64,000 nucleotides of DNA from Amycolatopsis sp. WAC 01376 (lineage in GTDB: Bacteria; Actinomycetota; Actinomycetes; Mycobacteriales; Pseudonocardiaceae): assembly GCF_003947415.1 (NCBI RefSeq), contig NZ_QHKL01000001.1, positions 1,612,001 to 1,676,000 on the forward strand, given 5' to 3'. Each line of letters begins with the position of its first letter. The first letter of the stretch is position 1. Both the position numbers and the translations under genes were made by a program. This document shows positions 1 to 64,000 of this stretch, piece after piece. The notes under the pieces were generated by a model. It was not told where the DNA came from. It did not search any database and worked only from the letters and a program-made list of their open reading frames with translations.

Positions 1-716
1 AAGACATCGAGCAGCGCGTCTGCCCCAGCGGCCCGCCCGGCGTCGTCCGGGTGGCGGCGGTGGCGAGCGCGCTGGTGGCGCATCTGCCTTCGCTGGTGAC
101 CAGGTTGTGGCCGGAGGTCTCCGAAGTGCAGGTCGTGCACGACGACCATCCCGAGCGGCTACTGCCCTTGCTGGCTCAGCGGCGTGCGGAATTGGGACTG
201 GTCAAGGACTATCCGGGCTACGAGCTCGAAATCCCCGCGAACGTGGACACCGAGATCGTGGTGACCGAGCCGACCTTCGTGCTGCTGCCGGAAGACCATC
301 CGCTGGCGTGCGAGGAGACCATCGACCTGCGTGCGCTGCGGGACGAAGCGTGGGTGATGGTGTCCGATTCCTCGGCGGCCACGTTCACGCGGTACTTCGT
401 GGAGACCTGCGCGCGGCACGGGTTCAGCCCGTCGGTCGCCCATCAGGTGACTTCGCAGCAGGTGGCGTTGCTGGTGGTCCGGTCCGGCGCGATCGGGCTC
501 TCGCAGCCGATCTGCGATCCGCGGAACCAAGGGCTGGTGACCCGGCCGCTGCGCGGGGATGTGTTGCCGCGCAGGCATATTCTCGCTTGGAACAAGGAGA
601 CTTTCGTGGCGGGACGGCGGGCGGAGCTGATCTCGGCGGTGGTTGAAGCGTACTGGGCCGAGGCGAGGACGGCGCCGGTCTACGCCGCGTACCTGGACCG
701 ACACCGCCGCAATTAG
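1..716 (+). CDS. LysR-family regulator, C-terminal effector domain (5' truncated)
   Basis: The reading frame is open from the first bases of the window to a TAG at 714-716, so the gene begins upstream and its DNA-binding helix-turn-helix is not visible. The roughly 235 visible residues match a LysR substrate-binding domain: an RVAAVASAL start of the first subdomain, a P-x-F-V-L-L-P-E-D-H-P-L strand typical of LysR ligand domains, and a late LARGE-type segment with V-V-R-S-G-A-I-G-L. It should bind a small inducer and control nearby genes, but the ligand cannot be read from sequence. Its target may be the unseen gene upstream, since LysR genes usually sit beside their targets. Two palindromes follow its stop. 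Confidence 0.85.
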   Translation, partial: DIEQRVCPSGPPGVVRVAAVASALVAHLPSLVTRLWPEVSEVQVVHDDHPERLLPLLAQRRAELGLVKDYPGYELEIPANVDTEIVVTEPTFVLLPEDHPLACEETIDLRALRDEAWVMVSDSSAATFTRYFVETCARHGFSPSVAHQVTSQQVALLVVRSGAIGLSQPICDPRNQGLVTRPLRGDVLPRRHILAWNKETFVAGRRAELISAVVEAYWAEARTAPVYAAYLDRHRRN

Positions 717-747
717 TGGGGTTTAGGTACCCGCGGCGGTCGTGGGA

Positions 748-804
748 ATGTCGTGAAGGGCACCTTTGAGACGATGAAGGTCTCAAAGGTGCCCTTCACG
801 ACAT
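748..804. repeat. perfect 25-bp inverted repeat between convergent genes
   Basis: Arms at 748-772 and 780-804 are perfectly complementary with the seven-base loop GATGAAG closed by GAC/GTC. It begins 31 bases after the LysR stop and lies between two convergent genes, as expected for a bidirectional terminator, although there is no U-tract. A near-identical hairpin with compensatory changes is at 851 bases into the 11-kb region (11851-11905). The whole 717-1050 gap holds only this and the next palindrome; no gene is seen there. Confidence 0.85.
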
Positions 805-900
805 GAGAGTTCGGCGCCGGGCCATCGGAAACGCTCAAGGAGTCGCCCGCTCATCCCTGCGTCTCGTGAGTGGTGGGGTCACCAGAGATCACATCTGAAA

Positions 901-953
901 GTAGCGAAAGCCTCCTTCACTACCGTCAGAGTAGGCAAGGAGGCCCTCACTAC
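901..953. repeat. decayed inverted repeat
   Basis: Arms 901-923 and 931-953 pair at 18 of 23 positions around a seven-base spacer (CGTCAGA). It has the same architecture as the perfect palindrome 100 bases upstream: AC before and GT after the seven-base spacer, and a CCTCCTTC/AAGGAGG core. It looks like an older, degenerating member of the same family, and lies on the 3' side of both flanking genes. Confidence 0.6.
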
Positions 954-1050
954 CAGGAGAACGCCTACGCAGAAGCGACACCGGCCCCGCGCCACGACAG
1001 GTTTGACGTTCCCCTCAATAGAAGCAGCCTTCACCCCTTACGGAGTCTTG

Positions 1051-2493
1051 TCACATCCCCGGAAAGAGGAGCTCGTCCGGCGGCCGCACCGTGCCGTCCA
1101 GCCACGCGCGGGTGAAGTCGCCGAGGTCGAGCTGCGTCATCGCGGAGACGTAGAGCTCGAAGTCGTGCCAGTTCTGGTTTCCCTGCGGGTTGATCACCGG
1201 GAATCCCGCCACGATCTGGAAGAACGCGTCGTCGCCGATGAAACGCCGCAGTGCGTGCACCATCAGCACCGCCTTGGTGGTGGGCGCGAATTCGGTGCCC
1301 TTGCCCGGATCGGTGAGCTTGGGTGCCCAGAAACCCGTGTCACCGCTCACCTTGGCCACCATGTCGCGGTACCGCCGGTCGAGGTCGACGCCGTTCTTGC
1401 CTTCGTCCCACAACCACACCGCGTACTGCGCGATGGACTCCGGCATCAGCGTGTCGCGCCACATCTTGCCGCTCACCCCGGCGCCCCACCATTGATACGC
1501 GGTGGCGTACACCAGGTCGGCGACGGTGGCCGCGCGGCCGTACACCGGCCGGGTCTGGGCGCCGTGCGTGTAGCCGAGGGAGCGGTCGAGGAACAGTCCG
1601 CCCGCCGCCGATTGCGGGTAGTCGCCGAACTTCCCGGTGAGGAATTCCAGCACCTCGGGCAGTTTGCCGCCGAGTTCGCGTTTACCCGTCGCGCACGGAT
1701 GGTAGGCGTTTATCGCGGTCCGGCCGCCGGGAAGCGTGATCCGCTCGACCTCCCAGCGTCCGATGCCGAGCATCGCCGTACTCGGCGCGAGGGCGGTGTC
1801 CTCTGCCCAGGTGACGGTGTGCCGTCCCGCGCCCGTGGGCACGTCGGAGACCTGAGAACCGTTGCCCAGCAAGGAAAATTCGTCCAGGACGGTGACGGAG
1901 ACGTGCAGGGTCGCCTTGTCGACTTCGGTGCCGTTGACGGGGAACCAGGTCATCGCCGAACGCGGTTGCCCGGTGGCCACGGCGGAATCGCCGTAAGCGG
2001 CCAGCCAGCCGACCCGGCCGCGTGCGGTGGCGATCGGCTCCGGGCGCCCGTCGTAACCGACCACGACGGTGAACCGCTTGCCCGCGGCCAACGGGGTCCG
2101 CGGGGTGATCACGAGTTCGTGTTCGCCCGCCCGCCGGAACGCGGCGGCCATCCCGTCGACGGTGACCGACCGGACGGTGAGCCCGCGCAGGTCCAGGTCG
2201 AACCGGTTCAGGTCCTGTGTCGCTGTCGCGGTGATCGTCGCTCTGCCGTTCAACAGCATCGCGTACGGCGCGTAGTCCAACGCGAGCGAGTATTTGTCGA
2301 CGTCGTAACCGCCGTTGCCGTCCTTCGGGTAGTAAGGATCGGGGCCGAGGACGGTGCCGTCGGGTGAGACGTGCACGTACCCGTCGCTGCCGGGTGCCGG
2401 CTGAGCCGCCGCCGAAGCCGGGCAGGCGCCGATCATCGTGGTGGCGAGCAACGCGGTGCACAGTGGCTCCTGCCACCGAATCCGCACGGTCAT
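1051..2493 (-). CDS. secreted M1-peptidase homologue lacking the zinc site (pseudoenzyme)
   Basis: This 480-residue protein has an N-terminal signal peptide (cleavage near residue 29 after ASAAA) and then the N-terminal beta-sandwich and catalytic fold of short bacterial M1 aminopeptidases. At residues 329-352, where active members have HExxH-x18-E, it reads YATAY and then PES. The two histidines and the catalytic glutamate are gone, while the spacing, the following QWWG and the third ligand E352 remain. The substrate-binding ETQTRP segment is also altered (residues 309-316, THGAQTRP). It is therefore probably exported and catalytically dead, perhaps a binding protein. ATG at 2493 has an AGAAGG ribosome site nine bases upstream. 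The gene is divergent from an MFS gene. Confidence 0.8.
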   Translation of the reverse strand: MTVRIRWQEPLCTALLATTMIGACPASAAAQPAPGSDGYVHVSPDGTVLGPDPYYPKDGNGGYDVDKYSLALDYAPYAMLLNGRATITATATQDLNRFDLDLRGLTVRSVTVDGMAAAFRRAGEHELVITPRTPLAAGKRFTVVVGYDGRPEPIATARGRVGWLAAYGDSAVATGQPRSAMTWFPVNGTEVDKATLHVSVTVLDEFSLLGNGSQVSDVPTGAGRHTVTWAEDTALAPSTAMLGIGRWEVERITLPGGRTAINAYHPCATGKRELGGKLPEVLEFLTGKFGDYPQSAAGGLFLDRSLGYTHGAQTRPVYGRAATVADLVYATAYQWWGAGVSGKMWRDTLMPESIAQYAVWLWDEGKNGVDLDRRYRDMVAKVSGDTGFWAPKLTDPGKGTEFAPTTKAVLMVHALRRFIGDDAFFQIVAGFPVINPQGNQNWHDFELYVSAMTQLDLGDFTRAWLDGTVRPPDELLFPGM

Positions 2494-2583
2494 GAACTGG
2501 CCTTCTCTCTACGGGGGTGGATGCCCGGTCATCGTGCGTACGTCCGCGCCGCGCGCGGCACTGTCAGCCGGTCATGCCACGGG

Positions 2584-2601
2584 GTTATCCCGGCCGATAA
2601 C
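2584..2601. promoter_or_regulatory. dyad GTTATC-N6-GATAAC in divergent promoter region
   Basis: In the 167-bp gap between the divergent M1-like and MFS genes, six-base arms GTTATC and GATAAC flank CCGGCC. The symmetry and position suit a repressor site acting on one or both genes. No regulator lies beside it in the window, so the binding protein is unknown. Confidence 0.35.
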
Positions 2602-2660
2602 GCCGCGGCATATCCGCCAGGGACTACCCCGCGCGACACCGGGAAAGCGATCGTCGGGGC

Positions 2661-3815
2661 ATGCTGCCCCTCCCCGCGCTGCTCGCGCTGACGACGACGG
2701 TCTTCCTCGGCTGCCTCACCGAAGTGCTGCCCGCCGGGTTGCTGCTGGGCATGTCCGCGGAGCTGGGGGTTTCGCCGTCGGCCACCGGTCAGCTGGTGAC
2801 GGTCTACGCGATCACCACCGCGCTCACCGCCATCCCGCTCACCGGCGCGACACTGCGGGTACCGCGCAAACGGTTGCTTCTGGCGCTGATCACCGGTTTC
2901 CTGCTCACCAATCTGCTGATCGCCGTCTCGTCGTCGTATCCGCTGATCCTGGCCACGCGGGTGGTTTCCGGGGCGCTGACCGGGGTGATGTGGTCACTCG
3001 TCGCCGGTTACGCGATGCGTCTCGCCCCGCCGGGACTCACCGGGCGCGCGCTGGCCGTGGCGATGTCCGGCACCCCGATCGGTTTCGCCCTCGGCGTGCC
3101 CGCCGGCACCGCGCTCGGCGAACTGGCCGACTGGCGCTGGGCGTTCGCCGCGATGGCGCTGATCACCGTGCCGCTGCTGGGGTGGGTGCTCGCCGCGGTT
3201 CCCGCCGTCCCCGCGGATCCCACGCGCCCCACCCGCCCGCTGGCCGCGTCACGGCTGCCGGGGATGCGTCCCGTGCTGGCGACGGTGGCGCTGTTCTCGT
3301 TGGGGCACAACGTGGCCTACACCTACATCGGGCCGGTTCTCGCCGGGCTCGACGCGGCGACGTTGCTGGGCGCGGCGCTGCTGGTGTTCGGTTGTGCCAC
3401 GGTGGGCGGGCTGGTCGCGGTCGGCTCCGCGCTCGACGGCCGTCCTCGCGCCGTCCTGCTCACCTGCACCGCCGTGACCGCCGCCGCCATCGTCCTGCTC
3501 GGGGTGAGCGACGGGGTCCACGGTCTGGTGCTGGCCGCCGCGGGCCTGTGGGGCCTGGGATTCGGCGGCGCGCCGACCGCTTTCCAGGCCGTCACCGCCC
3601 TGATCGCGGGTCCCACGGCCGACGCCGCCCAGTCGCTCACGATCGCGGCCTGGAACGGCGCCGTCGCCGGGGGAGCGCTCATCGGCGGCCTGCTGCTGCC
3701 GCTGGGAACGGGGCTGCTCCCTTGGTGCGCCGCCTTGATCGTCCTCTCGCCGCTGCTGTTCAGCCGGCGAGTCGTGCTTTCAGTGCCCGCAGATCCGTGC
3801 CGGACCCGACGATGA
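2661..3815 (+). CDS. MFS transporter, DHA1 (drug/sugar efflux-like)
   Basis: The 384-residue protein is almost entirely hydrophobic with about 12 predicted membrane segments. An R-V-x-S-G-A-L-T-G-V-x-W stretch near residue 100 and G-x-P-x-G-x-A-L-G-V-P-x-G in helix 5 match motif C of the DHA1 antiporter family (AraJ/Cml-like exporters). Transport would be proton-coupled export of a small molecule; the substrate is unknown. The last 19 codons run antisense over the 3' end of the amidase gene, so the C-terminus beyond the last helix is probably a dispensable tail. The ATG at 2661 has only a weak ribosome site. Confidence 0.8.
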   Translation: MLPLPALLALTTTVFLGCLTEVLPAGLLLGMSAELGVSPSATGQLVTVYAITTALTAIPLTGATLRVPRKRLLLALITGFLLTNLLIAVSSSYPLILATRVVSGALTGVMWSLVAGYAMRLAPPGLTGRALAVAMSGTPIGFALGVPAGTALGELADWRWAFAAMALITVPLLGWVLAAVPAVPADPTRPTRPLAASRLPGMRPVLATVALFSLGHNVAYTYIGPVLAGLDAATLLGAALLVFGCATVGGLVAVGSALDGRPRAVLLTCTAVTAAAIVLLGVSDGVHGLVLAAAGLWGLGFGGAPTAFQAVTALIAGPTADAAQSLTIAAWNGAVAGGALIGGLLLPLGTGLLPWCAALIVLSPLLFSRRVVLSVPADPCRTRR

Positions 3816-4722
3816 GCGGCCAGACGTCGGAGCCGAGGAAGCCGGTCTCGTCGGTCGCCGCGGTCGCGCCGCAGGTGTCGCGCTCCAGTCCGTGCCGGGC
3901 CGCCACCGCGGCGACCGCGTCCTTTGTGGACTGTCCGAACAGGCCGTCGACGGGCACGGCGAAACCGCGTGCCCGCAGGAGTTCCTGTGCCGTCCGCACG
4001 CGCGGCCCGCTGTCACCGGGTTTGAGCAGCGGCCATTCCGGCAGGTCCACCTTGGGCGAAGCGGCGCCCAGCAGCTTCCCGACCTCGGTGCGCAACTCCG
4101 GAAGCCGGTTGTACAGCACGGTTCCCGGGCATTCGGTCGAGTTGAAGTCGCGGTGTCCCTTGATGAACTCCGGCGAGATCCCGTACTGCGAAGCCATGTA
4201 CGCGACCAGCTTCACGAGCGAGTCCCAGAGCGCCGGAGTGACGTCCTCTTTGCTGTAGAGGCCCTCGTTCTCGATCCCGATGCAGGTGCTGTTGTTGTTG
4301 CCCACGTTCGCGCCCAGCACGTGCTGGGTCCCGCCGCGCAGGATCTCCAGGCTGCGATGCCGCCCTTCGGTGATGTGCCCGCCGCGGCTGTTCGTGAACT
4401 GCTGGCCGGTGTCGACCCAGCCGCGGGTGTCCATATGGAAATTCTGGATGGAACGCGACGCCCAGAAGGCGTGTTCGAGCGTGTAGTCGGTGACGTTCCC
4501 CGGGTCGACCGTGTGGTGCACGACGATGTACGTCGGCTTGTGGTTCTGCACCTCGATCGCGCCGCTCGGCGGCCGCGCGTTCCATGCGGACGTGCTGTGG
4601 ATCTTCGGTTCTGTCACCCCGGACGCCGCGTCGGCGGCGGAAATCGTCGCTGTCCCCAGTAGCCCGACGGCGCTTACCGTCAGGCCGCCCTTGAGCGCGG
4701 TACGTCGGTCGAAGTCGGCCAC
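3760..4722 (-). CDS. N-acetylmuramoyl-L-alanine amidase (PGRP type) with peptidoglycan-binding domain
   Basis: The protein has a Tat-like signal (DRRTALKGG then a hydrophobic stretch ending AADA), an amidase_2/PGRP domain with zinc ligands in YIVVHHT and GHRDFNSTECPG, and a C-terminal peptidoglycan-binding repeat (LKPGDSGPRVRTAQ, VDGLFGQST). It should cut the amide bond between muramic acid and the stem peptide outside the cell. I choose the GTG at 4722 because GGGAG lies eight bases upstream and it places the twin arginines at residues 5-6; an ATG at 4740 would add a short tail. It is convergent with the MFS gene and the two overlap by 56 bases. Confidence 0.85.
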   Translation of the reverse strand: MADFDRRTALKGGLTVSAVGLLGTATISAADAASGVTEPKIHSTSAWNARPPSGAIEVQNHKPTYIVVHHTVDPGNVTDYTLEHAFWASRSIQNFHMDTRGWVDTGQQFTNSRGGHITEGRHRSLEILRGGTQHVLGANVGNNNSTCIGIENEGLYSKEDVTPALWDSLVKLVAYMASQYGISPEFIKGHRDFNSTECPGTVLYNRLPELRTEVGKLLGAASPKVDLPEWPLLKPGDSGPRVRTAQELLRARGFAVPVDGLFGQSTKDAVAAVAARHGLERDTCGATAATDETGFLGSDVWPLIVGSGTDLRALKARLAG

Positions 4723-4810
4723 GGGCAAAACTCCCATCATGCGCGTTGGCCGGAAAACTAACCCGCCATCGCGCCGATGACAACCATTGACCAACTTTTG
4801 TCGTAATGCG

Positions 4811-5686
4811 TTAGTGTTCGCCGGGGAGTGCGAACAGGCCGTCCCCGGTCTGTTCGAGCAGGCCGTCGACCAGCAGGGAGTCGAGGCAGCGGTCGCGCTG
4901 CCCGGATTCGCTCCAAACGAGGTCGAGCCGCGCCTTCTCGACGGGGCCTTCGCTTCCGCGCAGGACGTCGAGCAGCAGCCCGCGCACCTGGCGATCGGTC
5001 CCGGCGAACTTTTGGACCTGCTTCGCGGGCCCGGCGTAGGCGGGTCTGCCCGCGTGCTGCCAGGCGCAGTCTTCGTAGATGGGACAGTCCGCGCACCGCG
5101 GAGACCGCGCGGTGCAGACGAGCGCGCCGAGTTCCATCAGCGCCGCCGAAAGCTTCGCGGCGGGCGCGTCCTCCGGTGGCAACAGCGCCTCGACGTCGGC
5201 CATGTCGCGGGTGTTCGACGGCGGCCCGGCGTCACCCGCGCCGTGCACCGCCCTGGCCACCACGCGCCGGACGTTCGTGTCCACCACCGGCGCCCGCTTG
5301 CCGTAGGCGAAGGCCGCGACCGCGCGCGCCGTGTACGCGCCGATACCCGGCAACGCGAGCAGAGTGTCCACATCGGACGGAACGACGTCGCCGTGTTCGG
5401 CGGCGATGACGGCCGCGGCGGCGTGCAGCCGCAACGCGCGGCGCGGGTAACCGAGCTTGCCCCAGGCACGCACGACCTCGCCCTGCGACGACGCCGCCAG
5501 CGCCGACGGCACCGGCCAGCGCGCCATCCAGTCGAGCCAGATCGGCTGGACGCGCGCGACCGGCGTCTGCTGCAACATGATCTCGCTGACGAGCACCCCC
5601 CACGCGGTGCAGTCCGGTTCACGCCAGGGCAGGTCGCGCCCCACTTCGTCGAACCATCCGGTCAGCACATCCGCGTCGACGCCCAC
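4811..5686 (-). CDS. mutY: A/G-specific adenine DNA glycosylase MutY
   Basis: This 291-residue protein removes adenine mispaired with 8-oxoguanine. It shows the catalytic glutamate in SEIMLQQT, the helix-hairpin-helix LPGIGAYTA, the catalytic aspartate in VVDTNVRR, and the iron-sulfur cysteines C-x6-C-x2-C-x5-C (CTARSPRCADCPIYEDC). It is shorter than E. coli MutY and lacks most of the C-terminal NUDIX-like oxoguanine-recognition domain, as is known for compact actinobacterial MutY proteins. The start is GTG at 5686. The neighbouring carbonic anhydrase gene is also adjacent to mutY in Mycobacterium. Confidence 0.95.
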   Translation of the reverse strand: MGVDADVLTGWFDEVGRDLPWREPDCTAWGVLVSEIMLQQTPVARVQPIWLDWMARWPVPSALAASSQGEVVRAWGKLGYPRRALRLHAAAAVIAAEHGDVVPSDVDTLLALPGIGAYTARAVAAFAYGKRAPVVDTNVRRVVARAVHGAGDAGPPSNTRDMADVEALLPPEDAPAAKLSAALMELGALVCTARSPRCADCPIYEDCAWQHAGRPAYAGPAKQVQKFAGTDRQVRGLLLDVLRGSEGPVEKARLDLVWSESGQRDRCLDSLLVDGLLEQTGDGLFALPGEH

Positions 5687-5707
5687 CGGGCCAGCTTAAT
5701 GGCGGAG

Positions 5708-5785
5708 CTGAAGGGGACTTTCCCCGCGTCTCACGCGGCGAAGGGCGCTTTACCCGCATCGCATGCGGGGAAAACGCCCTTCAGC
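5708..5785. repeat. composite palindromic element, copy 1
   Basis: Three half-units carrying GAAGG and CCTTC-type cores fold into a small hairpin (CCGCGT/ACGCGG) followed by a larger one: 5740-5759 pairs with 5763-5782 at 18 of 20 positions. It sits directly after the carbonic anhydrase stop. The element is homologous, in reverse orientation, to 43010-43085, matching at about three quarters of positions. Position suggests a terminator; homology over the full length suggests a dispersed repeat. Confidence 0.75.
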
Positions 5786-5787
5786 AC

Positions 5788-6330
5788 CTACGCGACCTCA
5801 GATAACTGCCCCGTTTTGACGTCGTAGACGAAGCCGCGCACGTTGTCGGTATGCGGCAGGAAGTCGCTGCGCCGGACGCGCTGCACCGACCGGCGCACGC
5901 TGTCCTCGACCTCGCGGAACGCCTCGACCGACCAGGTCGGCCGGAGCCCGCTGGCGGCTTCGAGCTCGTCCTTGAAGTCGTCTTCGGTGACCATGGACAG
6001 GCCGCAGTCGGTGTGCTGGACGATCAGCACCTCGCGGGTGCCCAGTTTCCGCTGGCTCAGCGCGAGCGAACGGATCGTGTCGTCGGTGACGACGCCGCCC
6101 GCGTTACGCAGGATGTGCGACTCGCCCTGGATCAGGCCGAAGATCTCGAACACCCGGATACGGGCGTCCATGCAGGTCAAAATCGTCACGTGGAGCGATG
6201 GCCTCGGGGAAGAACGGTCACCGGGGGTGACATCGCCCAGCTCCTGATTGCGCTTGAGCAGTACGTCGATGGAGGTCACCGGCTCATTGGAACCGGGCGG
6301 ACCGGAGGAGGGCAACACTTCGGGGCTCAT
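5788..6330 (-). CDS. beta-class carbonic anhydrase
   Basis: The enzyme interconverts CO2 and bicarbonate in the cytoplasm. Zinc ligands are visible in TCMDARI (Cys plus the Asp/Arg dyad) and QHTDCG (His and Cys). At 180 residues it is a normal length for the small actinobacterial beta class. Its ATG at 6330 begins one base after the TGA of the LacI-type gene, so the two are probably co-transcribed and translationally coupled. A later in-frame GTG (residue 18) cannot be excluded as the start. It corresponds by synteny and motif to the carbonic anhydrase next to mutY in Mycobacterium. Confidence 0.92.
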   Translation of the reverse strand: MSPEVLPSSGPPGSNEPVTSIDVLLKRNQELGDVTPGDRSSPRPSLHVTILTCMDARIRVFEIFGLIQGESHILRNAGGVVTDDTIRSLALSQRKLGTREVLIVQHTDCGLSMVTEDDFKDELEAASGLRPTWSVEAFREVEDSVRRSVQRVRRSDFLPHTDNVRGFVYDVKTGQLSEVA

Positions 6331-6331
6331 G

Positions 6332-7432
6332 TCACGGCCCGAACCAGCGCTCTTCGGCTGTCCGAGGCGGTGCCGACGTGCGGCCGACCCGCAGTTCCGT
6401 GGCCAGGGTGATCACCTTCGGCCCGACCCGGTCGGCCGAGCTGAGCAGCAGCTTGCCCGCCGCCTTGCCCTTTTCGAGCACCGGCTGGTGGACCGTGGTG
6501 AGCCCGGACCGTTCGGCCTCGGTGATGCCGTCGAAACCGGTGACCGTCAGATCCTGCGGCACGCGCAGCCCCCGGCGTTCCGCTTCGGCCAGCGCGCCGA
6601 GCGCGAGGATGTCCGAGGTGCAGATCACGGCGGTGACCTGCGGATACGCGTCGAGCAGCTGCCGTGCGGCCGAAGCGCCGTCATCGACGGTGTGGTCGAA
6701 GCGCTCGACCACCGGCACGGTCGCCCAGTCGACCCCGGCCGCGGAGAACGCGGCGGCCAGCGCCTCCAGCCGGATCCGCTGGACGTGGAAATGCGCGGCG
6801 CTCTGCCGCTGGATGGAGACGAAGTCGTCGTTGCGCTCGCGGGCGAGCCGCATGCACAGCACGCCGATCTGCCGGTGCCCGAGAGAGATGAGGTGTTCGG
6901 CCATCGCGGTGACCGCGGCCGCGTCGTCCGGGCCGACCCGGTCGACCCCGTCCACGCGCGGCTGGTCGACGATCACCGTCGGCACCGGGCGCTCCAGGAC
7001 GGCGCCGAGATGCGGGTCGTCGTCGGGCACCGAATAGACGACGAAACCGTCGACGCCGGCGCGGTGCACGGCCGCGACGTCCTCGCGACCGGGGCTCGCC
7101 GGGACCAGGTGCAGGCCGACGCCCGCGTCCTCGCACGCCAGCGCGAGCCCTTCGAGCACGCCGATCGCGGCGGGATCGCGGAAGGCGTAGGAGAGGTTTT
7201 CGGTGAGTAAAAGACCGACAGCACCCGCCTTGCGCGTCCGCAGTGAACGGGCCACCGGGTCCGGGCCCGGATAGCCGAGGCGGCGCGCGGTCTCGAGGAC
7301 GCGACGGCGCAACTCGGGAGACAGCTGGTCTGGCCGGTTGTAGGCGTTCGAGACGGTGGTCCTCGACACACCGAGCTCTGCGGCCAACGACGCCAGTGTC
7401 GCCTGCCTCCTGGTGCGGATAGGACGGCCCAT
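6332..7432 (-). CDS. LacI-family transcriptional regulator
   Basis: An N-terminal helix-turn-helix (TLASLAAELGVSRTTVSNAY, about residues 12-31) is followed by the hinge RSLRTRKAGAVGLLL and a periplasmic-binding-protein-like sensor with GFDGITEAE near the C-terminus. Such proteins bind palindromic operators and usually respond to sugars or nucleosides. I start at the ATG at 7432 because the HTH then sits at the usual distance from the N-terminus; upstream in-frame codons would add 47 unconserved residues. A perfect 13-bp palindrome lies just upstream and may be its own operator. It is followed immediately by the carbonic anhydrase gene. Confidence 0.88.
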   Translation of the reverse strand: MGRPIRTRRQATLASLAAELGVSRTTVSNAYNRPDQLSPELRRRVLETARRLGYPGPDPVARSLRTRKAGAVGLLLTENLSYAFRDPAAIGVLEGLALACEDAGVGLHLVPASPGREDVAAVHRAGVDGFVVYSVPDDDPHLGAVLERPVPTVIVDQPRVDGVDRVGPDDAAAVTAMAEHLISLGHRQIGVLCMRLARERNDDFVSIQRQSAAHFHVQRIRLEALAAAFSAAGVDWATVPVVERFDHTVDDGASAARQLLDAYPQVTAVICTSDILALGALAEAERRGLRVPQDLTVTGFDGITEAERSGLTTVHQPVLEKGKAAGKLLLSSADRVGPKVITLATELRVGRTSAPPRTAEERWFGP

Positions 7433-7437
7433 CCGCA

Positions 7438-7450
7438 AACCGTAACGGTT
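7438..7450. promoter_or_regulatory. palindrome AACCGT-A-ACGGTT, candidate LacI autoregulatory operator
   Basis: A perfect 13-bp dyad lies six bases upstream of the chosen LacI start codon, in its likely leader. LacI-family operators are typically short palindromes near the promoter. Binding by this particular protein is inferred from position only. Confidence 0.4.
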
Positions 7451-7567
7451 CAGAACGTTTTGCAGAAGCATCACCCGACGTGTGGCAGGTCTCGATTCAG
7501 AGTGACCCTGGGTACAGGTCATACCAGCGCGGCGGGTCCTGTCAGCCGTATGGGGTACAGTTGAATC

Positions 7568-7582
7568 TGACAACGGTTTCCA
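7568..7582. promoter_or_regulatory. candidate Zur box upstream of znuA
   Basis: The 15-base partial dyad TGACAACGGTTTCCA has half sites TGnnAAC and GTTnnCA around a central G. It lies about 50 bases upstream of the zinc-binding lipoprotein gene. Actinobacterial Zur sites are AT-rich dyads with TGA/TCA ends and AA/TT cores, which this resembles loosely. Zinc repression of the downstream importer is the expected logic. Confidence 0.4.
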
Positions 7583-7632
7583 TTACCCGGCATTGGCGAC
7601 ATCTGGCCTGGGCTTCCGCAGGAGTGCAGTAA

Positions 7633-8565
7633 ATGAATTCCCGCCGTACTAAGAGTGTTTTCGCGGCCGTGTCGGCCCTGGCCGTCCTCGCGCTCGGCGC
7701 GACGGCTTGCGCGTCCGGTGACAAGGCGTCGACGAGCTCCGGCTCGCAGAACGCGTCCGCCGCGAACCCGGGCGGCGGCGAGAAGATCAAGGTCGTCGCC
7801 TCGACCGACGTCTGGGGCAGCGTCGTGACCGCCGTCGGCGGCGACAAGGTCGAGGTCACCTCGATCATCCACGACCCCTCGGCCGACCCGCACTCCTACG
7901 AGACCACCGCGAGCGACGCCATCGCCGCGAAGAACGCGAAGCTGACGCTGTCCAACGGCGGCGGCTACGACGACTTCTTCTCGAAGCTCGCCGACCAGGC
8001 CACCGGCGCGCAGAAACTGGTCGCCGTCGACATCGCCGCGACCGGCAACGAGAACGAGCACGTCTGGTACAGCCTGCCCGGCGTCGAGAAGATCGCCGAC
8101 CAGGTCGCCGCGAAGCTCGGTGAGATCCAGCCCGCCTCGAAGGACGCCTTCACCGCCAACGCGACCGCGTTCAAGGGCAAGACCCAGGAACTGCTGAAGA
8201 AGGTCTCGGGCCTGGGCGGCTCGAACGCCAAGGTCGTCGCGACAGAGCCCGTCGCGCACTACCTCCTCGACAGCGCGAAGGTCACGGACGCGACTCCGCC
8301 CGCCTTCGCCGAGGCCGTGGAAGCGGAGCAGGACGTGCCCGCCGCCGCGCTCAACGAGGTCAAGCAGCTGATCGCCGGCAAGCAGGTCAAGGCGCTGGTC
8401 AACAACGCGCAGACCACCACCCCGGTCACCGAGCAGGTCGTCGGCGACGCCAAGAAGGCCGGGATCGCCGTCGTCGACGTCACCGAAACGCTTCCCCAGG
8501 GTGTGACCGACTACATTGCATGGATGACCAAGGAAGTGGACTCGCTGGCGGGAGCGCTGAAGTAG
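7633..8565 (+). CDS. znuA: zinc/manganese ABC transporter, substrate-binding lipoprotein
   Basis: This 310-residue protein has a lipoprotein signal (LGATACAS, modified Cys near residue 26), then a cluster A-I metal-binding fold. Candidate metal ligands are the histidines in DPHSYE, NEHVWYS and EPVAHYLL. There is no long histidine-rich loop. It captures Zn(II) (or Mn) outside the membrane and hands it to the permease. Its TAG overlaps the GTG of the ATPase gene, marking a three-gene operon. Confidence 0.9.
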   Translation: MNSRRTKSVFAAVSALAVLALGATACASGDKASTSSGSQNASAANPGGGEKIKVVASTDVWGSVVTAVGGDKVEVTSIIHDPSADPHSYETTASDAIAAKNAKLTLSNGGGYDDFFSKLADQATGAQKLVAVDIAATGNENEHVWYSLPGVEKIADQVAAKLGEIQPASKDAFTANATAFKGKTQELLKKVSGLGGSNAKVVATEPVAHYLLDSAKVTDATPPAFAEAVEAEQDVPAAALNEVKQLIAGKQVKALVNNAQTTTPVTEQVVGDAKKAGIAVVDVTETLPQGVTDYIAWMTKEVDSLAGALK

Positions 8566-9398
8566 TGAGTTCCGTACCTGCCGAGGCGCGCCCCGCGGTC
8601 CATGTCCGCGGGGCGAGCCTCGCGTTCGGCTCCAGAACCCTCTGGTCCGGGCTCGACCTCGACGTCGAACCCGGCGAGTTCCTCGCGATCCTCGGGCCGA
8701 ACGGCTCCGGGAAGAGCAGCCTGCTCAAGGTCCTGCTCGGTCAGCAGGGACTGCCGGAGGGCACGGTCGAGATCGCGGGGCGGCGCCCCGGCGGGACGAA
8801 CCGGCGGATCGGCTACATCCCGCAGCAGCGCGCCCTCGACGAGGGCCTGACGATGCGCGGGGTGGACCTGGTCGGCCTCGGCCTGGACGGGCACCGGTGG
8901 GGCACCGGGCTCTTCGGGCTTTCGAAACGACGTCAACTGGTGTCGAGGGCGATCGAGTCCGTCGGCGCCCAGGCGTACGCGAAACAGCCGGTGGGGCGGC
9001 TTTCCGGCGGCGAGCAGCAGCGGCTCCGCGTCGCGCAGTCGCTGGTCGGCGACCCCGAAGTCCTGCTGTGCGACGAGCCGCTGCTCTCCCTCGACCTCGC
9101 GCACCAGCGCGCGGTCAGCGAGCTGATCGACGAGCGACGGCGTTCGGCGGATACCGCCGTCCTGTTCGTCACCCACGAGATCAATCCGATCCTGTCCTAT
9201 GTGGACAGGATGCTCTATCTGGTGAACGGCCAGTTCCGGATCGGCAAGCCGGACGAGGTGATGAACTCGGAGACGCTGTCCGAGCTGTACGGCACGCGGA
9301 TCGAGGTGCTCAAGGTCGGCGGGCAGATCCACGTCGCCGGGGCACAGAGCGCGCTGTGCGAGGACGAACCCCACCACATCGACGAACGGGCCTCGTAA
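8565..9398 (+). CDS. znuC: zinc/manganese ABC transporter, ATPase
   Basis: The ATPase shows Walker A (GPNGSGKSS), a Q-loop (IPQQRA), the signature LSGGEQQR and Walker B (VLLCDEP). The GTG at 8565 overlaps the upstream TAG by one base, with GGGAG about ten bases upstream; starting further 5' would only add residues antisense to nothing known. It powers import through the downstream permease. The 36-residue tail after the core domain is ordinary for metal-type ATPases. Confidence 0.92.
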   Translation: MSSVPAEARPAVHVRGASLAFGSRTLWSGLDLDVEPGEFLAILGPNGSGKSSLLKVLLGQQGLPEGTVEIAGRRPGGTNRRIGYIPQQRALDEGLTMRGVDLVGLGLDGHRWGTGLFGLSKRRQLVSRAIESVGAQAYAKQPVGRLSGGEQQRLRVAQSLVGDPEVLLCDEPLLSLDLAHQRAVSELIDERRRSADTAVLFVTHEINPILSYVDRMLYLVNGQFRIGKPDEVMNSETLSELYGTRIEVLKVGGQIHVAGAQSALCEDEPHHIDERAS

Positions 9399-9403
9399 AC
9401 ACC

Positions 9404-10309
9404 GTGGACAAGATGTTCGACTTCGCGCTCACCGGTGAGCTGCTCGGCCTCGACTTCGTTCAGACGGCGCTGCTCGCGGCCGCCGTCCTCGGCCTCGTCG
9501 CGGGGGTGCTGGGCCCGCTGGTGGTCATGCGGCGGATGTCGTTCGCCGTGCACGGCACCGCCGAACTGGCGTTCACCGGCGCGGCGGGTGCTTTGCTGCT
9601 GGGGGTCGGCGTCGAACTCGGCGGCCTTGCGGGCGCCGTCATCGCCGCCTTGCTGATCGGGATCCTCGGCGGCCGCGAGTCCGAACGCGACTCCGTGATC
9701 GGCGTGATCCTCGCCTTCGGCCTCGGCATGGGCGTGCTGCTGCTGTCGTTCTACGAAGGCCGCAGCGCCAACAAGTTCGGCATCCTCGTCGGCCAGATCA
9801 TCACGATCGACTCGACCAACCTGAACCTGCTCGTCGGCGCCTCGGTCGTCGTACTGGTGGTGCTCGCGGTGATCTACCGGCCGCTGCTGTTCGCCACGGT
9901 CGACCCGGCGGTCGCGACGGCGCGTGGCGTGCCAGTGCGGCTGCTGTCGCTGATCTTCGCGGTACTTGTCGGGATTTCGAGCGCCCTCGGCGTGCAGATC
10001 GTCGGCGCGCTGCTCGTGGTCTCGCTGATGGTGACCCCGGCCGCGGCGGCCGCGCGGGTCACGGCGAGCCCGTGGAAGGCGACAGTGCTGTCGATCGTCT
10101 TCGCGGAGATCGCGGCACTCGGCGGGATCATCCTGTCGCTCGCGCCCGGGAAGCCGGTGAGCGCGTTCGTCACGGCGATCTCGTTCGTGATCTACCTGGT
10201 CTGCCGCCTCATCGCGTGGCTGCGCGGCAGGAACTCGCGGATCCGCGTCGAGCCCGCCGACCCGGAACCGGCGCTCAGCGCACCGGGTGCTCGGCCAATG
10301 CCTTCTTGA
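9404..10309 (+). CDS. znuB: zinc/manganese ABC transporter, permease
   Basis: About eight or nine hydrophobic helices over 301 residues match the ABC-3 metal permease family. The R-x-M-S-F-A-V-H-G-T-A-E-L-A-F-T-G-A-A-G segment near residues 43-62 is the conserved H-G/F-G-H region of these permeases. The GTG at 9404 begins five bases after the ATPase stop. Its last 35 bases overlap the 3' end of the convergent AlgX-like gene. Confidence 0.9.
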   Translation: MDKMFDFALTGELLGLDFVQTALLAAAVLGLVAGVLGPLVVMRRMSFAVHGTAELAFTGAAGALLLGVGVELGGLAGAVIAALLIGILGGRESERDSVIGVILAFGLGMGVLLLSFYEGRSANKFGILVGQIITIDSTNLNLLVGASVVVLVVLAVIYRPLLFATVDPAVATARGVPVRLLSLIFAVLVGISSALGVQIVGALLVVSLMVTPAAAAARVTASPWKATVLSIVFAEIAALGGIILSLAPGKPVSAFVTAISFVIYLVCRLIAWLRGRNSRIRVEPADPEPALSAPGARPMPS

Positions 10310-11588
10310 CCGCTTCGAGGAAAGCGGGGTCGATGAACGCGAGCTGACCGCCGGCCACGCTGCGCTCCACGGCCTCGATGACCACGACGTTCGCGTTCAC
10401 GAAAGCGTCGACGGCCTCGGCCCGTGGCGTCTTCTGGGTGAAGTGCGCCAGCATCGTCAGGTTCGTGAACGCGCCCGAGAGATACCGCGAAGACGCCTTC
10501 GTGAACGAGTCGCCGTAGATCAGGATCTTCTCGTCCACGGTCCCGATCAGCGGGCTCGCCGTGCGGTACACCGGCCGGTCGATGTCGCCGTTCGGCTCGC
10601 CCGCGCGCTCGACGACGCCGTCCGGGCGGAGGCTGTACAGCGTGTTCGTCTTCGTGCCCTGCTTGCTGATCAGCGGCGGCAGATCGGCCACGGTGTCGTA
10701 CTGGCCGACGGGAACGCTGACCCAGGTCTGCGTGACACCCGGTTTGATCGCGTTCGCGATGGCGCGCGTCATCACCAGCGCGCCCTCGTCGGCCCAGTGC
10801 GTGTCGTTCGACGGGTACACCGGCCGCTGCACCCGGCCCTCGGACGCGCGCAGCTCGGGCCGCAGGTCGATCGCGCGCGCGTCCTTGAGCATCCGGTGCC
10901 AGGTGGCCGCCTCGGCCGACCGCGAACAGTCCTTGCCGGGATAGGTGTCGGGCAGGAACTGCGGGACCATCGTCGACTTGTCCGGCGCGACGACGAGCTC
11001 GAACCGCCGCCCCGACTGCTCGACCGCGCGCCGCAGCTCGTTGATCTTGGCGATCGTCTCGGTCAGCGGACGGGACGGATCGCATTTCGCGTCCGCGTCG
11101 TAGCCGTAGTACAGCCAGCCGTCGCGGCCCTGCACCACCCGGCGGTAGCCGGACGCGGCGTTCGGCGTCGGCCCCTGCGTGGGCGCGGTCTTGGACGGTG
11201 CCGGCGCCGGCGGCGCGGGGATCGGGCCCGCCTGCTGCTGAGGCGGCGGCTGGTCCAGCGGGGCGCCCTCGCCGAAGACACCGCGGCTGATCGCGTCGGC
11301 GGCGGCGATCGCACCCGGCCGGAACGACAGCTGGTCGATGGCCCAGGTCGGCAGGTCGGTGAAGAACGCCCAGCCCTTGTCCAGGCCGGGGAAACTCGCG
11401 AGCTTGTGGTTCTCGATCTCGCCAGGCCGCACGCCGAACACCCACAGCAGCGCCGGGGTGGTGAAGAACAGAAGCGCGCTGATCAGCGCGGTCAGCTGCC
11501 TGCCACCGTGGCGGGGACGGTGCAACGCGTGCTCACGCGGAAGCCACGCCTCGTGGACGGCTGGCAGTTGCTGGGGTTCGGACGCCAC
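10275..11588 (-). CDS. AlgX/AlgJ-like SGNH-hydrolase-fold protein (polysaccharide O-acetylation)
   Basis: A membrane anchor near residues 35-52 is followed by a proline/alanine-rich linker (about residues 110-145) and an extracellular domain with SGNH-like signatures: YGDSFTKA (nucleophile region) and SNDTHWADEGA (Asp-x-x-His). AlgX/AlgJ relatives finish O-acetyl transfer to exported polysaccharides, using acetyl groups moved across the membrane by an MBOAT protein. A matching MBOAT gene lies at 34581-36014, not beside it. The GTG at 11588 is my preferred start; another GTG 33 bases upstream is possible. Confidence 0.75.
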   Translation of the reverse strand: MASEPQQLPAVHEAWLPREHALHRPRHGGRQLTALISALLFFTTPALLWVFGVRPGEIENHKLASFPGLDKGWAFFTDLPTWAIDQLSFRPGAIAAADAISRGVFGEGAPLDQPPPQQQAGPIPAPPAPAPSKTAPTQGPTPNAASGYRRVVQGRDGWLYYGYDADAKCDPSRPLTETIAKINELRRAVEQSGRRFELVVAPDKSTMVPQFLPDTYPGKDCSRSAEAATWHRMLKDARAIDLRPELRASEGRVQRPVYPSNDTHWADEGALVMTRAIANAIKPGVTQTWVSVPVGQYDTVADLPPLISKQGTKTNTLYSLRPDGVVERAGEPNGDIDRPVYRTASPLIGTVDEKILIYGDSFTKASSRYLSGAFTNLTMLAHFTQKTPRAEAVDAFVNANVVVIEAVERSVAGGQLAFIDPAFLEAVKKALAEHPVR

Positions 11589-11709
11589 CCCACCACCGTA
11601 ATCATCCCGTGTCTCCCGCACGTGAGAACCGCCCCGAAAGCGCGTTTAGCCCGCTAAACGCGCTCACCCCTCCGCCCGTGCCCCTGCTCCGCCCCTCTCC
11701 GGGACCCGG

Positions 11710-11764
11710 TGCCCCCAATGTCACATTGGAGACGCTCAGCGTCTCCAATGTGACATTGGGGGCA
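11710..11764. repeat. 26-bp perfect inverted repeat, loop GCTCAGC
   Basis: Arms beginning TGCCCCCAATG are perfectly complementary. Each arm contains its own palindrome CCAATGT-C-ACATTGG. The apex is GAC-GCTCAGC-GTC; the same seven-base apex GCTCAGC recurs in the hairpin at 48420-48468. Confidence 0.85.
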
Positions 11765-11850
11765 TGGCATTCCGGCCGCCCCCCGCACGCGAGAGCCGCC
11801 CCCCAAGCGCGTTTAGCCCGCTAAACGCGATCCGGCCGCCCCGCCTCCGC

Positions 11851-11905
11851 TGTCCTGAAGGTCACCTTTGAGACGATCAACGTCTCAAAGGTGACCTTCA
11901 GGACA
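11851..11905. repeat. 25-bp perfect inverted repeat, homologue of the 748-804 hairpin
   Basis: Arms 11851-11875 and 11881-11905 are perfectly complementary and contain a nested AAGGT-C-ACCTT palindrome. Over 55 bases it differs from the hairpin at 748-804 at six positions. Four of these form two compensatory base-pair swaps in the stem. It lies upstream of the AlgX-like gene and 48 bases beyond the stop of the DUF445 series. Confidence 0.85.
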
Positions 11906-11952
11906 GGTGGGTTCCTCGCAAGCGCGTTTAGCGGGCTAAACGCGATCGGGCG

Positions 11953-13176
11953 TCAGTGGAGCATCAGGAGGACCTGCAGCTCACCGACCAGGAAGCCGAT
12001 GAGCCCGCCGACCGCGATGAGCTTCCACTCGTCCTGCCGGAACGCGGGCCTCAGCAGCCCCTCGAACTCCAGCGGCGTCAGCCCGAGCATCCGCCGCTCG
12101 ACGATCTTCGCGACGTCCATCGCCTCGGTCAGGTAGCCCTCGGCGTGGCGGATCGTCGGCGGCAGCCGCTCCAGCGCCTTCCGCGCGGCCGCCTGTTTGA
12201 TCTCGTTCAGCCGCTGCCCGCCGACGGCCATCGCGACCATCGGTTTCGCGACGCTCGCCTGCCGATCGACGGCCTGCGACACGAGCCGTTCGACCAGCGA
12301 GTACAGCCGGTCCGACCGCGGCCCGCGCAGGACGGCGTCGAGCAGGTTCGGCACGGTGAGGATCTCGTTCGCGATCATCTCGCCGTACTGATGCGCGACC
12401 TCGGCCCGCCGCCGCTGGAACTTGCCCTGCAGGACCACCCGGCCGACGCGCACCGGCTCGCGCGGCACGAAGATCAGCTTGATCGCCAGCCAGTCGGTGA
12501 ACAGCCCGATGCAGCCGCCGAAGATCGGCAGCACCCACGGCTCCTTCGTCAGCGCCCAGACGAACGCCTGCACGATGCCGAGCCCGAAGCCGAAGTAGAT
12601 CCCCGTGCGTGCGATGAACGCCATCTCCGGCCGCGACGTCTCGCGGATCAGCCGGACGAGCAGCTTCTTGTCCCTGGTGAGCCGCTGCACGGTCATATGC
12701 TGGAAGTCGAGCACCTCGTCGAGGTTCGCGGTCATCTCTTCCATGAACTCGCGCACCAGCCGCGGCGTCGCCGACTGGACCTGCTTGATCAGCAGTTCCT
12801 GCGCCATCGTCGGCATCACCTCCCAGAGCCTGGGATGGTGCTTTTCGAGCACTTCGCGGGCGACCTCGTCCACGGCCCGCAGCAGCGGCTGCTCGATCTC
12901 GCGCGTGATGATCGCCGGGTCGATCCGGCGGAAGACCTCTTTGACGTCCAGCAGGTTCGACGTCAGCAACTCGGTCGCGACGGCCGCCATCCGCCCGCCG
13001 TGTTTGGGCACCACGCCCTGCCAGCCGAGGAACGGCTTGATCCCGACGAACTCCAGCGGTTTGAACATCATCTCGATGGCGACGCGTTTGGTGACGTAGC
13101 CGATCAGCGCGGCGACGAACGGGATCGCGGCGTACAGCCACCAATGGCGGGCGAGGTCGTCCAGGACGGCGTCCAC
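11953..13176 (-). CDS. DUF445 membrane protein, third tandem copy
   Basis: This 407-residue protein has hydrophobic segments at both ends and in the middle and belongs to the DUF445 (YheB-like) family, whose function is not established. The N-terminal GYVTKRVAIEMMFKPLEFVG and the C-terminal KLIAVGGLIGFLVGELQ are conserved with the two genes upstream. GTG at 13176 follows a GAGGAGG ribosome site. It is the last gene of a three-copy tandem series on the minus strand, 50 bases after the second copy. Confidence 0.88.
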   Translation of the reverse strand: MDAVLDDLARHWWLYAAIPFVAALIGYVTKRVAIEMMFKPLEFVGIKPFLGWQGVVPKHGGRMAAVATELLTSNLLDVKEVFRRIDPAIITREIEQPLLRAVDEVAREVLEKHHPRLWEVMPTMAQELLIKQVQSATPRLVREFMEEMTANLDEVLDFQHMTVQRLTRDKKLLVRLIRETSRPEMAFIARTGIYFGFGLGIVQAFVWALTKEPWVLPIFGGCIGLFTDWLAIKLIFVPREPVRVGRVVLQGKFQRRRAEVAHQYGEMIANEILTVPNLLDAVLRGPRSDRLYSLVERLVSQAVDRQASVAKPMVAMAVGGQRLNEIKQAAARKALERLPPTIRHAEGYLTEAMDVAKIVERRMLGLTPLEFEGLLRPAFRQDEWKLIAVGGLIGFLVGELQVLLMLH

Positions 13177-13226
13177 ACGACCTCCTCGCTTCGCTCAGGG
13201 AAGGGGGAAACGGTATCGGGTGGCCG

Positions 13227-14453
13227 TCAGTGGAGCAGCAGAAGCACCTGAAGTTCACCGACGAGTCCACCGATCACCGCGCCGACGGCGATCAGTTTCC
13301 ACTCGTCCTGCCGGAACGCCGGGCGCAGCAACTGCTCGAATTCGAGCGGGTTCAGCCGCCGCATTCTGTCCACAATGGTGTTCCGGACGTCGAGCGCGTT
13401 GACCGCGTAGCTCTCGGCGTGCCGGATCGTCTCCGGGATCCGTGCCGCCGCCTTCGCCGCCGCCGTCTGCTTCATCTCCTGGAACCGCCTGCTCCCGACG
13501 GCCATCGCGACGAAAGGCTTCACGACACTCGCCTGCGCGTCGATGGTCCGCTGCACCTCGCGGGTGATCATCGTGAACAGCTTGTCCGACTTCGGCCCGC
13601 TCAACACGGCTTCGAGCAGGTTCGGGATGGTGATGATCTCGCGCGCGATCATGTCGCCGTAGTCGGCGGCGACCTGGTCCTTGCGTTTCTGGAACACGCC
13701 TTGCCAGGTGTAGAAGCCGAAGAACCGTTTCGGCTCGCGCGGCAGGAAGATCATCTTCAGGGCGATCCAGTCGGTGAACCAGCCGATGCCGATACCGAAC
13801 AGCGGCAGCACGATCGGCGACTTCGTCAGCGCCCACACGAGCAGCTGCACACAGCCGAGGGAGAACCCGAACACGATCCCCGACCGGGCGATGAACCGCA
13901 TCTCCGGCCGCGAGATGTCGCGGATCAGCCGGTTGAGCAAGGCCTTGTCGCGCACGAGGTTCGTCACGACCATGTGTTTGAGGTCGAGCACGTCCTCGAT
14001 GTTCTCGGCGATCTCGCCCATGATCTTCGTGATCGCGCGCGGCGCCTCGGCCTGCACGCGTTTGAGCAGCAGGTGCTGGGCGGTGTTCGGCAGCACTTCC
14101 CACAGTCTGGGCTGGTACTGCTCCATCACCTCGCGGGTGACGTCCTCGACGACGCGGAGCAGCGGCTGTTCGATCTCCTTCGCCACCTGGGCCGGGTCGA
14201 GCCTGGCGAAGATCTCCTTCGGATCGACGAGGTTGCTCGTCAGCATCTCGGTGGCGGTGGCCGCCATCCGCTCGGCGTTCGCCGGCAGCACTCCCTGCCA
14301 GCCGAGGAACGGCTTGATCCCGACGAACTCCACCGGTTTGAACATCATCTCGATGGCGACGCGTTTGGTGACGTAACCGATCAGCGCCGCGATGAACGGC
14401 ATGGTGACGTACACCGGCCAGTGCTCGCCGAGGTCGGCGATGACGGCGTCCAC
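13227..14453 (-). CDS. DUF445 membrane protein, second tandem copy
   Basis: At 408 residues it has the same architecture as its neighbours. It shares WKLIAVGAVIGGLVGELQVL with the first copy at the C-terminus and is clearly closer to that copy than to the third. GTG at 14453 has a GGGAGGGG ribosome site. A predicted central membrane segment with FGIGIGWFTDWIALKM is common to all three and may be the functional core. Confidence 0.88.
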   Translation of the reverse strand: MDAVIADLGEHWPVYVTMPFIAALIGYVTKRVAIEMMFKPVEFVGIKPFLGWQGVLPANAERMAATATEMLTSNLVDPKEIFARLDPAQVAKEIEQPLLRVVEDVTREVMEQYQPRLWEVLPNTAQHLLLKRVQAEAPRAITKIMGEIAENIEDVLDLKHMVVTNLVRDKALLNRLIRDISRPEMRFIARSGIVFGFSLGCVQLLVWALTKSPIVLPLFGIGIGWFTDWIALKMIFLPREPKRFFGFYTWQGVFQKRKDQVAADYGDMIAREIITIPNLLEAVLSGPKSDKLFTMITREVQRTIDAQASVVKPFVAMAVGSRRFQEMKQTAAAKAAARIPETIRHAESYAVNALDVRNTIVDRMRRLNPLEFEQLLRPAFRQDEWKLIAVGAVIGGLVGELQVLLLLH

Positions 14454-14501
14454 TTGAAGCCCCTCCCGCGTCTCGCTTGAGGGGAACCTAGCCGCCGGTC
14501 C

Positions 14502-15731
14502 TCAATGGAGGAGTAGCAGGACCTGAAGTTCACCCACGAGCCCGCCGATCACCGCGCCGACCGCGATGAGCTTCCATTCGTCCTGCTGGAAGGCGGGGCG
14601 GAGGATCCCTTCGAACTCGAGCGGGGTCAGCTGCTGCATCTTCGTGACGATGGTGTTGCGGACGTCGAGCGCGTCAGTGGCGTAGCTCTCCACGTGTTTC
14701 ACCGTTTCGGGGAGATACGCGATCGCCTTCTCGGCCGCCGCCTTCTTCATCTCCTGGTACTGCACGCCGCCGACGGTCAGTGCCACCAACGGTTTCGCGA
14801 TGCTCGCCTGCGCGTCGATGGTCCGTTGCACCTCGCGGGTGATCATCGAGAACAGCTTGTCCGACTTGGGTCCGGTGAGCACGGCCTCCATCACGTTCCG
14901 CACGGTGAGGACCTCGTCCGCGATCAGCGCGCCGTAGTCCTTGGCGACCGCCTGGCGGCGTTTCTGGAACATGCCCTGCCAGCTGAAGAACAGGAACCGG
15001 CGCGGCTCACGCGGGTAGAAGATCATCTTCAGGGCCAGCCAGTCCGTGACGAAGCCGGTGACGAAACCGAAGATCGGCATGATCAACGGCTGTTTCGTCA
15101 GCGCCCACGCGACGAACTGGATCAGGCCGATGGCGAAGCCGAACCAAATGCCGGACCGGGCGATGAAGCGGAGCTCCGGGGTCGCGACCTCCTTGATCAG
15201 GCGGCAGGTCAGCGATTTGTCGCGGACCATCGCGTTGATCAGCATCTCGTTGACGTCGAGGACCTCGTCGATGTTCGTCGACACCTCGCGCATCAGCCGC
15301 GCGACGACCTTCGGCGCCTGCGCCCGCACCTGATCGACCAGCATGCGCTGCGCCCGGGCCGGCAGCAGTTCCCACAGTCTGGGCTGGTACTGCTCCATCA
15401 CCTCGCGGGTGACGTCCTCGACGGCCTTGAGGAGCGGCTCTTCCAGTTCCTTGACGACCTCGTCGGGATCGAGCCGGGAGAAGATCTCCTGCGGATCGAC
15501 GAGGTTCTTGGTCAGCAGGTCGACGGCGGTGGTCGCCATCCGGCGCGAGTTGGCCGGGATGACCCCCTGCCAGCCGAGGAAGGGTTTGATCCCGACGAAC
15601 TCCAGCGGCCGGAACATCATCTCGATGGCGACGCGTTTCGTGATGTAGCCGATGAGCGCGGCGATGAAGGGCATCGTGGCGTAGACGTGCCAGTGCTCAC
15701 GGATGTCTTCGAGGATCGCCGAGATGTCCAA
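14502..15731 (-). CDS. DUF445 membrane protein, first tandem copy
   Basis: This is the promoter-proximal copy (409 residues). It starts with TTG at 15731 behind GGGGAGG. The family signature GYITKRVAIEMMFRPLEFVG and the central TDWLALKMIFYPREP segment match the other two. Intergenic gaps in the series are about 50 bases, so all three are probably one transcript, ending at the palindrome array. The 123 bases upstream of it separate it from the divergent DivIVA-like gene. Confidence 0.88.
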   Translation of the reverse strand: MDISAILEDIREHWHVYATMPFIAALIGYITKRVAIEMMFRPLEFVGIKPFLGWQGVIPANSRRMATTAVDLLTKNLVDPQEIFSRLDPDEVVKELEEPLLKAVEDVTREVMEQYQPRLWELLPARAQRMLVDQVRAQAPKVVARLMREVSTNIDEVLDVNEMLINAMVRDKSLTCRLIKEVATPELRFIARSGIWFGFAIGLIQFVAWALTKQPLIMPIFGFVTGFVTDWLALKMIFYPREPRRFLFFSWQGMFQKRRQAVAKDYGALIADEVLTVRNVMEAVLTGPKSDKLFSMITREVQRTIDAQASIAKPLVALTVGGVQYQEMKKAAAEKAIAYLPETVKHVESYATDALDVRNTIVTKMQQLTPLEFEGILRPAFQQDEWKLIAVGAVIGGLVGELQVLLLLH

Positions 15732-15854
15732 CCGGGCCTCCCCTGCTTACGACCTGTCAACAATGCAGGATGCCATGTGATCGCCCCGTCGCACTCCGAG
15801 TGCAGCCGTTTGGCGGTACTGCCTGACGGGCCCCTGCTCATTAAGGTGGCCGCC

Positions 15855-16841
15855 ATGGTCGCTCCTGAGAAGACGGCGCCTCAGGCGCCCTCAGCGAAAT
15901 CGCCCCAATTCGCGGGCTCCGTGCGTGGCTACGACAAGCGACAGGTCGACGAGCGGCTCGCCGAACTGTCGACCGAACTCAAGCAGCTCTCGCGCAACCG
16001 CGACGAGGCCGTCGTGACCGCCGCCGAACTCACCAAGGCGCTCGGCCACGCCCAGAAGGAACTGGACGAGACCAAGGCCGCGCTCGTGCGGATGAGCGCG
16101 AGCCCGTCCGGCGCCGGCGCGATGGCCGAACGCGTCCGCATGATGATGCAGCTCGCCGAGGAGGAGATCGCCGACCTCAAGGCCGCCGCGGTGGCCGACG
16201 CCAAGTCGACACGCGCCGAAGCGGACAAGTACGCCCATGAGACGCAGCGCGCGAGCGACAAGGCGGCCAAGGACGCGCAGGCGGAACGCGAGAAGCTGCT
16301 CGCGGACGCCAAGGCCGAGATCGAACGGCTGAACTCCGAGGCGGCGCAGAAGCGCAAGGAGCTGGACCTGGAGAGCGTCCGCACCCGCGCCGCGGCCGAC
16401 AAGAAGGCTGAGGAGGCTTCGGCGGCTCGTCGCGCGGAGGCGGAGAAGGCGTCCGCGGACAAGATCGCGGAAGCCGACCGGGTGTCGGCGGAAAAGCGTG
16501 CCGAAGCCGAGCGGATCTCCGCCGAGAAGATCGCCAAGGCGGAGAAGTCTTCGGCGGAGGACATCGCCGCGAAGCAGGAGCAGGTCGCGGAGGCGCTCAC
16601 CGACGCGAAGACCCAGCAGGCCGACGCTCAGCAGGCTCGGAAGCTCTCGCTGGAACTTCGGTCGAAGGTCGCCGAGCGGCTGTCCGCCACGGACGTCGCC
16701 GTCCAGGAGGCCATCCGGCTGCTGTCTCCCGCCCCCGAGCCCACTGCCGCACCCGAGGCAGCGAAGCCGGAAGCCGTCAAATCCGCGGCGTCCACGCCGA
16801 AGCCGGCTCCCAACAAGACCAATGGACCACGTCCTTCCTGA
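15855..16841 (+). CDS. DivIVA-like coiled-coil protein
   Basis: After a short N-terminal region, FAGSVRGYDKRQVDERLAEL resembles the start of the DivIVA domain. Roughly residues 30-280 are an uninterrupted alanine/lysine/glutamate-rich coiled coil, with repeats of the SAEKRAEAER type, and the tail is proline/alanine-rich. The length is 328 residues. DivIVA relatives in actinobacteria organise polar growth or division. The start at 15855 has AAGGTGG upstream. It is divergent from the DUF445 series. Confidence 0.75.
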   Translation: MVAPEKTAPQAPSAKSPQFAGSVRGYDKRQVDERLAELSTELKQLSRNRDEAVVTAAELTKALGHAQKELDETKAALVRMSASPSGAGAMAERVRMMMQLAEEEIADLKAAAVADAKSTRAEADKYAHETQRASDKAAKDAQAEREKLLADAKAEIERLNSEAAQKRKELDLESVRTRAAADKKAEEASAARRAEAEKASADKIAEADRVSAEKRAEAERISAEKIAKAEKSSAEDIAAKQEQVAEALTDAKTQQADAQQARKLSLELRSKVAERLSATDVAVQEAIRLLSPAPEPTAAPEAAKPEAVKSAASTPKPAPNKTNGPRPS

Positions 16842-16845
16842 TCTC

Positions 16846-18285
16846 TCAACGCCGGACGACGGCGAACAGTTCGTCGTCGATCCAGCCCCTGGTGTGCAGT
16901 TCGGTGCAGAACCTCAGGTAGGACTCGGCGAGCGCGGCACTCTCGCGCTCGTCGGGTTCGACCAGTGTTCCCCTGCCGAGCCCTTCGGACGCCTCGGTGA
17001 GCCCGCCCGGCAGGATTCCCGCCGCGGCGAGCAGGGCGGCGCCGTAACCCGTTTCGGCCTGTGGTGACACCCGCAGGCCGAGCCCGGTGACGGTCGCCCT
17101 GATCCGCGTCCACAAAGGACTCTTGCTGCCGCCGCCCGCCGCCAGCAGCGGTCCGGAGATCGTGACGCCGAGACGGCGCAGATGGTCCAGCGCCAGCCGC
17201 TCGAGGAAGGCGACTCCCTCCAGCCTGGCCCGGTGCAGCTCCACCTCGCCGACCTCGCCGGTTACGAAGCCCTCGGCGTCCGCGCTGGCGAACGGGAAGC
17301 GCTCGCCCTTGCGTCGCAACGGATACGCGACCACCTTCGCCGGGCCCGCCGCGGCCGCCGCCGCGTCGAGTTCGGGTAGGCGGCCCTGCCCGGCGACGGC
17401 CTCGCCGCCGGTGTTCGACGCGCCGCCGGGCAGCCACCAGCCGTCCGGATGGCGGTGGCTGTACATCGCCCCCGTCGGATCCGGCACCAGGTTTTCGGTG
17501 ACTCCCTTGAGCACATACGTCGTGCCGAGGATCCCGACGAAACTCCCGGGCGTGACCGCCCCGGCCGCGAGCTGGCCAGCGCAGCCGTCCGTCATCCCGG
17601 CTACGACCGGGCAGCCTGCCGGGAGCCCGGCGACCGGACGGGCCACCTTGCCCAGCACGGTGGCCGGCGCGACCACCGAGGGGAGCAAGCTCTCCGGTAC
17701 CCGCAAGGCGTCGAAGACCTCGTCCGGCCATTCCAGGGCGAGCGGGTCGTAACCGCTCTTCAAGGCATGCGACCAGTCGCTCGCCACCGGCACGCCGGTG
17801 AGTTCTTCGGCGATCAGATCGGGCGTGTGCCGGATCCCGGCGACGCCGGGGACGTGCTCGGCCAGCCAGGCGATGCGGCCGAGCGCGGCCGTGGCGGACA
17901 CGCCGAAGCCGAGCCGCCGCCAGCGATCCGCGCCGAGTTCGGTGGCCTCGCGGTTGAGCTCGGCACCGCGCCTGTCGTCGTACATCAGCGCGGGCGTGAC
18001 CGGCTCGCCCGAGGCGTCGACCCCGACGATCGTCCCCGACGTCGCGGCGACGGCCACCGCGGCGACCTCGCCGCCCCTGCCCGGCAGCTCGCCGGTGACC
18101 TTCGCCAGCACCGTCTCCACCGCGGGCCACCAGGACCGGGCGTCCTGCTCGCTGCGCCCGCGACCGTCGCGGACGGGCGCGGGCAGCGGCGCGGCGGCCG
18201 AAGCGAGAACGGTGCCGCCGCGCACCGCGAGGGCACGGACCCCCGCGGTGGCGACGTCGATGCCGATCGTGACGGGTTGGTTCAC
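16846..18285 (-). CDS. FGGY-family sugar kinase (first of two)
   Basis: The 479-residue protein has FGGY kinase N- and C-domains: an N-terminal GIDVATAGVRALAV phosphate loop with Ala in place of the usual Gly (D-x-G-T), GILGTTYVLKG in the second nucleotide-binding strand, and GPLLAAGGGSKS in the adenosine region. It would phosphorylate a ketose or polyol imported by the MFS permease; the substrate is not determined. The GTG at 18285 overlaps the permease TGA by four bases, so the two form an operon. No palindrome follows; the DivIVA-like gene ends four bases away. Confidence 0.85.
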   Translation of the reverse strand: MNQPVTIGIDVATAGVRALAVRGGTVLASAAAPLPAPVRDGRGRSEQDARSWWPAVETVLAKVTGELPGRGGEVAAVAVAATSGTIVGVDASGEPVTPALMYDDRRGAELNREATELGADRWRRLGFGVSATAALGRIAWLAEHVPGVAGIRHTPDLIAEELTGVPVASDWSHALKSGYDPLALEWPDEVFDALRVPESLLPSVVAPATVLGKVARPVAGLPAGCPVVAGMTDGCAGQLAAGAVTPGSFVGILGTTYVLKGVTENLVPDPTGAMYSHRHPDGWWLPGGASNTGGEAVAGQGRLPELDAAAAAAGPAKVVAYPLRRKGERFPFASADAEGFVTGEVGEVELHRARLEGVAFLERLALDHLRRLGVTISGPLLAAGGGSKSPLWTRIRATVTGLGLRVSPQAETGYGAALLAAAGILPGGLTEASEGLGRGTLVEPDERESAALAESYLRFCTELHTRGWIDDELFAVVRR

Positions 18286-19616
18286 GTGGTGACGACCTTC
18301 TCTCCGACTTCCTGCAGACTCTGGTCCTCTTCGATCGCCTTCGCCGTCTCCTCGGGCAATTTCAGGTAGCGCACCATGACCGCCGCGACCAGGTACAGCG
18401 CGGCGAAGACGATCACCACTCCGGCCGCGCCCAGCGGGCCGAGGAACAAGCTGACGATCGCCGGCCCGACGAACGCCGCCGCGCCCGCGCCCAGGTTCAG
18501 CAGGGCCATCGCGCCGCCCTTGTTCTCCGGGGCGAGGGAGGGGAGCAGCGCCGAGATCGGCACGAACCCGGCGAGCGTGGCGCCGTACAGCGCGCCGACG
18601 AGCAACGCGAGCCAGTAGTACTCCGCACCCATGGCGACCGGGACGAAGTAGAGCAACAGGATCGAGATCGCACAGCCGATCGCGCCGAACCAGAAGATCG
18701 TGGTGCGCCAGCCGATCCGGTCGCTCAGCACGCCGAAGATCAGGTTGAAGAAGATGTTCGTGCCGTAGATGACCGAGACCAGCAGCAGCCAGCGGCTCTC
18801 CCCGAACCCGATGCCCTCGATGAAGATCGTCGGGAAGAACACCAGCATCCCGAACTCGGGGGCGGTGTTGATGACCCGGACGAGCATCCCGACCCCGACC
18901 CTGGGCTTCTTCCAGGCGATCGACACGCTGGAAACCAGGCTCTGCACCGGTTTCACGTCCGGAGGCGCGAGCCGCGTGTACCCCGTCCGCTGCCGGACGC
19001 CGAAGATCGCCAGCAATCCACCGAGCGCGAGCAGCACCACCGACACCCAAAGCGTGCCGTACTGGCCGAGAACCGGGTTCGTGAAGCTCGCGACCAGCGC
19101 ACCCAGCGTCGGCAACCCGCCGGTGAAGGCGAAGTAGAACCAGCCGACGGCCGCGCCGAGCCTGGCGACCGGCGCCACCGCGGTGATCCAGACCAGGAAA
19201 CCGAACGCGAACATCGGATAGCCGAAACCGCGAAGGCCGTAGAACACCAGCATCAACGGGTAGTTCTCACCGGAGACCGCGACCGCGAGGAACAGCACGT
19301 CGAACACCAGCCAGATGGCCAGGCCGATCATCATCACGCGACGCGGACCCCACAGGTCCGACAGCGCGCCCGACAGCCACGACGCCAGCATCACGGCGAC
19401 GCCGTACACCGTGATCACGTACGAGGCCTTGATCTCGGTGCCCGCGCCGTTGTCCGCCATGAACGGCGCGATGAAGCCCGATTCGACCCCGTCGCCGATC
19501 ATGAACAGCAGCAGGCCGGCATAGCCGAGGAAGAGCGGAGCCGGTAGGCCCCAGCGGTTCAGTACGCGGGCGAACCCGCTCCCGGATCGCGATAACGGCG
19601 ATGTTACCTGGTTCAT
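18282..19616 (-). CDS. MFS polyol/sugar permease, ribitol/arabinitol-transporter-like
   Basis: Twelve hydrophobic segments are visible. FLGYAGLLLFMIGDGVE followed by VMLASWLSGALSDLWGPRR and FYGLRGFGYPMFAF closely resembles the RbtT/DalT pentitol porter subfamily as I know it. It should import a polyol or related sugar with protons. ATG at 19616 has GGAGG five bases upstream, better than an ATG 12 bases earlier. It heads an operon with the FGGY kinase. Repeated CGTGTTA motifs lie just upstream. Confidence 0.85.
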   Translation of the reverse strand: MNQVTSPLSRSGSGFARVLNRWGLPAPLFLGYAGLLLFMIGDGVESGFIAPFMADNGAGTEIKASYVITVYGVAVMLASWLSGALSDLWGPRRVMMIGLAIWLVFDVLFLAVAVSGENYPLMLVFYGLRGFGYPMFAFGFLVWITAVAPVARLGAAVGWFYFAFTGGLPTLGALVASFTNPVLGQYGTLWVSVVLLALGGLLAIFGVRQRTGYTRLAPPDVKPVQSLVSSVSIAWKKPRVGVGMLVRVINTAPEFGMLVFFPTIFIEGIGFGESRWLLLVSVIYGTNIFFNLIFGVLSDRIGWRTTIFWFGAIGCAISILLLYFVPVAMGAEYYWLALLVGALYGATLAGFVPISALLPSLAPENKGGAMALLNLGAGAAAFVGPAIVSLFLGPLGAAGVVIVFAALYLVAAVMVRYLKLPEETAKAIEEDQSLQEVGEKVVTT

Positions 19617-19633
19617 GCACGCCTCCATGACGT

Positions 19634-19702
19634 CGTGTTAAGCGTATCATGGATCGTGTTAACTTAACTTTCAAGATGTTACATCGGTGGATTTTCGTGT
19701 TA
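19634..19702. promoter_or_regulatory. repeated CGTGTTA sites incl. TGTTAACTTAAC, candidate DeoR operator
   Basis: CGTGTTA occurs at 19634, 19655 and 19696, spaced 21 and 41 bases apart (about two and four helical turns). The middle one extends to TGTTAACTTAAC, which is identical to the motif at 21788-21799 before the other operon of this locus. DeoR-family repressors commonly bind repeated half sites. The DeoR gene lies between the two operons. Confidence 0.6.
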
Positions 19703-19765
19703 GCCTCGCGCGCCCGGGTGGGGTCGTGGGGTGTCTTGGAGCGGCCTGTCCCGCATGGCCGGGCA

Positions 19766-19894
19766 TTGACCGTCCGGAATCCACCCTGCTCGGCGGGGGT
19801 GCGAGCTTGATCAACGGAGGATCGGGGACGTTGAGTGTCCCCGATCCTCCGTTGATCAGGCACCGAGGTCGTGGACGTTGACCGTCCGGAATCC
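19766..19894. repeat. 17-bp direct repeats flanking a perfect hairpin
   Basis: TTGACCGTCCGGAATCC occurs at 19766-19782 and 19878-19894. Between them lies a perfect 22-bp inverted repeat (19808-19829 with 19837-19858) with the seven-base loop GTTGAGT closed by GAC/GTC. The gap from 19617 to 20330 has no credible gene; it contains the operator repeats, this structure, a palindrome cluster and a terminator-like hairpin. Confidence 0.8.
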
Positions 19895-20045
19895 TCCCCG
19901 CTCGAACGTGCCACCGCGAGTGTCATCAAGCTCCGAGACCGGCCTGATCAGGCGTAAGTAAGCGAACACCGGTCCGCTCAATCCGAATCGCCACTCACGA
20001 GACCTTCATTCCGGGCCGCCCGTTTCGCGTGACCGGTCGGACGAC

Positions 20046-20206
20046 ACACGTGTCCCGCTGGACGACACGCGTGACGGGATGGACGACAGCGGGCGGCCGG
20101 GTCATGCGGCGAGTCGTCCCTCTGGACACGCGTGTCGTCCATCCCGTCACACGAGTTGCCCCGCTGGTCACGCGTGACCGTCACCGGCGCCTAAAACACC
20201 GGTGAC
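20046..20206. repeat. cluster of ACGCGTG palindromes and a 17-bp inverted repeat
   Basis: Four short dyads lie at 20046-20053, 20066-20073, 20125-20136 (GACACGCGTGTC) and 20166-20179 (GGTCACGCGTGACC). GTGACGGGATGGACGAC at 20071-20087 is inverted at 20134-20150. A further hairpin pairs 20180-20187 with 20199-20206. The repeats share GGACGAC and CGTGAC words, implying local duplication and inversion. Confidence 0.7.
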
Positions 20207-20245
20207 CCGACACACTCACTGCCACCCCGGTGAGCCTTCCGACCT

Positions 20246-20298
20246 GCAATGAAGGGGCCTTTCATTGCAAAATTTGCTATGAAAGGCCCCTTCATTGC
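20246..20298 (-). terminator. 20-bp perfect hairpin after the deoR operon
   Basis: Arms 20246-20265 and 20279-20298 are perfectly complementary; the 13-base spacer itself contains GCAAA-A-TTTGC. It starts 33 bases beyond the DeoR stop on that gene's strand, where a terminator is expected. No U-run follows, as is common in actinobacteria. Confidence 0.65.
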
Positions 20299-20330
20299 GG
20301 TCCCGGTCCCGACCCAGGCCCGAAGAGCCC

Positions 20331-21125
20331 TCAGAGCTCCGCGATGTCCACTTCCACCTGGCTCCGCATCTCCTCGGCCAGGTGTTCCTCCACTCCGTCG
20401 TCGACGATCAGCACGTCGAAGTCGCTCAACGGCGCCAGCCGGTGCAGTGCCGCGCGTTCGGTCTTGCTGTGGTCCATCAGCAGCACCTTCGTCCGCGCGC
20501 TGGCCAGCATCGCGCGCTTCAGCATCACGATCTCCGGCTCCTGGTGGAAGGTCATCCGCGTGTTCATCGCCGAGGTCGAAACGAAGGTCGCGTCGACGTT
20601 GATCCGCTCGATCGCTTCGAGGCTCTGCATGCCGAGGAACGAGTCGTGGGTCGCCGAGTAGTCGCCGCCGATGCAGATGAGCCGCAGGTCGGGCACGCCT
20701 TTGAGGAGTTCGATGGCGCCGAGGTAGTTCGTCGCGACGGTCAGCGGCGTGACGCGGTGCAGCATCTTCGCCAGCGCGAGCGCGCTCGTGGAGTCGTCGA
20801 GCAGGATCGACATCCCCGGTTCGACGCGGGCGAGCGCGTGCGCGGCGATCGCCAGCTTCTCCTCGGAGTGCACGTTCATCCGGTAGTCGGCGTTGCTTTC
20901 GAAGACGGTCGACGGCATGGCCGACACGCCTCCCCGATACTTCCGCAGCAGGCCGCGCCGGACCAGTTCGTCGACGTCCCGGTGCACGGTCATGGTGCTG
21001 ACGCCGGTCAGTTCCGCCAGGTCGGCGATGGTGGCGGAGCCGGATTCGAAGACGTGTTCGGTGATCTGCCGCTGACGCGTGTTACGAGAGTGTGCGCTGC
21101 CACCGGCCGTCTTCTCATCGCTCAT
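20331..21125 (-). CDS. DeoR-family transcriptional repressor
   Basis: An N-terminal DeoR helix-turn-helix (RQRQITEHVFESGSATIADL, TGVSTMTVHRDVDEL) is joined to a sugar-phosphate-sensing domain with LLDDSTSALALAK and the late DHSKTERAALHRL motif, all hallmarks of the family. At 264 residues it is full length. The ATG at 21125 overlaps the TGA of the histidine-phosphatase gene by four bases. It most likely senses a phosphorylated intermediate of the pathway encoded on both sides and binds the TGTTAACTTAAC sites. Confidence 0.92.
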   Translation of the reverse strand: MSDEKTAGGSAHSRNTRQRQITEHVFESGSATIADLAELTGVSTMTVHRDVDELVRRGLLRKYRGGVSAMPSTVFESNADYRMNVHSEEKLAIAAHALARVEPGMSILLDDSTSALALAKMLHRVTPLTVATNYLGAIELLKGVPDLRLICIGGDYSATHDSFLGMQSLEAIERINVDATFVSTSAMNTRMTFHQEPEIVMLKRAMLASARTKVLLMDHSKTERAALHRLAPLSDFDVLIVDDGVEEHLAEEMRSQVEVDIAEL

Positions 21126-21748
21126 GGTGTCCAGTATCGCGTGCGCGCCGGCTGATTGAGACGCAGCAGGCCGGTGTGCGTGCCGTCGATGGCGATCTCG
21201 GTGACGGCCGCGTTGTCGAGTCGCGGGAACACCGTGCGGTAGGTCTCGAGCGGGATGCCGAGCAGTTCGCACAACGTCAGTCTGATCAGCGTGTTGTGCG
21301 CGACGACCAGCACCGTCTCGCCCGGGACCTCGGCGGCGATGCCGCGCAGTGCCCGCGCTCCGCGGGCGGCCGCTTCCCCTGGCGGCTCCGAGCCGGGGAA
21401 GGCGCCGGTCACCGGATCGGCGAGAAACCGCGCGACCACATCGGGATCCGAGGCGGCGAGCTCGTCCCGGGTGCGTCCTTCCATCAGTCCGAAGTGGACT
21501 TCGCGCAGTTCGTCGACCACGCGCAAGGGGAGGCCCAACGCCTCGGCCGACGGCTCCGCCGTGCGACGCGCCCGGCTCTGCGGCGAGCAGAACACCGCGG
21601 ACGGTTCGACCGCCGCGGCGAACCCGGCGAGTTCGCCCGCTTGCCTGACTCCCTCCTCGGTCAGCGCGACGTCGCTGCTGCCCGCGTACCGGTTCTCGGC
21701 GTGCCATTCGGTCTGGCCATGCCGTGCCAATAACAACCGTGCGACCAC
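21122..21748 (-). CDS. histidine phosphatase family protein
   Basis: The N-terminal LLLARHGQTEWHAENRYAG carries the RHG phospho-acceptor histidine, and VVAHNTLIRL provides the second catalytic histidine of the phosphoglycerate-mutase-like superfamily. The protein is 208 residues. It could dephosphorylate a sugar phosphate that accumulates from the adjacent pathway, but specificity cannot be read. GTG at 21748 is preceded by GAGGAGGG. It is first in an operon with the DeoR repressor, divergent from the HAD-led operon. Confidence 0.88.
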   Translation of the reverse strand: MVARLLLARHGQTEWHAENRYAGSSDVALTEEGVRQAGELAGFAAAVEPSAVFCSPQSRARRTAEPSAEALGLPLRVVDELREVHFGLMEGRTRDELAASDPDVVARFLADPVTGAFPGSEPPGEAAARGARALRGIAAEVPGETVLVVAHNTLIRLTLCELLGIPLETYRTVFPRLDNAAVTEIAIDGTHTGLLRLNQPARTRYWTP

Positions 21749-21787
21749 GGGATCCCTCCTCAGGGCTTGTCCAGATCACATCTTCGA

Positions 21788-21799
21788 TGTTAACTTAAC
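21788..21799. promoter_or_regulatory. TGTTAACTTAAC operator motif in divergent promoter
   Basis: This motif lies in the 77-bp gap between the histidine-phosphatase and HAD genes, within a wider imperfect dyad of CGATG and CATCG arms. The same 12 bases occur upstream of the permease gene at 19657-19668. It is 27 bases before the HAD start, so a bound repressor would block both divergent transcripts. Confidence 0.6.
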
Positions 21800-21825
21800 A
21801 GCATCGATGTGAAAGGAGACGCCGG

Positions 21826-22512
21826 ATGGCACTCGCCGCGGTGGTGTTCGACCTGGACGGTGTCCTCGTCGACAGTGAACACCTTTGGGAGGAGAACTGG
21901 GTGGCGTACGCCGCCCGGCACCGGACCGAATGGACCGCTGAGGACACCGCGTCCGTGCAGGGGATGAGCGCGCCCGAATGGGCCGCGTACCTCGCGAAGC
22001 GGTCCGGCACGACGGAAAGCGCGGTCGAGGTCGAGCGTGCCGTGGTGGACGGCATGATCGCCGCGATCGAAGCGGGAGAGGCGCCTCTGCTTCCGGGAGC
22101 GGGCGAGATGGTCCGCGAGGTGAGCGCGAAGGTGCCGGTCGCGCTGGCGTCGTCGGCCGCCCGCCGGGTGATCGACGCGGTTCTCGACAAGCACGGTCTC
22201 ACCGGCGAGTTCGCCGCGACCGTCTCCAGCGCCGAGGTCGCCAGGGGCAAGCCGAGTCCCGATGTCTATCTCGAAGCCGCCGCCAGGCTCGGCCGGTCCG
22301 GCGAGGAATGCCTCGGCGTCGAAGATTCCAGCAACGGTATCCGCGCCGCCGCCGCGGCCGGGCTCACCGTGATCGCGCTGCCGAATCCGGTGTACCCGCC
22401 GAAGCCGGACGCGCTCGAGCTGGCCGCCGAGGTGGCGGAGAACAACGACGACGTACGCCGCAAGCTGCTCGCGTACCTGTCCGGTGAACTCGCGGAAGCG
22501 AGCGGACGATGA
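21826..22512 (+). CDS. HAD-superfamily phosphatase/phosphomutase (beta-PGM-like)
   Basis: The FDLDGVLVDSE nucleophile motif, ASSAARR (motif II), and GKPSPDVYL plus GVEDSSNGIRAA (motifs III/IV) place it in HAD subfamily IA with beta-phosphoglucomutase-like phosphatases. It is 228 residues. AAAGGAGA lies before ATG 21826. It begins the rightward operon and overlaps the kinase gene by four bases (ATGA). A sugar-phosphate detoxifying or salvage role in the pathway is inferred. Confidence 0.88.
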   Translation: MALAAVVFDLDGVLVDSEHLWEENWVAYAARHRTEWTAEDTASVQGMSAPEWAAYLAKRSGTTESAVEVERAVVDGMIAAIEAGEAPLLPGAGEMVREVSAKVPVALASSAARRVIDAVLDKHGLTGEFAATVSSAEVARGKPSPDVYLEAAARLGRSGEECLGVEDSSNGIRAAAAAGLTVIALPNPVYPPKPDALELAAEVAENNDDVRRKLLAYLSGELAEASGR

Positions 22513-24194
22513 CGGTCCTTGGTGCCGCGGAGACGTTCAAACGCGATTGGCTCGACGGGTTCGTCACCGCCTACGGGCGTTCGGTGCGCAAGGTCCCCGG
22601 CGCCTATGGCGTACTGCGCCGGGAGGAATCCGAACCGAAGGTGGCGGTGGTGATCGGCGGCGGCTGCGGGCACTATCCCGCGTTCGCCGGGCTGGTCGGT
22701 CCCGGTCTCGCCGACGGTGCCGTGGTGGGCGACGTGTTCACCAGCCCGAGTGCCGAGCAGGTCTATCGCACGGCGAGGGCCGCGGAGAGCGGTGCCGGCG
22801 TCCTCTTCGGCTACGGCAACTACCAAGGCGACGTGCTGCACTTCGGGCTCGCCGCGCGCAGGCTGGCGGCCGAGGGCGTCGAGAGCCGCACGATCCTGGT
22901 CACCGACGACATCGCCAGTGGTCCCGCGGACGCGCCGGAACGGCGTCGCGGTGTGGCGGGCGACTTCCTGGTCTTCAAGATCGCCGGTGCCGCCGCCGAA
23001 CGCGGTGACGATCTCGCCGCCGTGCACGCGGTGGCGGAGAAGGCGAACGCCGGCACTCGGACGTTCGGGGTGGCGTTCGGCGGGTGCACCCTGCCCGGCG
23101 CGTCCGCCCCGCTGTTCACCGTCGGCGAGAACGAGATGGAACTGGGGCTCGGCATCCACGGCGAGCCCGGCGTACGCACGGTCGGCAGGCTGAGCGCACG
23201 GGAACTGGCCGACGAACTGGTCGACGGTCTCCTCCCGGAACTGCCGGAGGGCGACGGTCGCGTGGTCGTCCTGCTGAACGGGCTGGGCCGCACCAAATAC
23301 GAGGAGATGTTCGCGACCTACACCCGGATCCACGAACGGCTCGCCGCGGCGGGGCTCAGCCCGCTGCACACCGAGGTCGGCGAATTCGTCACGTCGCTCG
23401 ACATGGCGGGGGTCTCGCTGTCGATCCTGGTGCTCGACGACGAACTCGCCGAGCTCTACGCGGCCCCCTGCGACACCCCGGGTTACCGGAGCAGCGGCGC
23501 CGCGCTGGCACAGGTTCCGCTGGAGTCCACAGTGGACCCGCTGCTGGCGGAGGTCGAACCGGGCGAGGGCATCGTGGACCGCGCGTTGACGGCGGCCCTC
23601 CACGACATCGAGGCCAACGAAGCCGAACTCGGCAGGTTGGACGCGGTCGCGGCGGACGGCGATCATGGGCTGGGCATGACCAGAGGCATGCGGGCCGCGG
23701 TGGCCGCCGCGCGGCGCGACGGAGATTCGCCGTCCACCGCCCTCCTGGCCGCCGGCACGGCGTTCGCGGACGCGGCGGGTGGTGCTTCCGGGGCGTTGTA
23801 CGGGGTCCTGCTGGCCGAGACCGGCGCGGGTTTGCGAGGCCGGTCCGGAGATGAGGTCACCTCGGCGGTCCTCGCCGACGCCGTGGACGGAGCCGTGAGG
23901 GCCTTCGTCGAGCTGGGCAAGGCCGAGCCCGGTGAAAAGACCATGCTCGACGCCATCGAGCCGTTCCGGCTGGCGTTGCGCGAACAGGCCGAGGCCGGCT
24001 CCGACGTGCCGCAGGCCTGGCAGAAGGCGGCCCAGGTCGCGGTGAGCGCGGCCGAGGCCACGGCGGACCTGCTGCCCGCCAAGGGACGGGCGGCGCGGTT
24101 GGCGCAGCGGAGCAAAGGGCACCCCGATCCCGGGGCCACCTCGTTCGCGCTGCTCGTCACCGCGGTCGGCCAGGCGCTGGGAAAGGAAGACTGA
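22509..24194 (+). CDS. dihydroxyacetone/erythrulose kinase, DhaK-DhaL fusion
   Basis: This single 561-residue chain holds a DhaK domain and a C-terminal DhaL domain. DhaK has GGGCGHYPAFAG, GYGNYQGD and GIHGEPG, the last carrying the histidine that binds the ketose covalently. DhaL has AADGDHGLGM with the Mg-binding aspartates, and GGASGALYG. Such fused, ATP-dependent kinases phosphorylate dihydroxyacetone or, in actinobacterial tetritol pathways, erythrulose. The adjoining RpiB-type isomerase favours a tetrulose substrate. It overlaps the HAD gene and abuts the isomerase gene, so it is co-translated. Confidence 0.88.
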   Translation: MTVLGAAETFKRDWLDGFVTAYGRSVRKVPGAYGVLRREESEPKVAVVIGGGCGHYPAFAGLVGPGLADGAVVGDVFTSPSAEQVYRTARAAESGAGVLFGYGNYQGDVLHFGLAARRLAAEGVESRTILVTDDIASGPADAPERRRGVAGDFLVFKIAGAAAERGDDLAAVHAVAEKANAGTRTFGVAFGGCTLPGASAPLFTVGENEMELGLGIHGEPGVRTVGRLSARELADELVDGLLPELPEGDGRVVVLLNGLGRTKYEEMFATYTRIHERLAAAGLSPLHTEVGEFVTSLDMAGVSLSILVLDDELAELYAAPCDTPGYRSSGAALAQVPLESTVDPLLAEVEPGEGIVDRALTAALHDIEANEAELGRLDAVAADGDHGLGMTRGMRAAVAAARRDGDSPSTALLAAGTAFADAAGGASGALYGVLLAETGAGLRGRSGDEVTSAVLADAVDGAVRAFVELGKAEPGEKTMLDAIEPFRLALREQAEAGSDVPQAWQKAAQVAVSAAEATADLLPAKGRAARLAQRSKGHPDPGATSFALLVTAVGQALGKED

Positions 24195-24650
24195 ATGCGG
24201 ATCGTGGTGGCGGCGGACAACGCCGGGGTGGCGCTCAAGGATCAGCTGCGTGACCTGCTCCTCGCCGACGAGAGGGTGGACGAGGTCACCGACCTCGGCG
24301 TGGCCGACGGATCGGACGACAAGGCATACCCGTTGCTCGGCCTCGCGGCGGCGGAGACGATCGCGCGAGGCGAGGCGGATCGCGGCGTACTGGTCTGCGG
24401 GACAGGGATCGGCATGGCCATCTCGGCGAACAAGGTCCCGGGTGTCCGGGCCACGGTCGCGCACGACTCGTACTCCGCCGAGCGTTCGGTCAAGTCGAAC
24501 GACTGCCAGGTGATCACCTTCGGCGCGCGGGCGATCGGCCCCGAGCTGGCGAAGAAGATCGTCGCCGAATGGGTCGGCTACCGCTTCGACCCGGCCTCGG
24601 CCAGCGCGAGCAAGGTCGCGCACATCACCGAATACGAGAAAGCCCACTGA
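24195..24650 (+). CDS. RpiB-family isomerase, D-erythrulose-4-phosphate-isomerase-like
   Basis: The 151-residue RpiB fold has the active-site loop CGTGIGM and ANKVPGVRA. The usual DHAG of ribose-5-phosphate isomerase B is DNAG here. The HDSYSAERS and ITFGARAIG segments resemble the EryI/DerI/LerI type known from erythritol and threitol catabolism more than pentose isomerases, judged from remembered family sequences. It would convert D-erythrulose 4-phosphate to D-erythrose 4-phosphate. Its ATG follows the kinase stop with no gap. Confidence 0.8.
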   Translation: MRIVVAADNAGVALKDQLRDLLLADERVDEVTDLGVADGSDDKAYPLLGLAAAETIARGEADRGVLVCGTGIGMAISANKVPGVRATVAHDSYSAERSVKSNDCQVITFGARAIGPELAKKIVAEWVGYRFDPASASASKVAHITEYEKAH

Positions 24651-24729
24651 ACCGGCGTCGATTGCGTTCGCGGATTCACCGACAGACACTGAGAAGCGCC
24701 CGATGCGGGCACGGAGAGAGGACGCAGAG

Positions 24730-25764
24730 TTGCGGATACTCGCTGCGGGAGACCATTTCGTCGGCACCGGCCTGCTGGCCGAGGCCGTCCGTGCCGAGAT
24801 CGGCGACGGGCACGAGTTCTCGGAACTGACCCTGCCGTGGCCGGTGGAGCCGTTCGGCCCGGTCGCGAACGTGCACGAGGCCAGCGGCACCGAGGAGCAG
24901 GTGATCGAGGCCTTGGCGGGAGCCGAGGTCGCGGTGACCCAGATGGCACCGTTCACCAAGCAGGTGTTCGCCGCCGCGCCCGGCCTCAAGCTCGTGTCGG
25001 TGTGCCGGGGCGGCCCGGTCAACGTGGACCTCGCCGCGGCCACCGAGGCAGGGGTCGCGGTGACGTACGCGCCCGGCCGCAACGCCGGTGCCGCCGCCGA
25101 ATTCGCGGTGGGGATGATCCTGGCCGCGATGCGCCGGATCTCGACGTCCTCGGCCGAATTGCTGGGCGGCACCTGGCGTGGCGACTATTACGCCTACGAC
25201 CAGACCGGTCTCGAACTCGACGGGACCACCGTCGGGCTGGTCGGCTACGGTGCGATCGGCGGGCGGGTGGCCAAGGTCCTCGTCGCGTTCGGCGCGAAGG
25301 TGCTGGTGGCGGATCCGTTCGCCGACCCCGCCAAGATCAGTGCCGACGGCGCGGAGCTCGTCGAACTGGACGATCTGCTGCGCCGCAGTTTCGTGGTGAG
25401 CCTGCACGCCCGGCTCACCGAGGAGACCCGGCATCTGATCGACGCCGCCAAACTCGCCCTGCTGCCGGAAGGCGCCGTACTGGTCAACACCGCGCGCGGT
25501 GGCCTCCTGGACTACTCCCCGCTGCCGGAAGCCCTGCGCTCGGGACGGCTCGGCGCGCTCGCGCTGGACGTGTACGACGTCGAGCCACCGCCCGCGGACT
25601 GGGCACTGCGGGACGCGCCGAACGTGATCGCGACCCCGCATCTCGCCGGGGCCAGCAGGCAGACGGCGGAGCGGGCGGCGAACATCGTCGCCGCCGAAGT
25701 CGGCCGGTACGTGCGCGGTGAGACGCTCGCGAATCTGGCGAACCCCGAGGTCCTGCGGCCATGA
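24730..25764 (+). CDS. D-2-hydroxyacid dehydrogenase (phosphoglycerate-dehydrogenase-like)
   Basis: This is an NAD-dependent dehydrogenase with GLVGYGAIGGRVAK (Rossmann loop), an Asp acceptor in VADPF, the catalytic Arg region VNTARGG, and HLAGAS with the catalytic histidine. It belongs to the PGDH/formate dehydrogenase-like family. It probably oxidises a hydroxyacid or reduces a ketoacid arising in the sugar pathway; the substrate is not predictable. TTG at 24730 is chosen because GAGAGGA lies before it; an ATG 27 bases upstream is less well placed. It overlaps the following kinase by four bases. Confidence 0.85.
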   Translation: MRILAAGDHFVGTGLLAEAVRAEIGDGHEFSELTLPWPVEPFGPVANVHEASGTEEQVIEALAGAEVAVTQMAPFTKQVFAAAPGLKLVSVCRGGPVNVDLAAATEAGVAVTYAPGRNAGAAAEFAVGMILAAMRRISTSSAELLGGTWRGDYYAYDQTGLELDGTTVGLVGYGAIGGRVAKVLVAFGAKVLVADPFADPAKISADGAELVELDDLLRRSFVVSLHARLTEETRHLIDAAKLALLPEGAVLVNTARGGLLDYSPLPEALRSGRLGALALDVYDVEPPPADWALRDAPNVIATPHLAGASRQTAERAANIVAAEVGRYVRGETLANLANPEVLRP

Positions 25765-27209
25765 TCATCGGCGTCGACATCGGCACGTCACTGACGAAGG
25801 CGGTCGTCTTCGACAAGGCCGGGATGTCCGTGGCGAGCGCCTGCACCACCTCCGAGGTGCACCACTTGGCGGGCGGGCTGGTCGAACAAGACCTCGACCA
25901 GGTGCTCGGCACCGTGGCGACGGTGGTGCGCGAGGTCGCCGCCGGGCTCGACGGCCCGGTCACCGCAGTGGCCCTCACCGGTCAGGGCGACGGGTTGTGG
26001 CTGCGCGACGAATCCGGCGAGGCCGTGCGACCGGCGATCTCGTGGCTCGACGGACGGGCGAACTCGCTGCTCGCCAAATGGCAGGCCGACGGAGTGACCA
26101 GGGAAGTGTTCCGCCGTACCGCGTCGGGAATGTTCCCCGGCTGCGCCGCGGCGATCATGTCCTTTTTGGACACTCATGAACCGGAGTCGCTGGACAGGGC
26201 GGCGGTGGCGGGTTACTGCGTCGACGCGGTGCTCCAGCGGCTGACCGGCGAGATCACCGTCGACGCGTCCGATGCGTCGCTGCCTTTCCTGAACCCGGCC
26301 ACCCGGCAGTACGACGAAGACGCCATCGCGGCCGTCGGGCTCTCTCACCGCCGAAGCCTGTTCGTGGAGCCGGCGGCGCCGAAGACCGTCTTCCGCTTGG
26401 ACGAGCGCGGGGCCGGGCTGCTCGGTCTTCCCGTCGGACTGCCGGTCACCGCGGGGCCGTTCGACCTGCCCGCGAGCGCCATCGGCGCCGGAGTGCGACG
26501 TGCGGGTGACGGCATCCTCACCGCCGGCACCACACTCGCCTGCCAGGTCTTGACGAATTCGCCGGAGTTCGATCCGGAGGGCGAGCCCGCGGGCATGTTC
26601 CTCTGCACGCCGGAGGAAGGCGAGTTCCTGCGGGCGATGCCGGCGATGGTCGGCACCGCGGGAATCGACTGGGTGTGCCGCCTGTTCGGAATCGCGGTCG
26701 AGGAGATCGGGTCGCTGCTCGACTCGAGCAGTCCCGGCGCGGGCGGCGTTCGTGCCCTGCCGTTCCTTTCCGCGTCCGGTGAGCGGGCGCCGTTCGTCGA
26801 CGCTTCGGCCAGGGCGCAGTTCTCCGGACTGAGCCTGGAGAGCGAGCGCGGCGACATCGTCCGCGCGCTGTGCGAGTCGATCGCTTACGCGGCAAGGCAT
26901 TGCTTCGAGGCGGCCGGACTCACCGGTACGTTGTACGCCTGCGGCGGCGGGGTCCGCTCGCTCGAGTGGACACGGGTTTTCGCCGACGTTCTCGGACGGT
27001 CCATCGTGATCCCCGGCGATCCCGGGGTCGGGGCTCGCGGCGCGGTGATCGTCGCCGCGGACGCCCTCGGCGAACCGGTCGACAGGGAGCTCTGGGCGGA
27101 GAGCGCACGCGTCGTCGAGGTCCGCCCCGAGAACGTAGGATTCTACGAGCAGGGCTACGCCGACTACCAGGCCTCACTGGCCGCGGCCCGCGGACTTTGG
27201 AGGTTGTGA
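25761..27209 (+). CDS. FGGY-family sugar kinase (second), EryA/xylulokinase-like
   Basis: IIGVDIGTSLTKAVVFD provides the first phosphate loop, VALTGQGDGLWL the substrate region, GILTAGTTLACQ the second loop and YACGGGVRS the adenosine motif. At 482 residues it is full length. The GQGDG signature is shared with erythritol and related polyol/ketose kinases rather than glycerol kinase, as far as I recall the family. It is embedded in the operon with ATGA and GTGA overlaps on both sides, so its product is likely the aldolase substrate or enters the tetrose branch. Confidence 0.87.
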   Translation: MIIGVDIGTSLTKAVVFDKAGMSVASACTTSEVHHLAGGLVEQDLDQVLGTVATVVREVAAGLDGPVTAVALTGQGDGLWLRDESGEAVRPAISWLDGRANSLLAKWQADGVTREVFRRTASGMFPGCAAAIMSFLDTHEPESLDRAAVAGYCVDAVLQRLTGEITVDASDASLPFLNPATRQYDEDAIAAVGLSHRRSLFVEPAAPKTVFRLDERGAGLLGLPVGLPVTAGPFDLPASAIGAGVRRAGDGILTAGTTLACQVLTNSPEFDPEGEPAGMFLCTPEEGEFLRAMPAMVGTAGIDWVCRLFGIAVEEIGSLLDSSSPGAGGVRALPFLSASGERAPFVDASARAQFSGLSLESERGDIVRALCESIAYAARHCFEAAGLTGTLYACGGGVRSLEWTRVFADVLGRSIVIPGDPGVGARGAVIVAADALGEPVDRELWAESARVVEVRPENVGFYEQGYADYQASLAAARGLWRL

Positions 27210-27862
27210 CGGTGATCCTGGCCGAAGAACGCGCGGCGGTCTGCGAATTCGCCCGCCGGATGACCGCCGACGGACTCGTGGTCGGCACCTCCGGGAACGT
27301 CTCCGCGAGGCAGGGCGAGCTGATCGCGGTGACCCCGACGGGCGTCGACTACGCCGGGCTGCGACCGGAAGACGTGCCGGTGGTCGGCCTGGACGGTGAG
27401 GTAGTCGACGGCTCGCTCAAACCGACCAGCGAACTCCCGATGCACCTCACCGTGTACCGGCAGGCGACGGATCCGGACGGCAAACCGGTGTCGGCCGTGG
27501 TGCACACGCATTCCGTGCACGCCACGGCCGTCTCCACCCTCGTCACCGAGGTGCCGCCGATCCACTACATGCTCGCCGCGATCGGCCCGACGGCCCGCGT
27601 CGCGCCCTACGCGACGTACGGCACCGAGGAGCTCGCCAAGGCCATGCTGGAGGCCCTGGACGGCCGCCGAGGCTGTCTGCTGGCGAACCACGGCACCACC
27701 ACCTTCGGCGACAGCCTCGGCTCCGCGTACAGCCGGGCGCAGCAGCTCGAGTGGGTCTGCCAAGTCTGGCTGACGGCACGGTCGGCGGGAACGCCGAATC
27801 TGCTCCCGCCCGCCGAGATCGAGCACGTCGTGGAGAAACTCCGTGGCTACGGCCAGCGCTGA
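27206..27862 (+). CDS. class II aldolase (fuculose-phosphate-aldolase family)
   Basis: The 218-residue protein has the zinc site of this family: HTHSVHA supplies two histidines, ANHGTTTFG a third, and KPTSELPMH the catalytic glutamate. SGNVSAR near residue 30 binds the phosphate. It would cleave a ketose 1-phosphate into dihydroxyacetone phosphate and an aldehyde. GTG at 27206 overlaps the kinase TGA. It closes the operon and is followed at once by a strong palindrome. Confidence 0.9.
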   Translation: MTVILAEERAAVCEFARRMTADGLVVGTSGNVSARQGELIAVTPTGVDYAGLRPEDVPVVGLDGEVVDGSLKPTSELPMHLTVYRQATDPDGKPVSAVVHTHSVHATAVSTLVTEVPPIHYMLAAIGPTARVAPYATYGTEELAKAMLEALDGRRGCLLANHGTTTFGDSLGSAYSRAQQLEWVCQVWLTARSAGTPNLLPPAEIEHVVEKLRGYGQR

Positions 27863-27866
27863 CGGC

Positions 27867-27916
27867 GGGTCGTGAGTGGTAAGTGTCGTTCTAACGACAC
27901 TTACCACTCACGACCC
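27867..27916. terminator. 24-bp perfect inverted repeat ending the sugar operon
   Basis: Arms 27867-27890 and 27893-27916 (ends GGGTCGTGAG and CTCACGACCC) are perfectly complementary, with only CT between them. It begins four bases after the aldolase stop and lies between convergent genes, so it may terminate both. The remaining bases to 28087 hold only a weak GAAGGCCTCC-type relic and no gene. Confidence 0.75.
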
Positions 27917-28087
27917 GGCTCCCATGGCCGGTCCGGAACCTCGCCATGAAGGCCTCCTGGCTACCTTGAAGTCAGCGACGTGCTCACGGCCTCAGCCGAC
28001 AGCATCTTCACCGCACGAAACAAGAAACAAGATCCTTCGGCACCACGCCGAACCGCCACCCGAACTTCCGACTCAGCCCACACGACG

Positions 28088-28780
28088 CTAGGAAGCGGCG
28101 GGCTCGGCTTCGAAATCCGTGGCATCGACGGCGTGCACCGCGTCGAGAAGCTCGACGACCGTCGGATCGTCGACGGCTTCCTTGATGCACTGCCACAACT
28201 GGAGATTCGCCAACGCCCATCGGGAGTAGTTCTCCGCGGCCTTGGGGTTGTAGAAGTAGTAGCCGCTGTCGTGGACGTCGCGTTGTTCGCCGACGATCTT
28301 GTGCGCCAGCTCGCGGAGGCTCAACCCGTTCTCCCGCAGATAGCGGTGGGCGAGAACGACAGGCGTCACCGGCAGCGCCTTGAACAGCGTATCGGCGTCG
28401 CTCAACGCCTGGGCTTCGAGCGAGATGTGCCGTCCTCTGGTCGCCATCTCGGCTTCGTCGACGATCTCGTCGACCCAACGGGCCATGCTCTCCTCGACAC
28501 CGCATTCCCGCAGGATGTCCATCCGGAGGTCTCGTCCGGCGGCCGCGGGGGAGTTGCGGAGCACGATGTAGTTCACATCGTGCACCAGCGCCGCCACTTC
28601 GACGACGGTGCGGTCCGCCCCGTTGTGGTCGGCGAACCCCGCGGCCTTGGCTCGGACGAAACTCACGTGATGCCAGCCGTGGAACTGCAGTTTGTCGGCA
28701 TAACGCCAGCACAGTCGCCGGACGCGATGCTCGACGGCGTCGATGGTCTGGGAAGGAATCGTGCTCTTTCGCGCGCGCAT
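28088..28780 (-). CDS. HD-domain phosphohydrolase-like protein
   Basis: A small metal-dependent HD domain is indicated by FHGWHHVSFV (first His), AALVHDVNY (HD doublet) and LSDADTLFK (Asp). This order is typical of predicted nucleotide or phosphate ester hydrolases. The protein has 230 residues and no signal peptide. GAGAGG lies just before ATG 28780. It is the last of three minus-strand genes that may form an operon; the others are an unknown cupin-like protein and a membrane protein. Confidence 0.75.
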   Translation of the reverse strand: MRARKSTIPSQTIDAVEHRVRRLCWRYADKLQFHGWHHVSFVRAKAAGFADHNGADRTVVEVAALVHDVNYIVLRNSPAAAGRDLRMDILRECGVEESMARWVDEIVDEAEMATRGRHISLEAQALSDADTLFKALPVTPVVLAHRYLRENGLSLRELAHKIVGEQRDVHDSGYYFYNPKAAENYSRWALANLQLWQCIKEAVDDPTVVELLDAVHAVDATDFEAEPAAS

Positions 28781-28846
28781 ACACCTCTCCGATCCCGTTT
28801 ACAGACGGGTGGAGTAAGCGTATGCGCCTTCGACGGCGGTGTGTAG

Positions 28847-29485
28847 TTAGATGCGGTCGGCGAGGTCCCCCAATCGGACCTCAACCGGAACGTGACGATG
28901 CCCTATTCCGGTCTTCGGGTCATAGGAAAGACTGAACTCGCTTACCGGGCGTGATTTCACGAGAAACGTCATAGTCCCTTCGGTGGCCTCGGGAATCCGA
29001 TGGAACTCGTCCGCGTACATGACGCCTACCGACCCTGTCTGACACAGCGTGCTACGTCGTAACCGAACCGATGTGATCAATCCGGAAAGCTGGTCGCGCA
29101 GGGTCGAATACCGCTCGTGGACGTAGTTGCCACGGAGAAGCGTGGTGCAGAAGTGGTATCTGTGGTTGTGCACGGAATCGGCGTACCCCTCACGCCAGTC
29201 CTCCGGCGCCTTGTACTCGTGCAGCCAGACCGAAAAAGGGTCGGCCGGGCAATCGAGCAGGCACCAGGCGAAATGGGTGGTGGTCTCCCGCGACCGCGCG
29301 AGGATCGCGCTCGCCTCGTCCGGACTCAGCGAATCCAAGTGCCGCCGGAGATCGTCGCGCAGCTCTGGTCTCGATGTCCAGCCGCGGAAGATCTCGTCGA
29401 CGACCTGCCAGTGCTGCGCCAGCGGCAGATCCGTGGTTCGGAGCAGCGCGGAGAGCTGGGTGAGGGGGGACAAGCGAGTGAGCAA
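28847..29485 (-). CDS. uncharacterised protein, cupin-like histidine motif
   Basis: I do not recognise this 212-residue soluble protein. VHNHRYHFCTTLLRGNYVHE and DEFHRIPEATEGTMTFLV resemble the two metal-binding motifs of cupins (H-x-H...E and a later H). The N-terminal 90 residues are helical and hydrophilic. TTG at 29485 has GAGGAG six bases upstream. It lies 40 bases after the membrane-protein gene and 66 bases before the HD gene. Confidence 0.6.
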   Translation of the reverse strand: MLTRLSPLTQLSALLRTTDLPLAQHWQVVDEIFRGWTSRPELRDDLRRHLDSLSPDEASAILARSRETTTHFAWCLLDCPADPFSVWLHEYKAPEDWREGYADSVHNHRYHFCTTLLRGNYVHERYSTLRDQLSGLITSVRLRRSTLCQTGSVGVMYADEFHRIPEATEGTMTFLVKSRPVSEFSLSYDPKTGIGHRHVPVEVRLGDLADRI

Positions 29486-29525
29486 CTTCAGCTCCTCAAA
29501 TCTAGTGCTCTGCGACGCCGAGCGG

Positions 29526-30530
29526 TCAGGGGTTCAACTCGGCGAGTGTGGTGAACTCCTTCCGGAAGGAGTGGAATTTTCCTTCCAGTTCGAGGAAGTT
29601 CTCTTCGGACAGGGGAGAGCCGGTGATCTTTTCGTACAGGGCGAGGAAATCCGCCCTCGTCGTCGTGGTGGAGATGCGGAAGTGCCGCCCGGACCGGGAT
29701 TGGGACACACGCAGGAATTCGGAGCGTTCCTTGTTGTACAGAAAGGAACCCTCGCTGAACCGCAGTGTCCGCGGATAAAGCGTGGTCGCGCCGCGGATGT
29801 CGCTGTACAAGGTCACCCAAACGCTCTCGTCGAAGACTTCGAGCCGGTCCAGCGGCGGGTCGGCGACGACGGTGATGTCCACCAGCGAGCATCGGCTACG
29901 GGCCAGGAACAGCCCGACCAGGCCGATGCTGATCTCGTCGTCGAGCCTCTTTTGGATCGTCTCGTAGTCCATGGCCGCTTCTTCGCTGCGCAGGAGATAG
30001 CGTGCCCTGCCACTGATCGCTCCCTCGTCGCGCGGGTCGGCGATGACCACGCGCAGCTCCCTTTCGGTGCGGGACAACAGCAATCGGGCCGCAGCGTGCC
30101 TGCCGGAGAAGCCGCGGAAGAAGTAGTGCCTGGTCACGTCGAGGTCTTCGGTCATGATCCGGTTGAACAACGGATCCGGATCGGTGGTCGCCTCGAAGAC
30201 GTGGGTGGGGAAGAATTCCTTGTTGAGCGAACGGTATTCGGCGCTGAGCGCTTCCAGCGCGCGGCGGCTCTCCTCGATCACCGGGGTCACCATCGCGCGC
30301 TGTGACGCGGTGGCGGTGATCAGGGTCTGGCCGAAGCCGACCACCGCGGAGATCAGGGTGCCGGTGCCCAGTGAAGTGAGCAGCGTTTTACCGGCGCCGG
30401 GATCCATCATGCTGGAGATCCACAGGCTGAGGCCCGCGATGACGACCAGTACGGTGAGCAGCAGACTTGTCCTGGTCCAGAAGATCTCTTGCAACGTGGT
30501 ACGGCGGAGCCGGTCGGCTTCCGCGGGCAC
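29526..30530 (-). CDS. uncharacterised protein with two N-terminal membrane helices
   Basis: Two hydrophobic helices (about residues 20-40 and 55-75) are followed by a soluble cytoplasmic domain of about 260 residues with FFRGFSGRHAAARLLLSR and RVVIADPRDEGAISGRAR. I cannot assign the soluble domain. GTG at 30530 has a perfect AAGGAGG eight bases upstream; an earlier ATG is less likely. Together with its two downstream neighbours it may form a membrane-linked system of unknown role. Confidence 0.65.
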   Translation of the reverse strand: MPAEADRLRRTTLQEIFWTRTSLLLTVLVVIAGLSLWISSMMDPGAGKTLLTSLGTGTLISAVVGFGQTLITATASQRAMVTPVIEESRRALEALSAEYRSLNKEFFPTHVFEATTDPDPLFNRIMTEDLDVTRHYFFRGFSGRHAAARLLLSRTERELRVVIADPRDEGAISGRARYLLRSEEAAMDYETIQKRLDDEISIGLVGLFLARSRCSLVDITVVADPPLDRLEVFDESVWVTLYSDIRGATTLYPRTLRFSEGSFLYNKERSEFLRVSQSRSGRHFRISTTTTRADFLALYEKITGSPLSEENFLELEGKFHSFRKEFTTLAELNP

Positions 30531-30721
30531 GGGGGTCACCTCCTTGATCAGCACTCGAACGGACGAACGCATTGCGTATCTGTTCGAGTGCGGGGAGTTA
30601 CTCTACGCGCCTCGTGACAATGTCGAAATAAGAAATTCGGGGGAAAGGCACCAACAACGAATGTGACGCACGGCGATACCGGTTTCGCATCGGAGGTTTC
30701 GCCGGATCACGGAAAAACCAC

Positions 30722-31327
30722 TCACGGAGCGTGCGGAAGGATTCCTTCGTACCACGCGGGTCCGGGCTTCGCCGACGACAAGGTTTCGACGACGGCCGAA
30801 GACGGTGTGGTGTAGACCGTGGGGAAGTCGATCTCGCCTCTGCCGGGGTCCAGTGTCCACGCGAGCCGCTCATCTTCCAGCAGACCCGCTTGTATTAAAG
30901 GAAAATGCGCGTCCGCACCATTTTTGTTGCCTCTGGGGTCGAGCCGGATCCACCGGTCCAGGCCGGCGAGATACACGCCGTTGAGCCCGTGCAGGACGCC
31001 GATCCGCTGATAGCAGAACCCGGCCGGGATGCCTTGGCTGCGAAGCAAAGCGGCCAGCAGGTGGGCCTTCGCGTAGCAGAGCCCGACCCGCTCGCGCAGA
31101 ACCTCGGAGGCCATAAGGGTGATCCGGGAATCGGCCGCGTCCACCGTATGGGCGATCTCGTCGCGCACGAAGTGAAACATCGAACGAATCACGTCGACTT
31201 CGGTGCCGCCGGTCGGTGACAGCCGGTCAGCCGTTTCGCGGATCAGTGGATGATCGTGGTCGACGACCGCGTCGGCGACGAGATAATCTTCGAGCCGCTC
31301 GGATTCGATCTTCAGTGCGATTTTCAC
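30722..31327 (-). CDS. transglutaminase-like cysteine protease-fold protein
   Basis: GLCYAKAHLLAALLRSQGIPA contains the catalytic cysteine of the bacterial transglutaminase-like superfamily, LHGLNGVYL a candidate histidine, and RWIRLDPRGN the aspartate. The 201-residue cytoplasmic protein has no signal peptide. Members include proteases and amidases; the role here is unknown. GTG at 31327 overlaps the TetR stop by four bases, so it is co-transcribed with, and probably controlled by, that regulator. Confidence 0.78.
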   Translation of the reverse strand: MKIALKIESERLEDYLVADAVVDHDHPLIRETADRLSPTGGTEVDVIRSMFHFVRDEIAHTVDAADSRITLMASEVLRERVGLCYAKAHLLAALLRSQGIPAGFCYQRIGVLHGLNGVYLAGLDRWIRLDPRGNKNGADAHFPLIQAGLLEDERLAWTLDPGRGEIDFPTVYTTPSSAVVETLSSAKPGPAWYEGILPHAP

Positions 31328-31884
31328 GCGGCACCGCCCAGTACTGTGTCGACAGCCTCTTCGAGAAATTTCGGGCCGGCTTCGCCGCCGCGCAGCAGTA
31401 GCCGGAACCAGATCGCCCCCGCGAGCAGATCCATCACCAGGACCGGATCGATGCCGTCGCGCAGTTCGCCTCTCGTGGCGGCGCGTTCGAAGATCGGCTC
31501 TTCGCGCGCCATGCGGTCGGCGAAGAAACTCCGTGACACGTCACCGAGTTCCGGACGTCGAGGGCCTGCCGTCAACGCCGCCGTGACGACCGGCGCGGTG
31601 CGCTCCGAAGTCAGCAGCCGGTGGATTTGTGTCGCCACGGCAAGGAGATCGCCGCGCAGGCTGCCGGTGTCGGGGACGTCGACGGCGAACAGTCCCGAAT
31701 CGCGCAGCGCGGCGGCCAGCAGCGCGTCCTTCGATGGCCACCATCGATACAGCGTCGTCTTGTTGACGCCGGACCGCGCGGCGACGGCCTCGATGGCGAG
31801 CTTGTCGTAACCGTGCTCGGCCAGCAGTTCGAGGGTGGCGGCGAAGATCGCCTCGGCCTTGCGGGGGCCGTTCCGGGTGGTCAC
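31324..31884 (-). CDS. TetR-family transcriptional regulator
   Basis: The N-terminal helix-turn-helix ATLELLAEHGYDKLAIEAVA followed by SGVNKTTLYRWWPSKDALL is diagnostic of TetR/AcrR repressors. The C-terminal half resembles the TetR_C ligand domain with LLAGAIWFRLLL. The length is 186 residues from GTG 31884. It is divergent from an alpha/beta hydrolase, and two palindromic sites lie between them, so autoregulation and control of the hydrolase are likely. Confidence 0.9.
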   Translation of the reverse strand: MTTRNGPRKAEAIFAATLELLAEHGYDKLAIEAVAARSGVNKTTLYRWWPSKDALLAAALRDSGLFAVDVPDTGSLRGDLLAVATQIHRLLTSERTAPVVTAALTAGPRRPELGDVSRSFFADRMAREEPIFERAATRGELRDGIDPVLVMDLLAGAIWFRLLLRGGEAGPKFLEEAVDTVLGGAA

Positions 31885-31897
31885 CGGAGAACAATAC

Positions 31898-31913
31898 AAC
31901 GCACCGTTGCGTT
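31898..31913. promoter_or_regulatory. TetR operator candidate 1 (AACGCA-N4-TGCGTT)
   Basis: A 16-bp palindrome starts 14 bases upstream of the TetR start codon. It is the exact reverse complement of the site at 31938-31953. Two such sites in the divergent gap suit repression of both genes by the TetR protein. Confidence 0.6.
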
Positions 31914-31934
31914 CCGGTGCGATCGCGGGTACTT

Positions 31935-31956
31935 TGCAACGCAACGGTGCGTTGCA
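31935..31956. promoter_or_regulatory. TetR operator candidate 2 (TGCAACGCA-N4-TGCGTTGCA)
   Basis: A 22-bp palindrome with nine-base arms around ACGG lies 15 bases before the hydrolase ATG, overlapping its likely promoter. Its 16-bp core is repeated in inverse orientation 40 bases away, next to the TetR gene. Confidence 0.65.
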
Positions 31957-31971
31957 TTCAGGAGGTAATCC

Positions 31972-32670
31972 ATGGTCCCCCTCGTCTTCGTCCACGGCAT
32001 CCGGCTCAGCGGTGCCGCCTGGTCCGAGCAGCTGGAGCGCTCCGCGTGGCCGGCGAGAGCGGTCGACCTGCCGGGACACGGCACCCGCCGGGGCGAGCGG
32101 TTCACCCTGGCCGCGGCAGCGGACGCGGTCGTCGAAGGCATCGACGAGCCCGCGCTGGTCGTCGGGCATTCCCTCGGTGGTTTCGTCGCGATCGCCGCGG
32201 CGGCACGGCATCCGGAGCGTGTCGCCGGTCTGCTCGTCGCGGACTCGACCTACCTGCCCGGCAGGACGCTGGAGGCACCGTTCCGCGTGGCGCACCGCTT
32301 GCTCATGCGGCTGCCGGACCACGGCGAAGGGCTGAGCCGACGGCAGTTCCGGAGCGTCCTGCCGCCGAAACTCGCCGAGGCCGTGATCGACGGCGGCATC
32401 GCGACCGAGGTGATCCCGGACGTCGCCGAGGCTTTCGCCGACTTCGACGTGCTCGGGGAACTCAGGACATACCCGGGTCCGACCTGGCTCATCAACGGCT
32501 CACGCGACCACTTCCGCCGCCACGAACGCCGCTTTCTCGACGCCTGCGCCGACGGCAGGCTGGTCAACGTCCCGAAGGCCGGGCACTACCTGCCGATGGT
32601 GCGCGGCGAGGAGTTCGCTCAGCTGGTGCTCGACGCGGCTCGCAGCCTGTCGATCTCGGGCACCCGATAA
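31972..32670 (+). CDS. alpha/beta hydrolase
   Basis: VFVHGIRLSG gives the oxyanion region, VVGHSLGGF the nucleophile elbow with Ser, SRDHFRRHE the acid and AGHYLPM the catalytic histidine. The 232-residue size suits a cytoplasmic esterase or lactonase. CAGGAGGT lies just before ATG 31972. The divergent TetR repressor and the twin operators suggest induction by its substrate. Confidence 0.85.
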   Translation: MVPLVFVHGIRLSGAAWSEQLERSAWPARAVDLPGHGTRRGERFTLAAAADAVVEGIDEPALVVGHSLGGFVAIAAAARHPERVAGLLVADSTYLPGRTLEAPFRVAHRLLMRLPDHGEGLSRRQFRSVLPPKLAEAVIDGGIATEVIPDVAEAFADFDVLGELRTYPGPTWLINGSRDHFRRHERRFLDACADGRLVNVPKAGHYLPMVRGEEFAQLVLDAARSLSISGTR

Positions 32671-32711
32671 ATCGGAGGTGTCCGGCGGAGCTTCCGGCTA
32701 AGGTGATCCGC

Positions 32712-32765
32712 ATGTGTTCCGTCATCCACACTTGGCAGGCCATTCGCATCCGGCCGGCGCGCTGA
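32712..32765 (+). CDS. candidate 17-residue leader peptide
   Basis: A short frame MCSVIHTWQAIRIRPAR ends in TGA about 70 bases before the next hydrolase gene, with AAGGTG upstream of its ATG. It could be a translated leader (one Cys, one Trp, four Arg codons). No terminator-antiterminator pair is obvious, so this is speculative. Confidence 0.25.
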   Translation: MCSVIHTWQAIRIRPAR

Positions 32766-32836
32766 CCTGATGCCGCCCGTCGTCGGCGTCGAGGTCCACG
32801 TCCACTGTTCGCCAAAGGATGACAAGGATCTTGATC

Positions 32837-33700
32837 ATGAGCGCACCTTCGCGCCCCTTTTTCGTTTTCGTTCACGGAGGCTCCAGTAACGCACGGGCCT
32901 GGGGTCCGCTGCAGAACGAACTGGCTCTGCTCGGATACCGTTCGCACGCCGTCGACCTGCCCGGCCACGGCGACCTCGCGGACAGCCCCGCCGCCTACTA
33001 CCGGCAACCGCAGGACCTCGCGGCACTGGCGGCCGCTCCCTCCCCGCTGCGCGGAGTCACGTTGCAGGACAACGTGCGGCAGGTGGTGGACACCCTCCGG
33101 CGGCTCGACGGCCAAGGACCGCTCGTCCTGGTCGGCAACAGCCTCGGCGGGCTGACGATCAGCGCGGTCGCCAACGCCGCGCCGGAACTGCTCGATCGCG
33201 TCGTCTATCTCTCCGCCCTCTGTCTCAGCGACCCGGCCATGCTCACCGAACCGTGGGATGTGGTCGACGAGAACCTGCTGGACGCGCTGTCGGCGCGGAT
33301 CGCCGTGCCGGAGGTGAACGAACCCGGGGTGGCCCGGTTGAACTGGCGCAGTGCCCACGGCGACCCGGCCTTGTTCGCCGAATTGAAGGCCGCCATCATG
33401 GCCGACTCCACCGACCACCAGTTCCGGTTGTTGCTCGACTCCCTGGATCCGGACGAGAGCTACGCGGTTCTCGAGCCGGGCGCGCTGGTTCAGGCGGACG
33501 GGTGGGGGCGTGTCCCGCACACCTACGTCCGGCTCGCCGAGGACCTCAGCATCACTCCGGCGGTGCAGGATTACATGATCCGCAAGGCCGACGAGCTGAC
33601 TCCGCACAACCCCTTCGAGGTGCACACCCTGGCCTCGTCGCACGTCGGCTACTTCAGCCGGCCGGAGATCTTCGCCGAACTGCTGGTCGATCTGGTCTGA
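32837..33700 (+). CDS. alpha/beta hydrolase
   Basis: FVFVHGGSSNARAW (oxyanion), LVGNSLGGLT (Ser elbow, Asn replacing the usual His), and HTLASSHVGYF (catalytic His) define the fold; a long cap region spans about residues 130-230. It resembles plant-type hydroxynitrile-lyase/MEKC esterase relatives. The ATG at 32837 has AAGGA nine bases upstream; an ATG 18 bases earlier is also possible. It ends at a strong hairpin before a convergent pseudogene. Confidence 0.85.
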   Translation: MSAPSRPFFVFVHGGSSNARAWGPLQNELALLGYRSHAVDLPGHGDLADSPAAYYRQPQDLAALAAAPSPLRGVTLQDNVRQVVDTLRRLDGQGPLVLVGNSLGGLTISAVANAAPELLDRVVYLSALCLSDPAMLTEPWDVVDENLLDALSARIAVPEVNEPGVARLNWRSAHGDPALFAELKAAIMADSTDHQFRLLLDSLDPDESYAVLEPGALVQADGWGRVPHTYVRLAEDLSITPAVQDYMIRKADELTPHNPFEVHTLASSHVGYFSRPEIFAELLVDLV

Positions 33701-33703
33701 GAA

Positions 33704-33739
33704 AGCGCCCTCGCCGCCGGCGTCGGCGGCGGGGGCGCT
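33704..33739. terminator. GC-rich hairpin between convergent genes
   Basis: AGCGCCC...GCCGCC at 33704-33718 pairs with 33725-33739 with one G-U pair and a six-base loop. It starts three bases after the hydrolase stop and touches the stop of the HIT pseudogene. It is a bidirectional terminator candidate. Confidence 0.7.
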
Positions 33740-34207
33740 CAGGCTCGCAGCCTGTCGATCTCCGCGGTCAGCTCGGAACGGAGCGAGCCGTGCTGAGGTC
33801 CCAGCGAAGAGGCCCAGTTGTCCACCGGATACAGCCAGACCGGCCGTCCGACCTTGTCGGCCGGTTCCCAGTCGTAACGCGGCCAGACGTGTGCGTGCAG
33901 GAACGGATCCGTGTTGCCGAGGATCTCCAGGTTCACCCTTCGGAAGCCGGAATCCCTTCGCGCGCAGACATTTTCGACGGCTTCGCCGAGCAACTCCATG
34001 TCCGCCAGGAACTCCAGCCTTCGTGGCCGCGGAAGATCGGTCAGCCTGCCGACAGCGGGGGAATCGGTCAGGAGGACGCAGTAACCGGGAGGAACTGCGT
34101 ATCGCCGATCACCGCGAAGCCCGCGTTCAGCCGTCGCAGCACCGTCGGGTTCTCCCCGCGCAGCGCCGAACCGATCCGATCCGATCCCGCTTCCAGTCGC
34201 CGGTCAT
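33739..34207 (-). pseudogene. HIT-family hydrolase/transferase, two frameshifts
   Basis: Read in pieces, the strand encodes a HIT-domain protein: MTGDWKRDRIGS, then GENPTVLRRLNAGFAVIGDTQFLP, then GYCVLLTDSP, then NTDPFLHAHVWPRYDWEP with the HAHVWP motif. The first break is at a threefold CCGAT repeat (34171-34185) where one extra unit shifts the frame. The second is at a G-run (34087-34089 on the plus strand) one base too short, leading to TGA. Either it is decayed, or the pentamer repeat makes expression switchable. The 3' fragment alone could give an 86-residue protein from an internal ATG at 33999. Confidence 0.75.
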
Positions 34208-34216
34208 GCGGCCAAG

Positions 34217-34567
34217 CTAACCGACCGGCAGCAGCGAACCCTCCCCGTTGGACGGGAACTGAGCGGCCAGCCGGACCGGCGCCGCGTGGGGCGCGAGGAC
34301 GATCGACGCGAACTGGGTCGACGTGTCTCCCGCGCGGCCCGTGTAGTTGGTATGCAGGTGCACGCTGACGTGCACATTCCGGTCGGCGGGGATTTCGAAC
34401 ATGACGGCGCCCCATGAGACCACGTACTGCCTGCCGTCGATGCTCGCGAGAGGCGCGAAGATCTGGGCATGGCGGACGAGCGGAATGTCGATGGTGAGCA
34501 GCCGCCGCGGGCCGTCGTGGTTGTCGACGTAGGCGATCACGCCGGGCTGTGCGGCCAGGTCGGTCAT
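34217..34567 (-). CDS. hypothetical protein (116 aa)
   Basis: I do not recognise this family. The protein is compact, beta-rich and soluble (YVDNHDGPRRLLTID, YVVSWGAVMFEIP, NVHVSVHLH). GGGAG precedes ATG 34567. It starts 13 bases after the MBOAT stop and ends nine bases before the HIT pseudogene start, so it is probably in one transcript with them. Confidence 0.65.
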   Translation of the reverse strand: MTDLAAQPGVIAYVDNHDGPRRLLTIDIPLVRHAQIFAPLASIDGRQYVVSWGAVMFEIPADRNVHVSVHLHTNYTGRAGDTSTQFASIVLAPHAAPVRLAAQFPSNGEGSLLPVG

Positions 34568-34580
34568 GCTCGGGGCTCCC

Positions 34581-36014
34581 TCAGAACTGGTAGTAGAGGA
34601 ACGGGCTGAACGTGCCGGTCGCGATCAGGATGGCCGCGTACACCAGTCCCACGGTCATCACCCCGATCCGCAGCGCGGTGGCCGGACGGCTTCGCGACGA
34701 CTCCAGCAGCGGCCCGGTCACCGGATGCGCCGGCAGGAACACGATCGCCAGCGCGCACAGCAGGATCAGCAGCCGCTGGTTGGTCACCGCGCTCTCGACG
34801 ACGTCGGTGAGGCCCGTGAAGTCCGGCAGCACCATGTGCCCGATCATGCCGAGCGCGTGCGGCAGGTCCTTGGCGCGGAAGAACACCCAGCCGAAGACCA
34901 CGAGCACGAGCGTCAGCGCGCGGCGGCCGATGCGGGCGGCCTGGGTCTTCGGGGTGACGTCGTAGCCGAAAGCGCGTTCCACGATCAGCAGCGCGCCGTG
35001 GTAGATGCCCCAGATCAGGAACGTCCACTGCGCGCCGTGCCAGAAGCCGGTCAGCACGAAGACGATGCACAGGTTCCGGTACGTATGCCCGGCGCCGGTG
35101 CGGTTGCCGCCCAGCGGGATGTAGACGTAGTCGCGGAACCAGCGCGACAGCGACATGTGCCAGCGCCGCCAGAACTCCGTGATGGTCACCGACGAATACG
35201 GTCTCGCGAAGTTCTCCGGGAGCCGGAAGCCGAGCATGCGGCCGAGCCCGATCGCCATGTCGGAGTACCCGGAGAAGTCGAAGAACAGCTGAAGCGTGTA
35301 GCCGATCGCGCCGAGCCAGGCGATCGCGAAGGTCATCTGATCCGGTGGCGTGTTGAAACAGGCGTCGACCATCGGGCTGAGCGAGTCCGCGATGATCGTC
35401 TTCTTGCACAGCCCGAGCGCGAAACGCGGGAAGCCGGCGGCGATGTCGTCGAGGCGGTGCGACCGCTGTTGCGGCAGCTGGTCGGCGATCTCGCGGTACC
35501 GCACGATCGGCCCGGCCACCAGCTGCGGGAACATCGCGATGTACGCGGCGAACGACACCGGGTTGCGCAGCGCGCGGCGTTCACCGCGGTAGATGTCCAC
35601 CACATAGGAGATGTGGTGGAACGTGTAGAACGAGATGCCGATCGGGATCACGAGGTCGGCCACCGGGAAACCGCCGCCGAACCAGTGCGTCACGGCCGCG
35701 ATCTGCTGCGTCGCGAAACCCGCGTACTTCCAGATCAGCAGCATGCCGACGTTGAGGCCGATGACCCCGAGCAGCAGCCGCTTACGCCGTTTGTTCTGCA
35801 GATCCCACGCGTTCGGCTCCAGCGCGGGCCCGGCCAGGAAGTTGACCACCATGCAGCCGATCAGCACCAGCGTGTACGGCCCGGCGCCGGTGGCGTAGAA
35901 GATCAGGCTGCCGACCGCGACGATGCCGTTCCGCCAGCTGCGCGGGCACAGCAGCACGGCGAGCAGGACCGCCGGCATGAAGTACCACAGGAACAGCGGT
36001 GAAATGAACGACAT
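34581..36014 (-). CDS. MBOAT O-acyltransferase (AlgI-like)
   Basis: The 477-residue polytopic membrane protein has the MBOAT signatures FPQLVAGPIVRY, FFDFSGYSDMAIGLG, FWRRWHMSLSRW and VLTGFWHGAQWTFLIWG, which carries the catalytic histidine. It moves acyl (usually acetyl) groups across the membrane to an exported polysaccharide. The natural partner, an AlgX-like SGNH protein, is encoded at 10275-11588 rather than next door. ATG 36014 follows a short leader; no strong hairpin lies at its 3' end because the 116-aa gene follows. Confidence 0.9.
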   Translation of the reverse strand: MSFISPLFLWYFMPAVLLAVLLCPRSWRNGIVAVGSLIFYATGAGPYTLVLIGCMVVNFLAGPALEPNAWDLQNKRRKRLLLGVIGLNVGMLLIWKYAGFATQQIAAVTHWFGGGFPVADLVIPIGISFYTFHHISYVVDIYRGERRALRNPVSFAAYIAMFPQLVAGPIVRYREIADQLPQQRSHRLDDIAAGFPRFALGLCKKTIIADSLSPMVDACFNTPPDQMTFAIAWLGAIGYTLQLFFDFSGYSDMAIGLGRMLGFRLPENFARPYSSVTITEFWRRWHMSLSRWFRDYVYIPLGGNRTGAGHTYRNLCIVFVLTGFWHGAQWTFLIWGIYHGALLIVERAFGYDVTPKTQAARIGRRALTLVLVVFGWVFFRAKDLPHALGMIGHMVLPDFTGLTDVVESAVTNQRLLILLCALAIVFLPAHPVTGPLLESSRSRPATALRIGVMTVGLVYAAILIATGTFSPFLYYQF

Positions 36015-36071
36015 CGGTGCGGGGTCCCCCAGGGCGGTTACGCGTTATCCGCTGGTGACCTTAGCCTGAGC

Positions 36072-36100
36072 ACCCCGCACCGTGTGACGAAGTGCGGGGT
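36072..36100 (-). terminator. hairpin at the rlmB 3' end
   Basis: ACCCCGCAC (36072-36080) pairs with GTGCGGGGT (36092-36100) around an 11-base loop, touching the rlmB stop codon. It is the likely end of the carD-to-rlmB minus-strand block. Confidence 0.65.
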
Positions 36101-37056
36101 CAGACACGTCCCACGATACGACGGCGGCGCGCCACCTCGGCCAGCAGCACGCCGGCCGCGACCGACGCGTTGAGCGACTCGACACCGGCGGCCATCGGGA
36201 TCGACACGGTCGCGTCACAGGTCTCGCGCACCAGCCGGGAAAGGCCGCGGCCTTCCGAACCGAGCACGATGACCAGCGGGTCCGAGGCGACGTCCAGCTC
36301 GTCGATGTCGACCGAGCCGTCCGCGTCGAGGCCGACGACCATCAGGCCGTCGTCCTTCCACGCCTTCAGCTGACGGGTCAGGTTGGTCGCGACGGCGATC
36401 GGCAGCTTGGCGGCGGTGCCGGCGGAGGTCCGCCACGCGACCGCGGTCATCCCCGCGCTGCGCCGCTCCGGCAGGAGGACGCCCTGCGCGCCGAACGCGG
36501 CGGCCGAGCGGATCACCGCGCCGAGGTTGCGCGGGTCGGTGACGCCGTCGAGCGCGACGAACAGCGGGGTCTGACCCGAGTCCTTCGCCACCGCCATCAG
36601 GTCACGCGGGTCGGCGTACACGAACGGCGGGACCTGCAGGCCGAGGCCCTGGTGCATGGCCCGGTTCGTCTTGCGGTCGAGTTCCTCGCGCGGGATCTCC
36701 AGGATCGAGATGCCCTTGTCGCCGGCGAGCCGGACGGCCTCGTTGACGCGGTCGTCGATCTCGATGTTGATCGCGACGTACAGCGCGGTGGCGGGCACGT
36801 CGGCGCGCAACGCCTCGACGACCGGGTTGCGGCCGGCGATCAGTTCCGGCTTGTCGGCCTTCTTCTGCCGGGCCTGCTCCTTGCGGTCACGCGCGTTCGA
36901 CATGCGATACGCCTTGTGCCCCGGACGGTCCTCGGCCTTGGGCGTCGGGCCCTTGCCTTCGAGGCCCTTCCGGCGCTGGCCGCCGGAGCCGACGACCTGA
37001 CCCTTCTTCGTGCCGGGCTTGCGAATAGCGCCCTGGCGCCGGGAGTTGCCTGCCAT
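36100..37056 (-). CDS. rlmB: 23S rRNA 2'-O-methyltransferase RlmB (TrmH/SpoU family)
   Basis: A basic N-terminal extension ([15 protein letters not shown]) is followed by the substrate-binding domain ([15 protein letters not shown]) and the SPOUT knot: [18 protein letters not shown] (motif 1), [13 protein letters not shown] (motif 2) and [21 protein letters not shown] (motif 3). It methylates G2251-type nucleotide in 23S rRNA. ATG 37056 is chosen, with AAGGA upstream. It follows cysS by 35 bases, the same order as in Mycobacterium. Confidence 0.93.
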
Positions 37057-37091
37057 CAGTGAGAATCCTTGAGCTAGAGACCGAGTAAGTG

Positions 37092-38483
37092 TCAGACGTC
37101 CTTGACGGTCCACTGTGGACCGTTCGGGGTGTCTTCCACCACGATGCCCGCCTGCTGGAGGCGGTCACGCGCGGCGTCCGCACGGGCGAAGTCCTTCTCG
37201 GCGCGGGCCTGCTGCCGTTCGGCGAGCAACCCTTCCACGAGTTCGGACAGCGCCTGCCGGGTGGGCGTTTCGTTGCCGCCCGCCTCGGACCAGCGCGCGG
37301 AGAGCGGGTCGAGGCCGAGCACGTCGGTCATCGCGGGCACGGCGGCGGCGATTTCGAGTGCCTTGGAATTGTCGGCCGCGTCGAGTGCTGCGTTACCGTC
37401 GCGGACCGTGTTGTGCAGCACTGCGAAGGCCTGCGGAGTGGCCAGGTCGTCGTCGAGCGCGGCGGCGAAGTCCTTCGGGACCTCGCCGAGGTGGACCGCG
37501 CCGACGATGCCCGCGGTACGCCGGAGGAACTGCTCGATCCTCCGGTAGCCCTGAGCGGCTTCGGCGACGGCTCCGTCGGAGTACTCGACTGTCGACCGGT
37601 AGTGCGGCTGGACCAGGTAATACCGCAGTTCGGGCGCCCGGTAGTTCTCGAGCATCGCCGGGATCGAGACCGTGTTGCCCAGCGATTTGGCCATCTTCTC
37701 GCCGGACATGGTCACCCAGGCGTTGTGCAGCCAGAACCGCGCGAACGGGTCGCCTGCCGCGTTGGACTGGGCGCGTTCGTTCTCGTGGTGGGGGAAGACC
37801 AGGTCGATACCGCCGCCGTGGATGTCGAACTCGGGACCGAGGTAGGTCGTCGCCATCGCCGAGCACTCGAGGTGCCAGCCGGGGCGGCCTTCACCCCACG
37901 GCGTCGGCCACGACGGCTCACCCGGCTTCGCGCTCTTCCACAGCGTGAAGTCGCGCGGGTCGCGTTTGCCCTCGCCGAGGGTCTCGCCCTGCTGGACCTC
38001 GTCGAGCTTCTGGCCGGACAGGTCGCCGTAGCCGTCGAACGCCTTGACCGAGAAGTACACGTCGCCGCCCGAGGCGTAGGCGTGCCCGCCGTCGATCAGC
38101 CGCTGCATCAACTCGACCATCTGCGTGACGTGCCCGGTCGCCCGCGGTGAGATCGAAGCGGGCAGGCAGCCCAGCGACTCGTACGCCGATTCGAAGGCGC
38201 GCTCGTGCGTGGCCGCCCACTCCCACCAGGGACGATCCGCGTCCGCGGCCTTGGTGAGGATCTTGTCGTCGATGTCGGTGACGTTGCGGACCATCAGCAC
38301 ATCGAGTCCACTGTGGACGAGCCAGCGGCGCAGGACGTCGTAGTTCAGCGCGCCACGGATGTGGCCGATGTGGGGGATGCCCTGCACGGTGGCACCACAC
38401 ACGTACATGGACGCCGTTCCGCTACGGGCGGGGTGGAATTCCCGCACGCTCCGGGTCGCGGTGTCATAGAGGTGTAGTGCCAC
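37092..38483 (-). CDS. cysS: cysteinyl-tRNA synthetase
   Basis: This class I synthetase has zinc-binding Cys in [13 protein letters not shown]-type [14 protein letters not shown] and HHENERAQ (remaining zinc ligands), and KMAKS for ATP. It has 463 residues. GTG 38483 is preceded by TACCCT six bases before, with no ribosome site, which suggests a leaderless transcript. It charges tRNA-Cys and is linked to rlmB downstream. Confidence 0.95.
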
Positions 38484-38529
38484 CCTAAAAGGGTACGGGG
38501 TCGGCGTGAGCGGTGTCGCAGTGACCGTA

Positions 38530-39216
38530 TTACAGCAGGTTATGGGTGCGCATGACGCTGAGCAGGGCGTCCGGCCGCTCGGTCGTCGGCAGGGGCTCCA
38601 CCAGCGCGAACGCGCAGCCGATCTCACGCGCGGCGCCGTCCGCCTCCTCGCTGTCGCCGACCATGAGCGTTTCCGCCGGGTCGACGCCGAGCCGCTCGAC
38701 GGCCGTGCGGAAGATCTCCGGCTCCGGCTTCACCGCTCCGACCTCGAACGACAGGATGAACTCGTCGACGAACGAGTCCCAGCCGCGGCGGCTGAACGCC
38801 GGCCGGATGTCGAAGGCGATGTTGCTCAGCACCCCGAGCTTCACGCCCTTGCCGGAGACACCCTTGAGAACGGCTTCGGTGTCCGGGTACGGCGTCCACT
38901 GGCTGGGATCGATCAGCCGGGTGTAGAGCGCGACGGCCTGGTCGGCGTGCGGCACCCCGGACTGCTTGAGGACCTCGAGGTACACCTTCCGGTGCAGCAC
39001 CGGGTCGCGGTCGCGGTGGTTCCAGGCGTGCAGATGCTCCTCGTCGAGATCGACGACCTGGCCGACCGGCGCGGTCATCCGGCGCATCAGCTCGGTCTGG
39101 GCCTCGATGTCGAGGTTTTCCCCCTCGTGATCGGTGAGGTCGGCGAGCCAGGTCTCGTCCTGTTCGAGGCGGAAGACCGTGCCGGAGAAGTCGAACAACA
39201 CAGCGCGAAAGGTCAC
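38530..39216 (-). CDS. HAD-family hydrolase with DFSGT motif I
   Basis: The fold is HAD-IA: motif I is LFDFSGTVF, motif II VLSNIA, then KPEPEIF (Lys) and MVGDSEEAD. In motif I the second aspartate, which acts as general acid/base in phosphatases, is a serine. That makes ordinary phosphatase activity doubtful and points to dehalogenase- or phosphonatase-like chemistry, or a non-enzymatic role. It has 228 residues from GTG 39216. It lies between PPOX genes and cysS. Confidence 0.82.
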
Positions 39217-39270
39217 GAGCCCCACATTAGCCACGATCGTGGGGTGTTCGCCGCTCCCCGCGCGTGAGAG

Positions 39271-39313
39271 GAACGGTCCGTTCCTTGCAAATTTTGCAAG
39301 GAACGGACCGTTC
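39271..39313. terminator. 21-bp perfect inverted repeat after the PPOX genes
   Basis: Arms 39271-39291 and 39293-39313 are complementary around a single T. Each arm contains the nested palindrome GAACGG-T-CCGTTC. The centre TTGCAAATTTTGCAA resembles the centre of the hairpin at 20246-20298. It starts ten bases after the PPOX stop on that strand, so a terminator role is plausible. Confidence 0.65.
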
Positions 39314-39323
39314 ATGGCGCGCT

Positions 39324-39719
39324 TCAGGCGGCGTTGCCGGTGATCCGGGTCGGCGTGATCCGGACCAGCACGCGGACGACGTCCGCCGGCTCCTCCGGGT
39401 AGTCCTTGCCGAGGTACTTGTGCGAGAGCTCGTTGATCAGCTCGCGCCCGCCTTCGTCGGTCATCTCCACGGTCCCGCGGATCTCGACGTAGTCGTACGG
39501 GTTCTCCTGGTCGAAGACCGAGACGGACACCCGCGGGTCCCTGGCCATGTTCCGCTCCTTGAGACGGCCGCGGACGGTCGCGAAGAGCACCGTGTCGCCG
39601 TCCCGCTTCGCCCACAGCACGGACGTCTGCGCGGAGCCGTCGGCGTTGATGGTCGCCAGCACCGGGAAGTTGTTGCCGTCGAGGAGTTTCTTGGTCGCGT
39701 CGTTGAAGGTCACACCCAT
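39324..39719 (-). CDS. PPOX-class flavin/F420-dependent oxidoreductase (second copy)
   Basis: This 131-residue split-barrel protein matches the actinobacterial PPOX family: NFPVLATINADGSAQTSVLW, RLKERNMARDPRVSVSV and a conserved Y-L-G-K tail. Members bind F420 or FMN and reduce small substrates. It is a tandem duplicate of the next gene upstream, from which it is separated by ten bases. Confidence 0.85.
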   Translation of the reverse strand: MGVTFNDATKKLLDGNNFPVLATINADGSAQTSVLWAKRDGDTVLFATVRGRLKERNMARDPRVSVSVFDQENPYDYVEIRGTVEMTDEGGRELINELSHKYLGKDYPEEPADVVRVLVRITPTRITGNAA

Positions 39720-39729
39720 GATCGCGAGC

Positions 39730-40125
39730 CTAAGCCACGTTCCCGGCGACCCTGTCCACCCGCAGGCGGACGATCACCCGCTCGACCTCCGGGCCCTCCG
39801 GCGGCGGGTCCTGGCCGAGGTACTTGTGGCTGAGCGCCTTCGGGAGCACCTTTTCGGGGTCCGGGGTGATCGTGACCGTGCCGCGCAGTTGCGTGTGCCG
39901 GTACGGGTTCTCGGCGTCGGTGATCGACACGCTCGCGCGAGGGTCGCGACGGAGGTTTCGCACCTTCAGCCTGTCTTCGGTGGCGCTGAAGACCAGATCG
40001 CCGTCGTCGAGGCCCACCCAGATGACCGAGGTCTGCGGGCCGCCGTCGGCGTCCAGCGTGGCCACGGTCGCGAAGTTCTTGCCGTCCACCAGTTCGCGGA
40101 CCGGTTCGGGAAGTGTGACTGCCAT
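39730..40125 (-). CDS. PPOX-class flavin/F420-dependent oxidoreductase (first copy)
   Basis: This is the paralogue of the adjacent gene and exactly the same length (131 residues). NFATVATLDADGGPQTSVIW, RLKVRNLRRDPRASVSI and LSHKYLGQ align with it throughout. The two copies differ enough to be an old duplication. It starts 28 bases after ispF. Confidence 0.85.
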   Translation of the reverse strand: MAVTLPEPVRELVDGKNFATVATLDADGGPQTSVIWVGLDDGDLVFSATEDRLKVRNLRRDPRASVSITDAENPYRHTQLRGTVTITPDPEKVLPKALSHKYLGQDPPPEGPEVERVIVRLRVDRVAGNVA

Positions 40126-40153
40126 GACAGCCCGAACCGGCTTCCGGCGGCGG

Positions 40154-40624
40154 CTATTCCTGCGAGGGCAGGAGCAGTGCCGTCGCGAACGCCGCGATGC
40201 CCTCGCCGCGTCCGGTCAGGCCGAGCCCGTCGGTCGTCGTCGCGGAGACGCTCACCGGCCCGCCGACGGCCTCGCTCAACACCTTCTGGGCCTCTTCGCG
40301 GCGCTTCCCGACGCGCGGCGCGTTGCCCACGATCTGGACGGTCGCGTTCCCGACGGTCCAGCCGCCCGCCTCGACCAGCCGCCGCGCCTCCGTGAGGAAC
40401 TCGACACCGTGCTTGCCCGCCCACCGCGGATCGCCGGTGCCGAACACCGCGCCGAGATCACCGAGCCCGGCCGCGGACAGCAGCGCGTCGCACAACGCGT
40501 GCGCCGCGACGTCGCCGTCGGAATGTCCCGCGCAGCCGTCGACGCCGGGCCAGAGGAGCCCGGCGATCCAGCATTCACGGCCCGCCTCGACGGGGTGGAC
40601 GTCGACGCCGTTCCCGATCCTCAC
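40154..40624 (-). CDS. ispF: 2-C-methyl-D-erythritol 2,4-cyclodiphosphate synthase
   Basis: The MEP-pathway enzyme has the zinc motif GVDVHPV and [16 protein letters not shown], and the late [14 protein letters not shown] segment of the active site. It has 156 residues from GTG 40624, which has AAGGAAA upstream. A 169-bp GC-rich gap with GCCCCGC/GCGGGGC hairpin potential separates it from ispD. Confidence 0.93.
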
Positions 40625-40793
40625 AGGGTTTCCTTTTCTTCGCTGTTTGCGCGCGACCGCGATCGCGTCGCCAGGCCGCACGTTAGCGACTTACCTCGGG
40701 GAATGGGGGAAGGCGCCCCGCCGCCGCGATAGCGGGGCCTCGCGGCCGCCCGCGCGCTCTTCGGGCCGCTTCGGGTGCCGCGGCGCGAGCTCC

Positions 40794-41441
40794 TCACAGC
40801 ACTTCCTCTTTCCCGGCCACCGCGATCGCTTCGGCCAGTTGCAGTTCGAACGCGTTGGTGACGCGCATCGCATCGGGATGCCCGGCGATGGTGTGCGCGC
40901 CGTCGAGAGACGGCTTGTCGACATAAGAGAGAAAAGTCTCACGGGTGAAGCCGAGCGGGGTTTGGGCCGTGCGCAGATATGCGCGGTCCTCGGTACCGGT
41001 GATCACCTTTGCCGCGTCGGTCACCTTCACGGTGTCCGCCATCGGAAGTACGGGAACCACGAAAGGCGAGCCCGCACGGACCGCGTCCGCGACGGCACGG
41101 ACCGTGTCCGCGGGAGTGAACGCACGCAAAGCGTCGTGCACGAGAAAGACGGGGTTTCCGGCGATTTCGTTTTCGACGGTGTCGAAAACGTGCTTGAGCG
41201 ACGAGCCGGGTACTATCCGGCAACGGTTCCCGAAGCCACTCAAAGCGGCCGAAAACAAATCAGCACACCGCTCGGGGGCCGCTACGACCACCAGATCGAG
41301 ATCCGGCAGCGCGAGCAGCCCCCGCACAGTGTGCGTGAGTAACGCTTCACCATTGACCGGCGCGAGAGCGAGCTCCGCGTCGGAGGCATGGTGTCTGACG
41401 ACAGTGACGAACACGATCGTGCTCATATGGACGATGCTCAT
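40794..41441 (-). CDS. ispD: IspD-like cytidylyltransferase, active-site motifs degenerate
   Basis: Position (between carD and ispF) and central motifs identify it: LVHDALRAFTP, PVLPMADTVKV, TEDRAYLRTAQTPLGF. However, the N-terminal glycine-rich loop with catalytic Arg and Lys (AAGxGxR...PK) is replaced by FVTVVRHHASDAELALAPV. The QTPQ glutamine is Leu, and the TDDAxLxE segment is missing. Such a protein is unlikely to make CDP-methylerythritol by the known mechanism. The start is either the ATG at 41441 or 41426; a CATATGAGCA repeat makes the choice unclear. Confidence 0.75.
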   Translation of the reverse strand: MSIVHMSTIVFVTVVRHHASDAELALAPVNGEALLTHTVRGLLALPDLDLVVVAAPERCADLFSAALSGFGNRCRIVPGSSLKHVFDTVENEIAGNPVFLVHDALRAFTPADTVRAVADAVRAGSPFVVPVLPMADTVKVTDAAKVITGTEDRAYLRTAQTPLGFTRETFLSYVDKPSLDGAHTIAGHPDAMRVTNAFELQLAEAIAVAGKEEVL

Positions 41442-41500
41442 ATGTGCACGATCGTAGAGGTATCCCCCGCAGCCTCACCTGGCGTGGGACACCCGCCGGT

Positions 41501-41992
41501 TCAGACTGCCGCGGTTTCCAGAACTTCGTCGAGGAGGACTTCAGCCTTGTCCTCGTCGGTGCCCTCCGCGAGCGCCAGCTCGCTGACCAGAATTTGCCGC
41601 GCCTTCGCCAGCATGCGCTTCTCACCGGCTGAAAGTCCGCGGTCCTTCTCTCGCCGCCAGAGGTCGCGCACCACTTCGGCCACCTTGTTCACATCGCCGG
41701 AGGCGAGCTTCTCGAGGTTGGCCTTGTACCGACGAGACCAGTTCGTGGGCTCTTCGGTGTGCGGAGCACGCAGAACGTCGAAAACCTTGTCCAGTCCTTC
41801 TTGCCCGACGACATCACGAACACCGACGATCTCGGCGTTGTCAGCGGGCACGCGAACCGTAAGATCCCCTTGCGCGACTTTGAGGACGAGGTACTTCTTC
41901 TCCTCGCCCTTGATCACGCGGGTCTCGATGGCTTCGATGAGTGCGGCACCGTGGTGCGGGTAGACGACGGTCTCTCCGACCTTGAAAACCAT
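41501..41992 (-). CDS. carD: CarD-family RNA polymerase-binding transcription factor
   Basis: The N-terminal Tudor-like RID domain ([20 protein letters not shown]) binds the RNA polymerase beta lobe. The C-terminal helical domain includes [13 protein letters not shown] with the conserved tryptophan that wedges the promoter. It has 163 residues. AGAGGA precedes ATG 41992, and TAAGAT about 30 bases upstream is a candidate -10. It begins the minus-strand carD-ispD-ispF block, as in Mycobacterium. Confidence 0.95.
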
Positions 41993-42289
41993 GTGTCCTC
42001 TGCCCCTTTCGCTGAATTCATCTTAGCACGTGCCGACGAGGCCCACCTAGCGGCCCGCGATCGTCGTCGCAGGTCAGCGGCCTGATGGTGGTCCGCCCGG
42101 GGGTTGACAAACCCAATTCGCCCATGCTCACGCTGGTGAGAAGCGAACGATTTCCAAATCCTTTGTGGACGGTTGATCTTGGGCACGTCACCGCATTGGT
42201 GGCGTGTCAACACGCACCGGGTTCTCCGGTCGCGAAGGCGCCCGGCTAGTCTTCGCGGTGAAGAGGCCGTGAGATGGAAGGACTCCGAC

Positions 42290-42994
42290 GTGAGGCTGCA
42301 GAATCGTCGCGTGTTCGGCGCAGGTGTGCTGGCGCTCGGCGCCGCGCTCGTGCTCGCCGGCTGCGGTGCTGGTCAGATCACCCAGACCGACTCGCAGCAG
42401 CCCGCGGTCAACGGGACGTACGCGCAGGCGAAGGACCTGGTGCTGCGGAACGCCGCGCTCCAGTTCCCCACCGAGGGGCAGGCGTACCCGGCCGGTGCCG
42501 CCGTGCCGCTGACGCTGACCATCGTGAACCAGGGCAAGCAGGACGACGAGCTCGTCTCGGTGTCCTCCGAGGCCGCCACGGGCGACGCCAAGATCAGCGG
42601 GGCCAAGGTCATCGTCTCGAGCCACGCGCTCGTGATCGGCCCGTCCGACGCGGTCGAGTCGACCAAGGAGGTCGCTCCGACGAGTGCCCCGTCCTCCGCG
42701 CCGGCTTCGTCCTCGGGCGCGCCGTCGTCTTCGGGCGCCCCGTCGTCGAGTGTCGCCGGGACGGTCACGCCGTCCGCGGGCCCGGAGGCGTCCAACGCGC
42801 CGGATCAGGTGGGCAAGGCCACGGTCGTGCTGCAGGGGCTGAAGCAGCCGGTGTGGGCGGGCCAGACGATCAAGGTCACCTTCGTCTTCAAGAACTCCGG
42901 CTCGATTACGCTTGACCTGCCGGTCGCGGCGCCGTCGCACCCGGGCAGCCGGGCGCCCGCGCCCGAGAAGGAAGCCAAGGGCGGCGGACACTAA
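42290..42994 (+). CDS. lpqE: LpqE-like lipoprotein
   Basis: The lipobox LVLAGC gives a lipid-modified cysteine near residue 22, followed by GAGQITQT and PAVNG as in mycobacterial LpqE. An immunoglobulin-like domain follows and is interrupted by a Pro/Ser/Ala-rich linker with GAPSSSGAPSSS repeats (about residues 125-160). The gene lies between carD and radA, the same position as lpqE in Mycobacterium tuberculosis. GTG 42290 has GGAAGGA seven bases upstream. Its function in the envelope is unknown. Confidence 0.85.
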   Translation: MRLQNRRVFGAGVLALGAALVLAGCGAGQITQTDSQQPAVNGTYAQAKDLVLRNAALQFPTEGQAYPAGAAVPLTLTIVNQGKQDDELVSVSSEAATGDAKISGAKVIVSSHALVIGPSDAVESTKEVAPTSAPSSAPASSSGAPSSSGAPSSSVAGTVTPSAGPEASNAPDQVGKATVVLQGLKQPVWAGQTIKVTFVFKNSGSITLDLPVAAPSHPGSRAPAPEKEAKGGGH

Positions 42995-43009
42995 GTCTCC
43001 GTAGCCAGC

Positions 43010-43085
43010 CGAAGGGGCCCTTCACCGCATCTCATGCGGTGAAGGGCCCCTTCGCTGCGTCACATGCGGTGAAAGTCCCCTTCAG
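43010..43085. repeat. composite palindromic element, copy 2
   Basis: In reverse orientation this 76-bp segment aligns with 5708-5783 along its whole length (about 57 of 75 positions), beginning with 15 identical bases CTGAAGGGGACTTTC. It folds into a 22-bp hairpin (CGAAGGGGCCCTTC arms) plus a half-unit. It starts 15 bases after the LpqE stop and ends before radA. Confidence 0.75.
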
Positions 43086-43131
43086 CCCGTCGTTGCCCGG
43101 GTTTGTCGGTGGTGGCCGCTAGCCTCGCGGA

Positions 43132-44490
43132 GTGGTCAAGAAAGGCAGTACCTACCGCTGCGGCGAATGCGGGTACGAGGCGCCGAAGTGGGTCGGGCGC
43201 TGCCCGGAATGTCAGGCGTGGGGAACGCTCGAGGAGCGCGGCGACGCCCGTCCCGCGATAGCCAGGGTCGCGGCGGGCGCGCCCAGTGCCCCGGCGCGCC
43301 CGATCGGCGAGGTCGACGTCGAGACGGCGCGGGCCAAGCCCACCGGCGTCTCCGAACTGGACCGGGTGCTCGGCGGCGGATTCGTGCCGGGCGCGGTGAT
43401 CCTGCTCGCCGGTGAGCCCGGGGTCGGCAAGTCGACCCTCCTGCTGGAGGTCGCCTATCAATGGGCGTCCACGGCGGGCCGCGCGCTGTACGTCACCGGT
43501 GAGGAGTCGGCGGGGCAGGTGCGCCTGCGCGCCGAGCGCACCGGCAACGTCCACGACGAGATGTTCCTCGCGGCCGAGAGTGATCTCTCCGCGATCCTCG
43601 GCCACGTCGACGCGGTCAAGCCGGGAGTGCTGATCGTCGACTCGGTCCAGACCATGGCCTCGCCGCAGGTGGAGGGCGCGCCGGGCGGGGTCACGCAGGT
43701 CCGCGCGGTCACCGCCGGGCTGGTCGCGCTCGCCAAGGAGCGCGGCCTGCCGATCGTGCTGGTCGGTCACGTCACGAAGGACGGTTCGGTCGCCGGGCCG
43801 CGCGTGCTGGAGCACCTGGTCGACGTCGTCCTGCAGTTCGAGGGCGACAAGCATTCGACGCTGCGGATGCTGCGCGGGATCAAGAACCGGTTCGGCGCCG
43901 CCGACGAGATCGGCTGCTTCGAACTGGTCGAAGAGGGCATCGTCGGCGTGCCCGACCCGTCGGGGTTGTTCCTCAGCCACACGGCGGAGCCGGTCGCGGG
44001 CACCGCGGTCACGGTGACCATGGAGGGCAAGCGGCCACTGCTCGGCGAGGTTCAGGCGCTGGTGTCGGCGACCCAGTCGCCGCAGCCGCGGCGCGCGGTG
44101 AGCGGTCTCGATTCGGCGCGTGTCGCGATGGTGCTGGCCGTGGTCGAGAAGCGGGCGAACATCAAGGTCGGCGACAAGGACGTCTACGTGGCGACGGTCG
44201 GCGGCATGAAGATCACCGAACCCGGCATCGACCTCGCGGTGGTGCTCGCCCTGATCTCCTCGGCGAGGGACACGCCGCTCTCGCCCAAACTCGTCGCGAT
44301 GGGCGAGGTCGGGCTGTCGGGCGAGGTCCGGCGGGTGCCGAGCGTCGGGCGGCGGCTCGCGGAGGCCGCCCGGCTCGGCTTCACCTACGCGCTGGTGCCG
44401 CCGGATTCCGGCAAGATCCCGCCGGGGATCCGGGTGCTGGAGGTGCCGGACGTCGGAAGCGCGCTCAACGCCGCCAAACACGCGCGCTAG
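43132..44490 (+). CDS. radA: DNA repair protein RadA
   Basis: This is a RecA-like helicase of recombinational repair. It has an N-terminal zinc finger (CGECGYEAPKWVGRCPEC), Walker A GEPGVGKST, Walker B VLIVDSVQT, the KNRFG motif, and a C-terminal Lon-like domain (SPKLVAMGEVGLSGEVR). It has 452 residues from GTG 43132. Its TAG lies within a CTAG that borders the foldback element. In Mycobacterium and Bacillus it is followed by disA, which is absent here. Confidence 0.95.
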   Translation: MVKKGSTYRCGECGYEAPKWVGRCPECQAWGTLEERGDARPAIARVAAGAPSAPARPIGEVDVETARAKPTGVSELDRVLGGGFVPGAVILLAGEPGVGKSTLLLEVAYQWASTAGRALYVTGEESAGQVRLRAERTGNVHDEMFLAAESDLSAILGHVDAVKPGVLIVDSVQTMASPQVEGAPGGVTQVRAVTAGLVALAKERGLPIVLVGHVTKDGSVAGPRVLEHLVDVVLQFEGDKHSTLRMLRGIKNRFGAADEIGCFELVEEGIVGVPDPSGLFLSHTAEPVAGTAVTVTMEGKRPLLGEVQALVSATQSPQPRRAVSGLDSARVAMVLAVVEKRANIKVGDKDVYVATVGGMKITEPGIDLAVVLALISSARDTPLSPKLVAMGEVGLSGEVRRVPSVGRRLAEAARLGFTYALVPPDSGKIPPGIRVLEVPDVGSALNAAKHAR

Positions 44491-44653
44491 TGTCCTGCGC
44501 CGGAAATCCGTGCGCCTTATCGGCGGGTCCAGGTTTCTGCTGGGCGTGTGGCCGGAAGCGGCTTGTACTTGGTTGTACCTGCGCTTTCGGCCGCGCGTCC
44601 AGCGGGAAGCTGGGCCGTCGAAAAGGCCACGGCTTTCCGGCGCAGGACACTAG
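44487..44653. mobile_element. MITE-like foldback element between two stop codons
   Basis: Terminal inverted repeats of 26 bases (44487-44512 and 44628-44653, one mismatch) begin CTAGTGTCCTGCGCC. Complementarity continues imperfectly inward for about 75 bases per arm, so the element is nearly one hairpin. It encodes nothing. The CTAG at each end can be a target duplication; it supplies the TAG of radA on one strand and the TAG of the convergent gene on the other. Confidence 0.75.
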
Positions 44654-45807
44654 CCAGGCGCGGGGCCGCCGTCGTCGGTGATCACCACCGAGATCGTCGT
44701 GTCGAACAAGGTCAGCCCCGGCCAGCCCTCGTCCTGGCCGTTGGACCGGACGGCGCGGTTCCCGGTGACGGCCGCCGTGGCCCGGTCGACGACGAACGTG
44801 CGCGTCTGGTCCGGCAACGCGACCGTGAAGGACACCGCGGGCCGTCCGCCGGGACCGGCCACGCTTTCCACGGCGATGCCGGGCATCCTCGCGAGCGCTT
44901 TGCACAGTGCCACCCGCAGCGCGCCGAAGCCCTGGGAAGACCGGAGGACGTTGAAGGCCATCTCGAACATCTCGGGCGCCGAGTTCGGTTGCTCCGGTGA
45001 GCGGCCGTCCGGCCAGAGGCCGTCGCGACGGAGCCGCTCGGACAGCTTCGCCGGATCGGCGGGCAGTTCGGCTAGAAACTCCGGGGTGGGGTCGGTCCAC
45101 CCGCTTTTCGACGGCAGCCGATCCCGGGGCGGGACGGGCGGCCGTGCCTCGGAGGTCTTCAACGGCGGAGGCACCGGTGACGTGGTGGTGGTCCGCGGCG
45201 GCTTCGCCTCGTCCACGGTGACGTGGGACGACGGGCCCGGAAGCGCTTCGCCGTAGGACATGGCCGTCTGGTAGTCACCCTTGACCCACCGGATCTCGCC
45301 GGTTCCGGTGAAGCGCGTCTTGCTCGGCTTCCGGCTGTGCGGCGGCAGCCATCGTTCGAGGATCTCGTGGGTTTGGTAGACGAGCCCGGTCTTGGTGACG
45401 TGCGTGGTCCAAGTGGATTCGGTGACGAGCCGGTACTGGTCGTCCCGGATCGGGAAGTCGTCGCCGTGGAGGGCTTCGAGCGCGTCTTCGCCCCGGGTGA
45501 GGGCGGAGTGGGCCGCGGGGTCCGGGCCGTCGTCGGCGGTGAGGACGTTCGTCGCCACGATCCCGCCGCCGGACACCAGCGCCGCGGCGGCCGCTGCCGC
45601 GATCCACCGCCACGAGCCCGGCCGCTTCTTCACCGGGGGCACGGTCACGGGGAGGAGTTCGTCCTCGACATCGCCGGCGGCCCGCAGGAGCGACGCCCTG
45701 GCGCGGGACAGTTCGTCCTGCCGGGTTTCCGGTTCCGCGTGGAGGCCGGCCAGCGCCTCGTCGAGTTCGGCCTCGGACCACACCTTCCTGATGCTACCGC
45801 CGTGCAC
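44650..45807 (-). CDS. membrane protein partner of ECF sigma factor (CU044_5270-like)
   Basis: An N-terminal cytoplasmic region (about 65 residues) is followed by one membrane helix (WIAAAAAAALVSGGGIVA) and an extracytoplasmic domain with a Pro/Thr-rich stretch and a final sheet (RTFVVDRATAAVTG). The arrangement is typical of the anti-sigma-like proteins encoded after ECF sigma genes in actinobacteria. It has 385 residues. GTG 45807 overlaps the sigma-factor gene by 14 bases with GGAGG upstream. Its stop codon comes from the foldback element border. Confidence 0.75.
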   Translation of the reverse strand: MHGGSIRKVWSEAELDEALAGLHAEPETRQDELSRARASLLRAAGDVEDELLPVTVPPVKKRPGSWRWIAAAAAAALVSGGGIVATNVLTADDGPDPAAHSALTRGEDALEALHGDDFPIRDDQYRLVTESTWTTHVTKTGLVYQTHEILERWLPPHSRKPSKTRFTGTGEIRWVKGDYQTAMSYGEALPGPSSHVTVDEAKPPRTTTTSPVPPPLKTSEARPPVPPRDRLPSKSGWTDPTPEFLAELPADPAKLSERLRRDGLWPDGRSPEQPNSAPEMFEMAFNVLRSSQGFGALRVALCKALARMPGIAVESVAGPGGRPAVSFTVALPDQTRTFVVDRATAAVTGNRAVRSNGQDEGWPGLTLFDTTISVVITDDGGPAPG

Positions 45808-46414
45808 TTTCGCCCTCCTCCTCGTGACTCGAGTTGTCCTTTGTGGACTCCGGTGCGTTGGCGCGCAGCCATCTCCGGATCCGGTGCAGCCGCGATCTCA
45901 CCGTCCCGGCGGGAATCCCCAGCGCCTCGGCGACCTCGCCGGGTTCCAGCCCCGCCCAGGAGACCAGCAGCAGGGTGTCCCGGTCCGCGACGCTCAATTC
46001 GGCCAGCGCGCCCGCCAGCTGGGCCGCGCGGGACTGCGCGGCGACCCGCTCGGCGACCCGGCCGTCGTGCCCGGCCGAGACCGTCTGGCCGGCGGCCGCG
46101 AGCCGGGCCGTCGCGGTGAGCGCCCGGGTCTCCGTGCGGACGTGGTGCCGCAGCAGATTCGTCGCGATGCCGTACAGCCACGCCCGCGCCGTCCCGGCCT
46201 CCGGGCGGTACGTCTCCCGCCTCCGAAGCGCCACGAGGAACGTCTCGGCGACGAGGTCGTGCGCGGTCTCGGTGCCGACGCGGCGCGCGAGGTAGCGCTG
46301 CAGCGGGGCCGCGTGGGCGTCGAAGAGCATGCCGAAGACGGGCGCGGGGTCGGGACCACCGAGATCCGGCCTGTCCAGTCCACGCGTGCCGGCCTGCTCG
46401 TGATCGTCTTTCAT
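45794..46414 (-). CDS. ECF RNA polymerase sigma factor
   Basis: Region 2 is visible in FDAHAAPLQRYLARRVG, AHDLVAETFLVALRRR and ARAWLYGIATNLLRHH. Region 4 is ELSVADRDTLLLVSWAGLEPGEVAEALGIPAGTVRSRLHRIR. The length of 206 residues from ATG 46414 is normal. It is co-transcribed with its membrane partner and divergent from a secreted peptidase gene that may be part of its regulon. Confidence 0.9.
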   Translation of the reverse strand: MKDDHEQAGTRGLDRPDLGGPDPAPVFGMLFDAHAAPLQRYLARRVGTETAHDLVAETFLVALRRRETYRPEAGTARAWLYGIATNLLRHHVRTETRALTATARLAAAGQTVSAGHDGRVAERVAAQSRAAQLAGALAELSVADRDTLLLVSWAGLEPGEVAEALGIPAGTVRSRLHRIRRWLRANAPESTKDNSSHEEEGESARR

Positions 46415-46581
46415 CACCTGCACGATCGCTATTGCCCGATGGGCCCATGAGCGTTCATTCGTTCCTACTTTCGTCGTGGGCCGATCGGGGGCGGCGCAGG
46501 TGAGGCGGCAGACAAAAGCCTCGGCACGGGCGATCCTGTTCACTATTCACCGATCCGAAGTGAAACTGGGGAAGGATTACC

Positions 46582-47247
46582 ATGCGCCGACTCAGGACCG
46601 CGGTCGTCGCCGCGCTCGCGGTGTCCGCACTGATCACCGCCCCGGCGGTGGCCGTCGCTCAAGGTGAGAACGTCGTAGCCGCGCCCGGCTTCGTGAATTC
46701 GATGGCGCCGCCCGCCAAGGTCGAAGGGGTCAGGGCGGCCGCGGAGCTCAACATCCAGTACCAGATCCAGGAGACCGGGTACTGGTGCGGCCCGGCCGCC
46801 ACCCGCATCGCCATCTCGGCGAAGAACGGCAACCCGCCGAGCCAGCAGCAGCTCGCGAACGAGCTCCCGACCAGCACGAACGGCACCGACTGGATCGGGC
46901 AGGTCACCCGCGTCCTCAACAACCACGTCGCCGGTGGCTGGTACGAGACCAAGGAGATGCCGAACGACCCGCCGACCCAGGCGCAGCGCGACCTCCTGTG
47001 GCGCGACATCGTGCTGGACGTCGACAAGGGCTACGCGATCGTCGCGAACATCGTCGCCCCGGCGAACAACCACCCGCCGGGCTATCCGAACTACACGATC
47101 TACCACTACTTCACGATCATCGGCTACAACAGCGACAACATGACGGTGAAGATCGCCGACCCGGCCAACTTCGGCGGCAACCAGATCTACTGGCTCACCT
47201 TCAACCAGCTCGCCACCCTGATCCCGCCGAAGGGCTACTCGGCCTGA
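46582..47247 (+). CDS. secreted C39-like cysteine peptidase
   Basis: A signal peptide (cleavage near AVAVAQ, residue 27) precedes a peptidase_C39_2-like domain: QETGYWCGPAATRIA (Gln and catalytic Cys), YHYFTIIGYN (His) and KIADPANF (Asp). It has 221 residues. GGGGAAGG precedes ATG 46582. It probably cleaves peptides outside the cell; the target is unknown. Confidence 0.82.
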   Translation: MRRLRTAVVAALAVSALITAPAVAVAQGENVVAAPGFVNSMAPPAKVEGVRAAAELNIQYQIQETGYWCGPAATRIAISAKNGNPPSQQQLANELPTSTNGTDWIGQVTRVLNNHVAGGWYETKEMPNDPPTQAQRDLLWRDIVLDVDKGYAIVANIVAPANNHPPGYPNYTIYHYFTIIGYNSDNMTVKIADPANFGGNQIYWLTFNQLATLIPPKGYSA

Positions 47248-47351
47248 CCCCTTCGCCATTCGGCATCTGCTCGCGGCATTTCGCGCCGCAAGCGGGTGCC
47301 GAATGGCCGGGTTGTACGAATCTTGTACGGGCGGGCTCGAAGCTGGTGATC

Positions 47352-48308
47352 ATGCGCATCAAGACGCTCGGTCTGGTGGCCGCCTCGTTGCTGGCCCTCA
47401 TCGCCGCACCGGCCCACGCCGCCGACGGCAACCCCCTTGAGAAGACCAACGGCTTCTACGTCGACCCGAACTCCAACCCCGCGGCCTGGGTGAAGAACAA
47501 CCCGGGCAGCACCGCCGACAAGATCAAGGCCGCCATCTCCACGAAGGCGGGCGCGCGCTGGTTCGGCAACTGGAGCGGGAACATCAAGACGGCCGTCGAC
47601 GGCTACACCTACGCCGCCGACGTCGCGGACAAGCTGCCGATCCTGGTCGCCTACAACATCCCCGGCCGCGACTGCGGCGGTCACTCCGGTGGCGGCGCGG
47701 GCAGCCCGGAGGCGTACCGCACCTGGATCTCGAACTTCGCCGACGGCATCGGCGGCAAGCCCGCGGTCGTCGTCATCGAGCCGGACGCGCTCGCGCAGGT
47801 CGACTGCCTGCCTGCCGGTGAGCGCCAGACCCGCCTCGACCTGCTCAAGTACGCCGCGGAGCAGTTCGCCGCGAAGGCCCCGAACACCTGGGCGTACATG
47901 GACGGCGGCAACTCGACCTGGATCCCGGCCGCGACCATGGCCGACCGGCTCAACGCCGTCGGCGTGAAGTCGATCCGCGGCCTCGCGATCAACGTGTCGA
48001 ACTACAAGACCACCACCGACTCGGCGAACTACGGCAAGGCCGTCAGCGCGGCGCTGTCGAGCAAGTACGGCTACACCAAGCCGTTCGTGATCGACACGAG
48101 CCGCAACGGCAACGGCCCGCTGGGCTCCGAGTGGTGCAACCCGGCCGGGCGCAAGCTCGGGGCGACCTCGCAGACCGGCGGCGGCGCCGAGATGCTGCTG
48201 TGGGTCAAGGTGCCGGGTGACTCCGACGGCAAATGCGGCATCGCGCCGAACGTCGAAGCCGGTCAGTTCAGCCCCGATCTGGCCCTGCGCCTGATCAGCG
48301 GGACCTGA
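47352..48308 (+). CDS. secreted glycoside hydrolase family 6 (cellulase/cellobiohydrolase)
   Basis: After a signal peptide ending APAHAAD the protein is a single GH6 barrel: YNIPGRDCGGHSGGG (first catalytic Asp region), VVVIEPDALAQVDC (second Asp region) and LLWVKVPGDSDGKCG near the C-terminus. It cleaves beta-1,4-glucan from the non-reducing side with inversion. At 318 residues it lacks a carbohydrate-binding module. The start at 47352 begins the signal peptide MRIKTLGLVAAS. Confidence 0.9.
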   Translation: MRIKTLGLVAASLLALIAAPAHAADGNPLEKTNGFYVDPNSNPAAWVKNNPGSTADKIKAAISTKAGARWFGNWSGNIKTAVDGYTYAADVADKLPILVAYNIPGRDCGGHSGGGAGSPEAYRTWISNFADGIGGKPAVVVIEPDALAQVDCLPAGERQTRLDLLKYAAEQFAAKAPNTWAYMDGGNSTWIPAATMADRLNAVGVKSIRGLAINVSNYKTTTDSANYGKAVSAALSSKYGYTKPFVIDTSRNGNGPLGSEWCNPAGRKLGATSQTGGGAEMLLWVKVPGDSDGKCGIAPNVEAGQFSPDLALRLISGT

Positions 48309-48325
48309 CCGCTTCCTCAAGACCC

Positions 48326-48406
48326 GTCGCGCCGGCTGTTCGTCTGTGACTTTCGTTCTCCCGAGAAGGCGAAGGCCACGACCCCTTGGACAGCAGCCGG
48401 CGCGAC
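48326..48406. repeat. structured 3' region after the cellulase
   Basis: GTCGCGCCGGCTG (48326-48338) pairs with 48394-48406. The 55 bases between contain a second hairpin of TTCTC and GAGAA type. It starts 18 bases after the GH6 stop and may form part of its terminator. Confidence 0.5.
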
Positions 48407-48419
48407 GCCTCCAACTTCC

Positions 48420-48468
48420 CGTGAAGGCCCCCTTCCCTCGGCTCAGCCGAGGGAAGGGGGCCTTCACG
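48420..48468. terminator. 21-bp perfect inverted repeat, loop GCTCAGC
   Basis: Arms 48420-48440 and 48448-48468 are perfectly complementary with the seven-base loop GCTCAGC, the same heptamer as in 11734-11740. Each arm contains GAAGG-CCC-CCTTC. It lies about 110 bases after the GH6 stop and ends 61 bases before the next start. Confidence 0.7.
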
Positions 48469-48529
48469 CGCTCCCGGTAGTACGGTGCGAGGTGACCTGA
48501 GTCACAGTACCGACCGAGGAGGCGGCGTG

Positions 48530-49582
48530 GTGGAGTTCCAGCTGGGGATCGGCACCAGGAAGGGTCTTTTCCTCGCCCGCAGTGAGGACGGGGAGAGCTG
48601 GGAACTGTCCACACCGAAGTTCCCGATGGAGGCCGTGCGGGCCCTGGCGCTGACGCCGTCCAAGGTCTACGCCGCCGCGGTCAACGAACACTTCGGTCCC
48701 ACGATCGCGACGTCCGGCGACTTCGGCGAGACCTGGTCCGAACCCGATCACGCCCCGGTGGCCTTCCCCGAGGACACGGAGACGGCGCTCGAAGGCATCT
48801 GGCAGATCGTCATCGCCGGTGACGTCGTCTACGCGGGTGTCGAACCGTCGGCGCTGTTCCGGTCCGAAGACGGCGGCGGGACCTTCGGGCTCGTCCGCGG
48901 CCTGTGGGACCACGAACACCGTCCACATTGGACTCCCGGCGGAGGCGGGCAGATGATCCACACGATCCTGCCGCATCCCGCGGATCCCGGCCGGATCACC
49001 GTCGCCATGTCGACGGGCGGGGTCTACCGCACCGAGGACGGCGGCAAGAGCTGGACGGCGGCCAACCGCGGGATCAGCGCGGGTTTCCTGCCCGGCGAAG
49101 AGCCCGAATTCGGGCAGTGCGTGCACAAGGTCGCGATGCATCCGTCGCGTCCCGAGCGGTTCTTCCTGCAGAACCACGGCGGTGTCTACCGCAGCGACGA
49201 CGACGCGAAGACGTGGAAGTCCATCGCCGACGGGCTGCCGAACGACTTCGGGTTCGCGATGGTCGTCCATCCGTCCGAACCGGACACCGTCTACAACTTC
49301 CCTTTGGTGGCCGACGCACTCCGCTTCCCGCCGGAGGGACGCTGCCGCGTCTACCGCAGCGAGGACGCGGGCGAGACCTGGACAGGGCTCGGGAACGGCT
49401 TGCCGGACAAGGGTTTCTACGCGGGCGTCCTGCGGGACGGGATGTGCGTCGACGCGCGGGGCGGCGTCTACTTCGGCACCCGGTCCGGTGAAGTGTGGGC
49501 CAGCCCCGACGAAGGCGACACCTGGCATCAGGTGGCCGCGCATCTGCCGGACGTGCTGTGCGTGCGGGCTCAGGTGGTCTAG
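48530..49582 (+). CDS. BNR/sortilin-like beta-propeller protein (sialidase-fold)
   Basis: Repeated S-x-D-x-G-x-T-W asp-box units are visible (SEDGESWEL, SGDFGETWS, EDGGKSWTA, SDDDAKTWK, SEDAGETWT, SPDEGDTWH). They mark a six- or seven-bladed propeller as in sialidases and VPS10 domains. There is no signal peptide, so it is probably cytoplasmic. Catalytic sialidase residues cannot be placed. GTG 48530 is seven bases after GGAGG. The MoaD-like gene follows immediately. Confidence 0.8.
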   Translation: MEFQLGIGTRKGLFLARSEDGESWELSTPKFPMEAVRALALTPSKVYAAAVNEHFGPTIATSGDFGETWSEPDHAPVAFPEDTETALEGIWQIVIAGDVVYAGVEPSALFRSEDGGGTFGLVRGLWDHEHRPHWTPGGGGQMIHTILPHPADPGRITVAMSTGGVYRTEDGGKSWTAANRGISAGFLPGEEPEFGQCVHKVAMHPSRPERFFLQNHGGVYRSDDDAKTWKSIADGLPNDFGFAMVVHPSEPDTVYNFPLVADALRFPPEGRCRVYRSEDAGETWTGLGNGLPDKGFYAGVLRDGMCVDARGGVYFGTRSGEVWASPDEGDTWHQVAAHLPDVLCVRAQVV

Positions 49583-49855
49583 GTGGTCCGGGTCCTGCTG
49601 CCCGCGATGCTGCGGCCGCTCGCGGGCGACGAGGGTGCGCTGGAGGTCGTCGCCCCGACGCTCGACGCGGTCCTGGACTCGCTCGGCGTCGAGTATCCGG
49701 CGCTGGAACGCCGTCTGCGCGACGAAACCGGCGTGCTGCGGCGCTACGTGAACTTTTATGTGGACGGTGAGGAATGCCGCCGTCTCGACGGCGCCAAGAC
49801 CTCCCTCGCCGACGCGAAGGAGGTCCAGATCATCCCGTCCGTCGCCGGGGGCTGA
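49583..49855 (+). CDS. MoaD/ThiS-family ubiquitin-like protein
   Basis: The 90-residue beta-grasp protein ends in VAGG, the C-terminal GlyGly used for thiocarboxylate formation in molybdopterin and thiamine synthesis. KTSLADAKEVQIIPSVAGG is typical of the family. GTG 49583 begins immediately after the propeller gene's stop, so they are one operon. Which sulfur pathway or conjugation it serves is unknown. Confidence 0.85.
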   Translation: MVRVLLPAMLRPLAGDEGALEVVAPTLDAVLDSLGVEYPALERRLRDETGVLRRYVNFYVDGEECRRLDGAKTSLADAKEVQIIPSVAGG

Positions 49856-49924
49856 AGGGGACTTGCGCGCGGTGCCTGAGTTCCGGAGGCGACGCGTGCT
49901 TCGGTCCAGACCACGTCACCGAAC

Positions 49925-49977
49925 GTCAGGAAAGGGTCGTTCAGGACGAAAAGTGTCCTGAACGACCCTTTCCTGAC
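49925..49977. terminator. 23-bp perfect inverted repeat between convergent genes
   Basis: Arms 49925-49947 and 49955-49977 are complementary with the seven-base loop GAAAAGT closed by GAC/GTC. It lies between the MoaD-like and trehalose genes, 3' of both, ending 11 bases from the latter's stop. Confidence 0.75.
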
Positions 49978-49988
49978 ACTTGAGCGGG

Positions 49989-52517
49989 CTACCGGGAAAG
50001 CAGGTTCGCGCAGCGGATCAGCCCGATGTGCGAGTACGCCTGCGGGTGGTTGCCCAGCGAGCGTTCCGCGATCGGGTCGAACTGCTCGGGCAGCAGACCG
50101 GTCGGGCCCGCGGCGTCGACGATCTGCGTGAACAGTTCCTCGGCCTCGGTGCGCCGCCCGGTCAGCAGGTACGCCTCGATGAGCCAGGCCGCGCAGATGT
50201 GGAAGCCACCCTCGCCGCCGGGAAGGCCGTCGTCGCGGCGGTAACGGTACACAGTGGAGCCACTGCGCAGTTCCGCCTCGATCGCGGTCACCGTGGACTG
50301 GAAGCGCGGGTCGGTCGGGTCGATCAGCCCGGTCAGGCCGACGAACAGCGAAGCGGCGTCGAGGTCCGTTCCGTCGTAGGCGGTGGTGAAGGCCTGGACC
50401 TCTTCGTTCCAGCCCTTGTCCAGCACGTCCGCGGCGATCTCGTCACGCAGCGAAGGCCACGCGCCCGGCACCGCCCGGCCGTAGACCTCGCCCAGTTTGA
50501 CCGCCCTGTCGATGGTCACCCAGCACATCACCCGCGAGTACACCCGGTGGCGCGGCACGTGCCGCTCCTCCCAGATGCCGTGGTCCGGCTCGTTCCAGCG
50601 CCGCGTGACGGCCTCGGCCATCGCGCGCACCATCTGCCAGTCCTCGTCGCGCAGTTCGCCGCGCGCCTCCGCCAGCGTCTGCACGAGTTCGACGACCGGG
50701 CCGAAAACGTCCAGCTGCACCTGGTGGTTCGCGAGGTTGCCGACGCGGACCGGCCGCGAACCGGCGTATCCCGGCAGCGATTCGATGACCGCTTCGGCAC
50801 CGATCACGCTGCCCGCCAAGGTGTACAACGGGTGCAGCCGTTCCGGACCGGCCAATGTGGACAGCACGCCGTGCAGCCAGCGGAGGTAACCTTCCGCCTC
50901 GTCGGTCGAGCCGAGGTGGACCAATTCGCGCACGGTCATGGCCGCGTCGCGGATCCAGCAGTAGCGGTAGTCCCAGTTGCGGACGCCGCCGATCTCCTCC
51001 GGCAGCGAAGACGTCGCCGCCGCGAGCACACCGCCGGTGTCGGCGTTGACCAGGCCGCGCAAGGTCAGCGCCGAGCGGCCGACGAGGTCGGTCTGGACGC
51101 TGGGCAGTTTGAGCGTCTGCGCCCAGGTGCTCCAGTAGTCGCCCGCACGCGAGCGTCGCTCCACTTCGGACAGTTCGTGCGCGCCGAGATCCGAGGTGCC
51201 GCAACGGAGTTCGAGCACCACCGGGTTCTCCGGGGAGGGAGTGACGAGCGCCGTCGCGGTGTCGTTCATTCCATCGGAGGTGATCTCCCACTCCACGCCC
51301 GGCGAACGCAGCGCGAACGGTTCCGAGGTGCCCTGCACCAGGATCCCGTCCTCGTCGGCGACCAGCTTCACCGGTACGCCACCGAATTCGGGGCGCGGCG
51401 CGAAAACGATCTCCGCGGCCGCCTCGCCCGAGATCACCCGGACGAGATCCGTGCGGTGCGCGGGGCTCTCCGGCTCCAGGTAGTCGGTGACGAGCAGCCG
51501 CGACCAGCGGGTCTCGACCGTCATCGTGTTCGGCAGGTAACGCTGCCCGAGCGGCAGGCCGTTGCGGTGCGGCTTGATCGAGAAGTGACCGGCGCCGGCG
51601 CCGCCGAGCAGATCCGCGAAGATCGCGGGCGCGTCGGGGCCGGGGTGGCACAGCCAGGTCAGCCGGGCGTCCGGCGTGACGAGCGCGACCGAGCGTTCGT
51701 TGGCCAGCATGGAAAGCCGCTCGATCGGCGGGGCCTGCTCGCCGTAGAGCCAGTTGCGCCGCTCTTCGAGGAGGAAAGCGAGCGCCATCGCGACGTCGAC
51801 GGTGTCCGGAACGCGGTACTGCGCGAGGCTTTCCCCGTCGCCGACCTTCACGCCGAGGTCCGGGCCGGAGATCCGGGCGAACGCCTTCTCGTCGGTGACG
51901 TCGTCGCCGAGGAAGATCGCCGCCGTCGCGCCGACCTGGTGACGCAGGGTGTCCAGCGCGCGGCCCTTGTCCGTCTGGACGACCGCGAGCTCGACGACCT
52001 CCTTGCCGTCGGTCGTCGACACGCCCTCCCACTTCGACGGTCCATTGTGGACGTCACGGAGGACCCGGCGGCCCGCCTCGTGCTCGGCGCGGCGGACGTG
52101 CACCGCGATGCTCGCGGGCTTGACCTCGAGCGAGACGCCCGGCACGTCGAGCACCAGGTTCTCCAGCTCGGCTTCAAGCCGCCTGTGGAGCTCGCGGGCC
52201 TTGTCGTCGAGCGCGTGGATGAAGCCGATGTCGAACTCGGATCCGTGGCTGCCGACCAGGTTCACCTCGGCCGGGAGACGGGACAGGGTGGCGAGATCGC
52301 GCAGCGCACGGCCGGAGATGACCGCGGTGGTCGTCTCGTGCAGGCCGGCCAGCGACCTGAGCGCGCCTACCGATTCGGGCAGCGGCCGGGCTTCGTCCGG
52401 ATTGGCCGTGATCGGAGCGAGCGTGCCGTCGTAGTCGCAGGCGACCAGCAGCCGCGGCGTGCGCGCGACCTGGACAATCGCGCGCCTCAGCTCGGCGGGC
52501 AGTGCCTCGGCGGTCAA
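49989..52517 (-). CDS. otsB: trehalose-6-phosphate phosphatase fused to a GH15 trehalase/glucosidase
   Basis: Residues 1-255 are a HAD-type trehalose-phosphatase: DYDGTLAPI (28-36) with nucleophile D28, SHGSEF, and GDDVTDEKAF (204-213). Residues 265-842 are a GH15 glucosidase: an N-terminal beta domain, then WDYRYCWIRDA (515-525), HGIWEER near 650 and LLPEQFDP near the end, carrying the catalytic glutamates. One chain could thus make trehalose from the phosphate and also hydrolyse trehalose or another alpha-glucoside. TTG 52517 has GAGGAGA upstream. otsA lies directly before it in the operon. Confidence 0.85.
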   Translation of the reverse strand: MTAEALPAELRRAIVQVARTPRLLVACDYDGTLAPITANPDEARPLPESVGALRSLAGLHETTTAVISGRALRDLATLSRLPAEVNLVGSHGSEFDIGFIHALDDKARELHRRLEAELENLVLDVPGVSLEVKPASIAVHVRRAEHEAGRRVLRDVHNGPSKWEGVSTTDGKEVVELAVVQTDKGRALDTLRHQVGATAAIFLGDDVTDEKAFARISGPDLGVKVGDGESLAQYRVPDTVDVAMALAFLLEERRNWLYGEQAPPIERLSMLANERSVALVTPDARLTWLCHPGPDAPAIFADLLGGAGAGHFSIKPHRNGLPLGQRYLPNTMTVETRWSRLLVTDYLEPESPAHRTDLVRVISGEAAAEIVFAPRPEFGGVPVKLVADEDGILVQGTSEPFALRSPGVEWEITSDGMNDTATALVTPSPENPVVLELRCGTSDLGAHELSEVERRSRAGDYWSTWAQTLKLPSVQTDLVGRSALTLRGLVNADTGGVLAAATSSLPEEIGGVRNWDYRYCWIRDAAMTVRELVHLGSTDEAEGYLRWLHGVLSTLAGPERLHPLYTLAGSVIGAEAVIESLPGYAGSRPVRVGNLANHQVQLDVFGPVVELVQTLAEARGELRDEDWQMVRAMAEAVTRRWNEPDHGIWEERHVPRHRVYSRVMCWVTIDRAVKLGEVYGRAVPGAWPSLRDEIAADVLDKGWNEEVQAFTTAYDGTDLDAASLFVGLTGLIDPTDPRFQSTVTAIEAELRSGSTVYRYRRDDGLPGGEGGFHICAAWLIEAYLLTGRRTEAEELFTQIVDAAGPTGLLPEQFDPIAERSLGNHPQAYSHIGLIRCANLLSR

Positions 52518-52553
52518 CGATTTCTCCTCGGGAGCTAAGCGGGGTATGGGGGA

Positions 52554-54005
52554 TCAGTCGGCCGGTTCGGCACCAAGCGCCTGGAGGAACGAGCGCGCCC
52601 AGCGGTCGACGTCATGCGTGAGGACCTGTCGACGCATGGCGCGCATACGGCGGCGTCCCTCTGCGGGGTCGAGCGTAATGGCAGTCTCCAAGGCGTTCTT
52701 CACCCCGTCCAGGTCATGTGGGTTGACCAGGAGTGCACTGGTCAGCTCCGCCGCGGCGCCGGCGAACTCCGAGAGCACGAGCGCGCCACCCAGTTCGTGG
52801 CGGCAGGCGACGTACTCCTTGCAGACGAGGTTCATCCCGTCACGCAGGGGAGTGACCACCATGACGTCGGCCGCGGAGAAGAACGCGGCCAGCTCCGTCC
52901 GGTTCACGGACTGATGCAGATAGTGCACGACCGGGTGACCCACGCGGGCGAATTCGCCGTTGATCCTGCCGACCATCTGCTCGATGTCGCCGCGCATCCG
53001 CTGGTAATGCTCGACGCGCTCGCGGCTCGGCGTGGCCAGCTGGACGAACGTGACGTCCTCCGGACGGACGCGGCCTTCGTGCAGCAACTCGTGCAATGCC
53101 TGCAACCGCAGGTCGATGCCCTTCGTGTAGTCGAGTCTGTCGACGCCGAGCAGGACCTTCTTCGGATTGCCCAAGTCGCGGCGCAGCTGGGCGGCGCGTT
53201 CGGCGACGCCCTTGGTCTTGGCGAGTTTGTCGAGGCCGATGGCGTCGATGGAGATCGGGAACGCGCCGACCCGCACGGTGCGGTCGCCGACCTGCATCAG
53301 GCCGGGACGGGTGCGGATGCCGACCGCGCCGCGGCTGGATTCGAGACCGGCCAGCTGCCGCGCCAGCCAGAGGAAGTTCTGCGCGCCACCCGGCCGGTGG
53401 AAGCCGACGAGGTCGGCCCCGACCAGGCCGCGGACGATCTCGGTCCGCCACGGCATCTGCATGAACAACTCGACCGGGGGGAACGGGATGTGCAGGAAGA
53501 AGCCGATCCGCAGGTCGGGGCGCAGTTCGCGGAGCATCGCCGGTACCAGCTGCAACTGGTAGTCCTGGATCCACACGGTCGCGCCCTCGGCGGCGACCTT
53601 CGCGCTCGCCTCGGCGAAGCGCCGGTTCACCCGGACGTAGGACTCCCACCAGCTCCGGTCGAACACCGGCCTGGCCACCACGTCGTGGTACAGCGGCCAG
53701 AGCGTCGCGTTGGAGAAGCCCTCGTAGTAGTCGCGGACGTCGTCCGAGGTCAGGGAGACCGGGTGGAGGACCAAGCCGTCGTCGTCGAACTCCTCGACCT
53801 CGACGTCGGGCACGCCGGGCCAGCCGACCCAGGCACCCTTGCGTGAGCGCAGGAACGGTTCGAGCGCCGACACCAGCCCGCCAGGGCTCGCCGTCCAGCG
53901 CCTGCTCCCGTCGGCGGTCCGTTCGAGGTCCACCGGGAGCCTGTTCGCCACCACCACGAAATCCGCGGAGGCCGTTCTGCTCGTCTCGGCAATCACTTCG
54001 TCCAC
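52554..54005 (-). CDS. otsA: trehalose-6-phosphate synthase
   Basis: This GT20 enzyme joins UDP-glucose (or GDP-glucose) and glucose 6-phosphate. [11 protein letters not shown] is the N-terminal loop, [15 protein letters not shown] and FFLHIPFPP the acceptor region, [12 protein letters not shown] the nucleotide-binding core and [15 protein letters not shown] the donor loop. It has 483 residues. GTG 54005 has GGGAG upstream. It is 36 bases ahead of the OtsB-GH15 fusion, giving a two-gene trehalose operon. Confidence 0.95.
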
Positions 54006-54086
54006 CAGCCGCTCCCTCGATTCGCGGGTCGCTGCCCTAAGCGGAAACCCTATCGCGCGAGGAGGCCGCGGCCCGTCGGCGAGCGA

Positions 54087-55661
54087 TCACTCCAAGCGTC
54101 GTTCGGCGGGTTCCATCGGACCCGCCATCCGCGGCCCGGCGAACTTGCGTTCGAGCCTGCCGAGCCCCGTCCGCACCGGTTGCGCGAGGTATTCGCCGAG
54201 TACCACGCCCGCTGCCAGGGCAAGCCCGATCGCGACCGCGGTCATCAGCGTCGAGATGTTCCCGCCGGGCTCGACGCCCAATTGGTATAGACCACGATAG
54301 GTGGAGAGACCGGGGAGGAGGGGCGTGATGCCGGACACAGCCACCACGAGCGGCGTCACCTTGAGCCGCCTGGCGAGCACGCCACCGCAGAACCCGACCA
54401 GCGTGGCGGCGACGGCGGACGAGCTGACGGCCTGGAAGTCGGTCAGCATCAAGGCGCCGTACACCGCGCCGCCGATGGCGCCGGCCGCACCCGCGACGAT
54501 CATCGCGCGCAGCGTCGAATACGAGGCGAGCGCGAAGCAGGCCGACGCGCCGATGCTGCCGACGACGATGATCGGAAGTTGCTGCGGCGTCGAGGAGACG
54601 ACCTCGGGCAGCGGCGTCAGCGACAGGCCGAGCAGTACCGCGATCTTCAGCGCGAGCACCACCCCCGCGATCAGCCCGGCACTCATCAACGCGGTTTCCA
54701 TCGTGCGCCCGGCCGCCGTGACGTAATAGCCGGTGATGGCGTCCTGCACGGCGGAAACCGTGGAAAGACCGGACAGCAGCACGGTGACGGCCGCCGCGAC
54801 GACCAGCGTGGGTTTGTCCGTGGTGAGCAGATCGCTGCTGACGATCGCCATCGCGGACAGGGTCGCGAACAGGCCGCCGATCACCTGCTGGAAGAAGAAC
54901 GGCAGCGCGAAGCGGTTCAGCAGGCGGCCGAGCCGGTCGATGGCCGCGCTGATCACGAGCGCGACCAGCGCGACGTCGATGCTGCCGCCGAGGATCAGGG
55001 TGATGAACGCGGCCAGCCCGCCCCAGGCGGCCGTGGCCACCCAACGGGGGTACGGGTGCGGCGCGGTCGTGAACCGCTGGAGTTCCTGCTGCGCCTCTTC
55101 GGCGGCGATGTTCCCGCGGACGATCCGGCGGACCAGCGTCTCCGTCTGAGTGAGCCGCGTGTAGTCGAGGCTGCGCGAACGGACGACGCGCAGCGCCGTC
55201 ACCGGTGCCATGTCGGTGCCGCGGTGGCAGGTCACCGTGATCGACGTGAAGATCACGTCGACCTCGCAGTGCGGGAGGCCGAGCGCGGAGGTCAGCGCGA
55301 TGATCGTCGCGGTGACGTCGGAGGCGCCGGCGCCGCTCGACATCTGGACCTCGCCGATGCGCAGGGCGAGGTCCAGGACGAAGTTGACCGTCGAGTCGTC
55401 GGGCGGCTTCGGGCCCATCGCCTCGTCGCTCTCGACGGCGGGCTGCTCGGCCGTCGGGGCTTCGAGGATCTGCCAGGCGCGGCGGCGCAGCAGATTCGGC
55501 CGGTGCGAGCGGGCCTGGTGGATCGATCGCTCTCCGTCACGCTGGCGCGGGGCCTCCAGCAGCCATTCGCCACGTTCGGGTGTTTCGTCCTGGTTCTTTT
55601 CGGCACTGTGTCCGCTTTGTTCGCCGCGCTGGGCTCCCTTGGTGTGCTCGTTGATCTTCAT
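54087..55661 (-). CDS. threonine/serine exporter family protein (ThrE-like)
   Basis: Residues 1-90 form a charged cytoplasmic N-terminal extension. ThrE domains follow: FVLDLALRIGEVQMSSGAGASDV, then ten or so membrane helices in two halves (IDRLGRLLNRFALPFFFQQ, TPLVVAVSGITPLLPGLSTYRGL). It likely exports threonine, serine or small peptides. It has 524 residues. GAGGAGGT precedes ATG 55661. It is divergent from a PhoD gene. Confidence 0.85.
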   Translation of the reverse strand: MKINEHTKGAQRGEQSGHSAEKNQDETPERGEWLLEAPRQRDGERSIHQARSHRPNLLRRRAWQILEAPTAEQPAVESDEAMGPKPPDDSTVNFVLDLALRIGEVQMSSGAGASDVTATIIALTSALGLPHCEVDVIFTSITVTCHRGTDMAPVTALRVVRSRSLDYTRLTQTETLVRRIVRGNIAAEEAQQELQRFTTAPHPYPRWVATAAWGGLAAFITLILGGSIDVALVALVISAAIDRLGRLLNRFALPFFFQQVIGGLFATLSAMAIVSSDLLTTDKPTLVVAAAVTVLLSGLSTVSAVQDAITGYYVTAAGRTMETALMSAGLIAGVVLALKIAVLLGLSLTPLPEVVSSTPQQLPIIVVGSIGASACFALASYSTLRAMIVAGAAGAIGGAVYGALMLTDFQAVSSSAVAATLVGFCGGVLARRLKVTPLVVAVSGITPLLPGLSTYRGLYQLGVEPGGNISTLMTAVAIGLALAAGVVLGEYLAQPVRTGLGRLERKFAGPRMAGPMEPAERRLE

Positions 55662-55810
55662 GATCGATCCACCTCCTCACTCTCTTCGCCGGTACATTCC
55701 CGAGGAGCATCGGGGGCGGTGGCCCGACCGTTGCAGGAAACTCGAAGTGGCGTCCACCACGTCAGAGGAAGATCATCGTCACTCGGCCGGTTTACGGCAC
55801 ACTGCATGCC

Positions 55811-57379
55811 ATGGCGTCCTCCGTGAGCAGGCGATCCGTCCTTCGCGCGGCCGGTTACACCGCGGCCGGGACAGCGGCGACATTCACCCTTTCGGGGGCA
55901 TCTAGCGGGGCGGAGGCCCCGGTTTTCGCGCACGGCGTGGCCTCCGGCGACCCGATGCCCGATTCGGTGCTCCTCTGGACCCGGGTCACGCCCTCGGCCG
56001 AGGCGGTTCCGGGATCCGGAAAAGGGTCGCCGGTGGACGTCCGGTGGGAGGTGGCGAAGGACGCCGGATTCGCCGGCGTCGTCGCTCGCGGTCACCTCCG
56101 GACCGGGCCGGAACGTGATCACACGGTGAAGGTGACGGCGGAAGGACTGTGCGCGTCGACGGCGTACTGGTACCGCTTCACGGCTCAAGGGAAGGTCTCG
56201 CAGACCGGGCGGACGCGCACCGCGCCTTCGCACGATGAAGACGTCGCGAGCCTGCGATTCGGCGTCGTCTCGTGTGCGAACTGGGCTGTCGGTCACTTCG
56301 CCCCCTACGGCTATTTGGCCGAGCGCGACGACCTGGACGCCTTCATTCACCTGGGTGACTACCTCTACGAAGGGAATCCCAACCCTGCGGGTGATCTTCG
56401 GCCCTCGGTACCGCCCAACGAGTTGATCACCCTCGCGGACTACCGGCAACGCCACGCGATGTACAAGACCGACGAGCACCTCCGGCGGCTCCACGCCCGC
56501 CACCCGATGGTCGCGACCTGGGACGACCACGAGGCCGCCGACAACGCCTGGTCCGGCGGGTCGCCGTCACACGATCCGGCGACCGAGGGTGACTGGCGCG
56601 ACCGGATGCGGGCCGCGCACCGGGCGTACTTCGAATGGATGCCCGTGCGGCATCGCGGCGACCGGCTGTACCGGCGGCTGAAGTTCGGGAGGCTGGCCGA
56701 CCTCACCATGCTCGACCTGCGGACGTATCGGACCCGGCAGCCTGGGCCGGCTTCGGTGGAGGGCACCATCCTCGGCGCCGAACAGCGGCAGTGGTTCCTG
56801 GACGGCCTCGCGCGCGGGACCGCGTCCTGGAACCTGATCGGGAACTCGGTGATGGTCACGCCGATCAAGATCCCCGCGCTGCCGACCCGCGAACGGCTCG
56901 CGCTCGGCGACCTGCTCGACGGCCAGCCGACCACGGTCAACACCGACCAGTGGGACGGCTACACCGAAGATCGCCGCCGGGTCCTCGACACGATCGCCGC
57001 GCAGGGCCGGGGCAACACGGTGTTCCTGACCGGCGACGTCCACTCGTCGTGGGCGAACGACGTGCCGCGGGACGGGGCGAGCGTCGCGGTGGAGTTCGTC
57101 TGCCCGTCGGTCACCTCGGACAACATCGACGAGCAACTCGGCGTCCCGCCGCGGACCGGCTCGCTGAAGGTCGAGGCCGCGATCCGCGCGCTGAACCCGC
57201 ACGTGCGCTTCGTGGAACTCGACTCGCACGGCCCCGGCATCCTCGAAGTGACACCGGACGCCGTCCGGATGAACTGGTACTACGTCACCGACCGCCGCGA
57301 CCCGGCGACCGCCGTGACGTTCGCGCACGCCTTCCGGACCGTCGCCGGCGAACCCCGGGTGCGCCCTGCGAAGAGCTGA
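55811..57379 (+). CDS. phoD: secreted PhoD-family alkaline phosphatase
   Basis: A Tat signal (SRRSVLRAAG) is followed by a PhoD N-terminal domain and the metallophosphoesterase core: HLGDYLYEG, TWDDHEAADNAW, and FLTGDVHSSW with metal ligands. The protein has 522 residues. It hydrolyses phosphate mono- and diesters outside the cell using calcium and iron, as known for the family. Expression is probably phosphate-controlled, but no PHO box is seen. The tRNA-Thr gene is 45 bases downstream. Confidence 0.9.
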   Translation: MASSVSRRSVLRAAGYTAAGTAATFTLSGASSGAEAPVFAHGVASGDPMPDSVLLWTRVTPSAEAVPGSGKGSPVDVRWEVAKDAGFAGVVARGHLRTGPERDHTVKVTAEGLCASTAYWYRFTAQGKVSQTGRTRTAPSHDEDVASLRFGVVSCANWAVGHFAPYGYLAERDDLDAFIHLGDYLYEGNPNPAGDLRPSVPPNELITLADYRQRHAMYKTDEHLRRLHARHPMVATWDDHEAADNAWSGGSPSHDPATEGDWRDRMRAAHRAYFEWMPVRHRGDRLYRRLKFGRLADLTMLDLRTYRTRQPGPASVEGTILGAEQRQWFLDGLARGTASWNLIGNSVMVTPIKIPALPTRERLALGDLLDGQPTTVNTDQWDGYTEDRRRVLDTIAAQGRGNTVFLTGDVHSSWANDVPRDGASVAVEFVCPSVTSDNIDEQLGVPPRTGSLKVEAAIRALNPHVRFVELDSHGPGILEVTPDAVRMNWYYVTDRRDPATAVTFAHAFRTVAGEPRVRPAKS

Positions 57380-57423
57380 ACGGGCGCCGATATACTGGCC
57401 TCGCCCGGGCTGCCCTGGGCAAG

Positions 57424-57496
57424 GCCGCTATAGCTCAGCTGGTAGAGCATCTGTCTTGTAAACAGAAGGTCAGGGGTTCGAGCCCCCTTGGCGGCT
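57424..57496 (+). tRNA. tRNA-Thr (TGT)
   Basis: The 73-base cloverleaf begins GCCGCTA and ends TGGCGGC plus U73, with seven acceptor pairs including one G-U. The D-arm is AGCTCAGCTGGTAGAGC. The anticodon loop is CTTGTAA, anticodon TGT (reads ACA, and probably ACG), and the T-loop is TTCGAGC. CCA is not encoded. It ends just before an AT-rich patch with CTCACGTGAG at 57534; no gene is seen between 57497 and 57765. Confidence 0.95.
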
Positions 57497-57765
57497 CAAG
57501 ATCAAAATAGCTGTTGACCTGCTAATATAGCGTCTCACGTGAGCGTTGTTGGGCTCCGCTTGTCTCCGTTTTCACAGGCGTGCCGATTTCGGGCCGTTTC
57601 AGCCTGTGGTTGGGACCGCCGATGTGCTCCAGCGCCACGCCGTGTGCAGTACTTACCGGGCCGGGAGATCCGGGTTGTGGGTGAAGACCCGCCAGATGAC
57701 TGTCCCAGCCGATCCGGCGATTGGGTGCCGGGGGCCGGTGACGAGGCGGGGAAGGCGTGCGAGCG

Positions 57766-58374
57766 CTACTTGTACAAGGTCTGGACGTTCGTGAAGGTGA
57801 TGTCGTCTGTGGTGGTGTTGTCCGGGTTGAACCGGAAGACGACGTTGTCCGCGCCCCCGGCGCGCATCGTGAAGGTCGACGTGATCGTCACCGATCCGCC
57901 CGCAACGAGCTGCTCCGGTAGATCGGTGGAGCCGCCCTTCTGAATGGCCGAGTACGTCGCCTTGGCGTGGTTGCGCCCGTAGAGCAACTCCGCACGAACA
58001 TTGCTCGTCGCCGTTGGGAAGACGAACGTCGCGTTGCCGGTATTGGTGATCTCGGTGGCTATTGTCACCAGGACGCTCGCGGTTGGGCCGGAGTCGTAGC
58101 CGTTCGAATCCACGGTCTCGGACTTCGCAGAGATGATCCTGACCTTCAAGCCGTTGGACAGGGTGGCGGCTTCGGCTGCCGGCGTCTCCGGCACGGAGGC
58201 GTTATCGACGCAAAAATCCGTGTGAGCACTGGCGAAATTCGGGTCAGCGCACTTCGCGGGGTCGAGGCCGGCCGCGTCCTGTCGGGCGTCCGGCGCGGCA
58301 GAGCCGTCGCACGCGGCCAGTACGAGGGCGCCGGCCACTACGAAGAGGCCGACCGAGAGTCTTTTGTTGGGCAC
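57766..58374 (-). CDS. lipoprotein with DUF4352-like immunoglobulin domain
   Basis: VLAACDG supplies the lipid-modified cysteine near residue 22. After a linker, a beta-sandwich region (VRIISAKSETV, VLVTIATEITNTGNATF, VTITSTFTMRAGG) resembles DUF4352 cell-surface domains. It has 202 residues from GTG 58374. The role is unknown. It is divergent from the secreted S1 protease. Confidence 0.75.
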   Translation of the reverse strand: MPNKRLSVGLFVVAGALVLAACDGSAAPDARQDAAGLDPAKCADPNFASAHTDFCVDNASVPETPAAEAATLSNGLKVRIISAKSETVDSNGYDSGPTASVLVTIATEITNTGNATFVFPTATSNVRAELLYGRNHAKATYSAIQKGGSTDLPEQLVAGGSVTITSTFTMRAGGADNVVFRFNPDNTTTDDITFTNVQTLYK

Positions 58375-58700
58375 AGCGGCCCAATGTACGTCACAGGGGA
58401 CGCTTCGAGAGTCGTGCCCGAGCCAGGAGCAACGCAAGGAGTGGCGCCGGGTTGGTCAGCCGTCGCCTCTGCTGGTGACGACGGCTGGTTCCTCCTCCGC
58501 CTCAGTGTCCCGGCCTCGCCCGTACCGGAACTCATGTCACGTGATCATCGGGGAAGCGCTCATAGATGGTATGTCCGATTCAGGACCATTGGGGGTACCG
58601 GATACTTTACGGCGCACTACGGTCGGGTGTTGATAGATCTGGCACTGCTGAATCCCGTCCCATGCTGGACTCCCCTTTCATTGCAGGAGGCCGAAAAATC
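58375..58700. other. intergenic region between lipoprotein and protease genes
   Basis: This 326-bp stretch contains no credible gene. It should hold divergent promoters. A GATACTTTA segment about 90 bases before the protease start is the best -10-like sequence, and TTGATAGATC follows it. No palindrome or repeat was seen. Confidence 0.5.
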
Positions 58701-59474
58701 ATGTGGATCCGACGTATGTCCATGATCGCCGCCGCCGTCTTCGCCGGGTCGCTCTTCGCCGGGCCCGCGGCAGTGGCCGAGTCGCCGGCCGGGCCGCCGA
58801 TCGAAACCTTCATCATCGGCGGCAAGGTCGTCACCACTCCTTACTCGTTCTTCGCGTCGCTGCAACGCAATGGCCGTCATTTCTGCGGAGCGTCGCTGAT
58901 CGCACCGCAATGGCTTGTCACGGCGAGGCACTGTGTCCAGGGCTCCACCGGTGGCGGTTTCTCCGCTCGGATAGGCGCGGTCCACACCGGCTCCGGCGGC
59001 GAGGTCATCACCGCGGCGAGCGCTACCCTCGGCGCGAACGACATCGCCGTGGTGAAGCTGTCGAGAGCGGCCACCGCCACGCCGATCAAGATCGCGGCCG
59101 CCAGCCCGGCCGTCGGCACCGTCAACAAGCTGATCGGTCACGGGCAGACCTGCGGTACGCCCGGTTGCGGTGGTGCGTCGCCACAGCTTCGCGAGGTGGA
59201 CACCACCACCGTCTCGGACTCGAGGTGTACCGCCAATTTCAAGCCGGGCAAGGAGATCTGCTTCCAGGGTGCACCCGGAACCAGCGCCTGCTACGGCGAC
59301 TCCGGCGGACCGTCCATTTTGGGCGGTGAGCTGACCGGCGCCACCAGTCGATCCGGTAACAACAGCAGCAACTGCCTCAACGGTCCCGGAATCTACAACA
59401 GCGTTCCCGGGTATCGGGCCTGGATCAACCAGGTCACCGGTGGTGCGGTGACCGCGTGGGAGGCGACGCTCTAG
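58701..59474 (+). CDS. secreted S1-family (trypsin-like) serine protease
   Basis: After a signal peptide (cleavage near AAVAES), the chymotrypsin fold has the triad His in VTARHCV, Asp in GANDIAVVKL and Ser in CYGDSGGPS. IIGGKVV at the mature N-terminus is the typical activation site, so a propeptide of a few residues may be removed. The protein has 257 residues from ATG 58701, nine bases after GGAGG. Six cysteines can form disulfides. Confidence 0.9.
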   Translation: MWIRRMSMIAAAVFAGSLFAGPAAVAESPAGPPIETFIIGGKVVTTPYSFFASLQRNGRHFCGASLIAPQWLVTARHCVQGSTGGGFSARIGAVHTGSGGEVITAASATLGANDIAVVKLSRAATATPIKIAAASPAVGTVNKLIGHGQTCGTPGCGGASPQLREVDTTTVSDSRCTANFKPGKEICFQGAPGTSACYGDSGGPSILGGELTGATSRSGNNSSNCLNGPGIYNSVPGYRAWINQVTGGAVTAWEATL

Positions 59475-59722
59475 CTCCCCGAGGGCGCTGACCCGAGCGC
59501 GCCCGGCAGGTGACGCCACTTGCCGCGAACTTCTTCCTTAGCGTCGTGGTCCGGCCTGGTCTGTCAGGTGTTCGCTGGACTCCCAAGGCTCTCCCGAGCG
59601 GTTAGGTTCATGTCTGTCAACGGACGGGGCCCGGTAGCGACGGGATTCCGATGACGTCTGCCCATCGGAAGTCTTGTGTGCGAACACAATTCGCCTGTCC
59701 ACAGCTTGAAGAGGGGATATCC

Positions 59723-60328
59723 ATGTCCAAGATCGGGAGAATTCTGGTCTCGTCCGCGGCGTCCGCCGTGATGGCGGGAACGGCGATGTTCGGCCTGCTC
59801 GCCGCGCCCGCCCACGCCGCGGAAACGGCCGCGTCGAGCGAGATCGGCATCGCCTCCTCCGACGACGGTGCCTGCAAGACGAAGAAGACGGTCGGAAACG
59901 CGCGGAACAAGGGAGATGTCTTCCACTCCTACGCCAAGACCTCCGTGTTCAAGCACAACCACGTCGGCATCTACTACACGACGAAGACGATCGTCGAGGC
60001 GCCCGGCAAGGGTAGCAAGAGCCGGTCCGTCACGGCGTCCACGCTGAAAAAGTGCGGCCCCATCTACAAGATGTCCGTCAACGCCAAGCAGGCCAGCCGG
60101 GACAAGGCGGCCAACCACGCCTACAACAAGTTCCGCGGTCTGGCCTACGACACGGACTTCGCGAACAACAAGTACAACAACAACGGGAAGCTGAACTGCT
60201 CCGAGCTGGTGTGGAAGGCCTACAAGGATTCCGTCGACATCGACCTGGACAAGAACGGCGGGCTGGGCGTCTACCCCGACAACATCAAGGATGACGGCAG
60301 CACCGTGGTTTACCAGACCATCAAGTAA
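59723..60328 (+). CDS. secreted YiiX-like permuted NlpC/P60 amidase-fold protein
   Basis: A signal peptide (ending APAHAAE) precedes a domain with GDVFHSYA and HNHVGIYY (His), VEAPGKGSKS (Glu/Pro) and LNCSELVWKAY (Cys). This His-then-Cys order is that of permuted papain-fold hydrolases of the YiiX/YycO group. It may cleave lipid or peptide amides at the surface. It has 201 residues. GAGGGG precedes ATG 59723. It is basic and lysine/asparagine-rich for this genome. Confidence 0.75.
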   Translation: MSKIGRILVSSAASAVMAGTAMFGLLAAPAHAAETAASSEIGIASSDDGACKTKKTVGNARNKGDVFHSYAKTSVFKHNHVGIYYTTKTIVEAPGKGSKSRSVTASTLKKCGPIYKMSVNAKQASRDKAANHAYNKFRGLAYDTDFANNKYNNNGKLNCSELVWKAYKDSVDIDLDKNGGLGVYPDNIKDDGSTVVYQTIK

Positions 60329-60399
60329 CGACCTTCGATGAACGGTGCGGCCTGCCGAGTGCGGGTCGCACCGCCCACCGTCTGAGAGGATTCGGCCCG

Positions 60400-61629
60400 G
60401 TGCGCCTACCCCGACTCGTCGCGCTCGCCGCCTGCGCGCTTCTGGCCGTGACGGCCTGTACATCACCGGACGGCGGAGCAGAGGTGAACATCACCGATCC
60501 CGATGTGGTGAAGCTCGGCGAAACCGTCGTCGCGTTCTACCTCAGCCCGGACACCTCGGCCGACAACCCACCGGAAAAGCGGCAGCCTGCCTATCTCGTC
60601 CTGGTGCGGGCCGACGGAAGCAACCAGCTGATCGAGACCAGCGGCATGGCCGAGTCGCATATCGCGTGGTCGGAGACCGGGCTGTTCTTCAGCGACGACA
60701 CCCGCGACTACATCCTCGGCAAGGACGGTCTGGCCCGCTTCGAGAACAAGAAGGCAGGGCATCAGCAGTCGGCTTTCGCTTTGCCCGGCGACAAGGGTTT
60801 CGTCTCGGTCTACAATGAAGGCTTCTCCGAATCCGGCTACACCAATCAGGTGGCCGTCACCACTTCGACCGGTTCCCGGCTCTACCGGGTCGAAGGAAAC
60901 TACTTCATGAACGCGCTGTGCGGCGGTGTCCTCAATGGAATCGCCACCGACGGTGGAGCTCATTTCGCGGATTCGGCCAAGATCCCCGGCATGCGCTCGA
61001 AGGCCGATCCCGGTGCGCAGCCGGAGCTGCTTTCCCAGCTGTACCCGGCATCCGAGGGCCGGGAAAAGGTCCTCGCCTGGCGAGGAGCCTTCGACGCGGG
61101 AGACCACAACCGTCACGTGCCCTGTCACGACGGTGTCATCACGTTCCTTTCCGATTACACCGACGCCGACGGCAAGCCCCGGACCACCATCGTTTCGTGG
61201 AATACCGGCAACGGTCAGTACGCCGAACAGCCCATGGTCGACGCCGAGGGACGCCCCGTCACCGAGAAACTGGTCGACCCCGAGACGTTCTCCCAGAAGA
61301 CTTACGACGCCAAAGCCGTGCGGGAAGGCCACCTCGAATGGCTCGCCGCCGACGGCCGGATCATGAGTACCGAAATCGCCTCCGGGGTCACCGCGCCTCG
61401 GTTCGACACCGGGTTCACCTCGGACAGCGATTCGTCCAGCCAGGCGATCTTCACGGACCGGTCGATCAACCTGATGCAGGAGACGTTCGACGGCGAGACC
61501 CCCGTCAAGATCAAGCGGTTCGATCGCGTCACCGGGAAGCTGATCACCGAGATCACCGTGCCCGGACTGGCGGAACGGTTCGGCATCCGGTTCAACCTGC
61601 GCGGTATGGCCGTTCCGCCTCTTTCCTGA
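60400..61629 (+). CDS. lipoprotein, beta-propeller-like
   Basis: VTACTSP marks a lipobox (Cys near residue 20). The remaining 385 residues show repeated strand patterns with FLSDYTDADGKPRT, LVRADGSNQLIE and LAADGRIM turns, suggesting a seven-bladed propeller such as a YVTN or TolB-like fold. It has 409 residues from GTG 60400. The family is not recognised. Neighbours are also exported proteins. Confidence 0.7.
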   Translation: MRLPRLVALAACALLAVTACTSPDGGAEVNITDPDVVKLGETVVAFYLSPDTSADNPPEKRQPAYLVLVRADGSNQLIETSGMAESHIAWSETGLFFSDDTRDYILGKDGLARFENKKAGHQQSAFALPGDKGFVSVYNEGFSESGYTNQVAVTTSTGSRLYRVEGNYFMNALCGGVLNGIATDGGAHFADSAKIPGMRSKADPGAQPELLSQLYPASEGREKVLAWRGAFDAGDHNRHVPCHDGVITFLSDYTDADGKPRTTIVSWNTGNGQYAEQPMVDAEGRPVTEKLVDPETFSQKTYDAKAVREGHLEWLAADGRIMSTEIASGVTAPRFDTGFTSDSDSSSQAIFTDRSINLMQETFDGETPVKIKRFDRVTGKLITEITVPGLAERFGIRFNLRGMAVPPLS

Positions 61630-61630
61630 G

Positions 61631-62074
61631 TCAGCCGCCCGCGGGTGGGGCAGCCATCAACACCACTCGGTCGAGCGCCGGATCGAACCCGAGGACCGGG
61701 TGGGCTTGGCTTCCGCCTTCCGGCGTCATGAGCACCGGCTTGCGCAGTTCCCGCCCGATCTCCGCGAGGAACCCGCAGAGGGTGTCGACGCCGGCCTGCC
61801 CCTGTAGTTCCCGCAGATCGATGTCGAAGTCGATCTCCTCGGCCGACGTGAGGCGGAAGATCGCGAGCATCCCCGGAACCGGCCAGGCCCTCAGCTCCGC
61901 CAGTTCGGCACCGACCGGGCGAGCGAGCGCGTCTTTTGCCAACGGCAGGGGCGACGCGGTGGCGCCTTGCTGCCAGTCCTCTGCAGAGGCGGCCGGGACG
62001 AACACGTCGGGGAGCGCCCCCATCAGATCCGGGTCGAAGAAACTTCTGACCTCGTCCCAGCGAAGATCTTGCAT
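61631..62074 (-). CDS. hypothetical protein (147 aa)
   Basis: I do not recognise this soluble, acidic protein. MQDLRWDEVRSFFDPDL at the N-terminus and DFDIDLRELQGQ in the middle suggest an alpha/beta fold of SUKH-like or regulatory type, without a clear match. ATG 62074 is preferred over a TTG upstream. It is convergent with the lipoprotein gene, their stops being two bases apart, and follows the AraC gene by 43 bases. Confidence 0.55.
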   Translation of the reverse strand: MQDLRWDEVRSFFDPDLMGALPDVFVPAASAEDWQQGATASPLPLAKDALARPVGAELAELRAWPVPGMLAIFRLTSAEEIDFDIDLRELQGQAGVDTLCGFLAEIGRELRKPVLMTPEGGSQAHPVLGFDPALDRVVLMAAPPAGG

Positions 62075-62117
62075 GCGGTGATGATGCCCCACCAAAGCCG
62101 CCGCTTCTTTTGTGCCA

Positions 62118-62924
62118 TCAAGCGAGCAGCCTGCGTAATGCGGTCGGCGTGTGTCCCAGGTGTGCGCGCACGGTTCGGCACAGGTGGGCTTGGTCGGCGA
62201 AGCCGAGGTCGGCGGCGAGGACGGCGAGGCTGGTGTCGCCGTTCTCCAGCCGGTCCAGCGCGCGGGCTACGCGGACCCGGTTGCGGTAATGAGTCAGCGA
62301 CACTCCCAGTTCCCGGGTGAAGGCCCGGCTCAACCGGTACGGCGAGACATCCAGCAGGGCGGCGAGCGGGATCAGGCCTGCCGCGGCGGGATGGCCGTCG
62401 CCGATCACGCCTCGGGCTTGGGCCACCAGCGCCTGGTCGCCGGCGCTTGCCCGGTCGACCGCCGGGATGGTCGTGGCCACGACCTGGTTGACGATCGTGG
62501 CCACCAGGCCGACCAAGCCCTCGGCCGCCGCATAGCCCGTGTCGGCGGCGCGGGTGGCGGCCAGTAGCCGTCGATGGGCGAGGTCGAGCGTGCCGTCCAC
62601 GTACAGCGACGAGCGCTCCAGCACTGGCGCGTCTCCGGCCAGGGTGCGCCAGAGCGCGGGTTCCAGGCTGATCGAGGTGCACCGGTCACCGCCCGCGGGA
62701 TGGGAGAAGTTTTCCTCCTCGCCGGGCATCCCGAGGTAGCCGACGGTGTGGTCGAGGTCCGTGCCGACACCGCGGACCCGGCGGCGGAATCCGCCGTGGC
62801 GCACGAGCACGAGCCGCACGTCTTCGCGCGGCTGCTCGACCGACCAGCCGCGATGGTCGTCCCGGCAGTCCACCGTCGCGACGGCGAACTCCGGACGGGT
62901 GGCGAGATCGGCGAAGGAGAGCAC
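62118..62924 (-). CDS. AraC-family transcriptional regulator
   Basis: The C-terminal double helix-turn-helix is clear: PLAALLDVSPYRLSRAFTRELGVS and LAVLAADLGFADQAHLCRTVRAHLGHTPTALRR. The N-terminal 150 residues form a cupin-like sensor. It has 268 residues from GTG 62924. It is divergent from an SRPBCC gene across a 114-bp gap, so it probably controls that gene. Confidence 0.88.
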   Translation of the reverse strand: MLSFADLATRPEFAVATVDCRDDHRGWSVEQPREDVRLVLVRHGGFRRRVRGVGTDLDHTVGYLGMPGEEENFSHPAGGDRCTSISLEPALWRTLAGDAPVLERSSLYVDGTLDLAHRRLLAATRAADTGYAAAEGLVGLVATIVNQVVATTIPAVDRASAGDQALVAQARGVIGDGHPAAAGLIPLAALLDVSPYRLSRAFTRELGVSLTHYRNRVRVARALDRLENGDTSLAVLAADLGFADQAHLCRTVRAHLGHTPTALRRLLA

Positions 62925-63038
62925 TCGCCGACGTTAGGTGAAGGGTCCGACAGTTTCCGCAAGGATCTTCAAGACCCGCGGATCGGTTCGGGGCAGGCTT
63001 GAAAGCATCCGGCAGGGAAAATAAGGGAGAGAACGGAC

Positions 63039-63455
63039 ATGGCGTCCATCAGCAAGGAAATCGTGATCGAGTCCGGTGCCGACGACGTGTGGGAGGTGAT
63101 CGGCGACTTCGCCGCGGGTCCCTCGCGGATGGCACCGGGGTTCGCGCCGGACACCAAGGCGGAGAACGACCACCGGGTCGTCACCTTCGCCGACGGCACG
63201 GTGGTCCGGGAAAGGCGGGTCACCGTCGATCACGACACACGCCGGATCGTCTACTCGGTCGTCGGCGGCAGCGTTCGACCGGAGCACGACAACGCCTCCA
63301 TGCAGGTCTTCGCCGACGGCGAGCGGCGGTGCCGGTTGGTGTGGACGCGCGACGTGCTCCCCGACGAGCTGGCCGCGCCGATGGCCGAGGCGATGTCTCG
63401 CGGTCTGGATGCCGTCAAGCGGACCCTTGACGGCGCCCACGATCAGCGGACGTGA
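63039..63455 (+). CDS. SRPBCC-family lipid/small-ligand-binding protein
   Basis: The START-like helix-grip fold is visible in VWEVIGDFAAGPSRMAPGF and the paired strands (VRERRVTVDHDTRRIVYSVV, CRLVWTRDVLP). It has 138 residues. GGGAGA lies before ATG 63039. Members bind hydrophobic ligands or act as polyketide cyclase/dehydrase-like enzymes. A divergent AraC regulator suggests it is inducible. Confidence 0.8.
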   Translation: MASISKEIVIESGADDVWEVIGDFAAGPSRMAPGFAPDTKAENDHRVVTFADGTVVRERRVTVDHDTRRIVYSVVGGSVRPEHDNASMQVFADGERRCRLVWTRDVLPDELAAPMAEAMSRGLDAVKRTLDGAHDQRT

Positions 63456-63500
63456 TCTCGGCCGGCCGGTAAGGTCGACGTCCTCAGGGGGGAGTCGGCG

Positions 63501-64000
63501 ATGGTCGTGGTGCGGTGGCCCGCTCGTTCTTTTGTCGTTGATCGGCGCGAATGAAGCGTGTTCCGGGCATCCGTCGTCGGCGAGCGGTTACCTGGAACAG
63601 GCGCTGGATCTTTTGGAGCAGCGGGCATTGGACCGCGGCCGGGTCGATTGGCCCAAGGTACGGACCAAGGCTCATGCGATGGCGCACGGCGCCCGAACCC
63701 CCGCGCAGACCTATCCGGCCATCAACCGGGCGATCGCCGCACTGGGCAACTCCCACACCGCCCTGATCCCGGCCGGTGCCGTTCCGGCGCCCTCTGTCGC
63801 CCGGATCGCCGTGCCCCAAGGCCGGTTGATCGAGGGGCGGTACGCGCTGCTGACCATCCCGGCGTTTCAGTCGGACGAGGCCGGCACCGTTCGTTACGTG
63901 GCGGCGGGGCGGGACGCGGTGCGCGGCCTCGACACGGCGGCACCATGTGGCTGGCTGATCGACCTCCAAGGCAATACCGGCGGCGACATGTGGCCGATGC
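63501..64000 (+). pseudogene. S41-family (tail-specific) protease, frameshifted and truncated by the window
   Basis: From about 63532 a frame encodes LLSLIGANEACSG (signal/lipobox-like), YLEQALDLLE, VDWPKVRTKA, LGNSHTALIP and GWLIDLQGNTGGDMWPM, the S41 catalytic region, and runs off the window end. It has no ATG or GTG start. The only good start, ATG 63501 behind GGGGGAG, is in another frame and stops at 63552. Removing one C from the run at 63519-63521 joins the two. The gene is either frameshifted, misread, or starts at a TTG (63532/63538). Confidence 0.65.

Follow-up and report, generated by a model that had tools for sequence, protein, structure and literature searches.

The window analysed here is a stretch of 64,000 nucleotides from Amycolatopsis sp. 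WAC 01376 that contains a series of long inverted repeats (Table 1). Seven of them had been reported by a sequence-only reading and all seven were located again at the same positions; the others were detected during the present analysis. Letters designate stem families, which are defined by simple pattern rules that differ slightly between our two analyses.

Table 1. Hairpin elements of the window.
Feature	Position	Description
Family G hairpin	748..804	perfect 25-bp arms, centre GATGAAG
Imperfect C-like hairpin	901..953	5 mismatches in 23, centre CGTCAGA; R2 match, E 6.8e-7
Family I member, missed by the sequence-only reading	5737..5785	one more unit lies 30 bp upstream, at 5711
Family E hairpin	11710..11764	perfect arms, centre GCTCAGC
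Family G hairpin	11851..11905	perfect arms, centre GATCAAC
Family N hairpin	19808..19858	centre GTTGAGT; weaker R2 match, E 9e-9
Family A member, missed by the sequence-only reading	20248..20296	centre AAAATTT
Family A member, missed by the sequence-only reading	39268..39316	centre AAATTTT, ~10 nt past a stop
Family I array, missed by the sequence-only reading	43007..43087	three palindromic units with a 30-bp period, at 43012, 43042 and 43072
Family B hairpin	48420..48468	perfect arms, centre GCTCAGC
Family M hairpin	49925..49977	perfect arms, centre GAAAAGT

The hairpin at 748 lies 32 nt past the stop of 51-716 (+), which is convergent with 1051-2493 (-); its first palindromic unit, AANGNNNCNTT, is found at position 756 and the second one 30 bp further. 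Its flanks are part of a longer mosaic repeat common to 17 of the 21 family G copies examined. The hairpin at 11851, localized 47 nt past the stop of a DUF445 gene (-), is among the four copies without this repeat, and its counterparts in two other genomes keep the ATCAA centre, with paired stem changes in G008 and four mismatches in G031. An E-type hairpin is also present in the gap of the hairpin at 11710 in the genomes G020 and G052. The hairpin at 48420 is situated 112 nt past the stop of a GH6 gene, and its G020 counterpart contains two uncompensated pairs. The hairpin at 49925 occupies a convergent gap whose two stops are ~11 and 69 nt away, and the same slot in G020 holds a hairpin in which two stem pairs are altered on both sides and none is broken. 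At 39268, the slot is filled in G022 and G020 by hairpins with different stems. The pattern searches revealed no unit pair in 901-953 and no unit AANGNNNCNTT in 19808-19858. The predicted stem energy is -25.2 kcal/mol for 901-953 and ranges from -44.8 to -52.3 kcal/mol in the six other original hairpins. At the gathering score, the sole Rfam match in the window is a tRNA, and no hairpin family was recovered.

The arms had been described as mostly perfect around a 7-nt centre, which is true of six of the seven hairpins but not of 901-953. The proposed AC-N7-GT apex is present in six, the GAC/GTC closing in five, and GCTCAGC does occur twice on different stems. The claim of exactly seven unpaired bases agrees with RNA folding for 748-804 alone: the predicted apex has 3 nt at 11710 and 48420 and 5 nt at 11851, 19808 and 49925, and the fold of 901-953 contains mismatches within the stem. 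A shared apex can be recognized in the central T-C/G-A (TSA) of six of the seven hairpins, but this motif is confined to some stem families. In four stretches (A and B of the WAC 01376 genome, G008 and G020), TSA is carried by the families C (21/22), G (12/12), B (10/11) and E (6/8), is partly present in N (11/21) and F (7/17), and is absent or rare in A (0/44), H (0/14), D (0/7) and M (2/11). The centre depends on the family, with AAATTT, CTAGA, TSA and others.

The plan common to ten stem families is a 45-bp core made of two palindromic units AANGNNNCNTT separated by exactly 30 bp, together with the linker; the unit pair closes into a hairpin of some 24 bp around a short centre. In five Amycolatopsis genomes, the left-arm unit was found in 168 of 239 odd-length hairpins, at offset 15 in all 168. 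Unit-to-unit spacing peaks at 30 bp in each of these genomes (95, 15, 20, 50 and 59 pairs), against a mean of 0.06-0.78 pairs at other distances, and a control motif searched likewise gave no peak. With a core pattern permitting lengths of 37-53, the core measured 45 bp in 50/50 places of the WAC 01376 genome and in 72/75 places of three other genera, among the matches listed; since these places were chosen to share one core, recent copying could account for the fixed length. The fixed unit positions (AA, G, C and TT) and the exact 30-bp phase hold across eleven representatives selected at less than 72% identity. Three-unit arrays also occur: one in stretch A and none in stretch B of the WAC 01376 genome, four in G052, none in G022, six in G008 and nine in G020. 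In an arm-seeded search, the centre was of 7 nt in 222 of 224 hairpins, 85 of which had no unpaired position. The unpaired cells from this search comprised 89 GT and 105 AC of 453, a count that is uninformative on RNA-level selection because the elements can be read from either strand. The 131 solitary arms include arms of oppositely read hairpins and were not taken as a count.

Hairpins scoring at least 12 number 103 in 464 kb and 93 in 400 kb of the WAC 01376 genome, against 1 and 1 in Markov resamples (one per stretch), and 260 places of this genome match one core pattern. The copies are therefore far above chance, and chance would leave both their size and the position of the loop much freer. 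The sequence-only reading was right to see a constrained set instead of random terminators; the constrained object is, however, the 45-bp core, of which the loop is only the centre. Related elements were detected in further Pseudonocardiaceae genera, and relatives with a core of 45-46 bp elsewhere in the order. In a genus of another family (g60), the core measured 45, 46 and 47 bp in 13, 28 and 1 of 42 loci, with a unit spacing mostly of 30-31 bp, and this variable length counts against a rigid plan. The flanks of loci from other families contain too few additional hairpins to serve as an independent control. In a sample of 149 genomes of the phylum, the WAC 01376 genome alone was positive.

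Concerning their position relative to genes, the families A, B, I and M are close to stops: in stretches A and B, 39 of 45 are no more than 30 nt away from one (~4.5 expected), and in G008 and G020, 28 of 35 (~4.4 expected). With the non-member families J, K and L, these values are 55/65 (6.5 expected) and 38/47 (5.9 expected), and the median stop distance of A, B, I and K is 3-17 nt. For the families C to H and N (set X), only 10 of 42 are within 30 nt (4.2 expected, maximum of 2000 trials 12), and 7 of 38 in G008 and G020 (4.8 expected). A GC-rich stem close behind the stop, a trait of canonical terminators, thus characterizes A, B, I and M and not C to H or N. All hairpins taken together, 62 of 122 are in convergent gaps (28.0 expected) and 5 in divergent ones (24.7 expected). 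The split into sets T and X was chosen after viewing stretches A and B and then tested on G008 and G020, and the counts omit hairpins inside called genes (1 T, 5 X and 8 in all for A and B; 1 T, 3 X and 9 in all for G008 and G020). The gene calls are GC-frame picks that did not include the GH6 gene with its end at 48308, and some hairpins inside reading frames are perhaps caller errors. The seven original hairpins do not form one family but mix these classes: those at 48420 (B) and 49925 (M) belong to mostly stop-close families, and those at 748, 901, 11710, 11851 and 19808 to families with little stop preference. Contrary to the earlier statement that most lie just past stops, only three (748, 11851 and 49925) are within 50 nt of one according to our gene calls. 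Termination through a U-tract was considered and rejected: the 10 nt past the stem contain 1.86 T in 124 T-set tails (J, K and L included) against a background of 1.74, and only 1 of these 124 tails has at least five T in 8 nt.

Where a gap of the WAC 01376 genome holds a hairpin, its orthologue tends to hold one too, with a Mantel-Haenszel odds ratio of 14.7-24.6. In 11 orthologous A-A slots with a flank identity of at least 0.75, 186 stem pairs are unchanged, 45 have a change on each side that preserves the pairing, and 2 fall elsewhere. All 76 aligned hairpin pairs, with families mixed and a mean flank identity of just 0.66, gave 1264 unchanged, 267 double-changed and 69 other pairs; the compensated share is inflated because detection favours well-paired copies. 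Five of 21 stem pairs are invariant. At one slot, next to the same stop, the family itself is exchanged, from A in WAC 01376 and G020 to a K-type hairpin in G022. The arm identity between orthologous A-A hairpins (0.79 and 0.78) is about that of the between-species averages (0.80 and 0.77), and within the WAC 01376 genome it reaches 0.88. Within G020 (0.81) and G022 (0.79) it is not or barely above the between-species level, and stem homogenisation is clear in the WAC 01376 genome only.

These data suggest that the hairpins serve as markers of gene ends and undergo recopying inside a genome. Our preferred reading, which has about an even chance of being correct, is that they are palindrome doublets of REPIN type that lack both RAYT and end tag, and that some of them act as bidirectional gene-end hairpins. 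The families A, B, I and M would end transcripts or fix their 3' ends from both sides, without U-tract and with the help of RNA processing or of a factor. The constancy of AA, G, C and TT and of the 30-bp phase may be due to their recognition by a protein or by a copying machinery, or to the doublet being itself what is copied. Transposition into hairpin slots, or gene conversion between them, could homogenise the stems within a genome and so produce a genome-specific dialect. The families C to H and N would belong to this kind of element or to a related one, scattered through 3' regions but with no role next to stops. Only tentatively do we propose the more precise version, in which a dedicated factor reads two, sometimes three, units in 30-bp phase and transcription is ended both ways without a U-tract, the elements being rewritten in place in a RAYT-free manner so that each genome has its own fully paired dialect at conserved slots.

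The sequence-only reading was right to raise a ligand and a mobile-repeat origin as possibilities. That the hairpins are purely selfish mobile repeats of REPIN or MITE type, with no function at gene ends, appears unlikely. They would then accumulate behind genes through the removal of insertions at other places, and mobility is indicated by their presence or absence between genomes: of 27 resolved genomes, 6 (WAC 01376 included) have superfamily hairpins in the gap located at 11.7 kb, and an insertion of ~222 bp carrying a G hairpin differs between genomes, no clean target duplication being noticed in the eight alignments inspected. The mosaic repeat around the G copies and the weak tie of the X families to stops are also in agreement with this idea. 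It explains less well that A, B, I and K are far nearer to stops than random placement in gaps would put them, and that slots tend to remain occupied as the sequence changes; the Y1 transposase of RAYTs (PF01797) was detected in 0 of 40 Amycolatopsis genomes, WAC 01376 included, against 5 of 14 control genomes. It is improbable that the elements are operator arrays for a sequence-specific protein binding double-stranded DNA (an organiser, a roadblock or a segregation site) and that the hairpin is secondary. Such a protein could recognize a short palindrome in which AA, G, C and TT are constant, repeated in dimers and trimers at 30 bp, about three helical turns, and 130 lone units occur in the WAC 01376 genome against 50 control-motif occurrences; the arm pairing, however, runs past the units into the linkers and outer bases and is preserved through double changes, which is more than operators alone would need. 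Least probable are ordinary strong intrinsic terminators made alike by composition and recent duplication, for although stop adjacency, convergent gaps and very stable stems fit them, the U-tract is absent, unit positions and phase are fixed in the eleven diverged representatives, and neither size nor loop is constant among other hairpins of the same genome.

The ending of transcripts in high-GC actinobacteria is unsettled, canonical intrinsic terminators being reportedly scarce in Mycobacterium tuberculosis, and an abundant and precise element at conserved gene-end slots bears on this question. Amycolatopsis, a genus with well-known antibiotic producers, carries hundreds of copies of it. Two questions become testable, namely what recognizes a pair of palindromes in 30-bp phase and what swaps short hairpins at a given place, and the element may provide a rule by which the gene ends of these genomes can be annotated.

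Among known systems, PMC3116915 describes the REPINs of Pseudomonas and others as high-copy extragenic palindromes in inverted, hairpin-forming doublets, with compensatory changes and singlets. The Amycolatopsis elements share the inverted doublet, a preferred spacing, the hairpin, compensatory changes and single units, but the spacing of REPINs is 71 or 110 instead of 30 bp (PMC3116915). They also differ by stems of at least 21 bp, often perfect, and by the stop-adjacency of some families. Membership in the REP/RAYT system was rejected: the inverted doublet is present, but the Y1 transposase is absent and the flank consensus of ten families, read by eye, showed neither GTAG nor CGTC as an unpaired tag at the end. 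REPs tagged with GTAG or CGTC are, according to PMC3733652, short palindromes with stem families and alternative complementary residues; their stems of 5-13 bp and their end tag are unlike the Amycolatopsis elements, and the words actinobacteri-, Streptomyces and Mycobacteri- are absent from that text. Paired DNA uptake signals, as presented in PMC1852404 and mentioned in PMC2267715, are inverse motif pairs whose hairpins possibly end transcripts. Ours likewise repeat a motif twice in inverse orientation, but with at least ten stem families, longer stems and no U-tract.

In the open-licence literature, judged by title or abstract opening, no description of these elements was found. For actinobacteria, intrinsic terminators of a U-less or "I-shaped" kind have been proposed, with the stem as their only defining feature. 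The stop-near hairpins without a T-run resemble them, and are distinguished from them by the phased motif, the fixed size and the exchange of stems at slots.

The seven inverted repeats described in the sequence-only reading (starting at 748, 901, 11710, 11851, 19808, 48420 and 49925) were all recovered as described, with perfect arms in six of them and mismatches at 5 of 23 positions in 901-953. The seven unpaired apex bases also claimed for them were retained by RNA folding in 748-804 alone; the folded loops are of 3 nt in the hairpins starting at 11710 and 48420 and of 5 nt in those starting at 11851, 19808 and 49925. The hairpin apex is often almost self-complementary. Two stretches of the source genome (9.07 Mb, 30 contigs) were scanned, stretch A (C11:1212001-1676000, 464 kb including the window) and stretch B (C22:400001-800000, 400 kb). 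Hairpins scoring at least 12 number 103 in A and 93 in B; a single resample of either stretch gave 1.

Clustering separates these hairpins into many stem families. Among the odd-length hairpins of five genomes (score at least 16), the left arm carries the motif AANGNNNCNTT in 168 of 239 cases, always centred 15 nt from the apex (168/168), and the control motif was never found at this offset. The same motif occurs in only 3 of 76 even-length hairpins, at scattered offsets. Thirteen representatives (11 picked at <72% identity) align without gaps over 49 columns, with AA, G, C and TT positions that are invariant or almost so. In this alignment, 99.6% of 273 cells are paired, a figure biased upward by the drawing of the representatives from a pairing scan; a double-sided change is observed somewhere in 16 of the 21 pairs, while five pairs never vary, and none of 500 shuffles reached these pairing and covariation values. 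A search seeded with one arm, the sole requirement being 14 of 21 pairs, gave 224 hairpins, of which 222 have the 7-nt centre and 85 no unpaired position.

Without any hairpin detection, the spacing between units (short palindromes whose motif was derived from the hairpins themselves, the distance not being imposed) peaks at 30 bp, with 95 pairs in A and B together and 15, 20, 50 and 59 in the related genomes G052, G022, G008 and G020, respectively. Pairs at other distances have means of 0.06-0.78 in the same sequences, where the control motif gives no peak. Arrays of three units with the 30-bp period are found once in A, four times in G052, six times in G008 and nine times in G020, and not in B or G022. 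The phase of 30-31 bp and the fixed unit positions suggest a putative protein reading these elements; a fixed copying unit would explain them as well.

The pattern TGAAGGNNNCCTT-N{11,27}-AAGGNNNCCTTCA detects 260 places in the source genome (reversed control, 0), and the 50 listed among them all measure 45 bp. Eleven genomes from other genera of the family Pseudonocardiaceae were picked because the covariance model of the seven hairpins (R1) had already matched them; six contain the pattern (18, 18, 41, 14, 118 and 7 places) and five do not. Among 75 listed places in three of these genomes, 72 measure 45 bp; the three others (44, 46 and 47 bp) all come from G089. R1 matches 20 of 60 sampled family genomes, in 16 of 46 genera (E≤1e-12). 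A model of 13 sequences (R2) matches 18 of 101 sampled genomes of the order, in 7 of 45 genera and with four other families included (E≤1e-8); among 149 genomes sampled across the phylum, the source genome alone was matched at E≤1e-9. Among the 20 order-search loci shown, seven of them from a single genus of the source family, 15 lie in a convergent gene gap and 16 keep the unit, a count that is not independent because the unit is favoured by R2 itself. In the genus g60, a distance-free pattern was found at 42 places, spread over three of the five genomes, with lengths of 45 bp (13), 46 bp (28) and 47 bp (1); in these data, then, having a fixed 7-nt centre characterises the source family and not the whole order. 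Exact matches to the core of family G were found at nine Amycolatopsis loci (five species) and one Kutzneria viridogrisea locus, in a named collection from which records very near the source genome are possibly absent; on these matches the source genus was taken to be Amycolatopsis.

The conserved apex proposed by the sequence-only reading holds for part of the superfamily. With copies counted that are not independent within one genome, most members of families C (21/22), G (12/12), B (10/11) and E (6/8) and part of N (11/21) and F (7/17) have the central T-C/G-A, which A (0/44), H (0/14) and D (0/7) lack and M (2/11) seldom has. Among the listed 45-bp places, detected with an apex-blind pattern and counted by hand, this centre is present in 34/43 for G111, 10/18 for G077 and 5/11 for G089, which belong to other genera.

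Placement was counted on our own gene calls (score at least 14 for families A, B, I and M, at least 16 with the non-member families J, K and L). In stretches A and B, 39 of the 45 hairpins of families A, B, I and M are no further than 30 nt from a stop codon (random gap placement would give about 4.5), as are 28 of 35 in G008 and G020 (about 4.4 expected). With J, K and L, the values are 55/65 (6.5 expected, highest of 2000 trials 16) and 38/47 (5.9 expected, highest of 1000 trials 14); for families C to H and N, they are 10/42 (4.2 expected, highest trial 12) and 7/38 (4.8 expected, highest trial 12), the division into two groups having been drawn after seeing stretches A and B, so that the G008 and G020 figures are the check. 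Convergent gaps are favoured by the stop-adjacent group (38/65 in A and B, 30/47 in G008 and G020) and by the other families (20/42 and 18/38); divergent gaps are rare (1 and 3 in A and B, 1 and 0 in G008 and G020).

Across the 464-kb stretch, 92, 194, 218 and 210 orthologous gaps were compared with G052, G022, G008 and G020, respectively. A hairpin in the source genome predicts one in the relative's gap with odds ratios of 24.6, 15.0, 14.7 and 19.5 (gaps of at least 60 bp, stratified by gene orientation). From the placement near stop codons and this retention of slots, a gene-end role would be the most economical account for families A, B, I and M. At slot 54, the hairpin family is swapped and the adjoining stop codon unchanged. 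In 76 overlapping hairpin pairs of mixed families (16 of differing parity put aside), 1264 base pairs are identical, 267 differ in both bases and remain paired, and 69 fall outside these two classes; the 11 family A comparisons with flank identity of at least 0.75 give 186, 45 and 2, respectively. Orthologous family A arms are 0.79 identical in G022 (8 slots) and 0.78 in G020 (10 slots), between-species pairs generally 0.80 and 0.77, and copies within a genome 0.88 in the source genome, 0.81 in G020 and 0.79 in G022. The concerted pattern of family A is thus clear in the source genome, weak in G020 and not seen in G022. For the 11.7-kb locus, 30 loci were fetched and 27 resolved, with gaps of 15 to 361 bp, and six of the 27 carry superfamily hairpins (the source genome, G008, G031, G020, G052 and G045). 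The ATCAA centre of the 11851 hairpin is kept in G008 and G031, the stem change being paired in G008 and leaving four mismatches in G031. A second short repeat of this locus, outside the superfamily (approximately ATCGCGTTTAGCSSGCTAAACGCGAT, loci L070-L086), varies in number among relatives.

Of the family G copies examined, 17/21 have repeat sequence in common in one flank or both, with differing cut points, and one G hairpin sits inside an insertion of about 222 bp. This insertion takes the place of a short stem-like GAAGG...CCTTC stretch of four relatives, as if repeats were entering existing gene-end hairpins. Family J has an even loop (CGTGAGTGG...GTTCTAAC...CCACTCACG in the window); since several G elements are likewise flanked by its half motif TCGTGAGTGG, one bigger mosaic repeat may include both J and G as modules. 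In all 12 source-genome cases, a family K hairpin (CCTCTGAATGCGG, about 62-66 nt) has a stop codon no more than 17 nt away; at K slot 152, the G022 hairpin is related, with a different stem. The intergenic word ACACGCGTGTCGTCCATCC, outside the superfamily, is over-represented in stretches A and B, and a stretch resembling it lies within a long L-type hairpin.

Positions of individual features in the window and in stretch A
Feature	Sequence	Position	Strand	Detected by
Three-unit array, 30-bp period	window	43012		unit pattern
Family K hairpins	stretch A	77290, 118037, 238559, 261059		
Weaker, K-like copy	window	47255-47307
Family J hairpin	window	27866-27917
Second short repeat	window	11622-11952
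G-hairpin insertion replacing stem-like stretch	stretch A	387716-388025
Long L-type hairpin	stretch A	346919
Single protein with Trehalose_PPase, TREH_N and GH15 domains	window	49992-52265	-

Contrary to canonical terminators, the stop-adjacent hairpins (families A, B, I, M, J, K and L) have no U-tract after the stem: their 124 tails contain 1.86 T per 10 nt versus 1.74 in the background, and one tail has five T in eight nt. Tagged REPs are defined with a GTAG or CGTC end tag (PMC3733652). Such a tag was not seen by eye in the flank consensus of ten families, and the Y1 transposase was detected in 0 of 40 Amycolatopsis genomes and in 5 of 14 control genomes; with these two defining features missing, a plain tagged-REP identity was rejected. 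REPINs (PMC3116915) are inverted doublets in which a palindromic unit is set at fixed spacing; singlets and compensatory change also occur, and all of these are found in the elements of the source genome. Having this doublet plan but neither end tag, Y1 transposase nor U-tract, the elements are therefore filed as a new form of dispersed palindromic doublets, which among known systems would be most like REPINs in their working.
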